DNA of 64,000 bases, from positions 10,351,000 through 10,414,999 of the forward strand of contig OZ005691.1 of the NCBI GenBank assembly GCA_963930775.1, read 5' to 3'. This document shows, piece by piece, positions 1 to 64,000 of this stretch. Every line of letters starts with the position of its first letter. The stretch's first letter is position 1. Source of the DNA: Cliona cf. orientalis (taxonomy: Eukaryota > Porifera > Demospongiae > Clionaida > Clionaidae). Under the pieces are notes generated by a model, which was not told the DNA's origin, searched no databases, and saw only the letters and a list, made by a program, of their open reading frames with translations. A program made the translations under genes and the position numbers.

Positions 1-743
1 ATTTTCAATTTATTGTACATTGTTTTTTCCCCTCGCTCACTCATGAACGTTCTGTTATGATGATTGTTGTGTTGTGTACAATATTTTGTGTCGATAATTA
101 TATTATTACTATTGAGATATTAATATTTGATGTTTGTAATGTATTACATGTAAGGAGTATCCGTGCCATCCCTACTTATAGAGTCTACCGACTCTATGAT
201 AATAATGCTCCACTTAATAGGTTGGCCGTGGTATAATATTATTATATTCTGGGCCATTAAATTTTCATCCTCATGAGCTGTAGCCACTGACAGCGTTTTC
301 GAAGATAGCTTCTACCACTTAACCATTGGGTAGCTGCTTCTCTCACATTACCTCCTCTGCTGGTGTGTAGGTGGGGGGCATTCTTTTCCATGCTGACAGG
401 TTCAAGCACATCAATAGGATAGCTACTGCTCCACGAAACAGGACTGGGACCGTTAAAAGGTACTGCACAGCATAGAGAATTACATGTATGGTACACACAA
501 TGTCATAGGTATATATAGATAACTCTTCATAATGGGGGAGGGGGGGTGGGCTTGTGTTGTCTCACCCAGTTTTATAACCAGCCTTACTTATTATTGGATT
601 GTCACTCTAACTGTAGCGGCAAGTATGACATATAATATTATTTAAGTAGCTAAGCGCCAATGTGATGCTTTGATTAATTTGTACTGGCGCTTTGCATTGA
701 TAATTAGAACGATCCTCGTAGATCTGATCTACAGCTGTAAAAG
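1..743. other. Non-coding flank, no gene recognised
   Basis: AT-rich sequence without a supportable gene. Bases about 150-215 are a reverse-complement relative of about 30595-30650 (shared words such as GTCTACCGACTCTAT and CCATCCCTACTT), so part of it is a dispersed repeat. A 79-codon open frame on the minus strand at 257-496 has no recognisable domain or splice context. Confidence 0.4.
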
Positions 744-857
744 ATGTCTATGAGGACACTTGACTACTATTTTAGGAAGAAAGGTAATGATGCTGGAGTT
801 GCTGGTCCTAGTCCAGGTCCTAAATCTCCTCATCATCAGCCTACCTTCAATATTATG
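744..857 (+). CDS. Candidate first coding exon of an unknown gene
   Basis: An ATG at 744 opens 38 codons that run straight into a GTAATT donor at 858. The peptide begins MSMRTLDYYFRKK and is followed by a Gly/Pro/Ser/His-rich stretch. Short N-termini of the type 'tsYFxKK' are common at the start of hAT-like transposase or ZMYM-type proteins, but no later exon was found before the CACTA element begins at 1189. If real, this gene was probably cut off by that insertion or is an old transposon fragment. Not otherwise recognised. Confidence 0.25.
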
Positions 858-1188
858 GTAATTGGTTTGAGAAAACGTGGGCAGTAGGAAGACCTCGAAA
901 AGCTAGCTAGTAGCTAATCATGATTTTCTTGAACCACTGACTCACTTTCTCATGTTGAAATGTTCACAAAATTGTTCTTGGTGATGTTATATCTACAAAA
1001 TAAATGGATCATAACATTCTAAATATAAGGCGCTACTCTACCAACCCAGGATTTTTAAAATAATTTAGTTTTGTCTTATAAGGTAAATGTCCCTGTTATG
1101 AGTCATTAAATTTTAAGCAAATGATAGGCCACATATGTAACTGGAGGGTTATTTTTTGCGGGTAAAATTTTTATGGACTTCCCAATGT

Positions 1189-1208
1189 CACTGGACGAAA
1201 TGGTATAT
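1189..1208 (+). repeat. Left TIR of the CACTA element
   Basis: Starts CACTGGACGAA and is preceded by the TSD TGT at 1186-1188. Pairs with 11318-11337. Confidence 0.9.
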
Positions 1209-1281
1209 TTATCCCTGTTAGAAAGCCAGATAAACATATGTAAAGACCAGGTTCCTGTCAGTTTATCCAAGTTTAAGCAGC

Positions 1282-1480
1282 AGCTGAAATATGATGTTTG
1301 CGAAGTTTAATCATATTTCAGCAGAGCACACTGGCCACCTTTCCACCATGAGAAAATATGTGGATAAAGGTATTGAAACATCATATTTACACATATATTA
1401 TGTCAGTAGAGAAATATGCTTTATTGCCATGTTTCAGCATATTATCTGGGAAAAACTGCCACAGAAAGATCATATTTCAG
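1282..1480. repeat. Left subterminal repeats of the CACTA element
   Basis: The motif TGAAATATGAT, or its reverse ATCATATTTCAG, occurs at about 1284, 1310 and 1469, with diverged forms (TGAAACATCAT, near 1375) between. In CACTA elements such subterminal repeats bind the element's own accessory protein; that role is inferred here from position. Confidence 0.7.
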
Positions 1481-2120
1481 AATATATCTATCTGCTACAA
1501 GATACTTAACATCCATGACTCCACATAGTACCATTAGCTGATGTAAGCTGAAAGACCATAAATAAATTAATACACTGATACTGAAGTGCACTTATTTTTC
1601 ATGTTTATGTAAATTTTCAGAATCTGATACTATGCTGAAAATTATAATAATTGTAATAAATGAAGCTGCAAATGATTGATCATGATCTGAAGTTAGACAG
1701 TCTCGTGAATAATTGGCTTGGACCATAAGTATGACAATAAAATAGCCTGTTCTAAACAATAATGAATGGTGATTATTAAGGACCAGAGGATCTAGGAGGC
1801 TAGGTTGGACATGCATCATCAAACATCACCAATAAAAAATTTTGTTCAGGAATGCTAAGGACATAAAATAATTTTCATCCCCTTTTCCAAAAAGTAGGGG
1901 CAGGAGGAGGCACTTTATTTCTTACTCATCAGGACACTAGACTAGATCTAGATTATATTTTCTATATACTTGGGTAGAGTCGCTCTACTTCATATGCACA
2001 ATAGCAATAAAATTCGTAGAGTTGGCCTGTAAAAATTGGGATGGGCGGGGATGAAAATCAAGTAAGCTATCAATGTATCATGATGCGTGGCCAACCTCCT
2101 CTAGTTTAAGACAACAATAA

Positions 2121-2707
2121 TTACTCAGAATCATTAGCTGAGGACAGTGAGGAGTTAAGTTGTGGATCTTGGGATGTAGGATCACTGATGGACGAGTTGA
2201 GTCCTGGATCTGATTCCTGATTATCCCGGTGGTATTCAGATTTGATAGCAAATCTGGGTGCATCCTCAGGCGGTTGACGAACACTATCAGGTCCAGAAAT
2301 ACGATGCTTAAGTTTATCTTTCGATTTTTTGTGGCTGTTGTAATATGCTGTATCAATTTGATGAAAGGCGTTTCTATATTTCTTTTTGAGCCATAATAAC
2401 TTTTTTACTTTCAAAACAGACCTCCCACCAGATTCAGTGTCTTCTTCATCGGAGGATTCTGATGACATATAATCTGTTGTAAGGAGTTTTCGTACACGCT
2501 GTTTGTGTGTAGCACTCCACGTGTGTTCTGAGGCAGCTGTGTCCAGTCCTAAGCTTCGGATTTTAAGTTTCTGTAAAATTAATTTGGAAGTGAATAATTG
2601 TTGTTACTGTACTATTTAATGCAATGATTGGGGATTTAATTTGTTTCGTAGTGGGGGGTAAAACCTAGTATGTGGCAGCATACCCATACTAGGGGTCTGG
2701 GGCATGC

Positions 2708-2738
<31 letters not shown>

Positions 2739-5675
2739 AGGAAATTTTGAAATTTATGACTTTGTGTGAGCCACCTTACAGTCAGTGAAAGCTAGATTAC
2801 ATATTATACAACCTTACATGTTTAAGACGTCCAATCCTTTTTTGCTTGGTCCTGTGCTGATTATATGCGCCAGATGTTCGGCGTTTCCTGTCATCATTTA
2901 AAGATTTGAAATACACACGACATCCACCTGCAGGAATGATAGAGGGGCTAATGCAAGTTAGCATACCCAAACTAAGGGGGGGGCTGAATTTTACAACCTC
3001 TGAAATGGTATCTAGTGGCTTCTCTACAACATGTATTAGTATGTACTTGCTCTTTTATGGCCAAAATTAATAATTATGGCCCTTCAATATTATATGAATA
3101 AATTCAGCAGCTTGTTTGAGTAAAAATAGAATAGATCTATAGAAAAATGGAGGAAGCGCTAGCTATTGCCGCGCTTACCTATCTCTCTGGTAGATGTCCA
3201 GCTTTAGATTTATCGATCATTGTTAGCTCTAGTGTCTGACTGCAATCATAAAATGATATTCAGTTTCAGTAGTCCTTTTCCGCTTATGGACACCATCCAT
3301 GCAAGAATAAGGTGCCACACTCTACGATAATCATGGAAGCCACAAATAGATGTGTTGATGCTGAACTCTGAACTCTGTACATCTCCTGCTATGATTGCAT
3401 ACCTTGTGATTATTCGATTAGTGAGAAAATTTGAAATTCGGCACGTTCAATGAATTAGAATGGAAATAAAATATTTCAAACCTGCCATTCGGGTTACTAG
3501 AATGTTCGATAGCTAGAGCAAGTACGATAATTATAATACTTGGAAATTTCAGGAGGAATGCCAGTGAGGGGGGGGAGGGGAGGACCCAGGGTGCCCCCTG
3601 TATTAATATACATGGCTAGTCATTAAAATTAGCTTACAAAGTATTTCTTCTTCTTTGGTGTTTGGAACATCGGTCTGTATTTCACGAATTATCTCCCTAG
3701 TTACTCCTTTGTTGAATGGTGATTCAAACCTGGAGTATTAAGCTTGTTTAAGTTAAGTGCTTGGCACTACGTAGCAATAATTTGCTTATTACCTTTCATT
3801 AAAGTTCCACTGATGCTTCTCAGCCTCTTCATCGGTGCTAAAATTTCGGTACACACTGTGGATCAAGTTCTAGGGCAGTATTTTACGATAGAAAAATCTC
3901 ATCATTATCAAGTTCACATACTGTACCCTCGTGAAAGAGGGCCCACTACCGAATGCCGGTACCCCCCACTTTGGGCTCAATTTCCTGCTAAGGTCTAGTG
4001 TTTACTCAAAGATGCGCCCATGTGTAGCTGCCCTGAAAACGCAGCTCAAATGGCTGGTTTATGTGGACTGAACTTTGGATAGTCTATGTAAGATCAATAA
4101 ATAGCGTGCTAAACAGCCGTACAACTAAGTCTAGCTACATGTAGGTTTATGCCACGTTTCAGCACAAATAAACGATCGTACACGGTTAGCCATGCCCACT
4201 TAATACGGCTGCAATCAGCGACACATGGTGAAGTATCGCAGCCGCCCTTCCTCTTGATTGGTAACCGTGCTTGAATAAGGCTGAAATCAATAGTAGCCGC
4301 TGCTACTATTCAAATTCTGAAGATAGCATGGGTAACTTACCTGGGCGCTCTTTCACGTATAAATGCAATACTGATCCATGATACCTCGAATATCGGCCCA
4401 TCCTCCAATCTTGGCCCAATGTAAGGTGCACCACCCATGGGCCCTCTCTTATGCGAGGGTACGATAATTATATACACATGTAATATATAGATAATTATCT
4501 AATACACTGGTAAATCAATGCTAACTAATTCCCTGCTGAATAATTTCTCCCTAGCTCAGGTCCTTAATCTAAAATCCATAGAGAGATCTATCCCTCACAA
4601 CCTACATAGGAATATTTCACCAGAAGCTGGACATAGTCATGCACAAACCCAAAATCATAAACTTCCTTGCAACAATATCAACTAAATATAGCTTGCAGGG
4701 TAGATTTCACTCAAGAGGGGGCAAACACATAGCAGGAAACTTAAGGAGGAGCAAATAGAAATCGGGGGGGGGGGGGGGGGGGGGGGGAGGGGGGATTGGT
4801 ATATTTAGTATAGGGAAAGCCAATTTCCACTTAATGAAAGGCAAAATTGTGCTTCACTTCACCAACAACCACTCCCATTATGGGGTACACTGAGTACATT
4901 GCTTCCGTAGAACCGTCTCAGAGCCAGGGTTGCCGGAGAAGGTGAGCACCAACTATAGTAAGCTCTTTTAATTACTTTATAATCTTATTATGCTCACAGA
5001 TTTTGGAAATAGGCAAATTGTGCTTGTACATGTATAAGGTTGTCACTCCCACAATAAGTGGGGTACACTGAGTACATTGCTCCCTAGAAGGGACCGTCTC
5101 AGAACCAGGACGACCACATACATATGCATGCACAATTAAACACTTGTGAAGTTTTCAAGTATTAGAGAATACTATCACTGCAGACTAATAGTCCTTTTGT
5201 CCCATCCCCAATTGCATAATAGACTATAGGGGGTTCAAGTGGTAAACTCCATATCAACACATTACTAGCTAGCTACTACTGGATCGACATCACTACTCCA
5301 CTGTGAGTGGTAACTGCATATATACCACTATAAAGTCAATATGCACTGTAATGATGTAATAATTTGATTCCCTTCCTACAGCAAAATCTGAGGACACGTA
5401 CCATTCGATACACAATCACACAAAGCGTAATTAGTACCTATACACTATTAAATTAGTACACACAGTTTCAATACCTTTGTCTGAACAGACACCTGGACTT
5501 TGGAAAGTTGCTTTCGTTGTTTGGTGGCCACCAGTTCTTTCATCTTGTCCGCAAATTGATTGTTTTGATCCACCAGTTGCTGATTGTGTCTCATTAAGAC
5601 CTCAGCCTGCCTCCTTGATTCTTGCATTTCAGAAATAGCAGTTTGCAGCAGTATAGCTATATCATCTTCTGCCAT
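2121..5675 (-). CDS. CACTA-borne coiled-coil/basic protein (TnpA-like candidate)
   Basis: Multi-exon gene divergent from the kinase. Exon 1 (5675-5475, 67 codons) starts MAEDDIAILLQ and is a heptad-rich coiled coil ending at an AAG|GTATTG donor, phase 0. Three downstream exons are clear: 3729-3638, 2927-2818 (donor GTAAGG) and 2570-2121 with the stop. They join in consistent phase and give a Lys/Arg-rich middle (KSLNDDRKRR, RVRKLL), an acidic SSESSDEEDTES patch and a Ser-rich tail. A linking exon between 5475 and 3729, starting in phase 0 and ending in phase 2, must exist. A candidate ends at 4341 before a CAG|GTAAGT donor and has the right end phase, but its acceptor is weak. No known domain recognised. 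Its position inside the transposon, coiled coil and basic character fit a DNA-binding accessory factor; this is inference. Confidence 0.6.
2709..2738. repeat. Poly-C tract (30 bp)
   Basis: Uninterrupted C run in an intron of the minus-strand gene. Length is likely uncertain in assembly. The sequence around it (GGGGTCTGGGGCATGC...CAGGAAATTTT) recurs near 59617-59652, so it belongs to a dispersed repeat. Confidence 0.8.
3920..4468. repeat. Inverted-repeat element inside the CACTA minus-strand gene
   Basis: The left end GTACCCTCGTGAAAGAGGGCCCA is matched in inverse by TGGGCCCTCTCTTATGCGAGGGTAC at the right, giving a fold-back of about 550 bp. It behaves like a MITE sitting in an intron. The candidate linking exon of the minus-strand gene (ending 4341) lies within it, so part of it may have been exonised or that exon call may be wrong. 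Confidence 0.5.
4764..4787. repeat. Poly-G tract (24 bp)
   Basis: Uninterrupted G run in an intron of the minus-strand gene, followed by more G-rich sequence. Confidence 0.8.
4866..5110. repeat. Two diverged direct copies of a ~60-bp segment
   Basis: The block GGGGTACACTGAGTACATTGCT followed by a CCGTCTCAGA-type segment occurs at about 4880-4930 and again at 5051-5107. It lies in an intron of the minus-strand gene. Read on the minus strand one copy is open with paired cysteines, but no acceptor supports an exon. Confidence 0.55.
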
Positions 5676-6190
5676 ATTTGAGTCTCTGAAATAAAAAAAA
5701 GAGCACATGATGTATACTGACAAGATATACAGGAAGATCAATTCGCTATACCTTCGTTGAAGATGAAGATCCGGTAGGCCTCGCCGTTCACTATTTAAAG
5801 GGGGAGATGGCAAGCAGAGGGTACAGGACTAGCACAGATAGACAGGAGATCAAGCTAACTCTAGCTAGCTAGCTCTGTGGGCAAAATGAGCGCCAAATCC
5901 ACGGTCGCGTGATGTTTCCTGGTAAAACTGACCAATGGGATTCGACGGCAGGGATTTTTAACGCTCCAAATCCATTGTAGCGTGATGTTTCCTGGTAAAA
6001 CTGACCAATGGGATTCGACAGCAGGGATGCGCCATGTGCACAGCCCGCGCGCGTGCGCGCGGCGGAATCAGAAATTCGAAAGTGATTGCGCGCGCGGCGC
6101 CATACCGTTGGCCGGCTCTTGTCTCGTTCCGGTACCAGGGCAGTACTAATAATTATTAGCTCCGCCTACAATAAGGCATGCATATGCACA
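5676..6190. promoter_or_regulatory. Bidirectional promoter region inside the CACTA element
   Basis: Lies between the divergent start codons of the minus-strand gene (5675) and the kinase (6191). It contains two tandem copies (about 5891-5956 and 5962-6027) of a ~70-bp unit, each with a CCAAT box in the context ACTGACCAATGGG, followed by a GC-rich stretch rich in GCGCGC. No other promoter elements could be assigned. Confidence 0.55.
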
Positions 6191-7369
6191 ATGGAGTCAG
6201 GCATGAAGGAGACTACACGAAAGCAAGAACGAAACAGAAGACGGAGAAGGAACAATCGAAACAAAAGAAAAGAGAGGTTGCACCAAACGTACGCGGTTTT
6301 ACAGGAGTTAGAAGAAAAGAAAGAGGAATTGATTCAAACTCGCGGCCAGTTGGCAACAGCAAGGAAGCGTGCGTTAAAACTAACCGTCCGGGAAGGAGCG
6401 TGTAAACCGCCCATGAAATGCGTACCAGCTCAGCATAATTCAGGACCAAGCAGTGTTTCTTCACTACGATGCTTTTTGCGTAGTAAACCCACAGCTTCAT
6501 CTCGACTGACAGTGGCTGGAGTTACTCGATATTCTGATTCCGACACACAAGTTCAGAATCATCAGGCAATCAACAGGATTGATAGATACAGCTTAGTATC
6601 ACTTGGAGCAGATGCTGATCTAGGATCGGGATCATTTGGAAAGTGTACGAAAATGTTGCTTAGTGCTACTGAAGTAGCTGTGAAAACAATAACTCTTGAT
6701 TCCTATTCTATAAAAGATGTCTGGTACGAGGCCGAAGTAATGGTTGAAGTATGCCATGGCCATCCAAACTTACCCCTTTTTATCGGTGTATATGATCATC
6801 CTGAGTGTTCAAAACCGCTTCTTGTGACAAAATTTTACTCCGTTGCTGGTAAATCATGCACATTTCATCAATATTTACGTAATCAGTATCAAAGTGATTC
6901 ACAAGTAAGAATACATGACTGGACACAAATTCTCGTCGGGATCTGTAATGGTGTACAAGCAATACACACAAAAGGTTTTCTACATAATGATTTGAAGTGT
7001 GACAACATTATCATGAGCGACTGCATCTGTCACTGTCAGACTAAGGAAAATCCACCTGTATGGCCAATCATCATTGACTTTGGCAAGGCCAGATCCATGA
7101 CATGCCCCAAAAAGTATAAACTGACTGACAAGGAAAAAGAATACTATCTAAAGAATTACACTCACTTAGCACCTGAACTTGTCAAAGGGTTACAGGCTCA
7201 ATCTGTGCAAACAGATATTTATTCTATTGGTCACATCATTAAAAAAGTTGTGATTGTCACTAAAAATCATGATCTCAAAGTTGTAGCAAGATTATGTACA
7301 AAATCTGATTTTGCCATGAGACCTTCACTTCAGTATGTTTGTGAATCTCTTTCTGATATATTAAGGTAG
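6191..7369 (+). CDS. Protein kinase carried by the CACTA transposon
   Basis: Single-exon ORF of 392 residues from the ATG at 6191; the frame is open upstream but without an ATG. Residues 10-65 are very basic, then Glu/Lys-rich with coiled-coil character. The C-terminal two thirds are a eukaryotic protein kinase fold: glycine loop GSGSFG (145-150), VAVK with the ATP-binding Lys165, catalytic loop HNDLKCDN (265-272, HND instead of HRD but Asp267 and Asn272 present), DFG (296-298), APE (327-329), the structural Asp342 in QTDIYSIG, and Arg377. All catalytic residues are there, so activity is plausible. The substrate is unknown. It shares the strand of the transposase 318 bp downstream and a divergent promoter region with the coiled-coil gene. 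Kinases are not a standard part of CACTA elements, so this is either captured cargo or a lineage-specific component. Confidence 0.85.
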   Translation: MESGMKETTRKQERNRRRRRNNRNKRKERLHQTYAVLQELEEKKEELIQTRGQLATARKRALKLTVREGACKPPMKCVPAQHNSGPSSVSSLRCFLRSKPTASSRLTVAGVTRYSDSDTQVQNHQAINRIDRYSLVSLGADADLGSGSFGKCTKMLLSATEVAVKTITLDSYSIKDVWYEAEVMVEVCHGHPNLPLFIGVYDHPECSKPLLVTKFYSVAGKSCTFHQYLRNQYQSDSQVRIHDWTQILVGICNGVQAIHTKGFLHNDLKCDNIIMSDCICHCQTKENPPVWPIIIDFGKARSMTCPKKYKLTDKEKEYYLKNYTHLAPELVKGLQAQSVQTDIYSIGHIIKKVVIVTKNHDLKVVARLCTKSDFAMRPSLQYVCESLSDILR

Positions 7370-7687
7370 CTAGTACTTTTAATTTATTACTTATTGTTAT
7401 CAATATTCTGGCCATTCATTAAAATTATTTCTATTTAAATCAAAAGGGGGGGGGGAACTATGACGTACATTGTATATACATGTCATACATGCAGGGATAG
7501 AGATACACATGCAGATAATAATATTATAGACAGTATGGAGAACACATGGGTATATACATTATCAAACACATCTAGTGATAATGACTTATAATTAAGTGTC
7601 AATCAAGGATCATATCTCACCTGCTGACCATGTGACGTGCTCTGATCTGGCAGTATATGTAGCTATATTATAGACAGATAACCAATC
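7370..7687. other. Kinase-transposase spacer
   Basis: AT-rich spacer holding the kinase 3' untranslated region (runs of T/A just after the stop, a G tract at 7446-7455) and presumably the transposase promoter. CCAAT occurs just before the transposase start (7682). Nothing else is seen. Confidence 0.4.
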
Positions 7688-10600
7688 ATGGCTGGAGTGT
7701 CACGTAAATTCTGTGGACACTGTATGGAGATGTTAGCTTCTAGAACCTTTAGAGAGCATCAAAGATTGTATTTTGACAGTGAGTCTAATTCATGGACTAA
7801 AAAAATCAAGAGGTTTCCTGAAACAAGTGCTACAGAAGCAGCACATGAACAACCCCTCATCACAGAATTTGGAGATTTTTCTTCAAATCCAGCATGTCCA
7901 GAAGAGGATAGTATGGTAACTAATACCTGACATAATTGATTAATATATGGTAAACGTCTTATTTTGTTTATAGGTTGATCCCAATGATAGCTCTGAAATG
8001 GATCATAGTACCCCTCATGAAAGTGAAAACACAGACGTTGAACCAGATGAATCTCCTGAGCCAGACAAGCTGAATGAAGGTAGGACTCCTATTAAATGAG
8101 TAGATTTTAAGTTTGAACCCTGATTGCAATGTATGATCATGGTTTGCATAATGATGGCTGTATGTATTAGTATAAATTATTAATGAGGTGCAGAGAGAGA
8201 GAGACTGAGAGACTGAGTAGAGTGTCACTGAGGGGGGAGGGGGAGAGGATGGGCGTAATAATTATGCATGCCCCTTTAATCCCAAGCTCAAAATTATCCT
8301 TTATATTGCAGATGATTCACAAATGGAGTCAGAGTATGAATCAGAGTCTGAGTCTGACTCTGAAATCGAAGATGTTCCACATTTAGCACCACATGATAAG
8401 AATTTTACACATTTGTTTCGCTGGTTTCTAATTTTCTTGTTAAGCTGGCAGATTGCTCATTGCATTAGTGCAGTTGCCATGAATGAGCTACTAACGTCCA
8501 TAGCCACAGCATTTTCTGTAGCCAAAACGTTAGTTAGTTCTCCTGCAGCTATTGGTCTTTCTGCTTTTCCAGTCAGTCTCTTTGTTGCTTATAGGTACCT
8601 CGGAATTGAACGTGATACATTTGTGAAATATGCACTCTGTCCTAAATGTCTCAGTCTGTATGACTATGATCACATGCTAAAGGCAAACCCAGATGGCTCA
8701 GTTAGAGTAAAAAGATGCACTTACGTTGAGTTTCCAGATCATCCGCAAAGAAATAGACGACTTTCCTGTAGCACACCATTAGTGCGTGTAGTGCATCATT
8801 CTAATGGTACAAAACGATTGTATGCTTTGCATTGCTATGTACGAAAAAGCCTCAAGGATGCATTACAGAGAATCCTTCTTCGTAAGAACATCCACTTACA
8901 GCTAGAGTCCTGGAGAAAAAGGAATATGCCTGTGGGATTTTATGGAGATGTTTATGATGGTAGGGTCTGGAAACATTTTGTGGATGAACTGTTGCACAAA
9001 AAGAGAACTCTTGCATTAATGCTAAATTTTGATTTTTTTCAACCTTTTAAGCATTGTACAGATTCAATTGGAGCTATTTACCTTGTTCTTGTGAATCTTC
9101 CTAGAAAAGAGCGCTATAAGCGTGAAAATGTAATTTTAGCTGGCTTAATACCGCCCCTTGAGAGCGAACCCAATACTCTGAACACATTTCTTTCACCACT
9201 AATCAGCGAACTCCAGGATCTCTGGAAGGGTATTCGTATGTATACATCTGAATCTCCAAGCTTCAAAGTTCTTGTTAGAGGAGCACTAATCTGCGCTGCA
9301 TGTGATATACCAGCTGCGCGTAAGGTTTGTGGATTCAAAGGGCATAATGCAAATCATGGCTGTTCTAGATGCTTCATATTCTTTCCTGGGCCAATAACAA
9401 AAAAAGATTACTCTGGATTTGAGAGAGAAAATTGGCCACCAAGAGATATTGACAAACATCGTACCATTTCCAAGAAGATTAAGCATGCAAAAACATTAAA
9501 GGCTAGAAATGATCTTGAAGTAGCAAATGGGATGTATTACTCTGAGTTGGAATACTTTAATCCTATTTTGCACACTATCATAGATCCAATGCATAACTTG
9601 TTCCTTGGAACAGCAAAAAAGATTTTCAAAAAGATTTGGATTCCAAGAGGTTTGCTAAAAGAGAAGGAGCTAAAAGAAATTCAAGCAAGGGTAGATTGTG
9701 TAGCCGTTCCCTCAACAATTGGACGTATACCGCGCAAAATAGCATCAGCATTCGGTGGATTCACAGCTGAGCAGTGGTTGAATTGGACATTAGTATACTC
9801 TCTTTATGCTCTTCGTGGTCTTATTGGCAAAGAACATTATGAGTGCTGGCGCTCATTTGTTTTAGCTTGCAGGTTGCTTACTCTTCCAGTTTTATCAGAC
9901 ATAGAAATAAAGAAAGCCGACCTTCTCCTCCTTAACTTTTGTCGTAAGGTAGAGATTCTCTATGGAAAACAAGAAATCACTCCAAATATGCATCTTCATG
10001 GTCATTTATCTGAATGTATACATGATTATGGACCCATGTTTGGATTTTGGCTCTTCAGTTTTGAACGGTACAATGGAATGTTAGGTAAATTTCCAAACAA
10101 TCAAAAGCATATTGAGGTTCAACTTATGAGGCGTTTTGAAACAGAAATGCAGCTGCACACTTTATCTCTACCACAGATGTTCCAGGATCAATTTTTCCAT
10201 CTACTAGAAAGTGTAACTGGAGGAGTTCATGATAAAGACAAATGCCTTGATGAGCCTCAGATAAAGTTTGGACTATACTGTCTATCAAATTCAGATTTCA
10301 GAGAAAATAGTACACATTTATTGCTCAAAGAATCAGTATGGAGGGTTTCTAATCGCTGGAAAATGAAACTCTTATCAAGTAGAGAACTGATTTGTTTTTC
10401 TAGAGTTCTTCACCATCTCTTTAAGGATCAGGATTTTATTCCCCAGATAGATCACCTCCCAAAACAGATTAGATGCTATCAACGCATTGAGTTCGGCTCT
10501 GAAGTGTACAGTGTGCATAATGATTCAAGGTATGGTCGTCATAGTAACATACTTGCACGCTGGGCTGGTGATGCTGGAGATATTGAAACCAAGAGTGATT

Positions 10601-10911
10601 TAAGACCGGGAACGATAAGACAGATATTTGTATATAAGTTCAGGACAGATAAGGGCGAAACTTATAGCATACCATTTGCTCAAGTTGCATGGTACAGATA
10701 TCATCCAAACAAGGCACTGTATGGAAATGGTTTAGATCTTTGGCACAGAGATAGTCATGAGGCATATGGATCTTCTTCATACATACCTATTGCTTGCATT
10801 AACTCTAAATTTGCACCAGCATATGGTAGTATAAGAACTGATGGTGCTTGCCACCCTAATTTTGAAAGCGTTATGTTTGTTTGTCCTTTACGATCCAAGC
10901 ATTTTGTATGA
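7688..10911 (+). CDS. EnSpm/CACTA transposase
   Basis: Three exons: 7688-7915, 7974-8079 and 8312-10911, joined in frame (phases 0 and 1) at GTAACT and GTAGGA donors, giving 977 residues. The N-terminus has a small CxxC...H zinc-finger-like motif (Cys9, Cys12, His24). An acidic Ser/Glu repeat follows near residues 116-130, then a hydrophobic block typical of this family, then the transposase core. Core features are LNFDFFQPF with the first likely catalytic Asp, a Cys/His cluster (ALICAACDIPAARKVCGF, then HGCSRC), DPMHNLFLGT, and ERYNGMLGKF followed by QLMRRF. These are hallmarks of the Tnp2-like EnSpm transposases that cut and paste CACTA elements. No internal stop or frameshift was seen, so the gene looks intact. 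Confidence 0.93.
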
Positions 10912-11084
10912 ATACTGTTACAATAGTACATCCTTGACTTTTGGTTATTAATTTTGTAATTAATCATGACAGTGTAACAATCTCATCATAATAATAATAT
11001 TATTATGAGTCCACACTTTTGAAATTCAGTGTAAATAAGTATCATGTGTATAAATGAAGTAATGTTAAATTTCAGTGAATCAGT

Positions 11085-11300
11085 GTAATTATGACATTTT
11101 CTCATCTTTATGCTATGATGAAACACAATGGAAACATGATAAATAAGCACATATTTACGATTACACTGAAACACGATATTTATTCAGTTTTAAACGTCAT
11201 TGAAAGTTCATATTTTATCGTATTTCAGCTCTTTTGTTGAAATATCTCCTTTCTACAACTTTCACATGTAACTGAAAGTCGAAACATCATATTTCAGATC
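11085..11300. repeat. Right subterminal repeats of the CACTA element
   Basis: Degenerate copies of the left-end motif, e.g. CATCATATTTCAG near 11285 and GTATTTCAGCTC near 11220, plus further TGAAA-rich words. Confidence 0.55.
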
Positions 11301-11317
11301 TTTCCTCGATATTAGAA

Positions 11318-11337
11318 ATATATAAATTCGTCCAGTG
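11318..11337 (-). repeat. Right TIR of the CACTA element
   Basis: Ends TTCGTCCAGTG, the inverse of the left end, and is followed by the TSD TGT (11338-11340). Confidence 0.9.
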
Positions 11338-11340
11338 TGT

Positions 11341-11735
11341 GTCTATTGCATACGTTATGAATGATATCTCCGGCCCTTACTAAAAAACTTCATTGAATTT
11401 AAATTATTATTCCTGGCGCGTTGATTAGAAATGAGAAAGTGGCTCGTTCCTTTTGGCAAAAATGAAAGTATTATACCGAGCCACGGCATGACAAGCCCTT
11501 GACTGTACATTATTTGTGGTGTAAAATCGGGGGGAAGGGGGAACTTCAGCCCCCCTACCCCCCTCCCCCATTGTCTACACCCTTGACACAGTAGCTGTAA
11601 TAAATACTGTCAGCTTTGTACAATAATTTATGACATTATCATTTTTGTATTTGATTTGCAGCACCTGCCTGAAGCTGTGAAAGTCAAGGGACAATTTAAC
11701 AAATAAGTACAGATAGCTATCACAATGAATTTGAT
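11341..11735. other. Spacer between CACTA element and paralogue A
   Basis: No gene. From about 11655 the words CCTGAAGCTGTGAA and GTCAAGGGACA are shared with the regions upstream of paralogues B (34348) and C (44160), marking the left edge of the duplicated unit. Confidence 0.45.
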
Positions 11736-11949
11736 TTCTGCGCATGCGCTTAAGATATCCAGCTCGTGATCATGACGTAATCGTTGTGGCTGTTTATGTA
11801 CGAGCCACACCCAGTAGTTGTGGTTTACTGTGAAAGCTCAATATTCCGACACCGACGAAACGATACCTATAAAACTTGTCCAGTGAACTCAGTACGTGCT
11901 CTAGCTAGCCACTCTACTCCGATCGATCAAACCAGCTAGTTGTGTATCT
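11736..11949 (+). promoter_or_regulatory. Promoter of paralogue A
   Basis: Upstream block conserved in all three paralogues. It holds TGCGCATGCGC (NRF1-like, about 11739), TGACGTAA (CRE/ATF-like, 11773), GAGCCACACCC (KLF-like CACCC, about 11801) and TTGTGGTTT (RUNX-like, about 11818). Site identities are by motif resemblance only. Confidence 0.55.
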
Positions 11950-14900
11950 ATGGCGGAGGCCAGTAACTCTGGGGGAGTGGCAAGCGAAGAAGAAGATGAT
12001 TCCGATGAAGCTTCTCCGAGTGACGGCGAGATCACCGCGGCTAGCCAGCGCCCGCCGCGACACACCAACAAGAAGAAGGAGCTACGCTACGTTCAAGACT
12101 ACCTACAAAGATTACCGAAGCACCAGCGAAAGAGAATACAAAAAGAAATAGACAAAGGCTACAAACCAGGTATGGCTAGACCACCGCTATGCATACAGCC
12201 ACAAATCATAGATAATTAAGACTGCACAAATTAAATTGGGCTAGTACAGCTATAGCAGAGTGCTATAGCCTCGTCCCCAGGCACTCTTGGGGGAGGGGGA
12301 AAGAGAGCCTGGTAACGACTGCATGCGCATGCGCGAACCCTTACCATGGTAAGGCAGTTTTCACAGCAAACGGCCTTTCGAGGGGACAAAAACTAACGTT
12401 TGAGTGATTTACCTCATTTAAGTCTCCTAGACACCATCACTAACCGATGGCAAGATACTTTTCGAGTGCTTAGGCGACTTTTGAACTTGACTAGTAGTAT
12501 ACGATCAAGTACTCCACGGATAGTATACGGAGATTTTGGCGCATGCGCATGCAGTCGTTACCAGGCTCTCTTTCCCCTCCCCCAAGAGAGCCTGGGGACG
12601 AGGCTAGTACAGCTAATGAATATACACCACTATTTGGCAACCTGAGTTGGGATATTTATATAATTTTGACTACTTAAGGCGCCTCTCTAATAAACGCGCA
12701 ACCTACGCTGCCGATGATCCTAATTTTCGCGCTCTAACCATGTGCCATACGGCTATATTTAATTTATATTTCCAGGTGCGTTCTAATTAGAGCGTAGCGG
12801 CCCCAGAAGGAGGAGAAAAGAGGGTCTGGTACCTATTGCACGCACATGCGCCAACTACCCCAAGAAAACCTGGGGTGCTGCGAACTACTGTACGCTTTTT
12901 CGCCTTCTTCCCGCGGCCTAGGGTACGAGGCTACACCGATATGACATCGCTTCGTACCCTAGGAGCGAGAGGAGAGCGAAAAAGCGTACAGTCATTCGCG
13001 GCACCCCAGGTTTTCTTGGGGTAGTTGGCGCATGCGCGTACAATATTATAGGTACCAGGCCCTTTCTCCTCCCCCTCGATCAAAGGGCCTGGGTACGAGG
13101 CTAATTAGAGCGGTACCAGTATACTTACAGCTGACAATACCTTGGTAGTATTGAGTACCCCGTACGGAGTACTGGAAGCTATGTTCTCCACACTTTCGCT
13201 CTTATTACATGTACAATGCATGCGCCTCTCTAAAAGATGCGCCACCTGGATCAGAACGTTAATTTCCGGGCTCTAATTATGTGCCATCCAAGATCGCTAA
13301 TTATTTTATAGTGGCGCGTTAATTAGATCGGATACGGTAGTCTAGAATAATTATTACGAATAATGTTGAGGAACACTTTCCCACTTTAATTCCTCTGAAG
13401 TTATGTATTCCCCCCCCCCCCCCAAAAAAGACGTAATTAAAATACTCAGACACGTTAAGGACTGGGACCCGCGCGATAATGATATTCATAGCACGGTCCC
13501 CGCCCACCGTACAGCTATCTCCCAGATTGACAAATTTCACACCGAAAATCCAGTGCATACGTGATAATCCTTTGAGTTTATCAATGATTCATCCATGTAC
13601 AGCCAGTAGCAGACCTTCTGAATGGTGATTCTGGAGCAGCTAACTGACAGGTCATGTGACCTAAGCCACACCCGCTAGTAGTGAAGTATAGGAATAGGTA
13701 GACTGTGCTAGGCGGGGTGTTGGAACAAGATGGTTCGGCGAGTTCTGTCGCTCATAGTACTTATGTAAGTAATATCTAAAGATCTGTCGTTTGCAATTTT
13801 TAACTTACCCCTCCAGTTTCTCAAAAGAAGGCTCTATATAGAAAGTGGGAGTGGCACTTTTGTGGATTTTCACCTCTCACTATCAAATGAACGGTCGTTT
13901 TAAAAATTGCAAACGACAAAAATGTTATAAATTAAAGTAAGAAACTACTACTATGGCTATCTAGCTGATCCACGGCAGAGAAGTTCACCGCCTAGCTCAT
14001 CCATGTTGAGTGAAGTGCTTCCACGAAAATGGAGGTGTGTCCGTTGCGGTTTGATGGGCGGGGCTAAAAGATGTGTCATTAGCCACATCAAAGGTTGAAG
14101 AACCTGGGATAACTGTCATATTACTTTATTACTTTTCATTTTGCTGTAACTATGCTTACAAGACATGGTAAAAACAGTGAAATTTAGCTGGTCCCAGTCC
14201 TTAACTGGCCTGAGTAGATCTAGAGGCAGTGACCCCCAAGATATTGTTAATTAAAATGTACCATTTTATCCCCAGAACATCATAAACTAAATAGCCCCAA
14301 GACTTCATCATGCCCAGCTACCCTGTCAACTCCTCATAGTTACCCCGCGCGCATGCGCAAGGGGTAAAGCAATCGGTTTGTCCGACTGTCGTTGTTGTCG
14401 TCGTCGGCATGAAAATCGCCAGATCTCGAGTTCTAGGCATCTGTGTGTACTGTAAGCGCAACCAATCGGTAGATATCGGTGAAAAACTGGTTTATACAGG
14501 CTTTGAATTGCTCAAAAGGGTAAGCTTACTAGTGCTACAAATCATGCATTTTCTTTTCAACATGCCTGTGGTTTATCGACCACACCCACTCTTTTAGCAT
14601 GCTAATGCGACTGCGCATGCTCAAGCTCAGTGTTGGAAAGGGTTGTCAGGTCATAAAACAGCTATGCCGCAGAATGTTGCAACATTACGCTACAGTGGTT
14701 ACAGAGCACGCAGGGTATGTGCTCTACATGCAGAGCTCTAGTTTCTTTACTGTTTTTTTTTGGCAATTTTGCTCACTTGTGATAGCTAAATTTGTCACAA
14801 CAAGCATCCTCAGCCTGAACCGCGGCCAATATTAATTTTTTTGTGATGTCAAGATTCACGTTTACGGACAAAATTTACCAGGATTTCTGAGAATTTTGGT

Positions 14901-17900
14901 GCGTGCGCAGACAGTGTGTACCAGTCTCTCTTTCCTCCCTCTCCCCCCCCCCCCCCCACCCAAAGGTGAGCCTGGATTCAAGGCTATAATTAGAATAATC
15001 CACCTGGTTTGCTAAAGTTATATTATAATTATTCAGTTATATACATGTAGCTGGATAAAACATTGCAAACTGTTAATATTACAAATCAGTAATGCGTTAA
15101 TAATTAAATTGTCTGTCTTCAGAATAATTAAGTTACCTAACATATCCGAAAATTAAATTTTCTGACATGTGCTATCCGTTGTATTATGGAGACAATGGAG
15201 CATACCATTACAATAAGCAATAACCTTGCAGGGTTTGTGTACTAAAATAAATTATAAAACACATCCTTGATTAAATGCGGCATTGCATTTGTGAAAGTGT
15301 GTGTTTCATTGAATCAAGTGAACTCCAGTGCAGCTAGTGTAGCTTTATCGTATACTGATTGATGTGTTCACTCCAATGCCACAGCTCTCACTGTCAACAA
15401 CATCACCAGCGCTCTCAATGGAATAAACTGGGGGACAATTGCTTGGAACATATTTCACCTCCGCAAATCCAAATATGATGAAATATCTGAGCAGTTTTCC
15501 AGTGCCGATGATAGAGTGAGAGCTGCAGTGAGGGAGTGGCTACTACGAGACCCTCTTGCCAGCTGGAGGAGACTGATCCACCAGCTTTATGACAACTATA
15601 ACACAGAGCGAGCAGACAGTATACATCACTACGCTGAGGAGCTGACTGGTATGTACATGATAATGATTATGATTCATACTACACTACACCACATATGATG
15701 CATGGAAAATGCACAAGGGAGAAAGTCACTGGTCTAATATCTATTATATTAGTGCCCAAATAATTTGTAGGAATGCATATGAACATGTAGGCATATGTGT
15801 GGTGTGTTTATGTTTGATACTGTAATTCATAATAATGTGAATTATTCTCCAGTTCAAATGTGTTATGTATAGATGGCATCGGCTCTTATGCATAGGCGTC
15901 GGAACCTGGGGAGCCAGGGGGGCCATGACCCCCCCACTTTTTCAGGCTGACACACCCACTCTTGCCTTGTGCTAAGCAAAAAACAGTGAACTTGTCAATT
16001 TTACCAGTCTGCAATACCCTTCTGTCAGCTCTGAGTCAAAATCATGCTAGTTTCTTCGCTGCTCTCCTTGAAATCGACTGTTTTTGCCTGTTGTCCATCG
16101 TTGTTACTTCATTTTCGCCATCAGTGTCACAAATGCGTTACCGTTAATTAGTGGGCGTGGCTTAAAATTTTGCGCGCGTACTGTACTATGTCCTGGCCCC
16201 CTCACATTAGAAGTGTTTCCGGCGCCTATGTTATGGTCTAGCATCTGATATTTATGCAACAAAATGAATGTACCAGCCAATTTTGCACCAAATTCCAAAG
16301 GTTTTCAACTGAGGGATTTCGCTAAAAAACTTTCTCTCACGAGTTATAGCTTAATCTTTGTCTTTAGCATAGCGAGGTCAGCCATTTTTCAGTTCCCAGT
16401 ATAGTAAACTATGGTTAAATCCCCTCCGTATACTACTTGTGGTAATGCCTGTAGCTATATAATATTATGGCTACAGGATACAGTTCATAGGCTATATATA
16501 GGGCAAACTCAGAAATGCAATCTGTAGCCTACCATTCATCCTGGTCTATAGCTTTTCCTGAAGTGAACCTGGGTTTGCAGAGGCTAGATCATAGCTATGG
16601 TCTCATTACCCCGCGCGCATGCGCAAGGGGTAAAGCAATCGGTTTGTATGTCTGTTGTTGTCGTTGTCGTCATCGGCACGAAAATCGCCAGATCTCGAGT
16701 TCTAGGCGTCTGTGCGTGCTATAAGCACAACCAATCGGTAGATATCGGTGAAAAAATGGTTTATACGCGCTTCGAATTTCTCGAAAAAGCTTACTAGTTC
16801 TACAAATCGTGCATTTTCTGTTCAGCATGCCTGTGGTTTATCGACCACACCCACTCTTTTAGTATGCGGATGCGACTGCGCATGCTCAAGCAATGTGTTG
16901 TAAAGGGTCGTCACGTCATGAAACCGCTACATGTGTGCCTCATAGTATTGCAATACTACGCTAGAGTGGCTACAGGGCGCGCGGGGTATGTGCTCTATAG
17001 AGCTCTAGTTTTAGAATTGAGTGAGTTGCATACATGTACATGTACTCACTATCCTGTCATAGCTATGTAGTGTATGAGGCCAAGCTTGCATGCATATGGT
17101 TGTATCTTGATGACAGTATTAAACTAGCTGTCTGCAGTCTCTATAGCAACCTGGCCAGTATTACTGTTTTAATGAATAACAGCTCACACACATTAGCACA
17201 ATTTAAATAATAATCACTGCAAGAACACCCCAGAACGTAATTTGCACAAAACTACTACATGTAGATACTCCATCTTGACTTGTGACTCACATTGCACAAT
17301 CTCAGTGCAGCATTATTAACCATCATTTTAATAATAATTATGCTGAATTTTGCGCCGAGCGTTTTGCACTTTAGTGCTTTCATTTTACTGTGTAAAATAG
17401 TCTCTTGTGCCCACCTGCATGCATTGAGATTTTGATGCCGCCTTTATGCATACATGTATTATTGATACAGATCATCATGTTTACATGTGTTACTCAGCTA
17501 TAATGAATTTCATAGCATATTGAATGAGATTCATAGCTAATAAGCAAATCAAATAACCTCCTACCGAATACAATATTACATAGGATGAGGAGCAAAAATT
17601 TTTCTTTTTAGCCTTACGTGTGTACATGTATTTATAGCTCCACTCCCCACCCACCCACATGCAATGCTGTTGACATTCCATTGTCTACCTCAGCTGATAA
17701 AATTTTAATGGGAAAAGCTTGACCACATCCCCAATGGAATGAACACCATTGGTGCAAAACCCTCCGTGCTGTGAGATTTATTGCACTAATAGCAGTGACA
17801 GAGTACAGCTAGTCTACATGTTGGAGTAACCACAAAAATGCGCATACAGATTGCACAGCATTACATAATACGACCACGTGTGTGCCAGATCAGCAGATCT

Positions 17901-20900
17901 AGTACAAAGTAAAGCCAAGAAGCATAATTGATAGCCTACAGTGACTACTCAGGTGCATTAGGGACTGGGACAGCCACTTTGCAGAACATTTTTGTGTTAT
18001 GTTTGAGCTGTCATATCTCCCCAAAAGTATGTATGGCTGACATCAAACCTTCACCATAAGTTAGATCAGGGACTCCTCTAACCGCAAACCAACCTCAAGC
18101 TACGCCCACCAATTAACCATACAGTTACGGCTTCAGCAACACACCCACTAATTGAGCAGAAATCGAGAAATGCGGTAGAGAAAAACTACTTGGATATTGA
18201 CGTTTTTACTCTTAACGCGATTGTTACAAATGTATTAACTAATTCTAAAACGGCCAGGCTGCCTGAACTAACAAGTACGAAATAATCAATGAAAAAGTCC
18301 ACTCACGATTGCTGAGACAACAATCTTCTTGAAATAACTCGAAGGATAAGTAACCAATTCGCTTTGCCATTTCAACATCTCATCTTTGTTATCCAAATTA
18401 ACTACTAACCTTTGTTTGCCACTGTCTCTGGTAAGTTTTCTCTACCGCCTCGAGCTGCCTAGACTCTACTGCATGGCTGTATGGCTATGATTGTGGGCGT
18501 ATCCATAAGTCACATGACAAATCAATTTGTGCATCGTGCTATAGTACACCTGGCAAACCTTTACTCAGGAAGGCGAACGGCTCTACAGTGTTTTTGTAAG
18601 TTGATCGAACCTTTATTAGACATTTTCTATCAACAGATAACTCAGTTAGTGAGGGTATACGTAGCACAATAGTGTTATCAAGTCCACGTGATTAATTTAC
18701 ATATGAATAGCTAATTAAGCGCATTGCGCATGGCGCGCACAGTCCCAGTCCTTAATGCACCTGAGTAATGATGAGTTGGTCGAGTTTATAAGAACTATCG
18801 CTTGACCTATACACTAATGTTCTTGAAATGAAGCGGTTGCTGTCACTTTCGTTGATTGAGAGCTCGACAAGAATCGAAGAAGGCAGCGGTGACGTGGTCA
18901 GCAAATATCGTCAGAACTTTTGAACAAAGCGTTTTCAATGAAATCCATACAATTCAGATCTTGAAACTACCACGAAAAGCCTAATGGCACCTTGTTTTAA
19001 ACGTATAAAACAGGTATGTAGCAGCTAGCGCAATAACAGACACACACAGAACGACTACCGTACCCCTCGCGCATGCGCCGAGGGTTAATAACAACATTAA
19101 TAATATTGCCTCACCAAAGCCGATTAATTTTAGGCTGTAAATATTATTATTATTATGCACAGCGGATGATCTCATTACTACCTAATTATCATAGGGTGCA
19201 CCTCTGTTATTGAGCATTCTTTGATATGTCCTTCACATTTCGAATTCCCTCACAGACACTACACTCACTCACAGCAACCTGTCCACTGTACTAAACCATG
19301 TGGTGGACATGGACTACCTGATGGAGTGCCTCAAAATAGCACTCAGTGTGAGGGGGAAGATCAGAGAACACAGCAAGGCTGAAGAGCAGCAGCGAGAGGA
19401 ATGTATCTACTACTGGATGAATGTCAGCCCCTACTCTATGATTGGGTGGGGGGTTCTTGGAGGGTGGCTACACTACCATGGAGAAGAGGCTGCCCTTAGA
19501 GCTGCAAATGAATACATTCAGAGGGTTCCAGGTATGTGTGGGTGTGGTATGTATTGGAATGTAGATCATGCATACATTACACAGCAAATTCATGCCTGCA
19601 GTGATGTACATTGTGTATGTAGCAGTGCATTTGTTGATTACACTGATGCTCACACTGACCACATCTGTGCACATGTCCACCTCCACACACACACACACAC
19701 ACACACTCACCCGTCATACAGAGCCCACATTGACGGTCGATAATCTCACTGCTGTCCTCGACAGCATTCAGGAGCACATGGACTCTGTTCTCAAATACCT
19801 TCACATCCCATCCTCCAAGCAAGGCCAACTCCAGCAGCAGTACGACAGTGGACATGTGAACACAGCCCGTGCTGATTACATCATTGATCACCATCCAAGT
19901 CCCTCTTGGACTATAACAGTGAGTGCATTGTGGTACTGGGGAGCAGCTGGAGCACTGGAAATGGTTCAGAAATTGTATCTCAAAGGTGAGCCATGTGCAC
20001 ACAGCTGTAGGAGTGAGGGGAGAATAATTATTGTCGGTTTCTCAGCTTTGCACTAATTAATGCCATTAACCCTTGACATTAATTAATTATTGGATGTGTA
20101 CAAAACAATTACAAATGAAAGAAATTGGCTTTTATTGTTCTTCATTAATACTCTGTTGATTTTTACATTAACATGTGTATAGTACATGAACAGAGAACCT
20201 TGGTTTACTGATATGTCATAGTGTGTGGAATAGCACATGTGCACACATATCAACCTGTTATCTTATCAGCTCCTGACCATAACTCGCTATAGCATGAGGC
20301 TGTAGGAAACACTCCCACCTTGCCTGACCACTGACCACGATTAATTGGTATCCTAGCAACCAGTTAGAGGTATGTGTGTGCACCCACTATAGGGAACTAC
20401 CCACCTCACAATACATGTAGTGGTAACCACAATACTAAGATAACCATCTGTTGTTTATTGTTTATATGTCTAGATGTCTATACCTATACGTACATACATA
20501 CATACATACACACTATATAGTTAGTGTATGTATGTGTGTGTGTAGCTGTTACCAATTGAACTGACGTTATCCCTTGCGTGTACGTGTGGGGTAATACTGT
20601 ACTTAATGTAATATAACATATTATGGAAAAACTTCAATTTTGAAGAACACGCTCTTTTCTGGTAAAGGTTGTCAATCACTCCTTATACCTGTTATGAAAA
20701 TTTGTAGAATGCTAATTTTTTATGTTTAATTGCATCATATGTTGTATTTGATTAACTACAGCAAGGCCAATATTAATTTTTTGGACAACTACTCTTTGTT
20801 AGTAGCTAGTTAGCATTTCACGCTGTTGATTATTAAACTCTCTCCTCCTGATTATGTGTAACATATTTACCCCGGAATAAAAAGGACCAAATTGTTTGCT

Positions 20901-23900
20901 AACTTTAGTATTCTCAGAGAGTATTAATTTTTGGGGGAAAAACTGTCAAAATTCACGTTTATTATCCGTAACAGTCGCTTCATGCCAAAGCTTGCTGATG
21001 CCCATCATTTTTTAACTCAGACTGTCGTGATTATTAATTATAGAAAGGTAAGGATAAGAAAATTTAATGTTTAAGGTTTATCATTGGTAAACGACGAATA
21101 ATCATCTGTAATCCTCAAAATGGATGTGGTGATAGACACGCTTAAATCAATCACTGGACATACATTTGTATTTCATGCTATCTGATTGCAAACTGTAGAA
21201 TAGTGTCACAATAGTTCCACACATGAAACTCATTAAAATCATCTAATCATAATCAACAACGAGAAAAGGTGTGGGAAACCACAGTTGTGTACAAATCAAC
21301 GCTAAAATACGGGTCCTTTCACCCGTGCTAGTAGGGCATATGTTACTAGTTCCTACATAAGTATTAGTTGCATCATCAATTGGAGTTACACAGCCACTCT
21401 CTACCTCTACACATGCACCTCTATCTCTAGGCACGAGTGAGTCTCGAAGGTTATTTCAACAGTCGATGAAAAGAGGCCATGTAGACATGTACAATGACAA
21501 AATGCTGCTCTATGGAAGTGCAGGAGTGGGAAAAACCTGCACCATGAAAATTGTCGCCGGTGAAAAGCCTCCTGTTGTACGAAATAGCACTCCCGTAGCA
21601 ACCAAGCCGGTGATGATGTATCAGCTCCAAATGATTAAGGGAAAATGGCGCAAGTACATCTCTCAAGATCGCATGAAATTCTGTGCTAGGATCTCCAAAA
21701 CGACACTGGGAAGAGAGATAATCAAAGCCATGAAGAAAGCCAAGATTGCAGAAATGGTACATCGAGCTAAACATCAGGAGGTGGATGGCGGTGGTGAGCA
21801 GAAGACATCGATAGCAGCAAGTTCCCAACAACCGACAAGAGACAGCACCCAGCAAAATGAAGATCCCACTCCAAAACCGAAAGCTTCATCGCGAAGCTCA
21901 GTCGATCGTGACGTGCTCCAAGTTATTCATGATGTGCTTGATGAGATGTTCCAGCTGATTGACGAGTGTCCCGAGACAGAAGAGCCCCTCACCTTTATTC
22001 ACAAGCTCCTGGTGTCCGACTGTGGTGGCCAGCCTCAATTCCATGAAATCTTGCCCATATTTTTGCGAAGGATGTCATTGATAATATTCGTTTTCAAGCT
22101 TTCTGAAAGCTTCTCCAATCGTCCAATGATCGAGTATTACGAAGACGGCAAAGCATTGGGCACTCCCTATGAGTCTCACCACACAACAGAGCAGCTCATC
22201 AAGGAAGGCCTCCAGTCACTTCATACTCACCGGTCGAGCAAAGGTGCAGGTAAAGATGGTGAAGCTCCACGAATAGTTATGGTCGGGACCCACAAGGACG
22301 AAGAAAGCAAATGTGATGAATCGAGAGAAACGAAAGACCAGAAGCTGAGAGAAATGCTGTTGCCAACGTTTGAGAAGGAGATCATCTACTATGACCCAGG
22401 AGAAAATAAAGTTCTCTTTCCCATGAATGCCAAGTGTCCTGGTGTTGAAGAGGAGGATATGGCTCAAGCCATTGTCTCCAGGTTCTCCATAGAGAATAGA
22501 TCAGATGCGAAGAAGCTTCCACTGCAATGGCTGGGTTTCGAAATAATGCTTGAAGAAATCACTCAGCGACTTAAGCGTGGAATTCTGAGCAGGAGTGAGT
22601 GTCTTGAAGTTGCCTATAGACTTCACCTTGACGAGAGTGCACTAGATGCAGCTCTGATCTATCTTGATGAGCTGTCGCTGGTCTTCTACTATCCCGACAT
22701 TCTTCCCGAAATAGTCTTCACCAACCCTCAGGTGCTTCTTGACAAAATCTCAGAGCTTGTGAAAGTTCATCATGACAAGCTTAAGAGGTGTACAGGAGAA
22801 GATTGGCAGAGATTTTTCTGTCACGCTCTAGTCACGGTGGAGTTTCTTCTAGATGCGACATTCAAAAAGCATTATGTTCCAGGTATGTTTGAGCCAAAGC
22901 ACCTTGTTCTCTTGTACCGAAAGCTTCTAATCTTTGCTGATTTCACTGAGGGTGAGTTCTTTGTTCCTAGCTTGCTTCGAATGCTTAGCAACGAGGAACT
23001 CTCAACACAGCGTGTTTTAGTTGAGTCGATAGTAGCTCCTCTAGTCCTTCACTTTCCTGATGGCCCTCCTCGCCGTGGCATCTTCTGTGCTCTTACTTCT
23101 TTCTTGACCTCGCCAGAAAACCACTTCCCAGGTCCTTGGGCTCTTAAGAAGCCTGCCAGATCGGTCACTCCAACCTGCCTACACCGAAATTGCATCCAGT
23201 TCATGATCCCTTGCGTGAAAACGCCTTGCACTGTGACTCTCATCGACACATTGCTTCAATTTGAGATTCACGTGAGCATCTCTTCTGCGCCGGTAGCGTC
23301 TAAGCTTTGTTCTACAATCAAAGGTGCCATCTCTACCGGTTTGAGAAAAGCCAACCTTGTGTTGGGCTACACCAATTCGACTCCATCTTTTGCTCTCCTT
23401 TGTCCATGTGGAAAGGGGGACGCTCATCCCGCTACCATTGGAGACGGGTGTTGGATTTGCAGTCTGGATGTTGGAGTTGGTAAGGAGTTTGACGCCACTC
23501 AGCTGTTTTGGACTGTGGAAGATAGTCCATCCGAAGATTGTACTGGTAAGCATAGTTCACATTCTTGTATAAATAGTAATTAGCGTAAGCCGCCATATAT
23601 CGGCATGTACGTAATACCGGCACCGCCCGTGTCTATCATTGGCATCTAGTTTACGACGTATTTTACGGGATTATGCGGACATCGCTGAAGCGTTTACGGA
23701 CCTGAAACTTTCAATGGCCATTGCACACCAAGAAAAGTAAACAGGAAGAAAAGGATGATATTACTGGCAAGAAGGTGTGGCGAAGAAGCTCTATACCAAG
23801 TTCGATCAAAATCGGATGAATTATCTGGCGTCTACAGGGAGAAACAGCTCATGGCGGCTTTACCGTGGCCTAGCAAGAGCTAGAAAGATTATTATTCCGT

Positions 23901-26900
23901 CATAGTTGCTCTTAAGGTGGAGGCTGATGCCTAGAACACATCCAAGTCCTTCACGAATTTATTATACTGTTGAAACGGCTCCAGTCGATTTTACTTGTAG
24001 TATCAATACATTCACGGCTGCCGTTCAAAGACGATGCAAGCGATCAATATGAGAAGAGAGATATAGTGAGAGGACATCCTGAGGTATCTGGGGATATTTT
24101 TTCTATAATTTTCTGGCAAGTAAGGCAGCAGTAAAAGGCTCGAGAAGGCCAAGGTGCCAATAAATGGCGCATTCGCCATTATGGAAAAGAATAGGTGTGC
24201 CGATAATACGTACCGGTTGCCGATAAATGGTATTTTCATGTCTGCACATTAGCGCTTATAGCTTATTGATTAATAGGGTCTACCTCGCTGGATTCTAGTT
24301 AATGAAGGCCTACGTCAAGAGCTTCCTTCCAGTGCAAGAACCAAGTTCATACGACATTCCTGGCGGGAGTTACAAATCGGGAAAATTTGCATGCCGATAA
24401 ATGGCGGCTTACGCTATTGTAAATTAATTGTACTAGAAATAATTTTATTTATGGTTTTGTTCAGTACAAGAAAAGCCGGTATCTAGCTGTGGTGATACTA
24501 TCCCTGGCACAGGCAAACCACCTCACAACCCTACTGCAGAAGGTATGCTTGAAAATATTATTCAAAGTTGATCATGGACTCATCATAATTATTCTAGGGT
24601 GTAAAGTTCCAACTGCTCCAGCTGAATTGACTCTCCAGGATGTAGCTGCTCAAGCTGGTCTCAAAACGCTGGATGTTCTGGATCAAGAGTGCTCCCAGCA
24701 AGTCCTCCTAAGACTAGCCAAACACTGTGTGGACTGGCAGCTGACCGGCTTCCATCTGGAGCTGACAAAATCTGACATCGTTGCAGTGGATGAAGATTAT
24801 CAAACAGCCGAGCAAAAGCGTGTCGAGATGTTGAGAAAGTGGAAAGAGAAGTTCGCCTTCAAAGCTACTTATCGAGTGTTCATCGAGGCCTTGTTGTCGT
24901 GTGGAAAAGCTTCAGATGCCATTGATGCATGCAGAGCTATTGTAACCAGTAAGTGAAAAATAATTATTAATAACAAGTAGCTAATTTTATTTACTGAATT
25001 CTCATTGTGATATGTGCAGGTGTAAATGTGCCAGCTGAAGATGAGAAGGGGAATTTGAAGTTCAGCAGTACCATGTCTGATGATGATTTCTTTAAATGGC
25101 TTCGAGTAAAAGGAATTAATGAAAAAGATTGCAGTACTCTCTCTGGTACATATACCGTAGAATCCCGCGATTACGCCCGCCCTCGCGCATAAGCCCCCCT
25201 GCATTTTTAGCTCAAATTCCTGCATAGGTATTTTTGTCTCGCGTATAAGCCCCTCCTCCCTGACTGTAAAATGGAGCCCATAAATCAACAAAAACAGCAG
25301 CTACAGCTAGCAAACTAGCTATTTGTGTCATATTATGCCTTACTTTGTCGTTTTTCTCGAGTTTTGCCCACCAAACAGCCAGAGAAAGTACAGAGATCGC
25401 GCGCCCACGTGGCATTCGACGGTCGGTAATGGTCGTCACACGGAAATGTAAGGATCCCGCGTATAAGCCCCCTCCCCACTTTTGCCCAATCCTAGCATGC
25501 ACAAAGGGGGGGCGTAATCGCGGGATTCTACGGTATAACTATTATTACATCCCCAGTATAAATTTACTTTTTTGTGGTTATTAGGTAATTATTTTGTAAT
25601 TATGATGTAACCTATGTCGTCATAGCACTAAAATTCAGAGCCTTTACGGAACACTTCTGAGACCTGAAAATCCACAGAATCATATGTGACCTTCCATGAC
25701 AAAACCAACCATATTGCGCTGACAACCGATTTTTAGTTAAGGCCACCATTACCAAGTACAACCTTTGAACTATTGCTCCTGCAAATTTGAAGTCTCTAGT
25801 CCGTGTAGTCATGGAGATATGAGCCAAAATGTACCCGGATCGCCCGTAATAAAAAGGTTCAGGTTAGGTACAGGCCGAATGCCGCAGGTCAAAGGTCAAC
25901 CTGACCCGCCAAGGAGGGCGCGGCGCTGCACCCACGCCATGTACATACATACATACGTACGAGCTGTATATTCGTTTCTATTAAATTGACAAGTACGGTG
26001 TGTGTCAGCTGTACTGGTATACTCGTGATGACTGAGCCTGAAAGAAGCCACGAGAGCACTACTATTCCCGGTAAGGTTATATGTAATCCTTTAATACTTG
26101 ATGATGCATATGAGTTGATTCTCACAACTTAACTTGATCCCAAACTTACCATGCCGCAGACTCCACCAAGGTCAAAAGGTCTGCGGATACCCTCACTATC
26201 CTAGGAAGATGTACAGCATGCTTCAAGAATAAACGTAGCACCATTTACTGTCGTATCTTCAAATCCCTGTGATCATTAATATTGGAGGTACCATTTCCGT
26301 CAGATCACATGACACTGTCAGTTATGACTCCACCATCCTCCAAATTGTACACAGAACTTCAACATAATTATTCTCAATGCCACTGGTCGTTTAGCAGATA
26401 TGGCGCTACCAGATGGTAACTGTTTTTTTCGCTCAGTATCTAAGGAGCTACTTGGAACACAAGCACATCATGCTACCATTAGAGAACTACTAATTCAATT
26501 TATAGAGCGTAATGGAGCTCATTTTTCAAAGATAACGGAAATTTTTGGACGGCCATTTCAGACGCGCTGTGACCTCCTAAAAAAGCAAGGATCATTGGCT
26601 ACGACTACAGAAATAATTGGTCTGGCTACTTGGCTACAAATCCCTGTTTACATATTTTCAAACGGAAATGAAACAAAGTACATGGAGTAGGTACAACCCC
26701 CGATTTACATCAGCCTCGAATCCTAATGAAGGTGGTTTGCTTCAAGAGATACAAAACAATTCCACCTCCCCCATACCACATTGAACTAGCACATATAAAT
26801 GAATCACACTTCGACCGCATTCAGCCTCCATCATGTTATACCCTACCACTTTTATCTGGACATGAGACAACAAACACCAGAATGAACCCAGTGATACTAG

Positions 26901-28352
26901 TAGAGTGAACCTAAGCTCCTTCCCTCCCCAGCCAGCCTGCCTATTGAGATATTTATGGTTGTACTTTATAGCTATCGTGTATAATATTATGTACTCTGTA
27001 TCATGTGTGTATATTGATATTAGACTTATATGTCGTTCCTATGGCAATGGACGTGTACACGTACATGCGATCACGCGCGTACTTACCCCATGCCCACCCC
27101 CAAAGGATCTAGGCTATAGTATAATACGCTATACGCTATATATAGCTATAGGAGGCCTCGATTGGGCGCGGCGCCGCGGCGTAGTCTAGTCCGCGCGCAC
27201 GCGCAATCGATCCCGGGTACGGTGCAGGTGCCGGCCGGCCGGGCCTATGCGCGCGCCGCGGATCGACCTTTGACCTGCGGCATTCGGCCTGTACCTAACC
27301 TGAACCTAATAAAAATGTGTAGCACGCTCAATGAAACATTGCTACGTACGTTGCATGCGGAAGCCAGTATACTCACCGTTTATGCAAAGTACGTGGCCAC
27401 GCCCACTAAGTCAAAGAGCCAGATGGCGGCCAAAACATTGGAAAGAAAGCAGCAGCCGGCGTTTCGATGAAAAAGAACGAAGAGATAAGCGTATCTATAG
27501 ATCGTTAGTACACAGAATCGAAGAAAGAAGTGTCTGGAGAGTTTTTTCTGTGCAGCTGCCGTGCTTGCCTACCTGCAACTATGGCAACGGCTCCGTATCA
27601 TGGACGATCAATGTTAGCTACCCGGCCGACTTCTTCGAGCCATAACTCAGTAAGTATAGCATTCTAGAAGCTACGAAGCAGGTTTTTGTGTAGAGGAATG
27701 ATTCCTCTATCGATCTATACCAAAAAGTGAAAAATGATAATTATCACCTTGGGCAACTAAATAGGCCTGTATCTCAGATTGATATCCAGCGCAATATGGT
27801 TGGTTTTGTCGTGGACGGTCACATATATTAACTTACATACATATCCAGCGAATACATTAAAAGCTGAGTGCTACTTTCTCCGACAAGTAATGCTGGCCGA
27901 ACTTCACGCGTTATCTTGGCTGACGTAATCCTGTGGATAAATAAAGCTAGCCTTGCGCTATTTATAGCACGCGTCATGCCACGATCGATCTGAAATTCGG
28001 AAGCTGTACTGTGCTGTCGAGTTCATCTCCTTTGATTGAAGAATCGAAACTCGAAGTCGAGAGTCGGTCTTAGACTCCATCTCTGCGATTGAGGCCCCGG
28101 CATTGATGTGTATGTTGACGACCTTTTACCATATGCACCATTAGAACTATGTAGCTACTGGGGATGTGGTCAAGTTTTTCATTAGCAGTAGAACATGAAT
28201 TTAAAAGTGATGATCTCATAATTATTGTATTTATAGAAAGTGGTATCACAGCGGCTGGATTCTCCCAGTTGGATAAAGAAGATTTTGAAGACCTTGGACT
28301 CACTAAAATTGGCAAGAAACTAATTCTAAAGATCCTACCAGAATCAAAATAG
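11950..28352 (+). CDS. ROC-COR GTPase with Death and SAM domains, paralogue A
   Basis: Nine exons: 11950-12169, 15385-15648, 19256-19531, 19722-19985, 21431-23545, 24465-24542, 24598-24948, 25020-25145, 28237-28352. Every junction is phase 1 and the spliced frame is 1269 residues. Order: acidic then basic N-terminus (1-73); three Death-fold-like modules (about 74-161, 162-253, 254-341); a single-exon ROC-COR (342-1046) with Walker A GSAGVGKT (370-377), DCGGQ (538-542) and GTHKD (627-631); a short linker; a Death domain (1073-1189); a SAM domain split over two exons (1190-1269). No LRRs are present. ROC-COR proteins are GTP-dependent switches, and ROC-COR plus Death recalls DAPK1; a cell-death or innate-immune role is inferred. 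The last intron holds over 3 kb of transposons, yet both splice sites remain. Intron 1 is also packed with MITEs. Confidence 0.85.
12265..12606. mobile_element. MITE with long perfect-type TIRs (CCTCGTCCCCAGG)
   Basis: Starts AGCCTCGTCCCCAGGC and ends with the inverse. About 65 bp at each end are near-perfect inverted copies, ending inward at GCATGCGCATGCGC. Lies in intron 1 of paralogue A. No coding capacity. Confidence 0.8.
12670..12795. repeat. Short GGCGC/CTCTAAT element, copy 1
   Basis: About 125 bp with GGCGCCTCTCTAAT at the left and TAATTAGAGCG at the right, and an internal CTCTAA-CATGTGCCAT segment. A related copy lies at 13218-13325 and looser relatives near 650-715 and 11415. Confidence 0.45.
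12785..13103. mobile_element. Fold-back MITE
   Basis: The left arm (from the GGCCCCAGAAGGAGGAG region through CCAACTACCCCAAGAAAACC) pairs with the right arm ending CCTGGGTACGAGGCTA. The inner arms GTACGCTTTTTCGC also pair. Related to the 12265-12606 element by its end GGGTACGAGGCTA. Non-coding. Confidence 0.7.
13218..13325. repeat. Short GGCGC/CTCTAAT element, copy 2
   Basis: GCGCCTCTCTAAAAGATGCG on the left, TGGCGCGTTAATTAGA on the right, internal CTCTAATTATGTGCCAT. Relative of 12670-12795. Confidence 0.45.
13445..14214. mobile_element. TTAAGGACTGGGAC element, copy 1 (TA-flanked)
   Basis: 770 bp with inverted ends CTCAG-N5-TTAAGGACTGGGACC, flanked by TA on both sides (13443-44, 14215-16). 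That is the target duplication typical of Tc1/mariner-type elements. Non-autonomous: no transposase frame. An internal inverted pair (TCGTTTGCAATTTTTAA and its inverse) lies in the middle. Copies 2 and 3 are at 17948-18765 and about 30800-31568; copy 3 is closely similar over its full length. Confidence 0.75.
14341..14740. repeat. CCCCGCGCGCATGCGCAAGGGG dispersed repeat, copy 1
   Basis: About 400 bp beginning TACCCCGCGCGCATGCGCA and continuing through CCAGATCTCGAGTTCTAGGC and GCATGCCTGTGG to a block rich in CGCATGCTCAAGC. A second copy with about the same length begins at 16608. Non-coding. Confidence 0.7.
14895..14990. repeat. Partial relative of the GAGGCTA MITE family
   Basis: GCGTGCGCAGACAGTGTGTA, then CCAGTCTCTCTTTCC, a C tract, and an end resembling GAGCCTGG...AAGGCTA. 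It is one arm of the family at 12265 and 12785. Confidence 0.5.
15891..16230. mobile_element. CATAGGCGYCGGAA MITE with TTATG TSD
   Basis: Inverted ends CATAGGCGTCGGAA and TTCCGGCGCCTATG, flanked by TTATG at 15886-15890 and 16231-16235. Paralogue B keeps the uninterrupted site (CTCTTATGGTCAAGC near 36233), so the insertion postdates the duplication. 340 bp, non-coding. Confidence 0.85.
16608..17010. repeat. CCCCGCGCGCATGCGCAAGGGG dispersed repeat, copy 2
   Basis: Same organisation as 14341-14740, lying in intron 2 of paralogue A within a segment (about 16246-17365) that B lacks. Shorter relatives of its palindromic head occur at 19060, 38179 and 49675. Confidence 0.7.
17948..18765. mobile_element. 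TTAAGGACTGGGAC element, copy 2 (TA-flanked)
   Basis: 818 bp with ends CTCAGGTGCATTAGGGACTG and the inverse of CTCAGGTGCATTAAGGACTG, flanked by TA (17946-47, 18766-67). The interior differs strongly from copies 1 and 3, so only the ends define the family. In intron 2 of paralogue A. Confidence 0.7.
19684..19706. repeat. (CA)n microsatellite, paralogue A
   Basis: Dinucleotide repeat in the short intron between the second and third Death-like modules, just before the acceptor. It recurs at the same place in B and C. Confidence 0.9.
19986..21430. other. Intron 4 of paralogue A
   Basis: 1.4-kb intron before the ROC-COR exon. It holds an inverted CATA-rich stretch near 20485-20545 and blocks shared with the same introns of B and C. 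No gene is seen in it. Confidence 0.5.
23582..24415. mobile_element. AGCGTAAGCCGCC element with ATT TSD
   Basis: 834 bp with inverted ends AGCGTAAGCCGCCAT...CGGCATG, flanked by ATT on both sides (23579-81, 24416-18). Internal copies of TGCCGATAAATGG repeat the terminal motif. Non-coding. Inserted right after the ROC-COR exon of paralogue A, in the intron before the linker exon. Confidence 0.8.
25153..25535. mobile_element. TACCGTAGAATCCCGCG MITE
   Basis: Inverted ends TACCGTAGAATCCCGCGAT and its inverse, inner arms with GCGTATAAGCCCCC. Lies a few bases after the SAM exon-1 donor of paralogue A. Member of the group of elements here with TACCG...CGGTA termini. Confidence 0.85.
25670..27835. 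mobile_element. Long-TIR element carrying an OTU-like ORF remnant
   Basis: Two nested sets of inverted repeats frame this stretch. The outer set is CATATGTGACC...CAAAACCAACCATATTGCG at 25681-25720, matched inversely at about 27788-27826. The inner set is TTCAGGTTAGGTACAGGCC...GCAGGTCAAAGG at about 25857-25895, matched inversely at 27267-27305. A degenerate OTU-type protease frame lies in between. No transposase frame is visible, and exact ends and TSD are not resolved. It could be a Mutator-type element with captured cargo or two nested insertions. In the last intron of paralogue A. Confidence 0.6.
26028..26850 (+). pseudogene. Degenerate OTU-domain cysteine protease fragment
   Basis: The clear piece is 26400-26690, starting MALPDGNCFFRSVS, where DGNC is the OTU catalytic-Cys motif. 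It continues through a helical region to a YIFSNGNE-type strand. The frame breaks after that; the matching C-terminal motif IELAHINESHFDRI, with the likely catalytic His, is found in another frame at about 26780-26820. So at least one frameshift separates the Cys and His parts. A possible small upstream exon starts at 26028 (MTEPERSHEST, donor GTAAGG at 26071). Family: OTU deubiquitinase-like; broken as it stands. Confidence 0.6.
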
Positions 28353-28654
28353 TTCCTTCCTAATAACTGTGTTATTATGCACCAAAATCATAAGTTTCAC
28401 ATGACATTGTACATTCCTTGAGATTGCGGTTTATTTCCTATCATGCATGTCAATAGTGTAGCACCTCAACCCTTATGACATTGTATTTTTTTGCTTTCGG
28501 TACTGTTATTTGTGTATTAGTTATTGCTTAGGGTGCATATTATTAAATAAAAAAAAATGTCTCTCCTTCCTGATCTATACGATGATAGCTAATGCATGTG
28601 CACGTGACCTACTAAAATTTTTTTGGCTGACTTTGTATCATTAATAATAATAAT

Positions 28655-29519
28655 TAGACTATGGTATGCATAATATGCTTTGATCTTTTGAATTTAATGA
28701 GGTATCTAAAATAGTGTAGATACTCGGAATGGAGTAGTTAATTTTCGTTAGAAGACCTGTCATGAATTTCAATTGTATTCATAGTAAACAAAATGAATCA
28801 AAAAGGAAGAAATAGGCAGAAATTGAGTTTTAATTATTGTCTGCATGATTGATTTTCGGATTGATGGTAAAATTTGTAGGTTTAAATTAGCAAAAACTTT
28901 GCTTTCTGGCAAAATTCAAATGGGGACTGAGCTGAGCCCACTGACACACGGCACGAGTGCTAGTATTGGTGGCTCTTTTGAACGCCATGTAGTCTCTCCT
29001 ACCACTAAAAACTGTTGTGAGACGAGTCTCGCGCGTGTAGAAGGGGGTGTCGCATGAGACCCGGCTGAGACAGTTGCTCCTCAGCTGCTTGAAGCATAGA
29101 ATCACCTTCATTCCCAGTGCAGTCCAGATCTCACGGTCAAAAGGTCCTAGAAAAATTTTCCTCTGGCTTTATATATAGCCAAGCCTTGGGTGTCACAAAC
29201 AGCTTTAGTAGCAAATAGGAGACCATACGTGGCGGTCAATAGATCTACAGAGCCACCAGCACTAGCACTACGTTACACAGGCGTTGCAGACTGAATAACG
29301 CACGTGGCTGCCTTGCTAGCTTATATACGTGAAGGAAGTGTGACATCATTGCTGCATACTTCCTGCTCTGCAACATGAATCTGATTGGTCACTTTTCACT
29401 GCAGCACGGTTACTAAGCAACTACCCACAAAACCACGCTCACACAGCTGATTGGTAACCTAGCAACAGGATGCACTATAGCAGACCACAAATGCACAGCG
29501 CCGCGCGCCCCATAGTCTA
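28655..29519. mobile_element. TAGACTATGG-ended insertion 3' of paralogue A
   Basis: Begins TAGACTATGG and ends with the inverse CCATAGTCTA. The homologous sequence after paralogue C (53870-53900) runs without this segment, so it is an insertion together with the adjoining hairpin. No coding frame recognised. Confidence 0.5.
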
Positions 29520-29522
29520 AGC

Positions 29523-29665
29523 CGGTTATCGCCCACGCCTCGGCTCTACGGCTATTAGAAACCACTCGGGATGTTGCATAATCGCCTCGGGCTCCGCCCT
29601 CGGCGATTATGCAACATCCCTCGGGTTTCTAAAACGCCGTAGAGCCTCGGCTTAGGGCAATAACC
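29523..29665. repeat. 143-bp hairpin palindrome
   Basis: The left arm GGTTATCGCCC...CCTCGGCTCTACGGC pairs with the right arm GCCGTAGAGCCTCGG...CAATAACC. The centre CCTCGGGCTCCGCCCTCGG is also self-complementary. Likely a small fold-back element. Confidence 0.8.
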
Positions 29666-30799
29666 TATACTTATATAATATTAGAAATCATATTATGCAT
29701 AATGACCTTGTATTATGAGAAAAATAATTTTAGCCTTGTTCTTTCCTATACCATTCTACTGTTCGGCATGCAATTCTAAAAAGTAGGCCTGCACCTTATT
29801 ATAAATTTATCGTAGTTCTACTCCCAATTCATTGACGATCATTTCTCTAATCTGATGTTGCTCTCTTTGTTAGTGACATTTCTATCCATTGACCTGTATG
29901 TGATACGGTAGCAATGGCTGACTCTCTCAGTCTTCGGGTGAACAAACTTATCAATCAGTTACACCTTTTCCACTAAATCCCCAGCTGACGATCCAACTAG
30001 TTCACGAAAGTCATTTCATTAAATTTTTCTTTGGGTAGCCAAAACGCGATGTCTTTGTAGCAAGGTGGATATTTGCTAAAAGGTTTGAACACGATATTCG
30101 TCCTGGGGTCTAGTCCAACTGATGAGAACTGCTCGATAAATCTCTCATCTTTGCTCCAAAGCAGTCGAATGTCGGGGGTTATGGAATAAGATGGCCTAAT
30201 GGCCTTGTGGCTTTATGGCCAAATGGCCTTAAGGTAAGCAAGCACCTTGTTTAAGGTACCATGGACTATTCTAGCCTGTCCCCAGGTGTCTTGCTAGGAA
30301 TAGCTATTCGTGACTCTCTGTCAGTTTTGATCTGACACTGAAATTTATGATTGTTGAACTATCTGATCAGTGAAAGATATGTACTTATTTGAGCAATTAA
30401 GATTCTTCAAAGATAAATATATAGCTAGTCCCCATATATAGCAATGGTATCCTATCCAGGTACACGACAGTCGAGTCCAACTTAACGTCAGTAACATGTT
30501 TGTGTCGACATGACAGGGTAACTCTATTAATTTAACTACACACCTCATGACACCTGTGATTAGATTGTACAATAATTATGAGTAAGTAACATATCATAGA
30601 GTCGGTAGACTCTATAAGTAGGGATGGCATGGATACTCCATATATATAATACATTACAAAAATCCAAATATATCAAAACAGGTAACTTTGTGAACTTTCT
30701 AAGCGTCAAAATCAGAATCTACAGCAAATTATGTATCTAACAAGACCAAGATCATCCATGAACTCAATTGTATATGCCAGAACCAGATGTTCAAAAAAA

Positions 30800-31568
30800 T
30801 CAGACACGTTAAGGACTGGGACCCGCGCGATAATGATATTCATAGCAGGGTCCCCGCCCACCGTACAGCTATCTCCCAGATTGACGAATTTCACACCGAA
30901 AATCCAGTGCATACGTGATAATCCTTTGAGTTTATCAATGATTCATCCGTGTACAGCCAGTAGGAGACCTTCTGAATGGCGATTCTGGAGCAGCTAACTG
31001 ACAAGTCATGTGATCTAAGCCACACCCGCTAGTAGTGAAGTATAGGAATAGGTAGACTGTGCTAAGCGGGGTGTTGGAACAAGATGGTTCGACGAGTTCT
31101 GTCGCTCATAGTACTTATGTAAGTAATATATAAAGATCTGTCGTTTGCAATTTTTAACTTACCCCTCCAGTTTCTCAAAAGAAGGCTTTAAATAGAAAGT
31201 GGGAGTGGCACTTTTGTGGATTTTCACCTCTCCCTACCAAATGAACGGTCATTTTAAAAATTGCAAACGACAAAAATGTTATAAATCAAAGTAAGAAACT
31301 ACTACTATGGCTATCTAGCTCATCCATGGCCGAGAAGTTCACCGCCTAGCTCATCCATGTTGACTGAAGTGCTTCCACGAAAATGGAGGCGTGTCCGTTG
31401 TGGTTTGATGGGCGGGGCTAAAAGAGGTGTCATTGGCCACATCAAAGGTTGAAGAACCTGGGATAACTGTCATATTACTTCATTACTTTTCATTTTGCTG
31501 TAACTATGCTTACAATACATGGTAAAAACAGTGAAATTTAGCTGGTCCCAGTCCTTAACTGGCCTGAG
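30800..31568. mobile_element. TTAAGGACTGGGAC element, copy 3
   Basis: Nearly collinear with 13445-14214 over its full length, including ACGTTAAGGACTGGGACC and GGTCCCAGTCCTTAA ends. The left flank has lost the TA-CTCAG form. Nested in the 30177-33952 element. Confidence 0.75.
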
Positions 31569-31590
31569 TATATACTGAGCCATTTGTCAA

Positions 31591-31620
31591 TCTTTCTTTC
31601 TTCTTTCTTTCTTTCTTTCT
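31591..31620. repeat. TTTC-type microsatellite
   Basis: Short imperfect run of CTTT/TTCT units. Confidence 0.8.
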
Positions 31621-32610
31621 GTTTTCCTGGGCTAACTCAAGACTACCATGACCGCTCACCTTAGTTCGAGTATAAATCCACTCCATTTTGGAGCGCGCAT
31701 GTCTGTGGCACGCTCGTTTTGTGTTATCAGGATAGCGATTTAATTGTGGGTGTGTACAGTGCGCGTTTTGCGAGTGGGTGTGTCCAATTAGCCATTTTGT
31801 CATATAATGCGCATGCTCATTTGGTGTTGCCATGGTGAAGTCATGTGACCTATGTAAGTGGCGCGCGTGCGCCGACGCAGCCAGGATCGATCTATATAGG
31901 ACCTGCTCGCCGATCGAGCACGAGCGCTCAGCTGATCAGCTCAGTGAACTGTCGATCATAGTGGCTACTTACCAACAGTAAGCTTACTGGCCTATAAAAT
32001 ATGCTCCTGAAACGGAATGTTTTCGTCGCTAGCTACTTGGTTCTAAACAGCCTTCTTTCGAGTCAGCCAGCTTCAGGATCGAGATAACGACTCTGAGGGG
32101 CGTGGCTTCATTCGCAGGTCAGCTAGTTACCTGAGCAGTCTCGAGAACCCCACTGATGCACGTTCAATAGTGTGTGATGCAAAAGAATATACGTTCTAGC
32201 AATCTACCAAAGACTGCCTGGGATTTGCACTTACCGTCAGGAATATTCAAGTTTGAACTCATGGTGTGTTGGGGTACCATAGCTGCCTGACTCAAAAGCT
32301 AAGATCACACAAACATGGTGTACTTGCTTCCCTATAATAATATTGTAGCTATTTATTGCTGGAGCACAGTTGGATGTAGCTATATAGCTAGGTCCAGAAA
32401 AAAATTTGAAAAAGCTAGTTCCATGCATTAAAATTAATGTTTAATATTAGCTAAACAATGAATAGGCAAACCGGTCGCCATGGTATATGTAGCTATAGTC
32501 TCATGCCCAGCCTCTGTCCCCACGAGATTAGTCACTGCGGCTAGGTGGCATTGATGAAAATTAATTTGATAACTACCAGGCCCTGAGGGCACTAAAAAAA
32601 GAACACTGTA

Positions 32611-33007
32611 ACAAGTATAAAAAACAATTGAATAAAATTGAAGGATGAAGTAGGGATGGCAGTACCAAAAAATACACAAACAAGATTCATAGGGATAACA
32701 TATCACATCCACTATACATCCCTACGCTTGCTTTTTGAGTAGCCATGCACACACTGGCATAGTATTATATATGGGGCACATGCATGCAGGAATGGAAAAT
32801 CAATACTGTATACGTATACCCAGGCATCAATATCAATAGTAGTGACACTTTTAAATTACATGCTGAATCAGATGTGTATGAGAAAACCAAGCGTAGGGAT
32901 GTATAGTGGATGTAATATGTTAGCCCTATGAATCTTGTTTGTGTATTTTTTGGTACTGCCATCCCTACTTCATCCTTCAATTTTATTCAATTGTTTTTTA
33001 TACTTGT
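32611..33007. mobile_element. Palindromic MITE (ACAAGTATAAAAAACAATTG)
   Basis: Arms of about 120 bp: the left runs from ACAAGTATAAAAAACAATTG through AGTAGGGATGGCAGTACC, and the right is its inverse ending TACTTGT. Non-coding. Nested in 30177-33952. Confidence 0.8.
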
Positions 33008-33012
33008 TTTAA

Positions 33013-33562
33013 TTATCAATTTTGTGTCACTTTGAGTGCTATCATACTATTAAGGACCATCCATGGCAACTATGCATCATGGGTCCTCACTGTCCAGGTG
33101 CATGACAGTCGAGTAGCTACAACCTAACGTCAGTAACATGCTTGTGTTGTTCTGACTCTCATAAATGATAGTATCCTTTAGCTACACAGCTGTGATTAAA
33201 TACCAATACATGTCTGAACTCCTGAATCTTGCCTTCATTGGACGGGTATGGCACAGTGTCATACTAGCTATTGATTTATAATAATATATTATGGTAGCAA
33301 CATCCAATGTTGTACTATCACGTACGCTGTGATGGTCCCCCACAAATTGTGATCCCTCCAGCCCGTGACTGACCACTGCGTCAATTATAATAATTATATG
33401 GTCCCCCAGGATAAATTCTGGTGCCATACAGACCCTTTGAGACTAACCTTTTGGCTAACGGAAATCCAGCCCCTGACCCCTCTCGTAAATGGCGGGGGAC
33501 CCATGATGCACAGTTGCCATGTAGCTATGGTCCTTAATAGTATGACAGTACAAAATTGATAA
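33013..33562. mobile_element. MITE with ATTATCAATTTTG ends
   Basis: Inverted ends ATTATCAATTTTGTG and CAAAATTGATAAT, with inner arms containing CATACTATTAAGGACCAT and ATGCATCATGGGTCC. Immediately follows the previous MITE. Non-coding. Confidence 0.7.
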
Positions 33563-34439
33563 TAAGATGTCACTTACTAATAATTATTGTATGATCTAAT
33601 CATAGATGTAATAGAGTCACCCTGTCATGTCGATACAAACATGTTACTGACGTTAAGTTCGGGACTTGACTGTCGTGTTCCTGGACAGGATACCGTTGTT
33701 ATGACTATATATTTATCTCGGAAGGACTAGAATCTAATTGCACCAGCATGATCAAACAAGTACATGTGTACTTACTCTTTTCACTGATCTGATAGTTTAA
33801 CAATCATTCAGTGTCAGATCAAAACTGACACAGAGACAGCAATAGACCTGGGGACAGGCTAGAGTCACAGTCCATGGTACCTCAAACCTGGACAAATTGC
33901 TTGCTTAGCTTAAGGCCATTTGGCCATAAAGCCACAAGGCCAAAGGCCATTAGGAATATCAAACAAAACCATTGCCAGGCAGTCCAGTCCTAAACCAAAG
34001 GTCCATCTGATTCGATCAGTGACACCTCCATTTTCCTATATCGGTTGCCTCATTATGCCAGATCCCAGCATCTCCATCCACTCTCCTTGAAACTTGATCT
34101 CCAATTCGTAGGACGAAGCATCCATCGTATGTGGAGCTTTCTTTTCACTCATCTCTTCTTGTAAGCTTGGGTCTATTTCGAATAGCATCAGTTCTGAATC
34201 TTCACTGCCATTATTTTTGAACAGTTCCTCCCTTGAGAACAATCTCGAAATGGGATAAACGGTAACTCTCATCGCATCTATAGTCACTAGAAATTGATTG
34301 GAGCCCATCTGAATAAAATAATATCGCTGGTATGCAGTAGTGCCTGAAGCTGTGAAGGTCAAGGGACAGTCTAAGATCTCCTCAAGAACTAAGTTACCAA
34401 AAAAATTTATAAATACAGTATGGCTTGTCTCTGTGCATT

Positions 34440-34681
34440 CTTGTTGATTTGCTGCGCATGCGCATTCCGGCATAATTAATCGAGCTCGTAACCATGACGT
34501 AATCGTTGTGGCTTTGTGTGTACGAGCCACACCCAGTTGTTGTGGTTTACTGTACGTGACCACTGAACTGAAAGCTCAATTCACCGACGAAACGTTCCCT
34601 AGAAAATTTATCCAGTATACTCAGTACGTGCTCTAGCTAGCCACTCTACTCCGATCGATCAAACCAGCTAGTTGTGTAGCT
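34440..34681 (+). promoter_or_regulatory. Promoter of paralogue B
   Basis: Same order of motifs as in A and C: TGCGCATGCGCA (about 34452), TGACGTAA (about 34495), GAGCCACACCC, TTGTGGTTT, then the conserved stretch leading to the ATG. Confidence 0.55.
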
Positions 34682-37600
34682 ATGGCGGAGGCCAGTAGCT
34701 CTGGGGAAGAGGGAAGCGAAGAAGATGATTCCGATGAAGCTTCTCCGAGTGACGGCGAGATCACCGCGGCTAGCCAGCGCCCGCCGCGACACACCAAGAA
34801 GAGGAAGAAGCTACGCTACTTTCAAGACTACCTACAAAGATTACCGAAGCACCAGCGAAAGAGAATACAAAAAGAAATCGACAAAGGCTACAAACCAGGT
34901 GAGCCGCTGCTATGCATACAGCCACAAATGATATAAATTTTCCCACATCCCTGATTAGTCGATTTATGTGGGGTTTGTTGAATGGCTTCTATATTGTCCA
35001 CGAGTTACAACAAAAGGATTTAATACCCTGTTCTCATCCAGATCCCGGCAATTGCCCCCAAACAGTTTAAATTACTCCACTTCCGTTTCAGTCCCATCCG
35101 CCCCCTCCCCCCAACGAAAATTGTAGCCCCTATGTTCAAATAATCTACGCAGGCTTTGTACCACAAATTGCACTAGTCTTGTGTTCAATGGTAACCAACA
35201 TACATGTGAACAACTATCGCTTGCTCTGGCTCGCCCCACAATGTTGTGCATTTCCTTAGTAATAATGATTTTACACAGCTCGGACTATACCTGGTTCTCT
35301 AAAGTTATTCAGTTAGCCGAGTGGTCACAATTAAGTAATATCCACTTTAGACTATCATAGTACACCACAAAGTACTATTACAATTTATTGTGATGTTAAA
35401 TTTTATAGTTATGGGTTAATTATGTGGTCAGTCTTCAGGATCATTAAGTTACCAGGCATATATCTGTAAAAATTTTGTGCATGTGATACGTGTGAACTAG
35501 GTGTTATGATATTATATGGAGAGAGTGGAGCATATGCCATTACAATAAGCAATATCCTTATAGGGTTTGTGTGCTCAATTTAAAATAAATTACTAAACAT
35601 ATTCTTGATTAAATTCTCTGTATGATATTAAATTTGTGAAAGTGTTCGTTAAATCAAGTGAACTCCAGTGCAGCTAGTGTAGCTTTATCCTATACTGATT
35701 GATGTGTTCACTCCAATGCCACAGCTCTCACTGTCGACAATATCACCAGCGCTCTCAATGGAATAGACTGGGGGAGAATTGGTCAGGGCATACTTAACCT
35801 CCCCAACTCCAAATATGATGAAATAACAGAGCAGTTTTCCAGTGATGATGATAGAGTGAGAGCTGGAGTGAGGGAGTGGCTACTACGAGATCCTCTCGCC
35901 AGCTGGAGAAGACTGATCGAGACGCTTTATATCCGGAATAAAGCAGAGCGAGCAGACAGTATACTTCACTACGCTGAGGAGCTGACTGGTATGTACATGA
36001 TAATGATTATGATTCATACTACACTACACCACATGATGCATGGAAAATGCACAAGGGAGAAAGTCACTGGTCTATAATATCTATACAAATTAGTGCCCAA
36101 ACTTGTGTAGGAATGCATGTGAACATGTAGGCATGTGTGTGGTGTGTTTATGTTTGATACATGTTTGTATTGTAATTCATAATAATGTGAATTATTCTCC
36201 AGTTCAAATGTGTTATGTATAGATGGCATTTGCTCTTATGGTCAAGCATCTTTTATTTTACTGTGTAAAGTAGTTTCTTATCCCCACCTGCATTGAGATT
36301 TTGATGCCGCCTTTATGCATACATGTATTATTGATACAGACCATCATGTTTACATGTGCTACTCAGCTATAATGAATTTCATAGCATATTGAATGAGATT
36401 CATAGCTAATAAGCAAATTAAATATCCTCCCATTGAATACAATATTACATAGGATGAGGAGCAAAAATCTTTCTTTTTAGCCTTACGTGTGTACATGTAT
36501 TTATAGCTCCACTCCCCACCCACCCACATGCAATGCTGTTGACATTCCATTGTCTACCACAGCTGATAAATCTTCGATGGAAAAAACTTGACCACGTCTC
36601 CAGTAGTAGAATAATAACATTGCACCAAAAATGATTCTGTAGAGAAATTAGTATGCAAAGCTGATGGGAACCAGAAGTCTCGTTACTACCTAATTATCAT
36701 AGGGTGCACCTCTGTTATTGAGCATTCTTTAATGTATCCTTCACATTTCCCTCACAGACACTACACTCACTCACAGCAACCTGTCCACTGTACTAAACCA
36801 TGTGGTGGACATGGGCAGGCTGGTGGACTACCTCAATATGCCATACAATGTGAAGTGGAACATCAGAGAACACAGCAAGGATGAAGAACAGCAGCGAGAG
36901 GAATGTATCTACTACTGGATGAATGTCAGCCCCTACTCTATGATTGGATGGGGAGTCTTTGGAGGGTGGCTACACTACCATGAAGAAGAGGCTGCCCTTA
37001 GAGCTGCAAATGAATACATTCAGAGGGCTCCAGGTACATGTGGGTGTGGCATGTGTATGTATTAGAGTGTAGATCATGCATACATTACGCAGCAAATTCA
37101 TGCCTGCAGTGATGTACATTGTATATGTAGCAGTGCATTTGTTGATTACACTGATGCTCACACTGACCACATCTGTGCACATGTCCACCTCCACACACAC
37201 ACACACACACACACACTCACCCGTCATACAGAGCCCACATTGACGATCGATAATCTCACTGCTGTCCTCAATAGCATTCAGAAGGACATGAACTATATTC
37301 TCTCAGACCTTCACATCCCAGACTCCAAGCAACGTCAACTCGAACTGCAGTACAGCAGTGGACAGGTGAACACAGCCCGTGCTGATTACATCATTGATCA
37401 CCATCCAAGTCCCTCTTGGATGATGGTAGCCAATGCGTTATGGTACTGGACAGCAGCTGGAGCACTGGAAATGGTTCAGAAGTTGTATCTCAAAGGTGAG
37501 CCATGTGCACACAGCTATAGGAGTGAGGGGAGAATAATATTATCAATTTCTGATCTGTGCACTAATTAATGCCACCACACCTTGTTCATTATTTAAATTT

Positions 37601-40600
37601 GTATGTGTAGAAAAGAATACCAGATAGAGTGAAATTTATATTATTACTCTGTTGATTTTTACATTAACATGTGTGTAGTACATGAACAGAGGATCTTGGT
37701 TCACTGATATGTCATAGCGTGTGGTATAGCACATGTGCACACATATCAACCTGTTATCTAATCAGCTCCTGACCATAACTCGCTACAGCATGAGGCTGTA
37801 GGAAACACTCTGACCTTGCCTGACCACTGAACATGATTAGTAGTGTTTTGCTTCTTGGGTCCCTGCAGCATTATAATACACACAGACAGTGAACTGGAGA
37901 GTGAGAATTCTGATCAATCAACTTTCTAGCAATGATAATTGTTATTAGCCATAATATTATAGCCAATAATTATTGTAATTAAATTACATCATATAGTTGG
38001 GTGGTATCCTAGCAACCAGCTAGAGGTGTGCCCACCTCACAATACATATAGTGGTAACCACAATACTAGGATAACCTATTGCTCTAGATGTCTATACGTA
38101 CATTCTAGTATGTGTGTGTTTGTGTGTGTAGCTGTTACCAATGGAACTGACTTGCGTGTAGACTGATGTAGCATTAATTACCCCGCGTGCATGTGCAAGG
38201 GGTAAATTAATTGGTCGTATTGTCGTTGTTGTTGTTGTAATCGTTAGCACAAATATCGACATCTCTCGATGTCTAGCTATAGGCACCTGAGCAACTCATA
38301 AGCATAATAAATCAGTCGCCTTAGGCGAAAGACGGGTTTCAGTGTACTTTGAATCGATGGCCATGGTCCACGAGCATCACAAATAGTGCCTTTTAGTTAA
38401 CCTTTGTAACCATGTCTGGATCTGGTGCAAAATCTATAATCGCCGAAATGGATGTGGTGATAGACACGATGAAATCAATCACTGGATATACATTCAATGC
38501 TATCTGATTGCAAGCTCTCACTAGTTAGAATATTATCACTATAGTACCACATATGAAACTCATCTACTCATAATCAACAGCTAAAAAAGGCATGGCTAGG
38601 TGGGAAACCACAGTTACGTATGAATCAATTCAAAAATATGTGGTTCTTTTTACCCACATATGTTGCTAGTTCCCACATAAGCATTAGTTGTATCATCAAC
38701 TGGACTGACACAGCCACTCTCTATCACTCTACACATGCACCTCTATCTCTAGGCACGAGTGAGTCTCGAAGGTTATTTCAGCAGTCGATGAAAAGAGGCC
38801 ATGTAGACATGTACATTGACAAAATGCTGCTCTATGGAAGTGCAGGAGTGGGAAAAACCTGCACCATGAAAATTGTCGCCGGTGAAAAGCCTCCTGTCGT
38901 ACGAAATAGCACTCCCGTAGCAACCAAGCCGGTGACGATGTACATGTATCAGCTCCAAATGATTAAGGGAAAATGGCGCAAGTACATCTCTCAAGATCGC
39001 ATGAAACTCTGTGCTAGGATCTCCAAAACGACACTGGGAAGAGAGATAATCAAAGCCATGAAGAAAGCCAAGATTGCAGAAGCGGTACATCGAGCTAAAC
39101 ATCAGGAGGTGGATGGCGGTGGTGAGCAGAAGACATCAACAGCAGCGAGTCCCCAACAACCGACAAGAGACAGCACCCGGCAAAATGAAGATCCCATTCC
39201 AAAACCGAAAGCTTCATCGCGAAGCTCAGTCGATCGTGACGTGCTACAAGTTATTCACGATGTGCTTGATGAGATGTTTAAGCTGATTGACGAATGTCCC
39301 AAGACAGAAGAGCCCCTCACCTTTATTCACAAGCTCCTGGTGTCCGACTGTGGTGGCCAGCCTCAATTCCATGAAATCTTGCCCATATTTTTGCGAAGGA
39401 TGTCATTGATAGTATTCGTTTTCAAGCTTTCCGAAAGCTTCTCCAGTCGTCCGATGATCGAGTATTATGAAGACGGCAAAGCATTGGGCACTCCCTATGA
39501 GTCTCACCACACAACAGAGCAACTCATCAAGGAAGGCCTCCAGTCACTTCACACTCACCGGTCGAGCAAAGGTGTAGGTAAAGATGGTGAAGCTCCACAA
39601 ATAGTTATGGTCGGGACCCACAAGGACGAAGAAAGTAAATGCAATGAATCGAGAGAAGTGAAAGATCAGAAGCTGAGAGAAATGCTGCTGCCAACGTTTG
39701 AGAAGGAGATCATCTACTACAAGGCAGGAGAAAATAAAGTGCTCTTCCCCATGAATGCCAAGTGTCCTGGTGTTGAAGAGGAGAATATGGCTCAAGCCAT
39801 TGTCTCCAGGTTCTCCACAGAGAACAGATCAGATGCAAAGCAGCTTCCACTGCAGTGGCTGGGATTCGAAATAATGCTTGAAGAAATTACTCAACGACTT
39901 AAGCGTGGAATTCTGAGCAGGAGTGAGTGTCTTGAAGTCGCCTATAGACTTCACCTTGATGAGAGTGCACTAGATGCAGCTCTGATCTACCTTGATGAGC
40001 TGTCGCTGGTCTTCTACTATCCCGACATTCTTCCCGAGATAGTCTTCACCAACCCTCAGGTGCTTCTTGACAAAATCTCAGAGCTTGTGAAAGTTCATCA
40101 TGACAAGCTTAAGATGTGTACAGGAGAAGATTGGCAGAAATTTTTCAGCCATGCCCTAGTTACAGTGGAGTTTCTTCAAGAACCGATGTTCAAAAAGCAT
40201 TATGTTCCCGGTCTGTTTGAGCCAGAGCACCTGTCCACCTTGTACCGAAAGCTTCTAATCTTTGCCGACTTCTCTAAGGGTAAGTTCTTTGTTCCCAGCT
40301 TGCTTCGAATGCTTAGCAGCAAGGAAGTATCTGAGCATCGACTTTTGTTCGATTCGTTCATCGCTCCTCTTGTCCTTCACTTCCCTGATGGCCCTCCACG
40401 TCGTGGCATCTTCTGTGCTCTCATTTCTTTCTTCACTTCACCAGAGAACCACTACTCTCATCCATGGAAGCTGATGATGCCAGATAAATCTGTTACTCCC
40501 GACTGCCTCTACCGAAATTGCATTGAATTCTCGATTTCTGAAGCCGATACCCCATGCTGTGTGACAGTCATTGATACCTTGCTCCACTTCGAAGTTCACG

Positions 40601-42268
40601 TGGATGTTTCAGAGCAACCAGATGCAGGCTTCTGCTCATCAATCAAGCGCGCTATCGCTGCTGGCTTGCAAAAAGCTAATCTCACATTGGGCTACACGAA
40701 TTCAACACCTTCTTTTGCCTTTCTTTGTCCTTGTGGAGTGGGAGAGCCTCATCCTGCTAAGATTGGAAAGAAATCATGGATCTGCACTTTGAATAAAGCG
40801 AAGGGCAAGAACTTTTCACCTAGCCAAATAGTATGGCTGGATGAAGCATCCTCTGACCCTGAATCAGGTTATTTGTGAATTATAGTCAAATATCGATATT
40901 TTGATTTATTCTTGATCCATTGATTTTAGTTACTCAGATGAGTAAAGGTGCATGTAACAATGGACACACTGTGAAAATGACTACTTCATCTTTGAAACCA
41001 GGTATTTTTGCTTTACTGACTACTTTTAAAAATGAACTGTATGTGATAATATTTAGCTATGGATATCAATAATTTTTGACCTCTATAGCTTCGAATTTAG
41101 CACTATTTTTGTCTCTCTTTACTACCCAAAGGTCCAACTGTTCCAGCTGAACTGACTCTCCAGGATGTAGCTGCTCAAGCTGGTCTCAAAACGCTGGATG
41201 TTCTCGATCAAGAGTGCTCCCAGCAAGTCCTCCTAAGACTAGCCAAACACTGTGTGGACTGGCAGCTGACCGGCTTCCATCTGGAGCTGACAAAATCTGA
41301 CATCGTTGCAGTGGATGAAGATTATCGAACAGCCGAGCAAAAGCGTGTCGAGATGTTGAGAAAGTGGAAAGAGAAGTTTGCCTTCAAAGCTACTTATCGG
41401 GTGTTCATCGAGGCCTTGTTGTCGTGTGGAAAAGCTTCAGATGCCATTGATGCATGCAGAGCTATCGTATCCAGTAAGTGAAAATAACTGCACTATCAGC
41501 TACTAATTTTTATTTTACTGAATTCTCATTGTGATGTGCATGCAGGTGTAAAAGTGCCAGCTGAAGATGAGAAGGGGAATTTGAAGTTCAGTAGTACCAC
41601 GTCTGATGACGATTTCTTTAAGTGGCTTCGATCAAAAGGAATTAGTGAAAAAGATTGCAGTACTCTCTCTGGTACATGTATAATAAGCACCATAATTATA
41701 ACTACATGTATAATATTATTAGCATCTTGAATTTAATTATATATAACTAGCCTTCCACATAAACACCTGTTGCTTGCTCAGGCTCGCTCCACAATGCTGT
41801 GCATTTTACTATAGTAAGGCCAGACCAATTTAATTTGTTGTTGCTCGGATTTTGTGAGATAAAAATTGGAGCGAGCGATCGAAAAAAAAAGAAGAAAAAA
41901 AAGCAATTAATTGGGTGTGGTTATAGACCATAATCTAATTAAGACAGACTAATGCGACTATCTAGGACCAGGAAATCAAGATAGAATACAAAAGCCACTC
42001 TACTATACATAAGCTCCATCCAACTTAATTTTCTGTTTGCCCAAAAATTGGAGCGAGAGAATCCGTGCAACAACTTATTAAATTGGTCTGGCCTAATAAT
42101 AGTAATTGAATGTAAAATTTAGAGTCACTGATCTTTTCTATTATTATAATAGATAATGGTGTCATAGCGGCTGGATTCTCCCAGTTGGACGAAGAAGATT
42201 TTGAAGATCTTGGACTCACTAAAATTGGCAAGAAACTGATTATAAAGATCCTACGAGAATCAAAATAG
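34682..42268 (+). CDS. ROC-COR GTPase with Death and SAM domains, paralogue B
   Basis: Nine exons, all junctions phase 1: 34682-34898, 35725-35988, 36758-37033, 37232-37495, 38753-40867, 40930-41001, 41132-41473, 41546-41671, 42153-42268. The product is 1263 residues with the same layout as A: basic/acidic N-terminus, three Death-like modules (about 73-160, 161-252, 253-340), ROC-COR (341-1045) with GSAGVGKT, DCGGQ and GTHKD intact, a 24-residue Thr/Ser linker, Death (1070-1183) and SAM (1184-1263). The ROC half is almost identical to A and C. The C-terminal third of the ROC-COR exon resembles C far more than A. The exon-5 donor is GTTATT, weaker than usual; reading through it would give a stop within a few codons. 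Introns are shorter than in A and largely free of MITEs. Confidence 0.85.
37192..37216. repeat. (CA)n microsatellite, paralogue B
   Basis: Same intron position as in A and C. Confidence 0.9.
37496..38752. other. Intron 4 of paralogue B
   Basis: 1.26-kb intron before the ROC-COR exon. It holds a decayed head of the CCCCGCGCGCATGCGC repeat at 38178-38270 (ATTACCCCGCGTGCATGTGC). No gene is seen. Confidence 0.5.
41820..42090. repeat. Inverted-repeat insertion in the SAM intron of paralogue B
   Basis: The left AGGCCAGACCAATTTAAT...AAAATTGGAGCGAG and the right end, which reads AAAATTGGAGCGAG then AATTGGTCTGGCCTAA, form inverted ends of about 270 bp. A MITE-like insertion between the two SAM exons; non-coding. 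Confidence 0.55.
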
Positions 42269-42846
42269 CTCCTTCCTACTAGCTGTATACATACGCATAA
42301 TTATTATTAAATCTAGTATTATGACATTGTGTGTGATCTCACTAGAATTATTAGTTTCGCATCACTTGATATGATTGTGGTGTATTTCCTGTCATGTTAA
42401 TCATTAGTGTAGCACCTCAACCCTGATTTGTATTTCTTGCTTTCAGTTAAGTTGTGCATTAGTTGTGGCTTAGTGTGCACACATAGTATATGCATTAAAA
42501 AAAATTATGTTTCTCTCTCCACCCCTGGTTTATTAATGTTATAATGATAATGCACGACTCTTGACGTGACCTATTATATAAAATTTTAATAAGTTTAATG
42601 GCTCACCACATATCATTAACTAGTAATCATAATAATATTATGGCATTGTAATAATATGCATGTGTCATAATACACGTGGAATAGTAATAATAATTGCATG
42701 TGTATTTAAAACATAATAATGATATCACTTTTAAGTAGAGGGAAAAATAATTTTTAGCCTTGATCCTATACTGTTCTACCATTGAGCATGCGATTGTATA
42801 ATTATAGGCCTGCACCTGGGGCCGGGATGATTATTATATAAATAAT

Positions 42847-43880
42847 TTATCGTAGTTCTACTCCCAGTTCATTGACGATCATTTCTCTAATCTGATCTTG
42901 AATGATGTTGCTCTGTTTGTTAGTGACATTTCTATCCATTGACCTGTATGTGATACGGTAGCAATGGCTGACTCTCTCAGTCTTCGGGTGAACAAACTTA
43001 TCAATCAGTTCCACCTTTTCCACTAAATCCTCAGCTGACGATCAAACTATTTCATGAAAGTCATTTTCATTGAATTTTTCCTTGGGTAGCCAAAATGCGA
43101 TGTCTTTGTAGCAAGGTGGATATTTGAACACTATATTAATTCGTCTTGCCAGTTGGGGTCTAGTCCAACTGATAAAAACTGCTCGATAGATCTCTTGTCT
43201 TTGCTCCAAAACAGTCGAATGTCGGGAATATCAAACAAAAGCATTGCCAGGCGGTCCAGTCCTAAACCAAAGGCCCATTCGATTCGATCAGTAACACCTC
43301 CATTTTCCAATACTGGTTGCCTCATTATGCCAGATCCCAGCATCTCCATCCACTCTCCTTGAAACTTGATCTCCAATTCGTAGGACGGATGAGTGAAAGG
43401 AAAATAGCACGTCGTCCACCTAGTCTCAATGTCACTTCCAAATAACTCCTTCATCAATTTGATCAAGGTCTCCTTCATATTAAACTCCATCATCTTCACA
43501 GCATCCATTGTATGTGGAGCTTGCTTTTTACTCGTCTCTTCTCGTAAGCTTGGATCTGTTTCGAACAGCACCAGTTCTGAATCTTCACCGCCATTACTTT
43601 TGAACAGTTCCTCTCTTGAGAACAACCTCATTCCCTCCATTTGATGGGAAATGGGATAGTGACTCGAATCTATCTCATCACGTCTGTAGACATCTGCCTT
43701 GCAAGAAACTGATTGCAGCCCATCCGAATGTGCAGAAGTGTGCGCACGAAGCATGGTTGTGCGATTGATGTAATAGTTGTCATTTTTGCTCCTTGTGACG
43801 TGATCTTTAGCTACCAATATTATGCTATCGAAATTCTACTTTGTGGTGACTATTGGGCTGGCATTATCAAAGTGAGCATA
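42847..43880 (-). pseudogene. FARS2 relic between paralogues B and C
   Basis: Matches FARS2 from its stop codon back to about a quarter of the way into the protein; the 5' part is missing beyond AAGTGAGCATA at 43880. The longest open piece (43131-43817) covers the catalytic core with [14 protein letters not shown] and [10 protein letters not shown], but the frame is wrong around [11 protein letters not shown] (compare AHQRDFIRMGC in the intact gene) and breaks again before the anticodon-binding domain. The region corresponding to the start codon and presequence is gone, so this copy cannot give the full enzyme. Confidence 0.9.
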
Positions 43881-44289
43881 ATAATAATATTATATATTGT
43901 AATTATTAACGTATGTATAATTATTTAATATAACTAAAGGATGATATTGTGCAAGTGCACACGATCATTCAATAGAAGACCACTGAAGGCTTACATGTAC
44001 ATCTGTAGTCATGGTGCTGTCGTGCAATTAGGCAGCGATCAACACAGGCATTTATTTAGTGGAAGCAGGTGTGCATAAAATTAATGAATATTATGCTTAG
44101 CCTGGAGTACTAAGCTTTGTTTGTCATTACCTAAAATTTGATTTTCAATAATCTGTAGTGCCTGAAGCTGTGAAGGTCAAGGGACAATTTAAGATAAAGA
44201 TTTAAGATCTCCTCAAGAATTATTAAAATAAAACAAGTATAGATAGATATAATATAGTTACCTAAATACAGCATTGCTTGTCTGTGTGC

Positions 44290-44539
44290 ATTTGCTTATT
44301 GATTTACTGCGCATGCGCATTCCGGCATAGCATAATAGATATCGAGCTCGTGACCATGACGTAATCGTTGTGGCTTTGTGTGTACGAGCCACACCCAGTT
44401 GTTGTGGTTTACTGTGACCACTGAACTGAAAGCTCAATTCACCGACGAAACGTTCCCTAGAAAACTTATCCAGTGAACTCAGTACGTGCTCTAGCTAGCC
44501 ACTCTACTCCGATCGATCAAACCAGCTAGTTGTGTAGCT
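44290..44539 (+). promoter_or_regulatory. Promoter of paralogue C
   Basis: Conserved block as in A and B: TGCGCATGCGCA (about 44308), TGACGTAA (about 44357), GAGCCACACCC, TTGTGGTTT. Confidence 0.55.
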
Positions 44540-47500
44540 ATGGCGGAGGCCAGCAGCTCTGGGGGAGAGGCAAGCGAAGAAGAAGATGACTCCGATGAAG
44601 CTTCTCCGAGTGACGGCGAGATCACCGCGGCTAGCCAGCGTCCGCAGCGACATACCAACAAGAGGAAGAAGTTACGTTACTTTCAAGACTACCTACAAAG
44701 ATTACCGAAGCACCAGCGAAAGAGAATACAAAAACAAATCGACAAAGGCTACAAACCAGGTGAGACCACCCCAGCCCCTCCCCCCTCCCCCAAAGTACAG
44801 TATTGGAAAGTGGTCGATGATCGTATTATTGTCATTGAATGTGATGATGAACTGATAGCAGATGACGATTATTACCAGTTTGCCCTTCCCCCATCCCACC
44901 CACAAATAATACTTATTGGAGCAAAGAGGTGTATAAGCTATTACAAATAAAGCTAAACCTGAACTACAACGTATACATGTACCGTATCCTCCCGAAAATA
45001 AGCCCCCCTTTTTCAGCAGTAGACATGACCTAGACTGGGGAGGGGGCTTATTTTCGAATATGCACTTTCCCTCGAATATATAAGCCCCCCTTAGCCACCA
45101 TCGTTGGTCACGTACCGCGGGACAGAGTTTGCTCATCTTTTCTCCAAAAGAGCGGCAGCGAGATGACCTGTCAAATAGACGGCAACACGAGGATCGGCGG
45201 TGGGAAAAGTACTTGTTGTTCCGTGTGTGTACGTCTTTAGAGGAAAGTAAAAGCATCTTGACCGGCTCGTAAGTGTCTTCGCCAAACTAGAAGTGCCATC
45301 ATAACAGAATGACTTCAAAACAGGCTTTTCTAAAAGCCAGCACACATGCAGCACCATCTTTGTACTCGTAGTCAATTGAAGGGCGGGGTTACGTACGTAC
45401 GTGCTCGCGCGCGTGTACCGTATAGCGGGAAATTTTCGAGGGAGAAAACTTTCGCGGATCGGTAGGATAGGAGCATTTCGCGGAGAAAACTTTCGCGGAA
45501 TGTCAAAACTGGTCGCATAATGGGTGTGGCATGCCTAAAATTTCGTGGAGAAAACTTTCGCGGATTGCTGAAAAATCGCGAAATTCGTGAAAGTTTTCTC
45601 CCTAGAAAAGTTCCCGCTATACGGTATATATGTGCAGTCTATCTACTTGGTGGGAGGGGGGCTTATAATCGAGGCAAACATACCTGTGCAAGAACTTGAA
45701 GGTCAAAGAGGGAGGGGGCTTATTTTCGGGAGGATACGGTATTATACATGTATCATAATAAATTATGATATTGTACAGCAGCTAGGATACAGTCAAAATG
45801 TCCTAACATTATAATACTTGATCACTATCAATGTCTTAGTTGTTGAGAATAGCCACTGCACAGCTAGGCTAAATGGATTGAATCCCTTCATTCCCCCTCC
45901 CCTGACTAAACAAGTAAGGAAACTGCTTCTGTGGCTCGCCACCGCCACATGCCTTAATTACCAGAAATCTCCATTGACAACAGATCAGTTGACAGGTAGG
46001 GAGGGGAGCTGGGCCGGGGGAGAGCATTCTCAATGCACATGTACATAATACATGTGTATATCCTGTCTGCCCAACTCTTGACTGAGCGTGCATAATATAA
46101 TAGCAAGAGTATTATAAAGAGGGGGAGGGAGAGTATCAAACCGCGTATAATATGTTGTGTGTAACAGCTGTTCATACGGTTCATAACCTTTGTAATGATA
46201 TTCATGTTTGGAGGTCACCCTAATTACAGCCCAGGCCAGCCACGTGTGCACACACAAGTATACCCCATAGTAGTGCTATATAGTGCGTGTGCAAGAGTAC
46301 TGGTACATTCCAGAGTGACCTCCACAAATTAATATCATGAACCGTACGAACAGCCGTTACACACGGCATATACGCGGTTCGATACTCTCCCTCTCTCTCT
46401 TTATGTACTCTTGATAATAGAGAGGGGTCATTCAGTGAGTAGAATGGTCATGTAGCTACCTTAAAACTGAATAAACACCAACATACCGTATTTTTTCTAA
46501 AAATTCGGCATGAAAATAATAAATTATATTGCTTTAGCTTCGCCGAATTTTTCGAGATTAATATTCAACATTCTGTCTGTGTGCGGGTTCCATTCCCGTT
46601 TATATATAGCATATACGTATGACGATCTTTGCCGAAAATTAGAGACTATTTTCAATCATTCGGTAAAGGGTGCCGAATAATTAAAAGGGCCGGATTTTTA
46701 GAAGAAATACGGTACCTCAGACTGTTGTTGTGTTTTATTATGGTCGTCCTCACTTAGTATTTACTGAATACATTCATGAAACTGTGCATGTGCTATGTGT
46801 GAACTATAAACGATTTTGTATGGAGACAGTGGAGCATACAATCATACAAGCGATAACCTTGTGGTTTTTAAATCAGTGTTAAAAATTACCCATTAATATA
46901 GTTGGCTAAATTACCAAACATAACTATGTAAGTATGATTAAATTGTATTTGTGGAAGTATGTATTCCAAGTGAACTCCAGTGCAGCTAGTGTAGCTTTAT
47001 CCTATACTGATTGATGTGTTCACTCCAATGCCACAGCTTTCACTGTCGACAACATCACCAGCGCTCTCAATGGAATAGGCTGGGGGATAATTGGTGCATA
47101 CATATTTAACCTCCCCACCTCCAAATATGATGAAATAACAGAGCAGTTTTCCAGTGCTGATGATAGAGTGAGAGCTGCAGCAAAGTTATGGCTGCTACGA
47201 GACCCTCTTGCTAGCTGGAGGAGACTGATCCACCAGCTTTATTTCTATGATGAAGCAGAGCGAGCAGACAGTATACTTCACTACGCTGAGGAGCTGACTG
47301 GTATGTACATGATAATGATTATGATTCATACTACACAACACCATATGATGCAAATGCATAAGGGAGTAAGTCACTGGTCTATATAATATCTATACTGTAA
47401 CAAATTAGTGCCCAAAAATTTGTAGGAATGCATGTCAACATGTAGGCATGTGTGTGGTGTGTTTATGTTTGATACATGTTTGTATTGTAATTCATAATAA

Positions 47501-50500
47501 TGTGAATTATTCTCCAGTTCAAATGTGTTATGTATAGATGGCATCGCCTCTTATGGTCAAGCATCTTTTATTTTATTGTGTAAAGTAGTTTCTTATCCCC
47601 ACCTGCATTGAGATTTTGATGCCGCCTTTATGCATACATGTATTATTGATACAGACCATCATGTTTACATGTGTTACTCAGCTATATATAATGAATTTCA
47701 TAGCATATTGAATGAGATTCATAGCTAATAAGCAAATCAAATAACCTCCCGCCAAATTCAATATTACATAGGATGAGGAGCAAAAATCTTTCTTTTTAGC
47801 CTTACGTGTGTACATGTATTTATAGCTCCACTCCCCACCCACCCACATGCAATGCTGTTGACATTCCATTGTCTACCTCAGCTGATAAATTAAAATTTTT
47901 AATGGGAAAAAATTGATCACATCCCCAATAGAATAATAACATTGATATTGCCTCACCAAAGCTGATTAATTTTAGGCTGTAGATGTATTATTATTATTAT
48001 TATGCACAGTGGATGGGAACCAGGAATCTCATTACTACCTAATTATCATAGGGTGCACCTCTGTTATTGAGCATTCTTTAATGTTTCCTTCACATTTCCC
48101 TCACAGACACTACACTCACTCACAGCAACCTTTCCACTGTACTAAACCATGTGGTGGACATGGACAGGCTGATGGCCTGCCTCGATATGCCAGGCAGTGT
48201 GCAGAAGAAGATCAGAGAACACAGCAAGGATGAAGAGCAGCAGCGAGAGGAATGTATCTACTACTGGATGAATGTCAGCCCCTACTATATGATTGGATGG
48301 GGGGTTCTTGGAGGGTGGCTACACTACCATGGACAAGAAGCTGCCCTTAGAGCTGCAAATGAATACATTCAGAGGGCTCCAGGTACATGTGGGTGTGGCA
48401 TGTGTATGTATTGGAATGTAGATCATGCATACATTACACAGCAAATTCATGCCTGCAGTGATGTACATTGTGTATGTAGCAGTGCATTTGTTGATTACAC
48501 TGATGCTCACACTGACCACATCTGCGCACATGTCCACCTCCACACACACACACACACACACACACCCGTCATACAGAGCCCACATTGACAGTCGATAATC
48601 TCACTGCTGTCCTCGATAATGTTCAGGAGAACATGAACTGGGTTCTCAAATACCTTCACATCCCATCCTCCATGCGACATCAACTCCAGCAGCAGTACGA
48701 CAGTGGACAGGTGAACACAGCCCGTGCTGATTACATCATTGATCATCATCCAAGTCTCTCTTGGACGATGATAGCCAATTCGTTGTGGTACTGTGGAGAA
48801 GCTGGAGCACTAGAAATGGTTCAGATATTGTATCTCAAAGGTGAGCCATGTGCACACAGCTGTAGGAGTGAGGGGAGAATACTATTGTAAGTTTCTGAGC
48901 TTTGCATTAATTAATGCCACTACATCTTGACATTAATTTTTTTGGACGTGTACAAAGAAGTACTAGTGAAAGATATTGCTTTAAATTTAATGTTCTTCAT
49001 TATTACTCTATTGATATTTAAATTAACATGTGTGTAGTACATGGTCTTGGCTTACTGATATACATGTTATCTAATCAGCTCCTTACCATAAGTCATGAGG
49101 CTGTGGGAAACACTCGAGCAGACCTTGCCTCACCACTGACCACGATTAATAGTATTTTGTTTCCTGGGTCCCTGTAGCATTATAGTACACATACTGATAG
49201 TCCAGTGGCATATTACACAGTGAACTGGAGCGGTGGCACATTATGTGGATGAGTGAGGATCTAATCAACTATCAAGCGATTATTGTTTACAACAGCTAGT
49301 AGCAATACTACAACTGCTAATTATTACAATTGAATTGCATAATGTGCTCTATAGAATAATTGGTATCCTAGCAACCAGCTAGGGGTATGTGTGTGCACCC
49401 ACTATAGGGAACTACCCACCTCACAATACATGTAGTGGTAACCACAATACTAGGATAGCCAGCTGTTAATTTTGATTGTGCTGTCTAGGTATCTATATAA
49501 TAATTATATAGAAAGCTATACATGTACATGTATATATTAAATATATACATGTACATGTATAGCTTTCTAGTGCATGTATATGTGTGTGTGTACTATAATT
49601 AATATCTCCACAGGAATAAAACTATTTTTCAATGCGTAGTAGCTATTACCCATAGAATTGATTGCTTTATCCCTTGCGCATGTGCGGGGAGGGGGGGGGG
49701 GTAGTAATAAGGCTGATATTAATTTTATTGTTGGTAGCTAATTGGCATTTCACGATTATCATGTGAAAACGTTATGATTCTATGTATAAACTCTGTCCTC
49801 TTAATGCTGTGTAAGATATCTGGATGAAAAGGACCAAGTTACATTTTGCTAAAATTAATTCCCACGGATTATGGAAATATATAGGAGGAGGGATGGCTTA
49901 TTTTAAGTAGTAAGACATACAATAAACCTGTACACTTTAATACTACTAATATTATCTATTATCGCTGAGGCCTGCCAACGCCATCACTTTTAGACGTCCG
50001 ACCCATTTTTAGACATCTGACTGTTAATTATAGAAATTTTAGAATAACAAATTTAATGTTGAGGGTCTATCAACAAAATGGTTGTTATACTATCTTAATA
50101 CAAATTCTGAATAATTCTAATCGTATCATCATAATAATACCACACGTCTCGCTTGTCTTAAAATAGTCAATCATCTTATAGCAGTCAACAGTGACAAATG
50201 GCATGGCTAAATGGGAAACGCAGTTGCGCGTGAATCAACGCTGTCACCATGAAAATACATGATCGCAAAAATATGTGGTCCTTTTCACCCGGGCTAGTAC
50301 CATGCATCACTAGATCCTATTTGAGCATTAGTTGCATCATCAACTGGACTTACACAGCTACTCTCTACCTCTACACATGCACCTCTATCTCTAGGCACGA
50401 GTGAGTCTCGAAGGTTATTTCAACAGTCGATGAAAAGAGGCCATGCAGACATGTATAATGACAAAATGCTGCTCTATGGAAGTGCAGGAGTGGGAAAAAC

Positions 50501-53500
50501 CTGCACCATGAAAATTGTTGCCGGTGAAAAACCTCCTGTTGTACGAAATAGCACTCCCGTAGCAACCAAGCCAGTGACGATGTATCAGCTCCAAATGATT
50601 AAGGGAAAATGGCGCAAATACATCTCTCAAGATCGCATGAAACTCTGCGCTAGGATCTCCAAAACGACACTGGGAAGAGAGATAATCAAAGCCATGAAGA
50701 AAGCCAAGATTGCAGAAGCGGTACATCGAGCTAAACATCAGGAGGTGGATGGCGGTGGTGAGCAGAAGACATCGACAGCAGCAAGTCCCCAACAACCGAC
50801 AAGAGACAGCACCTGGCAAAATGAAGATCCCACTCCAAAACCGAAAGCATCATTGCGAAGCTCAGTCGATCGTGACGTGCTCCAAGTTATTCATGATGTG
50901 CTTGATGAGATGTTCCAGCTGATTGACGAGTGTCCCGAGACAGAAGAGCCCCTCACCTTTATTCACAAGCTCCTGGTGTCCGACTGTGGTGGCCAGCCTC
51001 AATTCCATGAAATCTTGCCCATATTTTTACGAAGGATGTCGTTGATAGTATTCGTCTTCAAGCTTTCCGAAAGCTTCTCCAGTCGTCCAATGATTGAGTA
51101 TTACGAAGACGGCAAAGCATTGGGCTCTCCGTATGAGTCTCACCACACAACAGAGCAGCTCATCAAGGAAGGCCTCCAGTCACTTCACACTCACCGGTCG
51201 AGCAAAGGTGCAGGCAAAGATGGTGAAGCTCCACAAATAGTTATGGTCGGGACCCACAAGGACGAAGAAAGTATATGCGATGAATCGAGAGAAACGAAAG
51301 ACCAGAAGCTGAGAGAAATGCTGCTGCCAACGTTTGCGAAAGAGATCATCTACTATAAGCCAGGAGAAAATAAAGTGCTCTTTCCCATGAATGCCAAGTG
51401 TCCTGGTGTTGAAGAGGAGGATATGGCTCAAGCCATTGTCTCCAGGTTCTCCACAGAGAACAGATCAGATGCGAAGAAGCTTCCACTGCAGTGGCTGGGT
51501 TTCGAAATAATGCTTGAAGAAATCACTCAGCGACTTAAGCGTGGAATTCTGAGCAGGAGTGAGTGTCTTGAAGTCGCCTATAGACTTCACCTTGACGAGA
51601 GTGCACTAGATGCAGCCCTTATCTACCTTGATGAGCTGTCACTGGTCTTCTACTATCCCGACATTCTTCCCGAGATAGTCTTCACCAACCCTCAGGTGCT
51701 TCTTGACAAAATCTCAGAGCTTGTGAAAGTTCATCACGATAAGCTCAAGATCGGTTCAGGAGAAGATTGGCAGAATTTTTTCTGTCATGCTCAAATCACA
51801 ATCGAGTTTCTTCGAGAATCGATGTTCAAAAAGCATTATGTTCCCGGTCTCTTTGAGCCAGAGCAGCTATCCACCTTGTACCGAAAGCTTCTTATCTTTG
51901 CCGACTTTTCTGAGGGTAAGTTCTTTGTTCCCAGCTTGCTTCGAATGCTTAGCAGCAAGGAAGTATCTGAGCATCGGCTTTCGTTTGATTCGTTCATCGC
52001 TCCTCTTGTCCTTCACTTCCCTGATGGCCCTCCACATCGTGGCATCTTCTGTGCTCTCATTTCCTTCTTGACCTCACCAGAGAATCACTACCCTCATCCA
52101 TGGAAGTTGAAGAAACCTGCCAGATCTGTTACTCCTGACTGCCTCTACCGAAATTGCATCGAATTCTCGATTTCTGAAGCCGATACCCCATGCTGTGTGA
52201 CAGTCATCGATACCTTGCTCCAGTTCGAAGTTCACGTGGATGTTTCAGAGCAACCAGATGCAGATTTTTGCTCATCAATCAAGCGCGCTATCGCTGCTGG
52301 CTTGCAAAAGGCTAATCTCACGTTGGGCTACACGAATTCGACACCTTCTTTTGCCTTTCTTTGCTCTTGCGGAGTGGGAGAGCCTCACCCTGCTAAGATT
52401 GGAAAGAAATCATGGATCTGCACGATAAACGAAGCAAAGGGTAAGAAATTTTCTCCCAACCAGATGGTGTGGCTCGATGAAGCAACCTCTGAATCTAAAT
52501 CAGGTTAGTTCTTAATTACAGACGAGAATGGACATATATAATTTCTTATTGATCTGTTTAGATACCCAGACTAGTAAAGGAAATAGAGATGCAGGTAATA
52601 ATGGACACACTGTGAAGACATCAGATTCTACTCCATCTTTGAAACCAGGTAAAAATTAATTGATACTTTGGCATTGTGATCATATATGAGCATGCTGCCA
52701 TGTATTCGTTTATCAGATTGTACTCCCAGTAATACTGATGACAAACCGACACCTCATTTTCATAACAATGGACACTCTTCAGCAGCAACAGGTCCGGCTA
52801 AAAGATAATTATTATAATTATTTTTGCTTTGAATTATGAACTATTTTTGTCTCCCTTTATTACCCAAAGGTCCAACTGCTCCAGCTGAACTGACTCTCCA
52901 GGATGTAGCTGCTCAAGCTGGTCTCAAAACGCTGGATGTTCTGGATCAAGAGTGCTCTCAGCAAGTCCTCCTAAGACTAGCCAAACACTGTGTGGACTGG
53001 CAGCTGACCGGCTTCCATCTAGAGCTGACAAAATCTGAAATTACTGCCGTGGATGGTGATTACCGATCAATCGATGAGAAGAGGATTGGTATGCTGGGGA
53101 GATGGAAAGAGAAGTTTGCCTTCAAAGCTACTTATCGAGTGTTCATCGAGGCCTTGTTGTCGTGCAGAAAGGCTTCAGATGCCATTGATGCATGCAAAGA
53201 TATTGTATCCAGTAAGTGAAAATAATAATATTTTGCTAGCTGTATACACTATTACATTTATTTTATTGTGATGTGCAGGTGTAAACGTGCCAGCTGAAGA
53301 TGAGAAGGGGAATTTGAAGTTCAGCAGTACCATGTCTGATGACGATATCTTTAAATGGCTTCGAATAAAAGGAATTAATGAAAAAGATTGCAGTACTCTC
53401 TCTGGTACATATATAACTATTATTAGCAGTAGAACATGAATTTAAAAGTGATGATCTCATATCTATATTATTGTATTTATAGAAAGTGGTATCACAGCGG

Positions 53501-53598
53501 CTGGATTCTCCCAGTTGGATAAAGAAGATTTTGAAGACCTTGGACTCACTAAAATTGGCAAGAAACTAATTCTAAAGATCCTACCAGAATCAAAATAG
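44540..53598 (+). CDS. ROC-COR GTPase with Death and SAM domains, paralogue C
   Basis: Ten exons, all phase 1: 44540-44759, 47037-47300, 48107-48382, 48577-48840, 50395-52503, 52562-52648, 52717-52791, 52870-53211, 53279-53404, 53483-53598. The product is 1292 residues. Layout: N-terminus (1-73); Death-like modules about 74-161, 162-253 and 254-341; ROC-COR 342-1044 with GSAGVGKT, DCGGQ and GTHKD; two linker exons (1045-1098) rich in Ser, Thr, Asn, His; Death 1099-1212; SAM 1213-1292. The second linker exon has an unusual donor (GTCCGG), so it may be skipped; skipping keeps frame because the exon is 75 nt. Otherwise close to B. It converges on the intact FARS2 gene, whose stop lies 425 bp beyond. 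Confidence 0.85.
44980..45741. mobile_element. TACCGTATCCTCCCGAAAATAAGCC element
   Basis: 762 bp with inverted ends TACCGTATCCTCCCGAAAAT and its inverse, inner arms with TAAGCCCCCC. Contains a second TACCG element at 45416-45626. In intron 1 of paralogue C. No real coding frame. Confidence 0.85.
45416..45626. mobile_element. Nested TACCGTATAGCGGGAA MITE
   Basis: Inverted ends TACCGTATAGCGGGAA, with repeats of GAGAAAACTTTCGCGG inside. Nested within 44980-45741, so it inserted later. Confidence 0.85.
46096..46425. mobile_element. Fold-back MITE in intron 1 of paralogue C
   Basis: The left arm GAGAGTATCAAACCGCGTATA...TTGGAGGTCACC pairs with the right arm GAGTGACCTCCAC...TATACGCGGTTCGATACTCTC. 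About 110-bp arms around an 85-bp loop. Confidence 0.8.
46484..46714. mobile_element. TACCGTATTTTTTCTAAAAATTCGG MITE
   Basis: 231 bp with inverted ends TACCGTATTT-TTCTAAAAAT and its inverse. Internal GCCGAATTTTTCG and CGGCATGAAAA words. Another TACCG-ended element. Confidence 0.8.
48540..48565. repeat. (CA)n microsatellite, paralogue C
   Basis: Same intron position as in A and B. Confidence 0.9.
49509..49569. repeat. 61-bp perfect palindrome
   Basis: Two 30-base arms (TAGAAAGCTATACATGTACA... and its exact inverse) around a single central A. Lies in intron 4 of paralogue C; absent from A and B. Confidence 0.9.
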
Positions 53599-54022
53599 TT
53601 CCTTCCTAATAACTGTATTATTATGCACCAAAATCATTAGTTTCACATTCCTTGAGATCGCGGTTTATTTCCTGTTGTGTCAACAGTGTAACACCTCAAC
53701 CCTTAATCTTATGACATTGTATTTTTTGCTTTCCGTACTGTTATTTGTGTATTAGTTATTGCTTAGGGTGCATATTATTAAATAAAAAAAAATGTTTCTC
53801 CTTCCTGATCTATACGATGATAATGCACGTGCACGTGACCTACTAAAAAATTTTTTTGGCTCACTTTGTATCATTAATAATAATAATTATAATATAATAT
53901 TAGAAATCATATTATGCATAATGACCTTGTATTATGAGAAAAATAATTTTAGCCTTGTTCTTTCCTATACCATTCTACTTTTCATCATGCAATTCTATAA
54001 AGTAGGCCTGCACCTTATAAAT

Positions 54023-55420
54023 TTATCGTAGTTCTACTCCCAATTCATTGATGATCATTTCTCTAATCTGATCTTGAATGATGTTGCTCTCTTTGTTAGT
54101 GACATTTCTATCCATTGACCTGTATGTGATACGGTAGCAATGGCTGACTCTCTCAGTCTTCGGGTGAACAAACTTATCAATCAGTTCCACCTTTTCCACT
54201 AAATCCCCAGCAGACGATCGAACTACTTCATGAAAGTCATTTTCATTGAATTTTTCCTTGGGTAGCCAAAATGTGATGTCTTTATAGCAAGGTGGATATT
54301 TGCTAAAAGATTTGAACACGATATTCGTCCTGGGGTCTAGTCCAACTGATGAGAACTGCTCGATAAATCTCTCGTCTTTGCTCCAAAAAAGTCGAATGTC
54401 GGGAATATCAAACAAAAGCATTGCCAGGCGGTCCAGTCCTAAACCAAAGGCCCATCCGATTCGATCAGTGACACCTCCATTTTCCAATATCGGTTGCCTC
54501 ATTATGCCAGATCCCAGCATCTCCATCCACTCTCCTTGAAACTTGATCTCCAATTCGTAGGACGGATGAGTGAAAGGAAAATAGCACGTCGTCCACCTAG
54601 TCTCAATGTCACTTCCAAACAACTCCTTCATCAATTTGATCAAGGTCTCTTTCAAATTAAATTCCATCATTTTCACAGCATCCATTGTATGTGGAGCTTG
54701 CTTTTCAATCGTTTCTTCCTGCAAACTTGGATCTGTTTCAAACAGCACCAGTTCTGAATCTTTACCACCGAACAGTTCCTCCCTTGAGAATAATCTCACT
54801 CCCTCCATTTGATGGAAAATGGGATAGTGACTCGAATCTATCTCATCGCGTCTATAGACATCTCCCGTCACAAGAAACTGATTGCAGCCCATCCGAATAA
54901 AGTCTCGCTGATGTGCAGAAGTGTGTGCACGAAGCATGGTTGTACGATTGATGTAATAGTTATCATTTTTGCTCCTTGTGACATGATCTTTAGCTACCAA
55001 TAAGCTATCAAAATTCTGCTCCGTGGTGACTATTGGACTGACATTGTCAAAGTGAGCATAGATTGCATTTCCAGTGCGGTTTGTGTATGTTTTATGGAAG
55101 TGATGAACGATGCGTTGTTTTATGATGCTAATGGGGTGGTTCGGTACACAGTGCAAGTTGCGTCCAACTTTATCAATGATTGCTGGAGTCACGCTGGTCA
55201 TCTCATCACGATCGTACGTTTTCCCGAGAATTTCGCATTGTTTTTGCTGCTGTAGCAAGCTCGAGACTGTCGCATATCGCTTGATACCGAGATTACGAGC
55301 GGGTATCATCAAAGTCTGCTTGACGTGCACTGTTCTTCGAGACGAAAACGTAGGGATAAACGATCGCTGATCACGTACGTGTTTGCTGATGCTCCCATAT
55401 AGTCGCAAAATCGTTGCCAT
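54023..55420 (-). CDS. FARS2: Mitochondrial phenylalanyl-tRNA synthetase
   Basis: Single-exon, 465 residues from the ATG at 55418-55420. The open frame extends 24 codons further, but the chosen start gives a typical Arg/Ser-rich mitochondrial presequence (MATILRLYGSISKHVRDQR). Class II synthetase core: RDEMTSVTPAI near the front, motif 2 around [21 protein letters not shown], substrate-pocket [14 protein letters not shown] and motif 3 [10 protein letters not shown]. The C-terminal ~100 residues are the ferredoxin-like anticodon-binding domain ([27 protein letters not shown]). It charges mitochondrial tRNA-Phe as a monomer. Length fits the family (about 450). Converges on paralogue C and is divergent from the hnRNP-like gene. 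The only full copy here; two broken copies lie at 29807-34343 and 42847-43880. Confidence 0.95.
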   Translation of the reverse strand: MATILRLYGSISKHVRDQRSFIPTFSSRRTVHVKQTLMIPARNLGIKRYATVSSLLQQQKQCEILGKTYDRDEMTSVTPAIIDKVGRNLHCVPNHPISIIKQRIVHHFHKTYTNRTGNAIYAHFDNVSPIVTTEQNFDSLLVAKDHVTRSKNDNYYINRTTMLRAHTSAHQRDFIRMGCNQFLVTGDVYRRDEIDSSHYPIFHQMEGVRLFSREELFGGKDSELVLFETDPSLQEETIEKQAPHTMDAVKMMEFNLKETLIKLMKELFGSDIETRWTTCYFPFTHPSYELEIKFQGEWMEMLGSGIMRQPILENGGVTDRIGWAFGLGLDRLAMLLFDIPDIRLFWSKDERFIEQFSSVGLDPRTNIVFKSFSKYPPCYKDITFWLPKEKFNENDFHEVVRSSAGDLVEKVELIDKFVHPKTERVSHCYRITYRSMDRNVTNKESNIIQDQIREMIINELGVELR

Positions 55421-55700
55421 TCCTAGATCCTCTGCATGCAGACTCAACATGTGTTCGTCTCCAATTAATGCCCATGTCCCGCCCCCTTTCACGTTAAGCC
55501 CCGCCTATATTCTTGCGCATGCCCACTGTGCTCGATCATTGAACGAACGTCGAACAAGAAGGTGCAAGTGTGTCTCTGGTTTATCTCTTTCTTGGGGCAC
55601 TCATTGGTATCTTTCTGGGTTCCGAGGTACTCCTTTTAGTGATTTCTCAAGGTTGTGGACGAGGTGTTCAAAGAAAGGGTCATTTTGGTAAGTAAATAAG
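55421..55700. promoter_or_regulatory. Bidirectional promoter, FARS2 / hnRNP H/F-like
   Basis: Short GC-richer region between the two divergent genes with CCCGCCCC and CCCCGCC (Sp/KLF-like) and TTGCGCATGCCC (NRF1-like half). A likely non-coding first exon of the plus-strand gene ends at 55687 before a GTAAGT donor. Confidence 0.5.
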
Positions 55701-56323
55701 GTGGCAAATTCCAATTGGTGCGCACCTAGCTAGTAGTAGCAGAATTTTTGTGACTGGTACTCTTCCTAAGAAGGTGCATCATTAGTATTTGTTTTGTTTG
55801 GTATCAGCTGTGTGACTAGTCTGGAGTATTAGGTATGTTGATGTGTGTACTTTAGGCTTTGGTGGATTCCTTGGGCTAGTTGGTTTGTCCACTGGTGGTG
55901 TTCCACATTAATTTTAACCAGAAAGGTTAAACTATTGCAAGTCATTTTGCCTATTGGGTATGGGACAGGTTGGAGTGGATAGTGCCTGTGAGTACAGGTT
56001 AGAAAAAAGGTCACGGTTATTCTCTTACTTTATGGCCAGCTCAGGGTGTGTTACAAGTGTTTCGTGCACAAGTACAAGTATGTTAGTACACTCGATTTTT
56101 TTGTGTATATGAGGATGTCTGTGCATACGTGTGTGTATAAGGTGGTGTGTGGCTCTAGTTATGGTGTAATTGACTTTATCACTCTTCCCCTGTCTTTTCT
56201 CAGATAAGCCGTCCGATTTGGCGTTCAGTTTAGAGGGAGAAAACAGCCCCGCCCATATAGTTTCCTGCAGAGAGAGTTGGTGGTCACCGGTGGTATTTGA
56301 ACTTAGAGAATTTAGACGACGTG

Positions 56324-57745
56324 ATGGAGTTTTCAAAAGGTGTGGTTTTGAGAGGGCTACCATTTGCCGCGACTGAAGACGACGTGAAGCAGTTTTTCAA
56401 ATCCATGGACATTCCATACGAGAACATTCGATTGATCCGATTTCGTGACGGCAAAACGACAGGGTTCGGCTTCGTGAAGTTAGCCTCAGTTGACGACGTT
56501 GAGCATGCCCTTTTGATGGACAAAAACCACATAGGCTCCAGGTATATCGAGGTGTACCCGTCCGACGAAACAGAGCTTCACCACCTCCAGTTGATGGCTC
56601 GTAGCGGCAGCGAAGTTCGAGAGCTCAATCGATTCATAGGCACTCAAGTTCGTGATGCTAAGCGGAAGGATCACATCCGCAGAAAGCTTTTGACCCGCTA
56701 CGCCTACATCAGTGGAGTTCCCCCAGGTCACCAGTACAAGGAGGTCCGTCGCTTCTTTCAGGGCAGGCTGATTGGTCGAAATTGCATCCACCTCTTGAAA
56801 GAGCGAGGTAGTTCAGAGTTCAGCGGTGAAGGCTACATAGAGTTTTCCGATAACGACGAATGTAGAAAAGCCCTTGCAATGAGTGGTCAACGCATGGGAA
56901 ATTCGGTGATTAACGTCGAGCCATGTCCCGAAGAAGAGTTTATCGATATAGTGGGCATCGACCAGATCCAGGACACCGGGAGAGATAGGCGGGGCTCGTC
57001 CGACCGAAGCTCGAGACGGAGGGAGCGTACCCCTTCCCCAGCTAGGAGGCGAATGATGGCTTACACGAAGACCTACGGAGGGAGGGACGGTGACGACGAT
57101 GATGACTACTACCACCAGCGAGAGGGTCGCATTCGAGACACGATCGCTAGCATGGCTTACGGCGGAGAAGCTAGCTACTACCCTCACTCTCATCCGCCTA
57201 CCGCACCGGCGATGCACAGTCAGCCGTACCGTGAAAGGAGTCCGATTTCCCACCATGCTCGAGGTGGGTGGGGAAGCGTGGAGGACACGCCGACAGGATA
57301 TGGATCACACCGTGGGCTATACGGATCACCTGCAGCCCCCGTCCAACACGCTACTGGGGGCTACTCACGACAGTCGTATGCATCCGATGACATACGTTAC
57401 GCTCTTGGGGGGTCGTCCGGTGCCAGCGGTGTGGGGTCGTCCATGGGAGGAGGCGGCTACAGTGCAAGCATGGGAGGAGGTGTTGCACATTCTGACGTGG
57501 GAGGCGAGAGGAAGGTCGTCCGAATCGAGGGTCTACCCTATGACGTAATGGTGCAAGAGATTTTAGATTTCTTCCGTGGATATCATGTCAACTACGAAAA
57601 CGTTCGCATACAGTGTCGTGACGATGGTAGTCCAAGTGGAAAGGCGTTTGTTACTTTTCCCAGCGAGAAGTTGGCTCGCCACGCAATTGCTGATCTAAAC
57701 CGGCACTACATTCGAGGAAGATTTGTAGAACTCTTTATACTCTAA
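56324..57745 (+). CDS. hnRNP H/F-like RNA-binding protein, three RRMs
   Basis: 473 residues from the ATG at 56324; the upstream in-frame extension lacks an ATG. A 5' untranslated intron is likely (donor at 55688, acceptor CAG ending 56203). Domains: RRM1 about 5-80 (VVLRGLPFAATEDDVKQFF, GFGFVKL), RRM2 about 124-200 (AYISGVPPG..., EGYIEF), an Arg/Ser patch (SSDRSSRRRERTPSPARRR), a long Gly/Tyr/Ser/His-rich low-complexity region, and RRM3 in the last 76 residues (VVRIEGLPYDV, SGKAFVTF). The 'LRGLPF/EGLPY' starts and the three-RRM order are those of quasi-RRMs of hnRNP H/F and GRSF1, which bind G-tracts and steer splicing or RNA handling. Orthology within that group is not settled. Confidence 0.85.
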   Translation: MEFSKGVVLRGLPFAATEDDVKQFFKSMDIPYENIRLIRFRDGKTTGFGFVKLASVDDVEHALLMDKNHIGSRYIEVYPSDETELHHLQLMARSGSEVRELNRFIGTQVRDAKRKDHIRRKLLTRYAYISGVPPGHQYKEVRRFFQGRLIGRNCIHLLKERGSSEFSGEGYIEFSDNDECRKALAMSGQRMGNSVINVEPCPEEEFIDIVGIDQIQDTGRDRRGSSDRSSRRRERTPSPARRRMMAYTKTYGGRDGDDDDDYYHQREGRIRDTIASMAYGGEASYYPHSHPPTAPAMHSQPYRERSPISHHARGGWGSVEDTPTGYGSHRGLYGSPAAPVQHATGGYSRQSYASDDIRYALGGSSGASGVGSSMGGGGYSASMGGGVAHSDVGGERKVVRIEGLPYDVMVQEILDFFRGYHVNYENVRIQCRDDGSPSGKAFVTFPSEKLARHAIADLNRHYIRGRFVELFIL

Positions 57746-58039
57746 TTAAAGGAACAAACTCCCCTCCTGGTGAAACTATTTCTCGGTAATAATAAGACTT
57801 TAGGTGGATACTATTGTAACACTCCTAAAATTTTGAACAGCTTTGTTTAAATAGATCAGCTAGGCACAAGCACAATGTACATACGTACAGGCACTGGAAT
57901 GGTAGCCTTATCTCATTGTTACTTATAAATAATGAATTTATGCTTTTGGTTAATGTTTTCAGTATGGATAAAGTTGGAAAGTTTACTCTCGTAGGCAGGT
58001 ACTTGGTAACTGTAAATCGAAGATACTATGTTCTATGTT

Positions 58040-58265
58040 ATTTCTCCCCAACAAGAATTAATAGGCTTGTGGGCATGGATTAGCATTACATCTGAGGTTT
58101 CACAGTAAAAAGAATGGTTTAAGAGGTGTGAAACGTTCATGGTGGTGTGAGCATTTCTCCCCAACAAGAATTAATAGGCTTGTGGGCATGGATTAGCATT
58201 ACATCTGAGGTTTCACAGTAAAAAGAATGGTTTAAGAGGTGTGAAACGTTCATGGTGGTGTGAGC
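58040..58265. repeat. Perfect 113-bp tandem duplication
   Basis: Two adjacent copies (58040-58152 and 58153-58265), beginning ATTTCTCCCCAACAAG and ending GGTGGTGTGAGC, with no differences seen. Lies downstream of the hnRNP-like gene, in or near its 3' untranslated region. Confidence 0.9.
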
Positions 58266-58580
58266 TAAACCTATAAAGTCGAAGGTACAGGTGTACCAAT
58301 CCTCTGTGGTAGAGGTGAGATGTATTGCTGGTAGGGTATATAGTAGATCTACTGGTACGTGTGATTGGTATGGATATACAGGACTTGTAATTTTTTATCA
58401 AGGCATGGGTTAAGGAAGTTTGCAAAAAAATTTGAGAACAAAATGAAAGATGGTATGGTACACAGTCCTCTACTTTCATGTAAATGTACATAGAGCAATC
58501 ATGGTCATAATAACATTTAAGTGATAAGGTTTGCCGTACTGTACTAGGTTAACAAAAAGTCCTAATCATAATTAAATAAG

Positions 58581-60197
58581 CTAGGGGTGTTGAGGGGTGA
58601 GAAGGAGCGAGGTACCAGGCTGTGGCTGGTGGCTTGGTGTAGCCGTTGTAGCCGAGGCCACTCCAGGACTGGCGGCTCGGCTGTACTGCTGCTGTTGGGT
58701 CTGTTGTTTCCGAGGGTGAAGACCTTTCTGAAACAGCTGCAGAAAAAAAACAACAAAACAAAAACGAGGGAAAGATGGAGGACTGTAGAGTAAGCTTAGT
58801 GTGTGGTATGGTGTGGTCACGGAGAGGGATTGTGGTGAACAAGGGGTTAAAAATTGTGACCTTCAGTGGTGCATGTTAGGTGGGGTACAGTATCTTATGC
58901 AGGCTTATATACATGTGTACACAAGATACAACGTGGAGGGTTGTTAGGGGATTTTGCCAATGGAACATTATGTGTTCATTAAGAAAGTGGCTAATGACTA
59001 TGCAGCTATAGTTATGTGTTACAGATTTGGAATGGATAAAATGACATGGGAATAGACCAGTTTAGCACAAAAGGGAAGTTGTGGTCCAATACTTGTGGTC
59101 AGGTTGGAATTTGGATAAGGGTATGTATCTTGGGCCAACTTACATCGACTACTTCATCCTCGTTCATGTTTTGGACGTGTTGAAAGGCAGCTGTGTAGAT
59201 CTCCAAGGCCTTGGCGTGGAAAGACATCTGTCCATGGATGTACTCCTTGAGTACTTCCTGGAGGGGAGGAGAGAGAGAGAAACAGCGCCAGCACACGCTA
59301 TGCTTTATGCACCACAATTGTTTTCCATGTACATGTGTACATGTATAATATATGTATATTAAATCACTCATCCACAATCGAGTACACACAATAACGAACA
59401 TGTAGCCAAAAAACTGAAAAGGAATGAAGAAAGACACGGGTGGCTAAAATTATATGAAATTCTCATAAACAGTAATACCTAAAATCTCGGGTGTTCTACC
59501 CTACCTACTCAGACCTTCATTTAGAAAGTTTCCCAAAGGGGGGAACAGTAAGCTAGTATGATATTAACAGGGGGGCAAGACTACTTTCCATATATGTAAG
59601 CATATGATCGCTAGGGGGGTCTGGGGCCGGGCATGCCCCCCAGGAAATTTTTGCAATTTGGACTCCCTGAGATTGCTTCTGGTGCACTCTCAGGCACTAA
59701 ATTTTGAATACCCTCATCATTCATGTTGGCAATTTCTTGGCTTTATGTGTGTAGTAATACAAGGGGGGGGGGGAGGGGGTGTGTTTATCAAGGGGGTGCG
59801 AGCAAACCCCCCCCCCCCCCCCCCCCACCCCCCAAATGAAGCCCTGCTACTCCTATTTCAGAGCAGGAGTCTGGTTCAGAAACTCGAGCCTTTCTTGCTG
59901 TACATATACACACACACATGCATGCATGCATGGGGGGGATGTTACCTTGAGATCTTGCGTCCTCTTCCGTTCAAATGTCTCCATATAGTCCCCCACAGCC
60001 TTCGACGACCTCAACCTCTCAACTTTGACCTTTTGTAGGTCCATCTCCAACTGAAGTATATAGCACATACACAACATAACTTTTCTGTATAAGTCCACCT
60101 ACTACATGTATTCACGTATATATGTGTCGTATTACGCAACAAACCTGGGACTGTAGAAATCGGTCAAGGAAAACAATTTTTAATTATTCCCATTCAT

Positions 60198-60233
<36 letters not shown>

Positions 60234-61439
60234 AAAAATCATCTCTCACACTCGAACCATATTTTTTTTTATCTTGCTCAATACTAGTACAACATAATGT
60301 TAGGATACTAGTCTCTTCCTGTTGGCTGGGTCTCTGATGCGAGCTCGGTCCAGGTTACGCTGCTTGTTGACCTCCCTCTCCCCAACATTGTGCGTCTCCT
60401 TTAGCTCCTCCTATAGCAAAATTAATAACATTAATTTATGCTACGACAGTTCAACATACAACAGGTACTACCATACATGTATAGCCGGAAATATTGGCGG
60501 GAATTAAATTTGGCGGTTGAGCTCAAAATTATCACTATAAATTGGGTGGTTCGGTATGGGATCACCATACATATAATTATGCGAGTAGGAAATTTTGGCG
60601 GATCTTAATTTGGTGATTGTAATATAGACCACTAAACCCCCAAATTTTCCGGCTATACGGTATTATTATAGTACATATGTAAAGACTTACCCTAGCTTTT
60701 CGACACAGACCCTCGTACTCCAATAGAGGCTTGACAACATTGGTCTCCATATTATCAATCTACACACAATACATGAAATAAGGTGCATCATATTATTATT
60801 ATCAAACACTCAGCCAGTATTGCAATCGTTAAGATGCATGCAGAGTACCTCTATAAACTTTAAACAGCTAGCATAAGTAAACAGTCTAGCAGTGTATAGG
60901 TAGGCGTATAGGAGTTACCATGATCGAAATTCGAAAGGCAAGGGACACCATCCCCCCCCCCCCCAAAAGCCACTCCCATGTTCATACATTTTTGTGTGTG
61001 TGTGTGTGTGTTGGGGGGGGATACACTGTATTCCAACATAGATTATGGGGAGAGGAGTATATATATAATCTATGATTTCAGCCATGCACCTTGAATTGGC
61101 TGCAGTCTTCCAGCGCTGAGCAGCACTCTGCCAGACCCTCCAATGATTTCTTCATACATCCACTCTCGTTGCTAGCAAAGTCTTGAAACGTCTTCACAAC
61201 CTTGTCCCCTTTGTCTCTCAGCCTGGCTGTGCGACGCACCAATCCGCCCATGTCCATAGCTAGAGCCGCAAAGTTTCTCTCCACATGAGATATACGGTCT
61301 TCAAGGTACCGTTCTTCGGACACAAGCCTGCGAATGTCGCGAAATTTTAGCTGAGATAAAGCGCTAGTATAATTTAGAATATGTGCTAGCTACAAGCTTA
61401 CTGGACTTTTAGCTCTTCTGCTGACAGTCCCGAAGACAT
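58581..61439 (-). CDS. CIBAR1: CBY1-interacting BAR domain protein (FAM92 family)
   Basis: Eight exons: 61439-61402, 61327-61090, 60759-60691, 60410-60309, a 6-nt microexon 60150-60145, 60050-59946, 59257-59144, 58736-58581; 275 residues. Phases agree throughout. The protein is a continuous helical BAR domain with family words VRRTARLRDKGDKVV, KPLLEYEGLCRKAREELK, SQLEMDLQKV, FERKRTQDLK and FHAKALEIYTAAFQHVQNMNEDE, followed by a Gln/Ser/Pro-rich tail. Human FAM92A/CIBAR1 (289 residues) has the same organisation; family members bend membranes and work at the ciliary base with Chibby. The microexon adds SQ exactly where relatives have it. Whether this is CIBAR1 or the ancestor of CIBAR1 and CIBAR2 is not decided. 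Divergent from PGLS. Confidence 0.9.
60199..60231. repeat. Poly-C tract (33 bp)
   Basis: Uninterrupted C run in the CIBAR intron between exon 4 and the microexon. A second C-rich patch is at 59807-59832. Confidence 0.8.
60479..60662. mobile_element. GTATAGCCGGAAA MITE
   Basis: Inverted ends GTATAGCCGGAAA, with TTTCCGGCTATACGGTA at the right, inner arms TTGGCGG. TACCG-type right terminus. In a CIBAR intron. Confidence 0.7.
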
Positions 61440-61896
61440 GATGGCGTTCCTTTGAGTTGAGCTTTCAGAACTGACTTATTCTAAATAGCGCACATTAGTT
61501 TATTTTCTCGACTCCCCGCCCTTTTTGCAATTTGAATGTTCCCATTCTTGAGTTCTGATTCCTATTCTGCATAAGGGCTGCAGCTTGGGGGCGTGGTCAG
61601 AGTGCAGTACATCCTGTTGTGCCAGTCAGCAGAAAAGCAAGCAGCTCAGCTCAGCTCGGGTGAGTTGTGTTTCTGTACGATTGCTTGCTGTATTCATGCT
61701 ATGATTTAACATACATGACACAGTAGAAGTAGATATACTGCGTTACCTTGTGGCTTTTATACTGAGCCATTTATATGGTAGCCTGAGGTAGGTGTAAATT
61801 ATGAACTAATTTTTGCCACTTAGAGCCCTTTGATATTCCTTTCAATACATCCTTTACCTCATTATTTCCCAGTAATCAGTTACGTTGCATATACTG
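61440..61896. promoter_or_regulatory. CIBAR / PGLS divergent intergenic region
   Basis: Region between the two head-to-head genes, up to the MITE that precedes PGLS. It contains a GCAGCTCAGCTCAGCTCGG stretch followed by GTGAGT at about 61660, which may be a non-coding PGLS first exon and donor. No specific site assigned. Confidence 0.35.
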
Positions 61897-62088
61897 TACC
61901 GTAGTGTCCCGGGCAAGCACCCAATCCCGGGTAGCTAAGCACCTATATATCACATTTCAAGGGGTCACTGTAGTACGTAGCTTCTATACAAATGCATGGA
62001 ATTTTGATCCAAATTCCATCCCGAGTAAGCGCCCATGCGGGCCAAAATCGCTAGTTATGATTAAGCGCTTATCCAGAACACTGGGGTA
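61897..62088. mobile_element. TACCGTAGTGTCCCGGG MITE
   Basis: 192 bp with imperfect inverted ends TACCGTAGTGTCCCGGGCAA and TACCCCAGTGTTCTGGATAA (read inward), inner AAGCACCCAATC/AAGCGCTTAATC. Sits just upstream of PGLS. Confidence 0.75.
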
Positions 62089-62173
62089 ATACATGTGCCT
62101 GTCCATCTACATTTGTACCATAAAATTTAATTATACATTTCCGGCCATCCATGCACACACATTCTCTAGCACA

Positions 62174-62896
62174 ATGGCTTCTCCTCAGCTCCACACCTAT
62201 TCTGACAGCTCCAAGCTTCAGAGCGAGGTCCTTGACTACATCATAGCCGCTGCTCAAACCTCCATCTCAGACCACGGCCATTTCTCTGTCGGATTTTCTG
62301 GAGGTAGTGTATCAAAAATCCTCTCTCTTGGACTTCGTGATCGTAAAGATATCGACTGGCCAAATTGGCATATATTTTACTGCGATGAACGACATGTACC
62401 ATTTTCAAACGATGACAGCACGCATGCTTATTTCCAGAGAGAACTGTATGACAAGGTCCCTGCAATCTCTCACGTGTACGCCATAAATCCCGATGTCGAC
62501 GTGAATTCGGCAGCTGAAGATTACGTCGCAAAGATCCGAAAATTATACCCTGGTAGTGATCTACCATCGTTCGATCTCCTGCTATTGGGGATGGGCCCGG
62601 ATGGGCATACTTGTTCGCTATTTCCCGATCACCCCGGTTTACAAGAGGATAAAAAGATTATTATCCCCATCACAGATAGTCCCAAGCCCCCTCCCTCGAG
62701 GATTACGCTGACCATTCCAGTTTTAAACAGTGCCAAGCGCGTGGCTGTGATTTCGACAGGTGCTAGCAAGGCTGATGCTGTGAGGGGGTGTTTGAAGCCC
62801 GACGCAGGGAAAGAGCCTCTACCGGCAGGCAGGGCAAGACCGACCAATGGAGAGTTACACTGGTTCATGGATGAGGGAGCAGCAAGCAAACTTTGA
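62174..62896 (+). CDS. PGLS: 6-phosphogluconolactonase
   Basis: Single-exon ORF of 240 residues from the ATG at 62174; an earlier in-frame ATG at 62093 would add a 27-residue extension reading into the MITE, so it is less likely. Family motifs: FSVGFSGGS near residue 40, WHIFYCDERHVP, DDSTHAYFQREL, LLLLGMGPDGHTCSLFPDHP, and the SRITLTIPVLNSA strand. It hydrolyses 6-phosphogluconolactone to 6-phosphogluconate, the second step of the oxidative pentose phosphate pathway, in the cytosol. Length is close to the human enzyme (258). Appears intact. Confidence 0.95.
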   Translation: MASPQLHTYSDSSKLQSEVLDYIIAAAQTSISDHGHFSVGFSGGSVSKILSLGLRDRKDIDWPNWHIFYCDERHVPFSNDDSTHAYFQRELYDKVPAISHVYAINPDVDVNSAAEDYVAKIRKLYPGSDLPSFDLLLLGMGPDGHTCSLFPDHPGLQEDKKIIIPITDSPKPPPSRITLTIPVLNSAKRVAVISTGASKADAVRGCLKPDAGKEPLPAGRARPTNGELHWFMDEGAASKL

Positions 62897-64000
62897 ATAA
62901 TTATTTTGTTAGGATATAATATACATACTAAGTCTTGAGTAATAATGAATAATGGACTTGTATAATAATTATTATTATTGTAGCTCTAGTACTACTATGG
63001 ATTTCAGCTCGCTATAATAATATAGGAACATTCAGTTTTGCAAGACTCTTAAACTGTCTACAAGTGTTCTTTGCACAGTCTCAAATGTTCCAAGTGAGCT
63101 GCAAAGCACAGTAACATTGTTAGTCACTACTCTACTGTGTTGTGATGATGTATGCTCATCCTTGTGCTCCTTTTATAGAGTATGCCATGGCTATGAATTA
63201 AATAACTATGAATTATACTTAAATTTTTAACTACATTCTTCCATGTAAACCACAACTTTAATTACACAAACGTGGGTATAAATACTCCACCCAAAAACTG
63301 CTATTTGCCAACACCTGGACTGAGAGACGAGAACTGATTATTATTATACAGAGCGAGAGAAGCTAAATAGCGACAATTTGCAACGGCAATGATTGATGAC
63401 TAAAACCAGGTGGTTCGGCCCCCTTAGAAGGGTGGCCTTAATGAATAATTCATAACATTAGTACTGATAATAATATTATTATTATTATGTGAATTTTTAA
63501 CTATTGAACCCTTGAACTATGAATAAGGCTAATCAATAATGAGTTGTTGAGTTAATTCATAACTATGACATTGTATGCTTCTAGTATCATGCAAAATTAA
63601 TGCAAATTTACAAGCTAAGTCAGCTAGCAACACCGTTAGAATATCGATTATGTTAAGCACAAGAATGCTGATTACACAGATTTGTATCTGTATTATACAT
63701 AATTTATCTGTCATGTAACACACTACTGGAACAACAGTACTAGTGTATGCCGCGCCCCTCATGCGTTATTTATACAACAATAAATAATAAAATTTAATTA
63801 TAATGAAGGATAGAGTCTGAGATGAGGCTTGACCTGGTTTTGTGGCATGCATTCATGACCAAGTATAACCTGACAAATAAGGATAAAATTATTTATAGTC
63901 AGGAATGCTATGATCCTCCAGACAATCATGTGACTTGGTTCACTGAGTAAACTACTATCGTGTAGCTATGTCTGCCCCAGGAGTAGAGATTCTATGGGCT
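62897..64000. other. Right-end non-coding region
   Basis: AT-rich sequence after PGLS, presumably its 3' untranslated region and intergenic DNA. No gene, RNA gene or clear inverted repeat recognised. Confidence 0.45.

Follow-up and report, generated by a model that had tools for sequence, protein, structure and literature searches.

In the sponge Cliona cf. orientalis we describe a large family of ROCO-like genes whose products we read, with moderate confidence, as diversifying intracellular recognition proteins in which Death folds form the variable part. Death folds are conserved adaptors for assembly. The observations on which this reading is based are the gene models, the array in which the genes lie, the Death fold of one N-terminal module (module C), an excess of change at fixed module positions and a constrained ROC-COR exon. 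The pattern is the one expected of non-self recognition, from which we infer the function.

Gene models and domain content

The window, that is, the whole stretch of 64,000 nucleotides analyzed, covers positions 10,351,000 to 10,414,999 of contig 3 of the 217-Mb genome and contains three homologous segments detected by self-comparison. Exons were modelled from boundaries conserved between the copies. The modelled genes extend on the + strand from 11950 (first start) to 53598 (last end), and the exon-by-exon models reproduce the three complete genes of 1269, 1263 and 1292 residues reported in the initial annotation. The length of copy 1 includes a candidate linker exon of 26 residues, the sole 78-nt candidate with the right phase (phase 1) in the linker intron of this copy, without which the predicted protein would have 1243 residues. 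The features are as follows:

11950..12169, +, copy 1 exon 1, with the start codon and an acidic/basic tail, exon model
15385..15648, +, copy 1 Death-like exon A, exon model
19256..19531, +, copy 1 Death-like exon B, exon model
19722..19985, +, copy 1 Death-like exon C, exon model
21431..23545, +, copy 1 ROC-COR-like exon, exon model; Roc 22.5 bits (cut-off 27)
24465..24542, +, copy 1 candidate linker exon, 26 residues
24598..24948, +, copy 1 Death exon; Pfam Death 26.6 bits (cut-off 22.6)
25020..25145, +, copy 1 SAM exon, first half, exon model
28237..28352, +, copy 1 SAM exon, second half and stop, exon model; preceding intron of 3 kb
34682..34898, +, copy 2 exon 1, exon model
35725..35988, +, copy 2 Death-like exon A, exon model
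36758..37033, +, copy 2 Death-like exon B, exon model
37232..37495, +, copy 2 Death-like exon C, the module with a predicted structure
37282..37335, +, copy 2 module C variable stretch, residues 17-34, from the helix 1-2 loop through the beginning of helix 3, holding most of the hypervariable codons
37444..37452, +, copy 2 module C hypervariable codons, residues 71-73 (helix 5-6 loop), from codon variability
38753..40867, +, copy 2 ROC-COR-like exon, exon model; Roc match below cut-off
40930..41001, +, copy 2 linker exon, exon model
41132..41473, +, copy 2 Death exon; Pfam Death 28.0 bits (cut-off 22.6)
41546..41671, +, copy 2 SAM exon, first half, exon model; SAM matches (Pfam, phmmer)
42153..42268, +, copy 2 SAM exon, second half and stop, exon model; SAM matches (Pfam, phmmer)
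44540..44759, +, copy 3 exon 1, exon model
47037..47300, +, copy 3 Death-like exon A, exon model
48107..48382, +, copy 3 Death-like exon B, exon model
48577..48840, +, copy 3 Death-like exon C, exon model
50395..52503, +, copy 3 ROC-COR-like exon, exon model
52562..52648, +, copy 3 linker exon 1, exon model
52717..52791, +, copy 3 linker exon 2, exon model
52870..53211, +, copy 3 Death exon; Pfam Death 17.5 bits (below cut-off 22.6), 87% identical to the copy 2 exon
53279..53404, +, copy 3 SAM exon, first half, exon model
53483..53598, +, copy 3 SAM exon, second half and stop, exon model

In each copy exon 1 is followed by Death-like exons A (264 nt), B (276 nt) and C (264 nt), then by a ROC-COR-like exon of roughly 2.1 kb, between zero and two short linkers, the Death exon and two exons that together encode the SAM domain. 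In all three copies every internal exon is preceded by AG and followed by GT without exception, the introns are in phase 1 throughout, and there is no in-frame stop. Exon order is kept across relatives, as is phase, which suggests that these exons form a single gene; separate genes for the 5′ exons and for the Death/SAM exons were rejected on the same predicted order and phase.

The three N-terminal Death-fold modules named in the initial annotation are supported for C by a structure model and for A and B by sequence homology. The predicted structure of module C of copy 2 is a six-helix Death fold, and the structures closest to the model include the Death domains of FADD and RIPK1 (6aci, 6ac5). 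Judging from their sequences, A and B are homologues of module C, which is the one module whose fold was modelled; the mutual identity of A, B and C is only about 21–29%. Profile methods recover little of this relationship: a single one of 36 Death-like modules matches Pfam Death (E = 0.0029), the modules fall short of the Pfam cut-off, and the best hit of a PDB profile search is a tautomerase (E = 0.18), with the NRADD Death domain at E = 0.67. The C-terminal Death domain scores above the Pfam cut-off of 22.6 bits in copies 1 and 2 (26.6 and 28.0) and below it in copy 3 (17.5), and the C-terminal SAM domain is probable, with a SAM_2 match of 16.3 bits in copy 2 (below the cut-off of 20.5), one of 25.2 bits for the peptide of the paralogue L032 and a phmmer match to the SAM domain of SHANK2 (E = 0.004). 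Both C-terminal domains had been proposed from the window alone.

The central exon is likely a ROC-COR. Pfam Roc matches all 15 family members searched at E ≤ 0.1 (best 1.2e-4) around the G3 motif, all below the curated cut-off (21.2–22.5 bits versus 27 for the window copies), and the exon contains the motifs GSAGVGKT, DCGGQ and THKD, which we take to be G1, G3 and G4 of Roc. Neither COR-A nor COR-B of Pfam matches any of the 15 members at E ≤ 0.1. Aligned by hhalign with five ROC-COR-type proteins encoded elsewhere in this genome, of which three belong to the ankyrin (DAPK-like) type, one to the LRR type and one to neither, the family profile reaches E = 7.4e-6 with a probability of 84% across columns 194–523, and its COR half alone E = 5.4e-4 with a probability of 30%. 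The AlphaFold model of this exon has a pLDDT of 41, too low to use, and a PDB profile search with the ROC-COR sequence returned one chance-like match only, to CD45 (E = 0.024). Pfam searches of the exons scanned yielded no match to LRR, kinase, ankyrin, NACHT or TRADD-N, at a sensitivity that a divergent TRADD-N could escape; at a control locus (L007) LRR, Roc and COR are all clear. The LRR-free ROC-COR GTPase of the initial annotation stands as to its GTPase-like centre and the lack of a Pfam LRR in the exons scanned, while its identity as a ROC-COR is likely rather than proven, given that Roc is below cut-off and Pfam COR is without a match.

Array, family size and exon exchange

The three window copies had been described as a tandem triplication, a description that we reject, as they are the last three of at least 22 ROC-COR copies (scored matches) on the + strand at 9.93–10.40 Mb. 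A second cluster of at least 20 copies lies on the − strand of the same contig at 10.57–11.01 Mb, and further groups of copies are found elsewhere on this contig and on other contigs. Genome searches returned at least 65 rows with the ROC-COR exon (63 of 581 first-look candidates scored) and at least 150 matches, all with E ≤ 2e-5, with the 97-residue COR end (150 of 322 candidates scored); these counts are lower bounds because only part of the candidates was scored. The paralogue count thus amounts to at least 150 scored matches genome-wide and not three. A B-type Death-like module is located upstream, on the same strand and within 12 kb, for 95 of 148 COR rows (the 150 matches minus two left out) and for 69 of the best 75; none was found on the opposite strand within 12 kb of the 148 rows.

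Exon order was followed in the 16 copies whose examined stretch includes 4.8 kb or more of upstream sequence, 15 of them in the array (including the three window copies) and one at 5.58 Mb. Exon A was detected in 13 of these 16 copies (one truncated at the stretch end), B in 15 (one truncated) and C in 15; the ROC-COR, Death and both SAM exons were found in all 16, some of them truncated at an end or interrupted by a stop, and exon 1 fell within the examined stretch in seven. In copy 9994142, A, B and C are all absent from the stretch examined. The + strand array counts 35 B-type modules versus 22 COR rows, and in at least one unit (L047) B and C are present without a ROC-COR exon before the next exon 1. 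An in-frame stop interrupts the ROC-COR or Death exon in 5 of 20 close copies, and one copy has two Death exons.

Since all introns are in phase 1, exons could be swapped or skipped in frame. Copy 2 of the window and copy 9939581 offer a clear example of such exchange, as their differences amount to 0.7% in B, 0% in C and 1% in the B-C intron but reach 16% for exon A, 5.7% for the ROC-COR exon and 11.5% for the Death exon. The C-terminal part varies between clusters: elsewhere a different Death exon follows ROC-COR, scoring over the cut-off in L030, L031 and L034 and below it in L033, and in L032 a CARD-like exon just below cut-off is followed by SAM.

Hypervariable codons in the Death-like modules

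Between close copies, pairwise pN/pS is 0.96 for A (12 copies), 1.03 for B (14 copies) and 0.69 for C (14 copies), compared with 0.26 for ROC-COR (18 copies), 0.45 for Death (17 copies), 0.26 for exon 1 (7 copies) and 0.70 and 0.47 for the two SAM halves (19 copies). The dN/dS of ROC-COR is 0.21, and the purifying selection on this exon excludes a chance origin. Codons with at least four different amino acids number 13 in A, 10 in B and 11 in C, some having seven to nine; most of them occupy matching positions between modules, and their neighbours are nearly invariant. Non-synonymous change is high in helix 2 (0.25–0.27), helix 3 (0.16–0.21) and the helix 5-6 loop (0.27–0.49), and low in helix 1 (0.02–0.04), helix 4 (0.00–0.10), the helix 4-5 loop (0.00–0.08) and helix 6 (0.02–0.04). 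The variable positions 17, 20/21, 24, 27, 30 and 33/34 are three or four residues apart, which would fit one helical face, as judged from spacing rather than from coordinates.

When hot columns were picked in two modules and tested in the third, the ratio of pN at these columns to exon-wide pS was 2.21 for A, 3.07 for B and 1.80 for C (permutation p = 1e-4 for each). For B and C, columns chosen in the first + array set were also applied to held-out copies, namely new + strand copies (19 B and 19 C from 20 stretches) and the − strand cluster (20 B and 18 C from 20 stretches); module A is covered by the cross-module test. Tree-based counts of non-synonymous and synonymous changes (N/S) and the derived rates were:

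B, new + copies: hot codons N/S 83/6, local dN/dS 2.94 (p = 0.0027), dN over exon-wide dS 7.0; other codons dN/dS 0.65
B, − cluster: hot codons N/S 100/11, local dN/dS 1.88 (p = 0.021), dN over exon-wide dS 4.9; other codons dN/dS 0.47
C, new + copies: hot codons N/S 131/19, local dN/dS 1.86 (p = 0.0062), dN over exon-wide dS 2.3; other codons dN/dS 0.48
C, − cluster: hot codons N/S 85/10, local dN/dS 2.30 (p = 0.007), dN over exon-wide dS 2.7; other codons dN/dS 0.57

The trees and the independence of changes are only approximate here because copies exchange sequence. At a 5% false discovery rate, site-by-site tests, which have little power, single out C30 alone. The hot codons of B show elevated synonymous change as well (0.200 versus 0.055 and 0.263 versus 0.083), so part of the excess may reflect local mutation or the counting of multi-base changes. 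A general mutation hot spot was rejected since the excess is mainly non-synonymous, the raised synonymous change in B being only partly accounted for. The initial annotation is silent on the hypervariable codons, which are the strongest feature of the family.

Candidate function and related systems

In its most specific form our reading is tentative and somewhat less probable than its general outline: three hypervariable Death-fold modules would serve as antibody-like surfaces for microbial or allogeneic recognition, attached to a GTPase core and to exchangeable Death, SAM or CARD tails, encoded in megabase-scale arrays and diversified by selection and exon exchange. The variable faces, i.e. 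the helix 2-3 face and the helix 5-6 loop, would bind changing partners such as microbial or allogeneic molecules; binding would be relayed through nucleotide-dependent dimerization of the ROC-COR-like core, and the C-terminal Death and SAM domains could then assemble a defence or cell-death complex. The homotypic module at the C terminus would be Death plus SAM here; other clusters would have a different Death or a CARD together with SAM. Point changes at hot codons, along with exchange of phase-1 exons among copies, could generate new specificities. The nucleotide-gated immune or cell-death scaffold put forward in the initial annotation remains a plausible hypothesis.

ROCO proteins fall into three groups as outlined in PMC6337361, among them a DAPK1 group with a Death domain and without LRR, and the Cliona family fully matches none of the three as they are presented there. 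In the exons scanned we found neither the kinase and ankyrin repeats that precede ROC-COR in DAPK, nor the LRR of LRRK and MFHAS1, nor the NACHT of NLRs. The family shares with the DAPK group a ROC-COR-like core, a Death domain and the lack of a detected LRR, and its profile aligns to the DAPK-like ankyrin-ROC-COR proteins and to two further ROC-COR proteins encoded in this genome; it differs by the missing kinase and ankyrin matches, by three hypervariable N-terminal Death-like modules and a terminal SAM, and by its dozens to hundreds of copies.

In working principle the closest systems, as far as their descriptions go, are the LRR-ROCO proteins of brown algae and the HNWD proteins of fungi. 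The former are candidate immune receptors with exon shuffling and four selected sites per LRR, according to PMC11378527; they likewise constitute a large ROCO family with exon modules of uniform phase and few selected positions per module, but their variable module is a 72-bp LRR exon instead of a Death fold of about 88 residues, and as far as is known from that report they have no Death-SAM tail. In the HNWD/NWD family of Podospora, for which PMC1805685 describes concerted evolution and strong positive selection on four codons per WD40 repeat, modules are also exchanged among members, with selected codons on a conserved framework and an NTPase core; that framework is a WD40 propeller with NACHT, in contrast to the Death fold and ROC-COR-like core of the sponge, and the allorecognition role known there would apply to the sponge family by analogy. 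A few positively selected codons per exchanged module are found in Cliona by the held-out group tests and one clear exchange pair.

In setting, the closest families in the sources at hand are the TRADD-N proteins of Amphimedon and the sponge NLRs. The former, as presented in PMC8195603, are a lineage-specific sponge expansion with one to three N-terminal Death-superfamily domains and a variable C-terminal part; they are defined by TRADD-N, for which Pfam has no match in the Cliona exons scanned, and the account given there describes neither hypervariable Death positions nor ROC-COR. Sponge NLRs are, in the description of PMC12909245, a large intracellular family with an N-terminal Death or CARD, and they differ by NACHT and LRR, neither of which Pfam matched in the Cliona exons scanned. 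In the articles and passages covered by our literature search, which included few subscription papers, there is no report of hypervariable Death folds or of such an architecture; what stands out here are hypervariable codons on a conserved Death-fold framework, in a huge array and beside a constrained core. If the variable faces bind non-self, this would be a receptor repertoire with the Death fold as its variable part, comparable to the algal LRR-ROCO and fungal WD40-NACHT proteins, and it would provide a gene set for studying two questions, namely microbial recognition by early animals that have few types of receptor and the genes behind sponge allorecognition.

The same variability could instead constitute a private pairing code, in which the variable faces decide between Death-fold partners so that parallel complexes avoid cross-reaction, with no foreign ligand. 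Using the type I, II and III contact surfaces of Death folds as defined in PMC7156525, the variable elements form one side of type I (helices 2 and 3) and one side of type II (the helix 5-6 loop) and touch type III elements, as such a code would have it. However, the opposite sides of type I and II (helix 1, helix 4 and the helix 4-5 loop, by the same definitions) are conserved in the same modules, a misfit for copies of one module that pair with each other, unless the partner is another variable protein. With contacts assigned in this way, the pattern is more readily explained by a constant frame that carries a binding surface than by copies pairing with one another, and we consider a pairing code unlikely. 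A slightly smaller chance is given to escape, whereby Death-like modules or decoy copies are targeted by microbial effectors and change to avoid binding or modification: a bacterial effector is described as targeting Death domains, the FADD and RIPK1 structures cited above (6aci, 6ac5) having been studied with it, and the units without a ROC-COR exon could be decoys, but a large array in which the hot positions of three modules match resembles a recognition repertoire more than evasion at one target.

Two further explanations have to be weighed against recognition by the variable faces. It is improbable that this is an ordinary expanded family of DAPK-like signalling proteins, whose copies would differ in dosage or tissue and vary without any recognition role; the profile link to the ankyrin-ROC-COR proteins and the C-terminal Death exon are compatible with such a family, yet the variation is limited to fixed module positions and recurs in the second cluster, and Pfam matched neither kinase nor ankyrin in the scanned exons. 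The least probable of these explanations, to which we give hardly any weight, is relaxed constraint, with dispensable N-terminal modules drifting neutrally after duplication. Whole-module pN/pS near 1 in A and B and the stops in some copies would agree with it, but the non-hot codons of B and C remain at 0.47–0.65 while the hot codons exceed 1 in held-out copies, and pure relaxed constraint was rejected on these rates. Moreover, pN at the hot codons of the held-out copies (0.30–0.47) exceeds the distances between flanking introns (0.046–0.232, from crude alignments of the first set).

Variation in the C-terminal exons and module content
The Death exons of the array copies fall into two main types by sequence, one reading …SDIVAVDEDY… and the other …SEITAVDGDY… (example exons at window 41132-41473 and 52870-53211); both types are scattered over the copies, which suggests that this exon has also been exchanged between them. 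At L032, another stretch of the same contig (G000:C3:9129550-9137840, - strand), the ROC-COR exon is followed by a CARD-like exon, scoring 21.7 bits against a cut-off of 23.9, and then by SAM, in place of Death and SAM. In a further stretch (L047:124-1430; G000:C3:10313500-10323000), the B and C modules are present and the next exon 1 is reached without an intervening ROC-COR exon; this unit is possibly a short adaptor, a decoy or a broken gene.

A FARS2-like gene and its partial copies
Phenylalanyl-tRNA synthetase sequences lie beside copies 2 and 3:

34039-34575, - strand, shorter piece, upstream of copy 2, no Pfam match
43134-43835, - strand, truncated copy retaining a tRNA-synt_2d match, downstream of copy 2
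54026-55504, - strand, FARS2-like gene with tRNA-synt_2d and FDX-ACB, downstream of copy 3

The partial copies flanking copy 2 look as if they had been co-duplicated with the array genes in tandem duplication.

Other ORFs and a probable mobile element
Further ORFs in the window are:

6086-7366, + strand, protein kinase, neighbour
8221-10908, + strand, tnp2-type transposase, ahead of copy 1, the first of the three genes
26328-26687, + strand, OTU protease, in copy 1, within the long intron that splits SAM
56261-57742, + strand, RRM protein, neighbour
62090-62893, + strand, 6-phosphogluconolactonase-like protein, neighbour

Comparison of the window with itself showed that a 781-bp sequence recurs in direct orientation at 96% identity (13439-14219 and 30793-31573); it is probably a mobile element.
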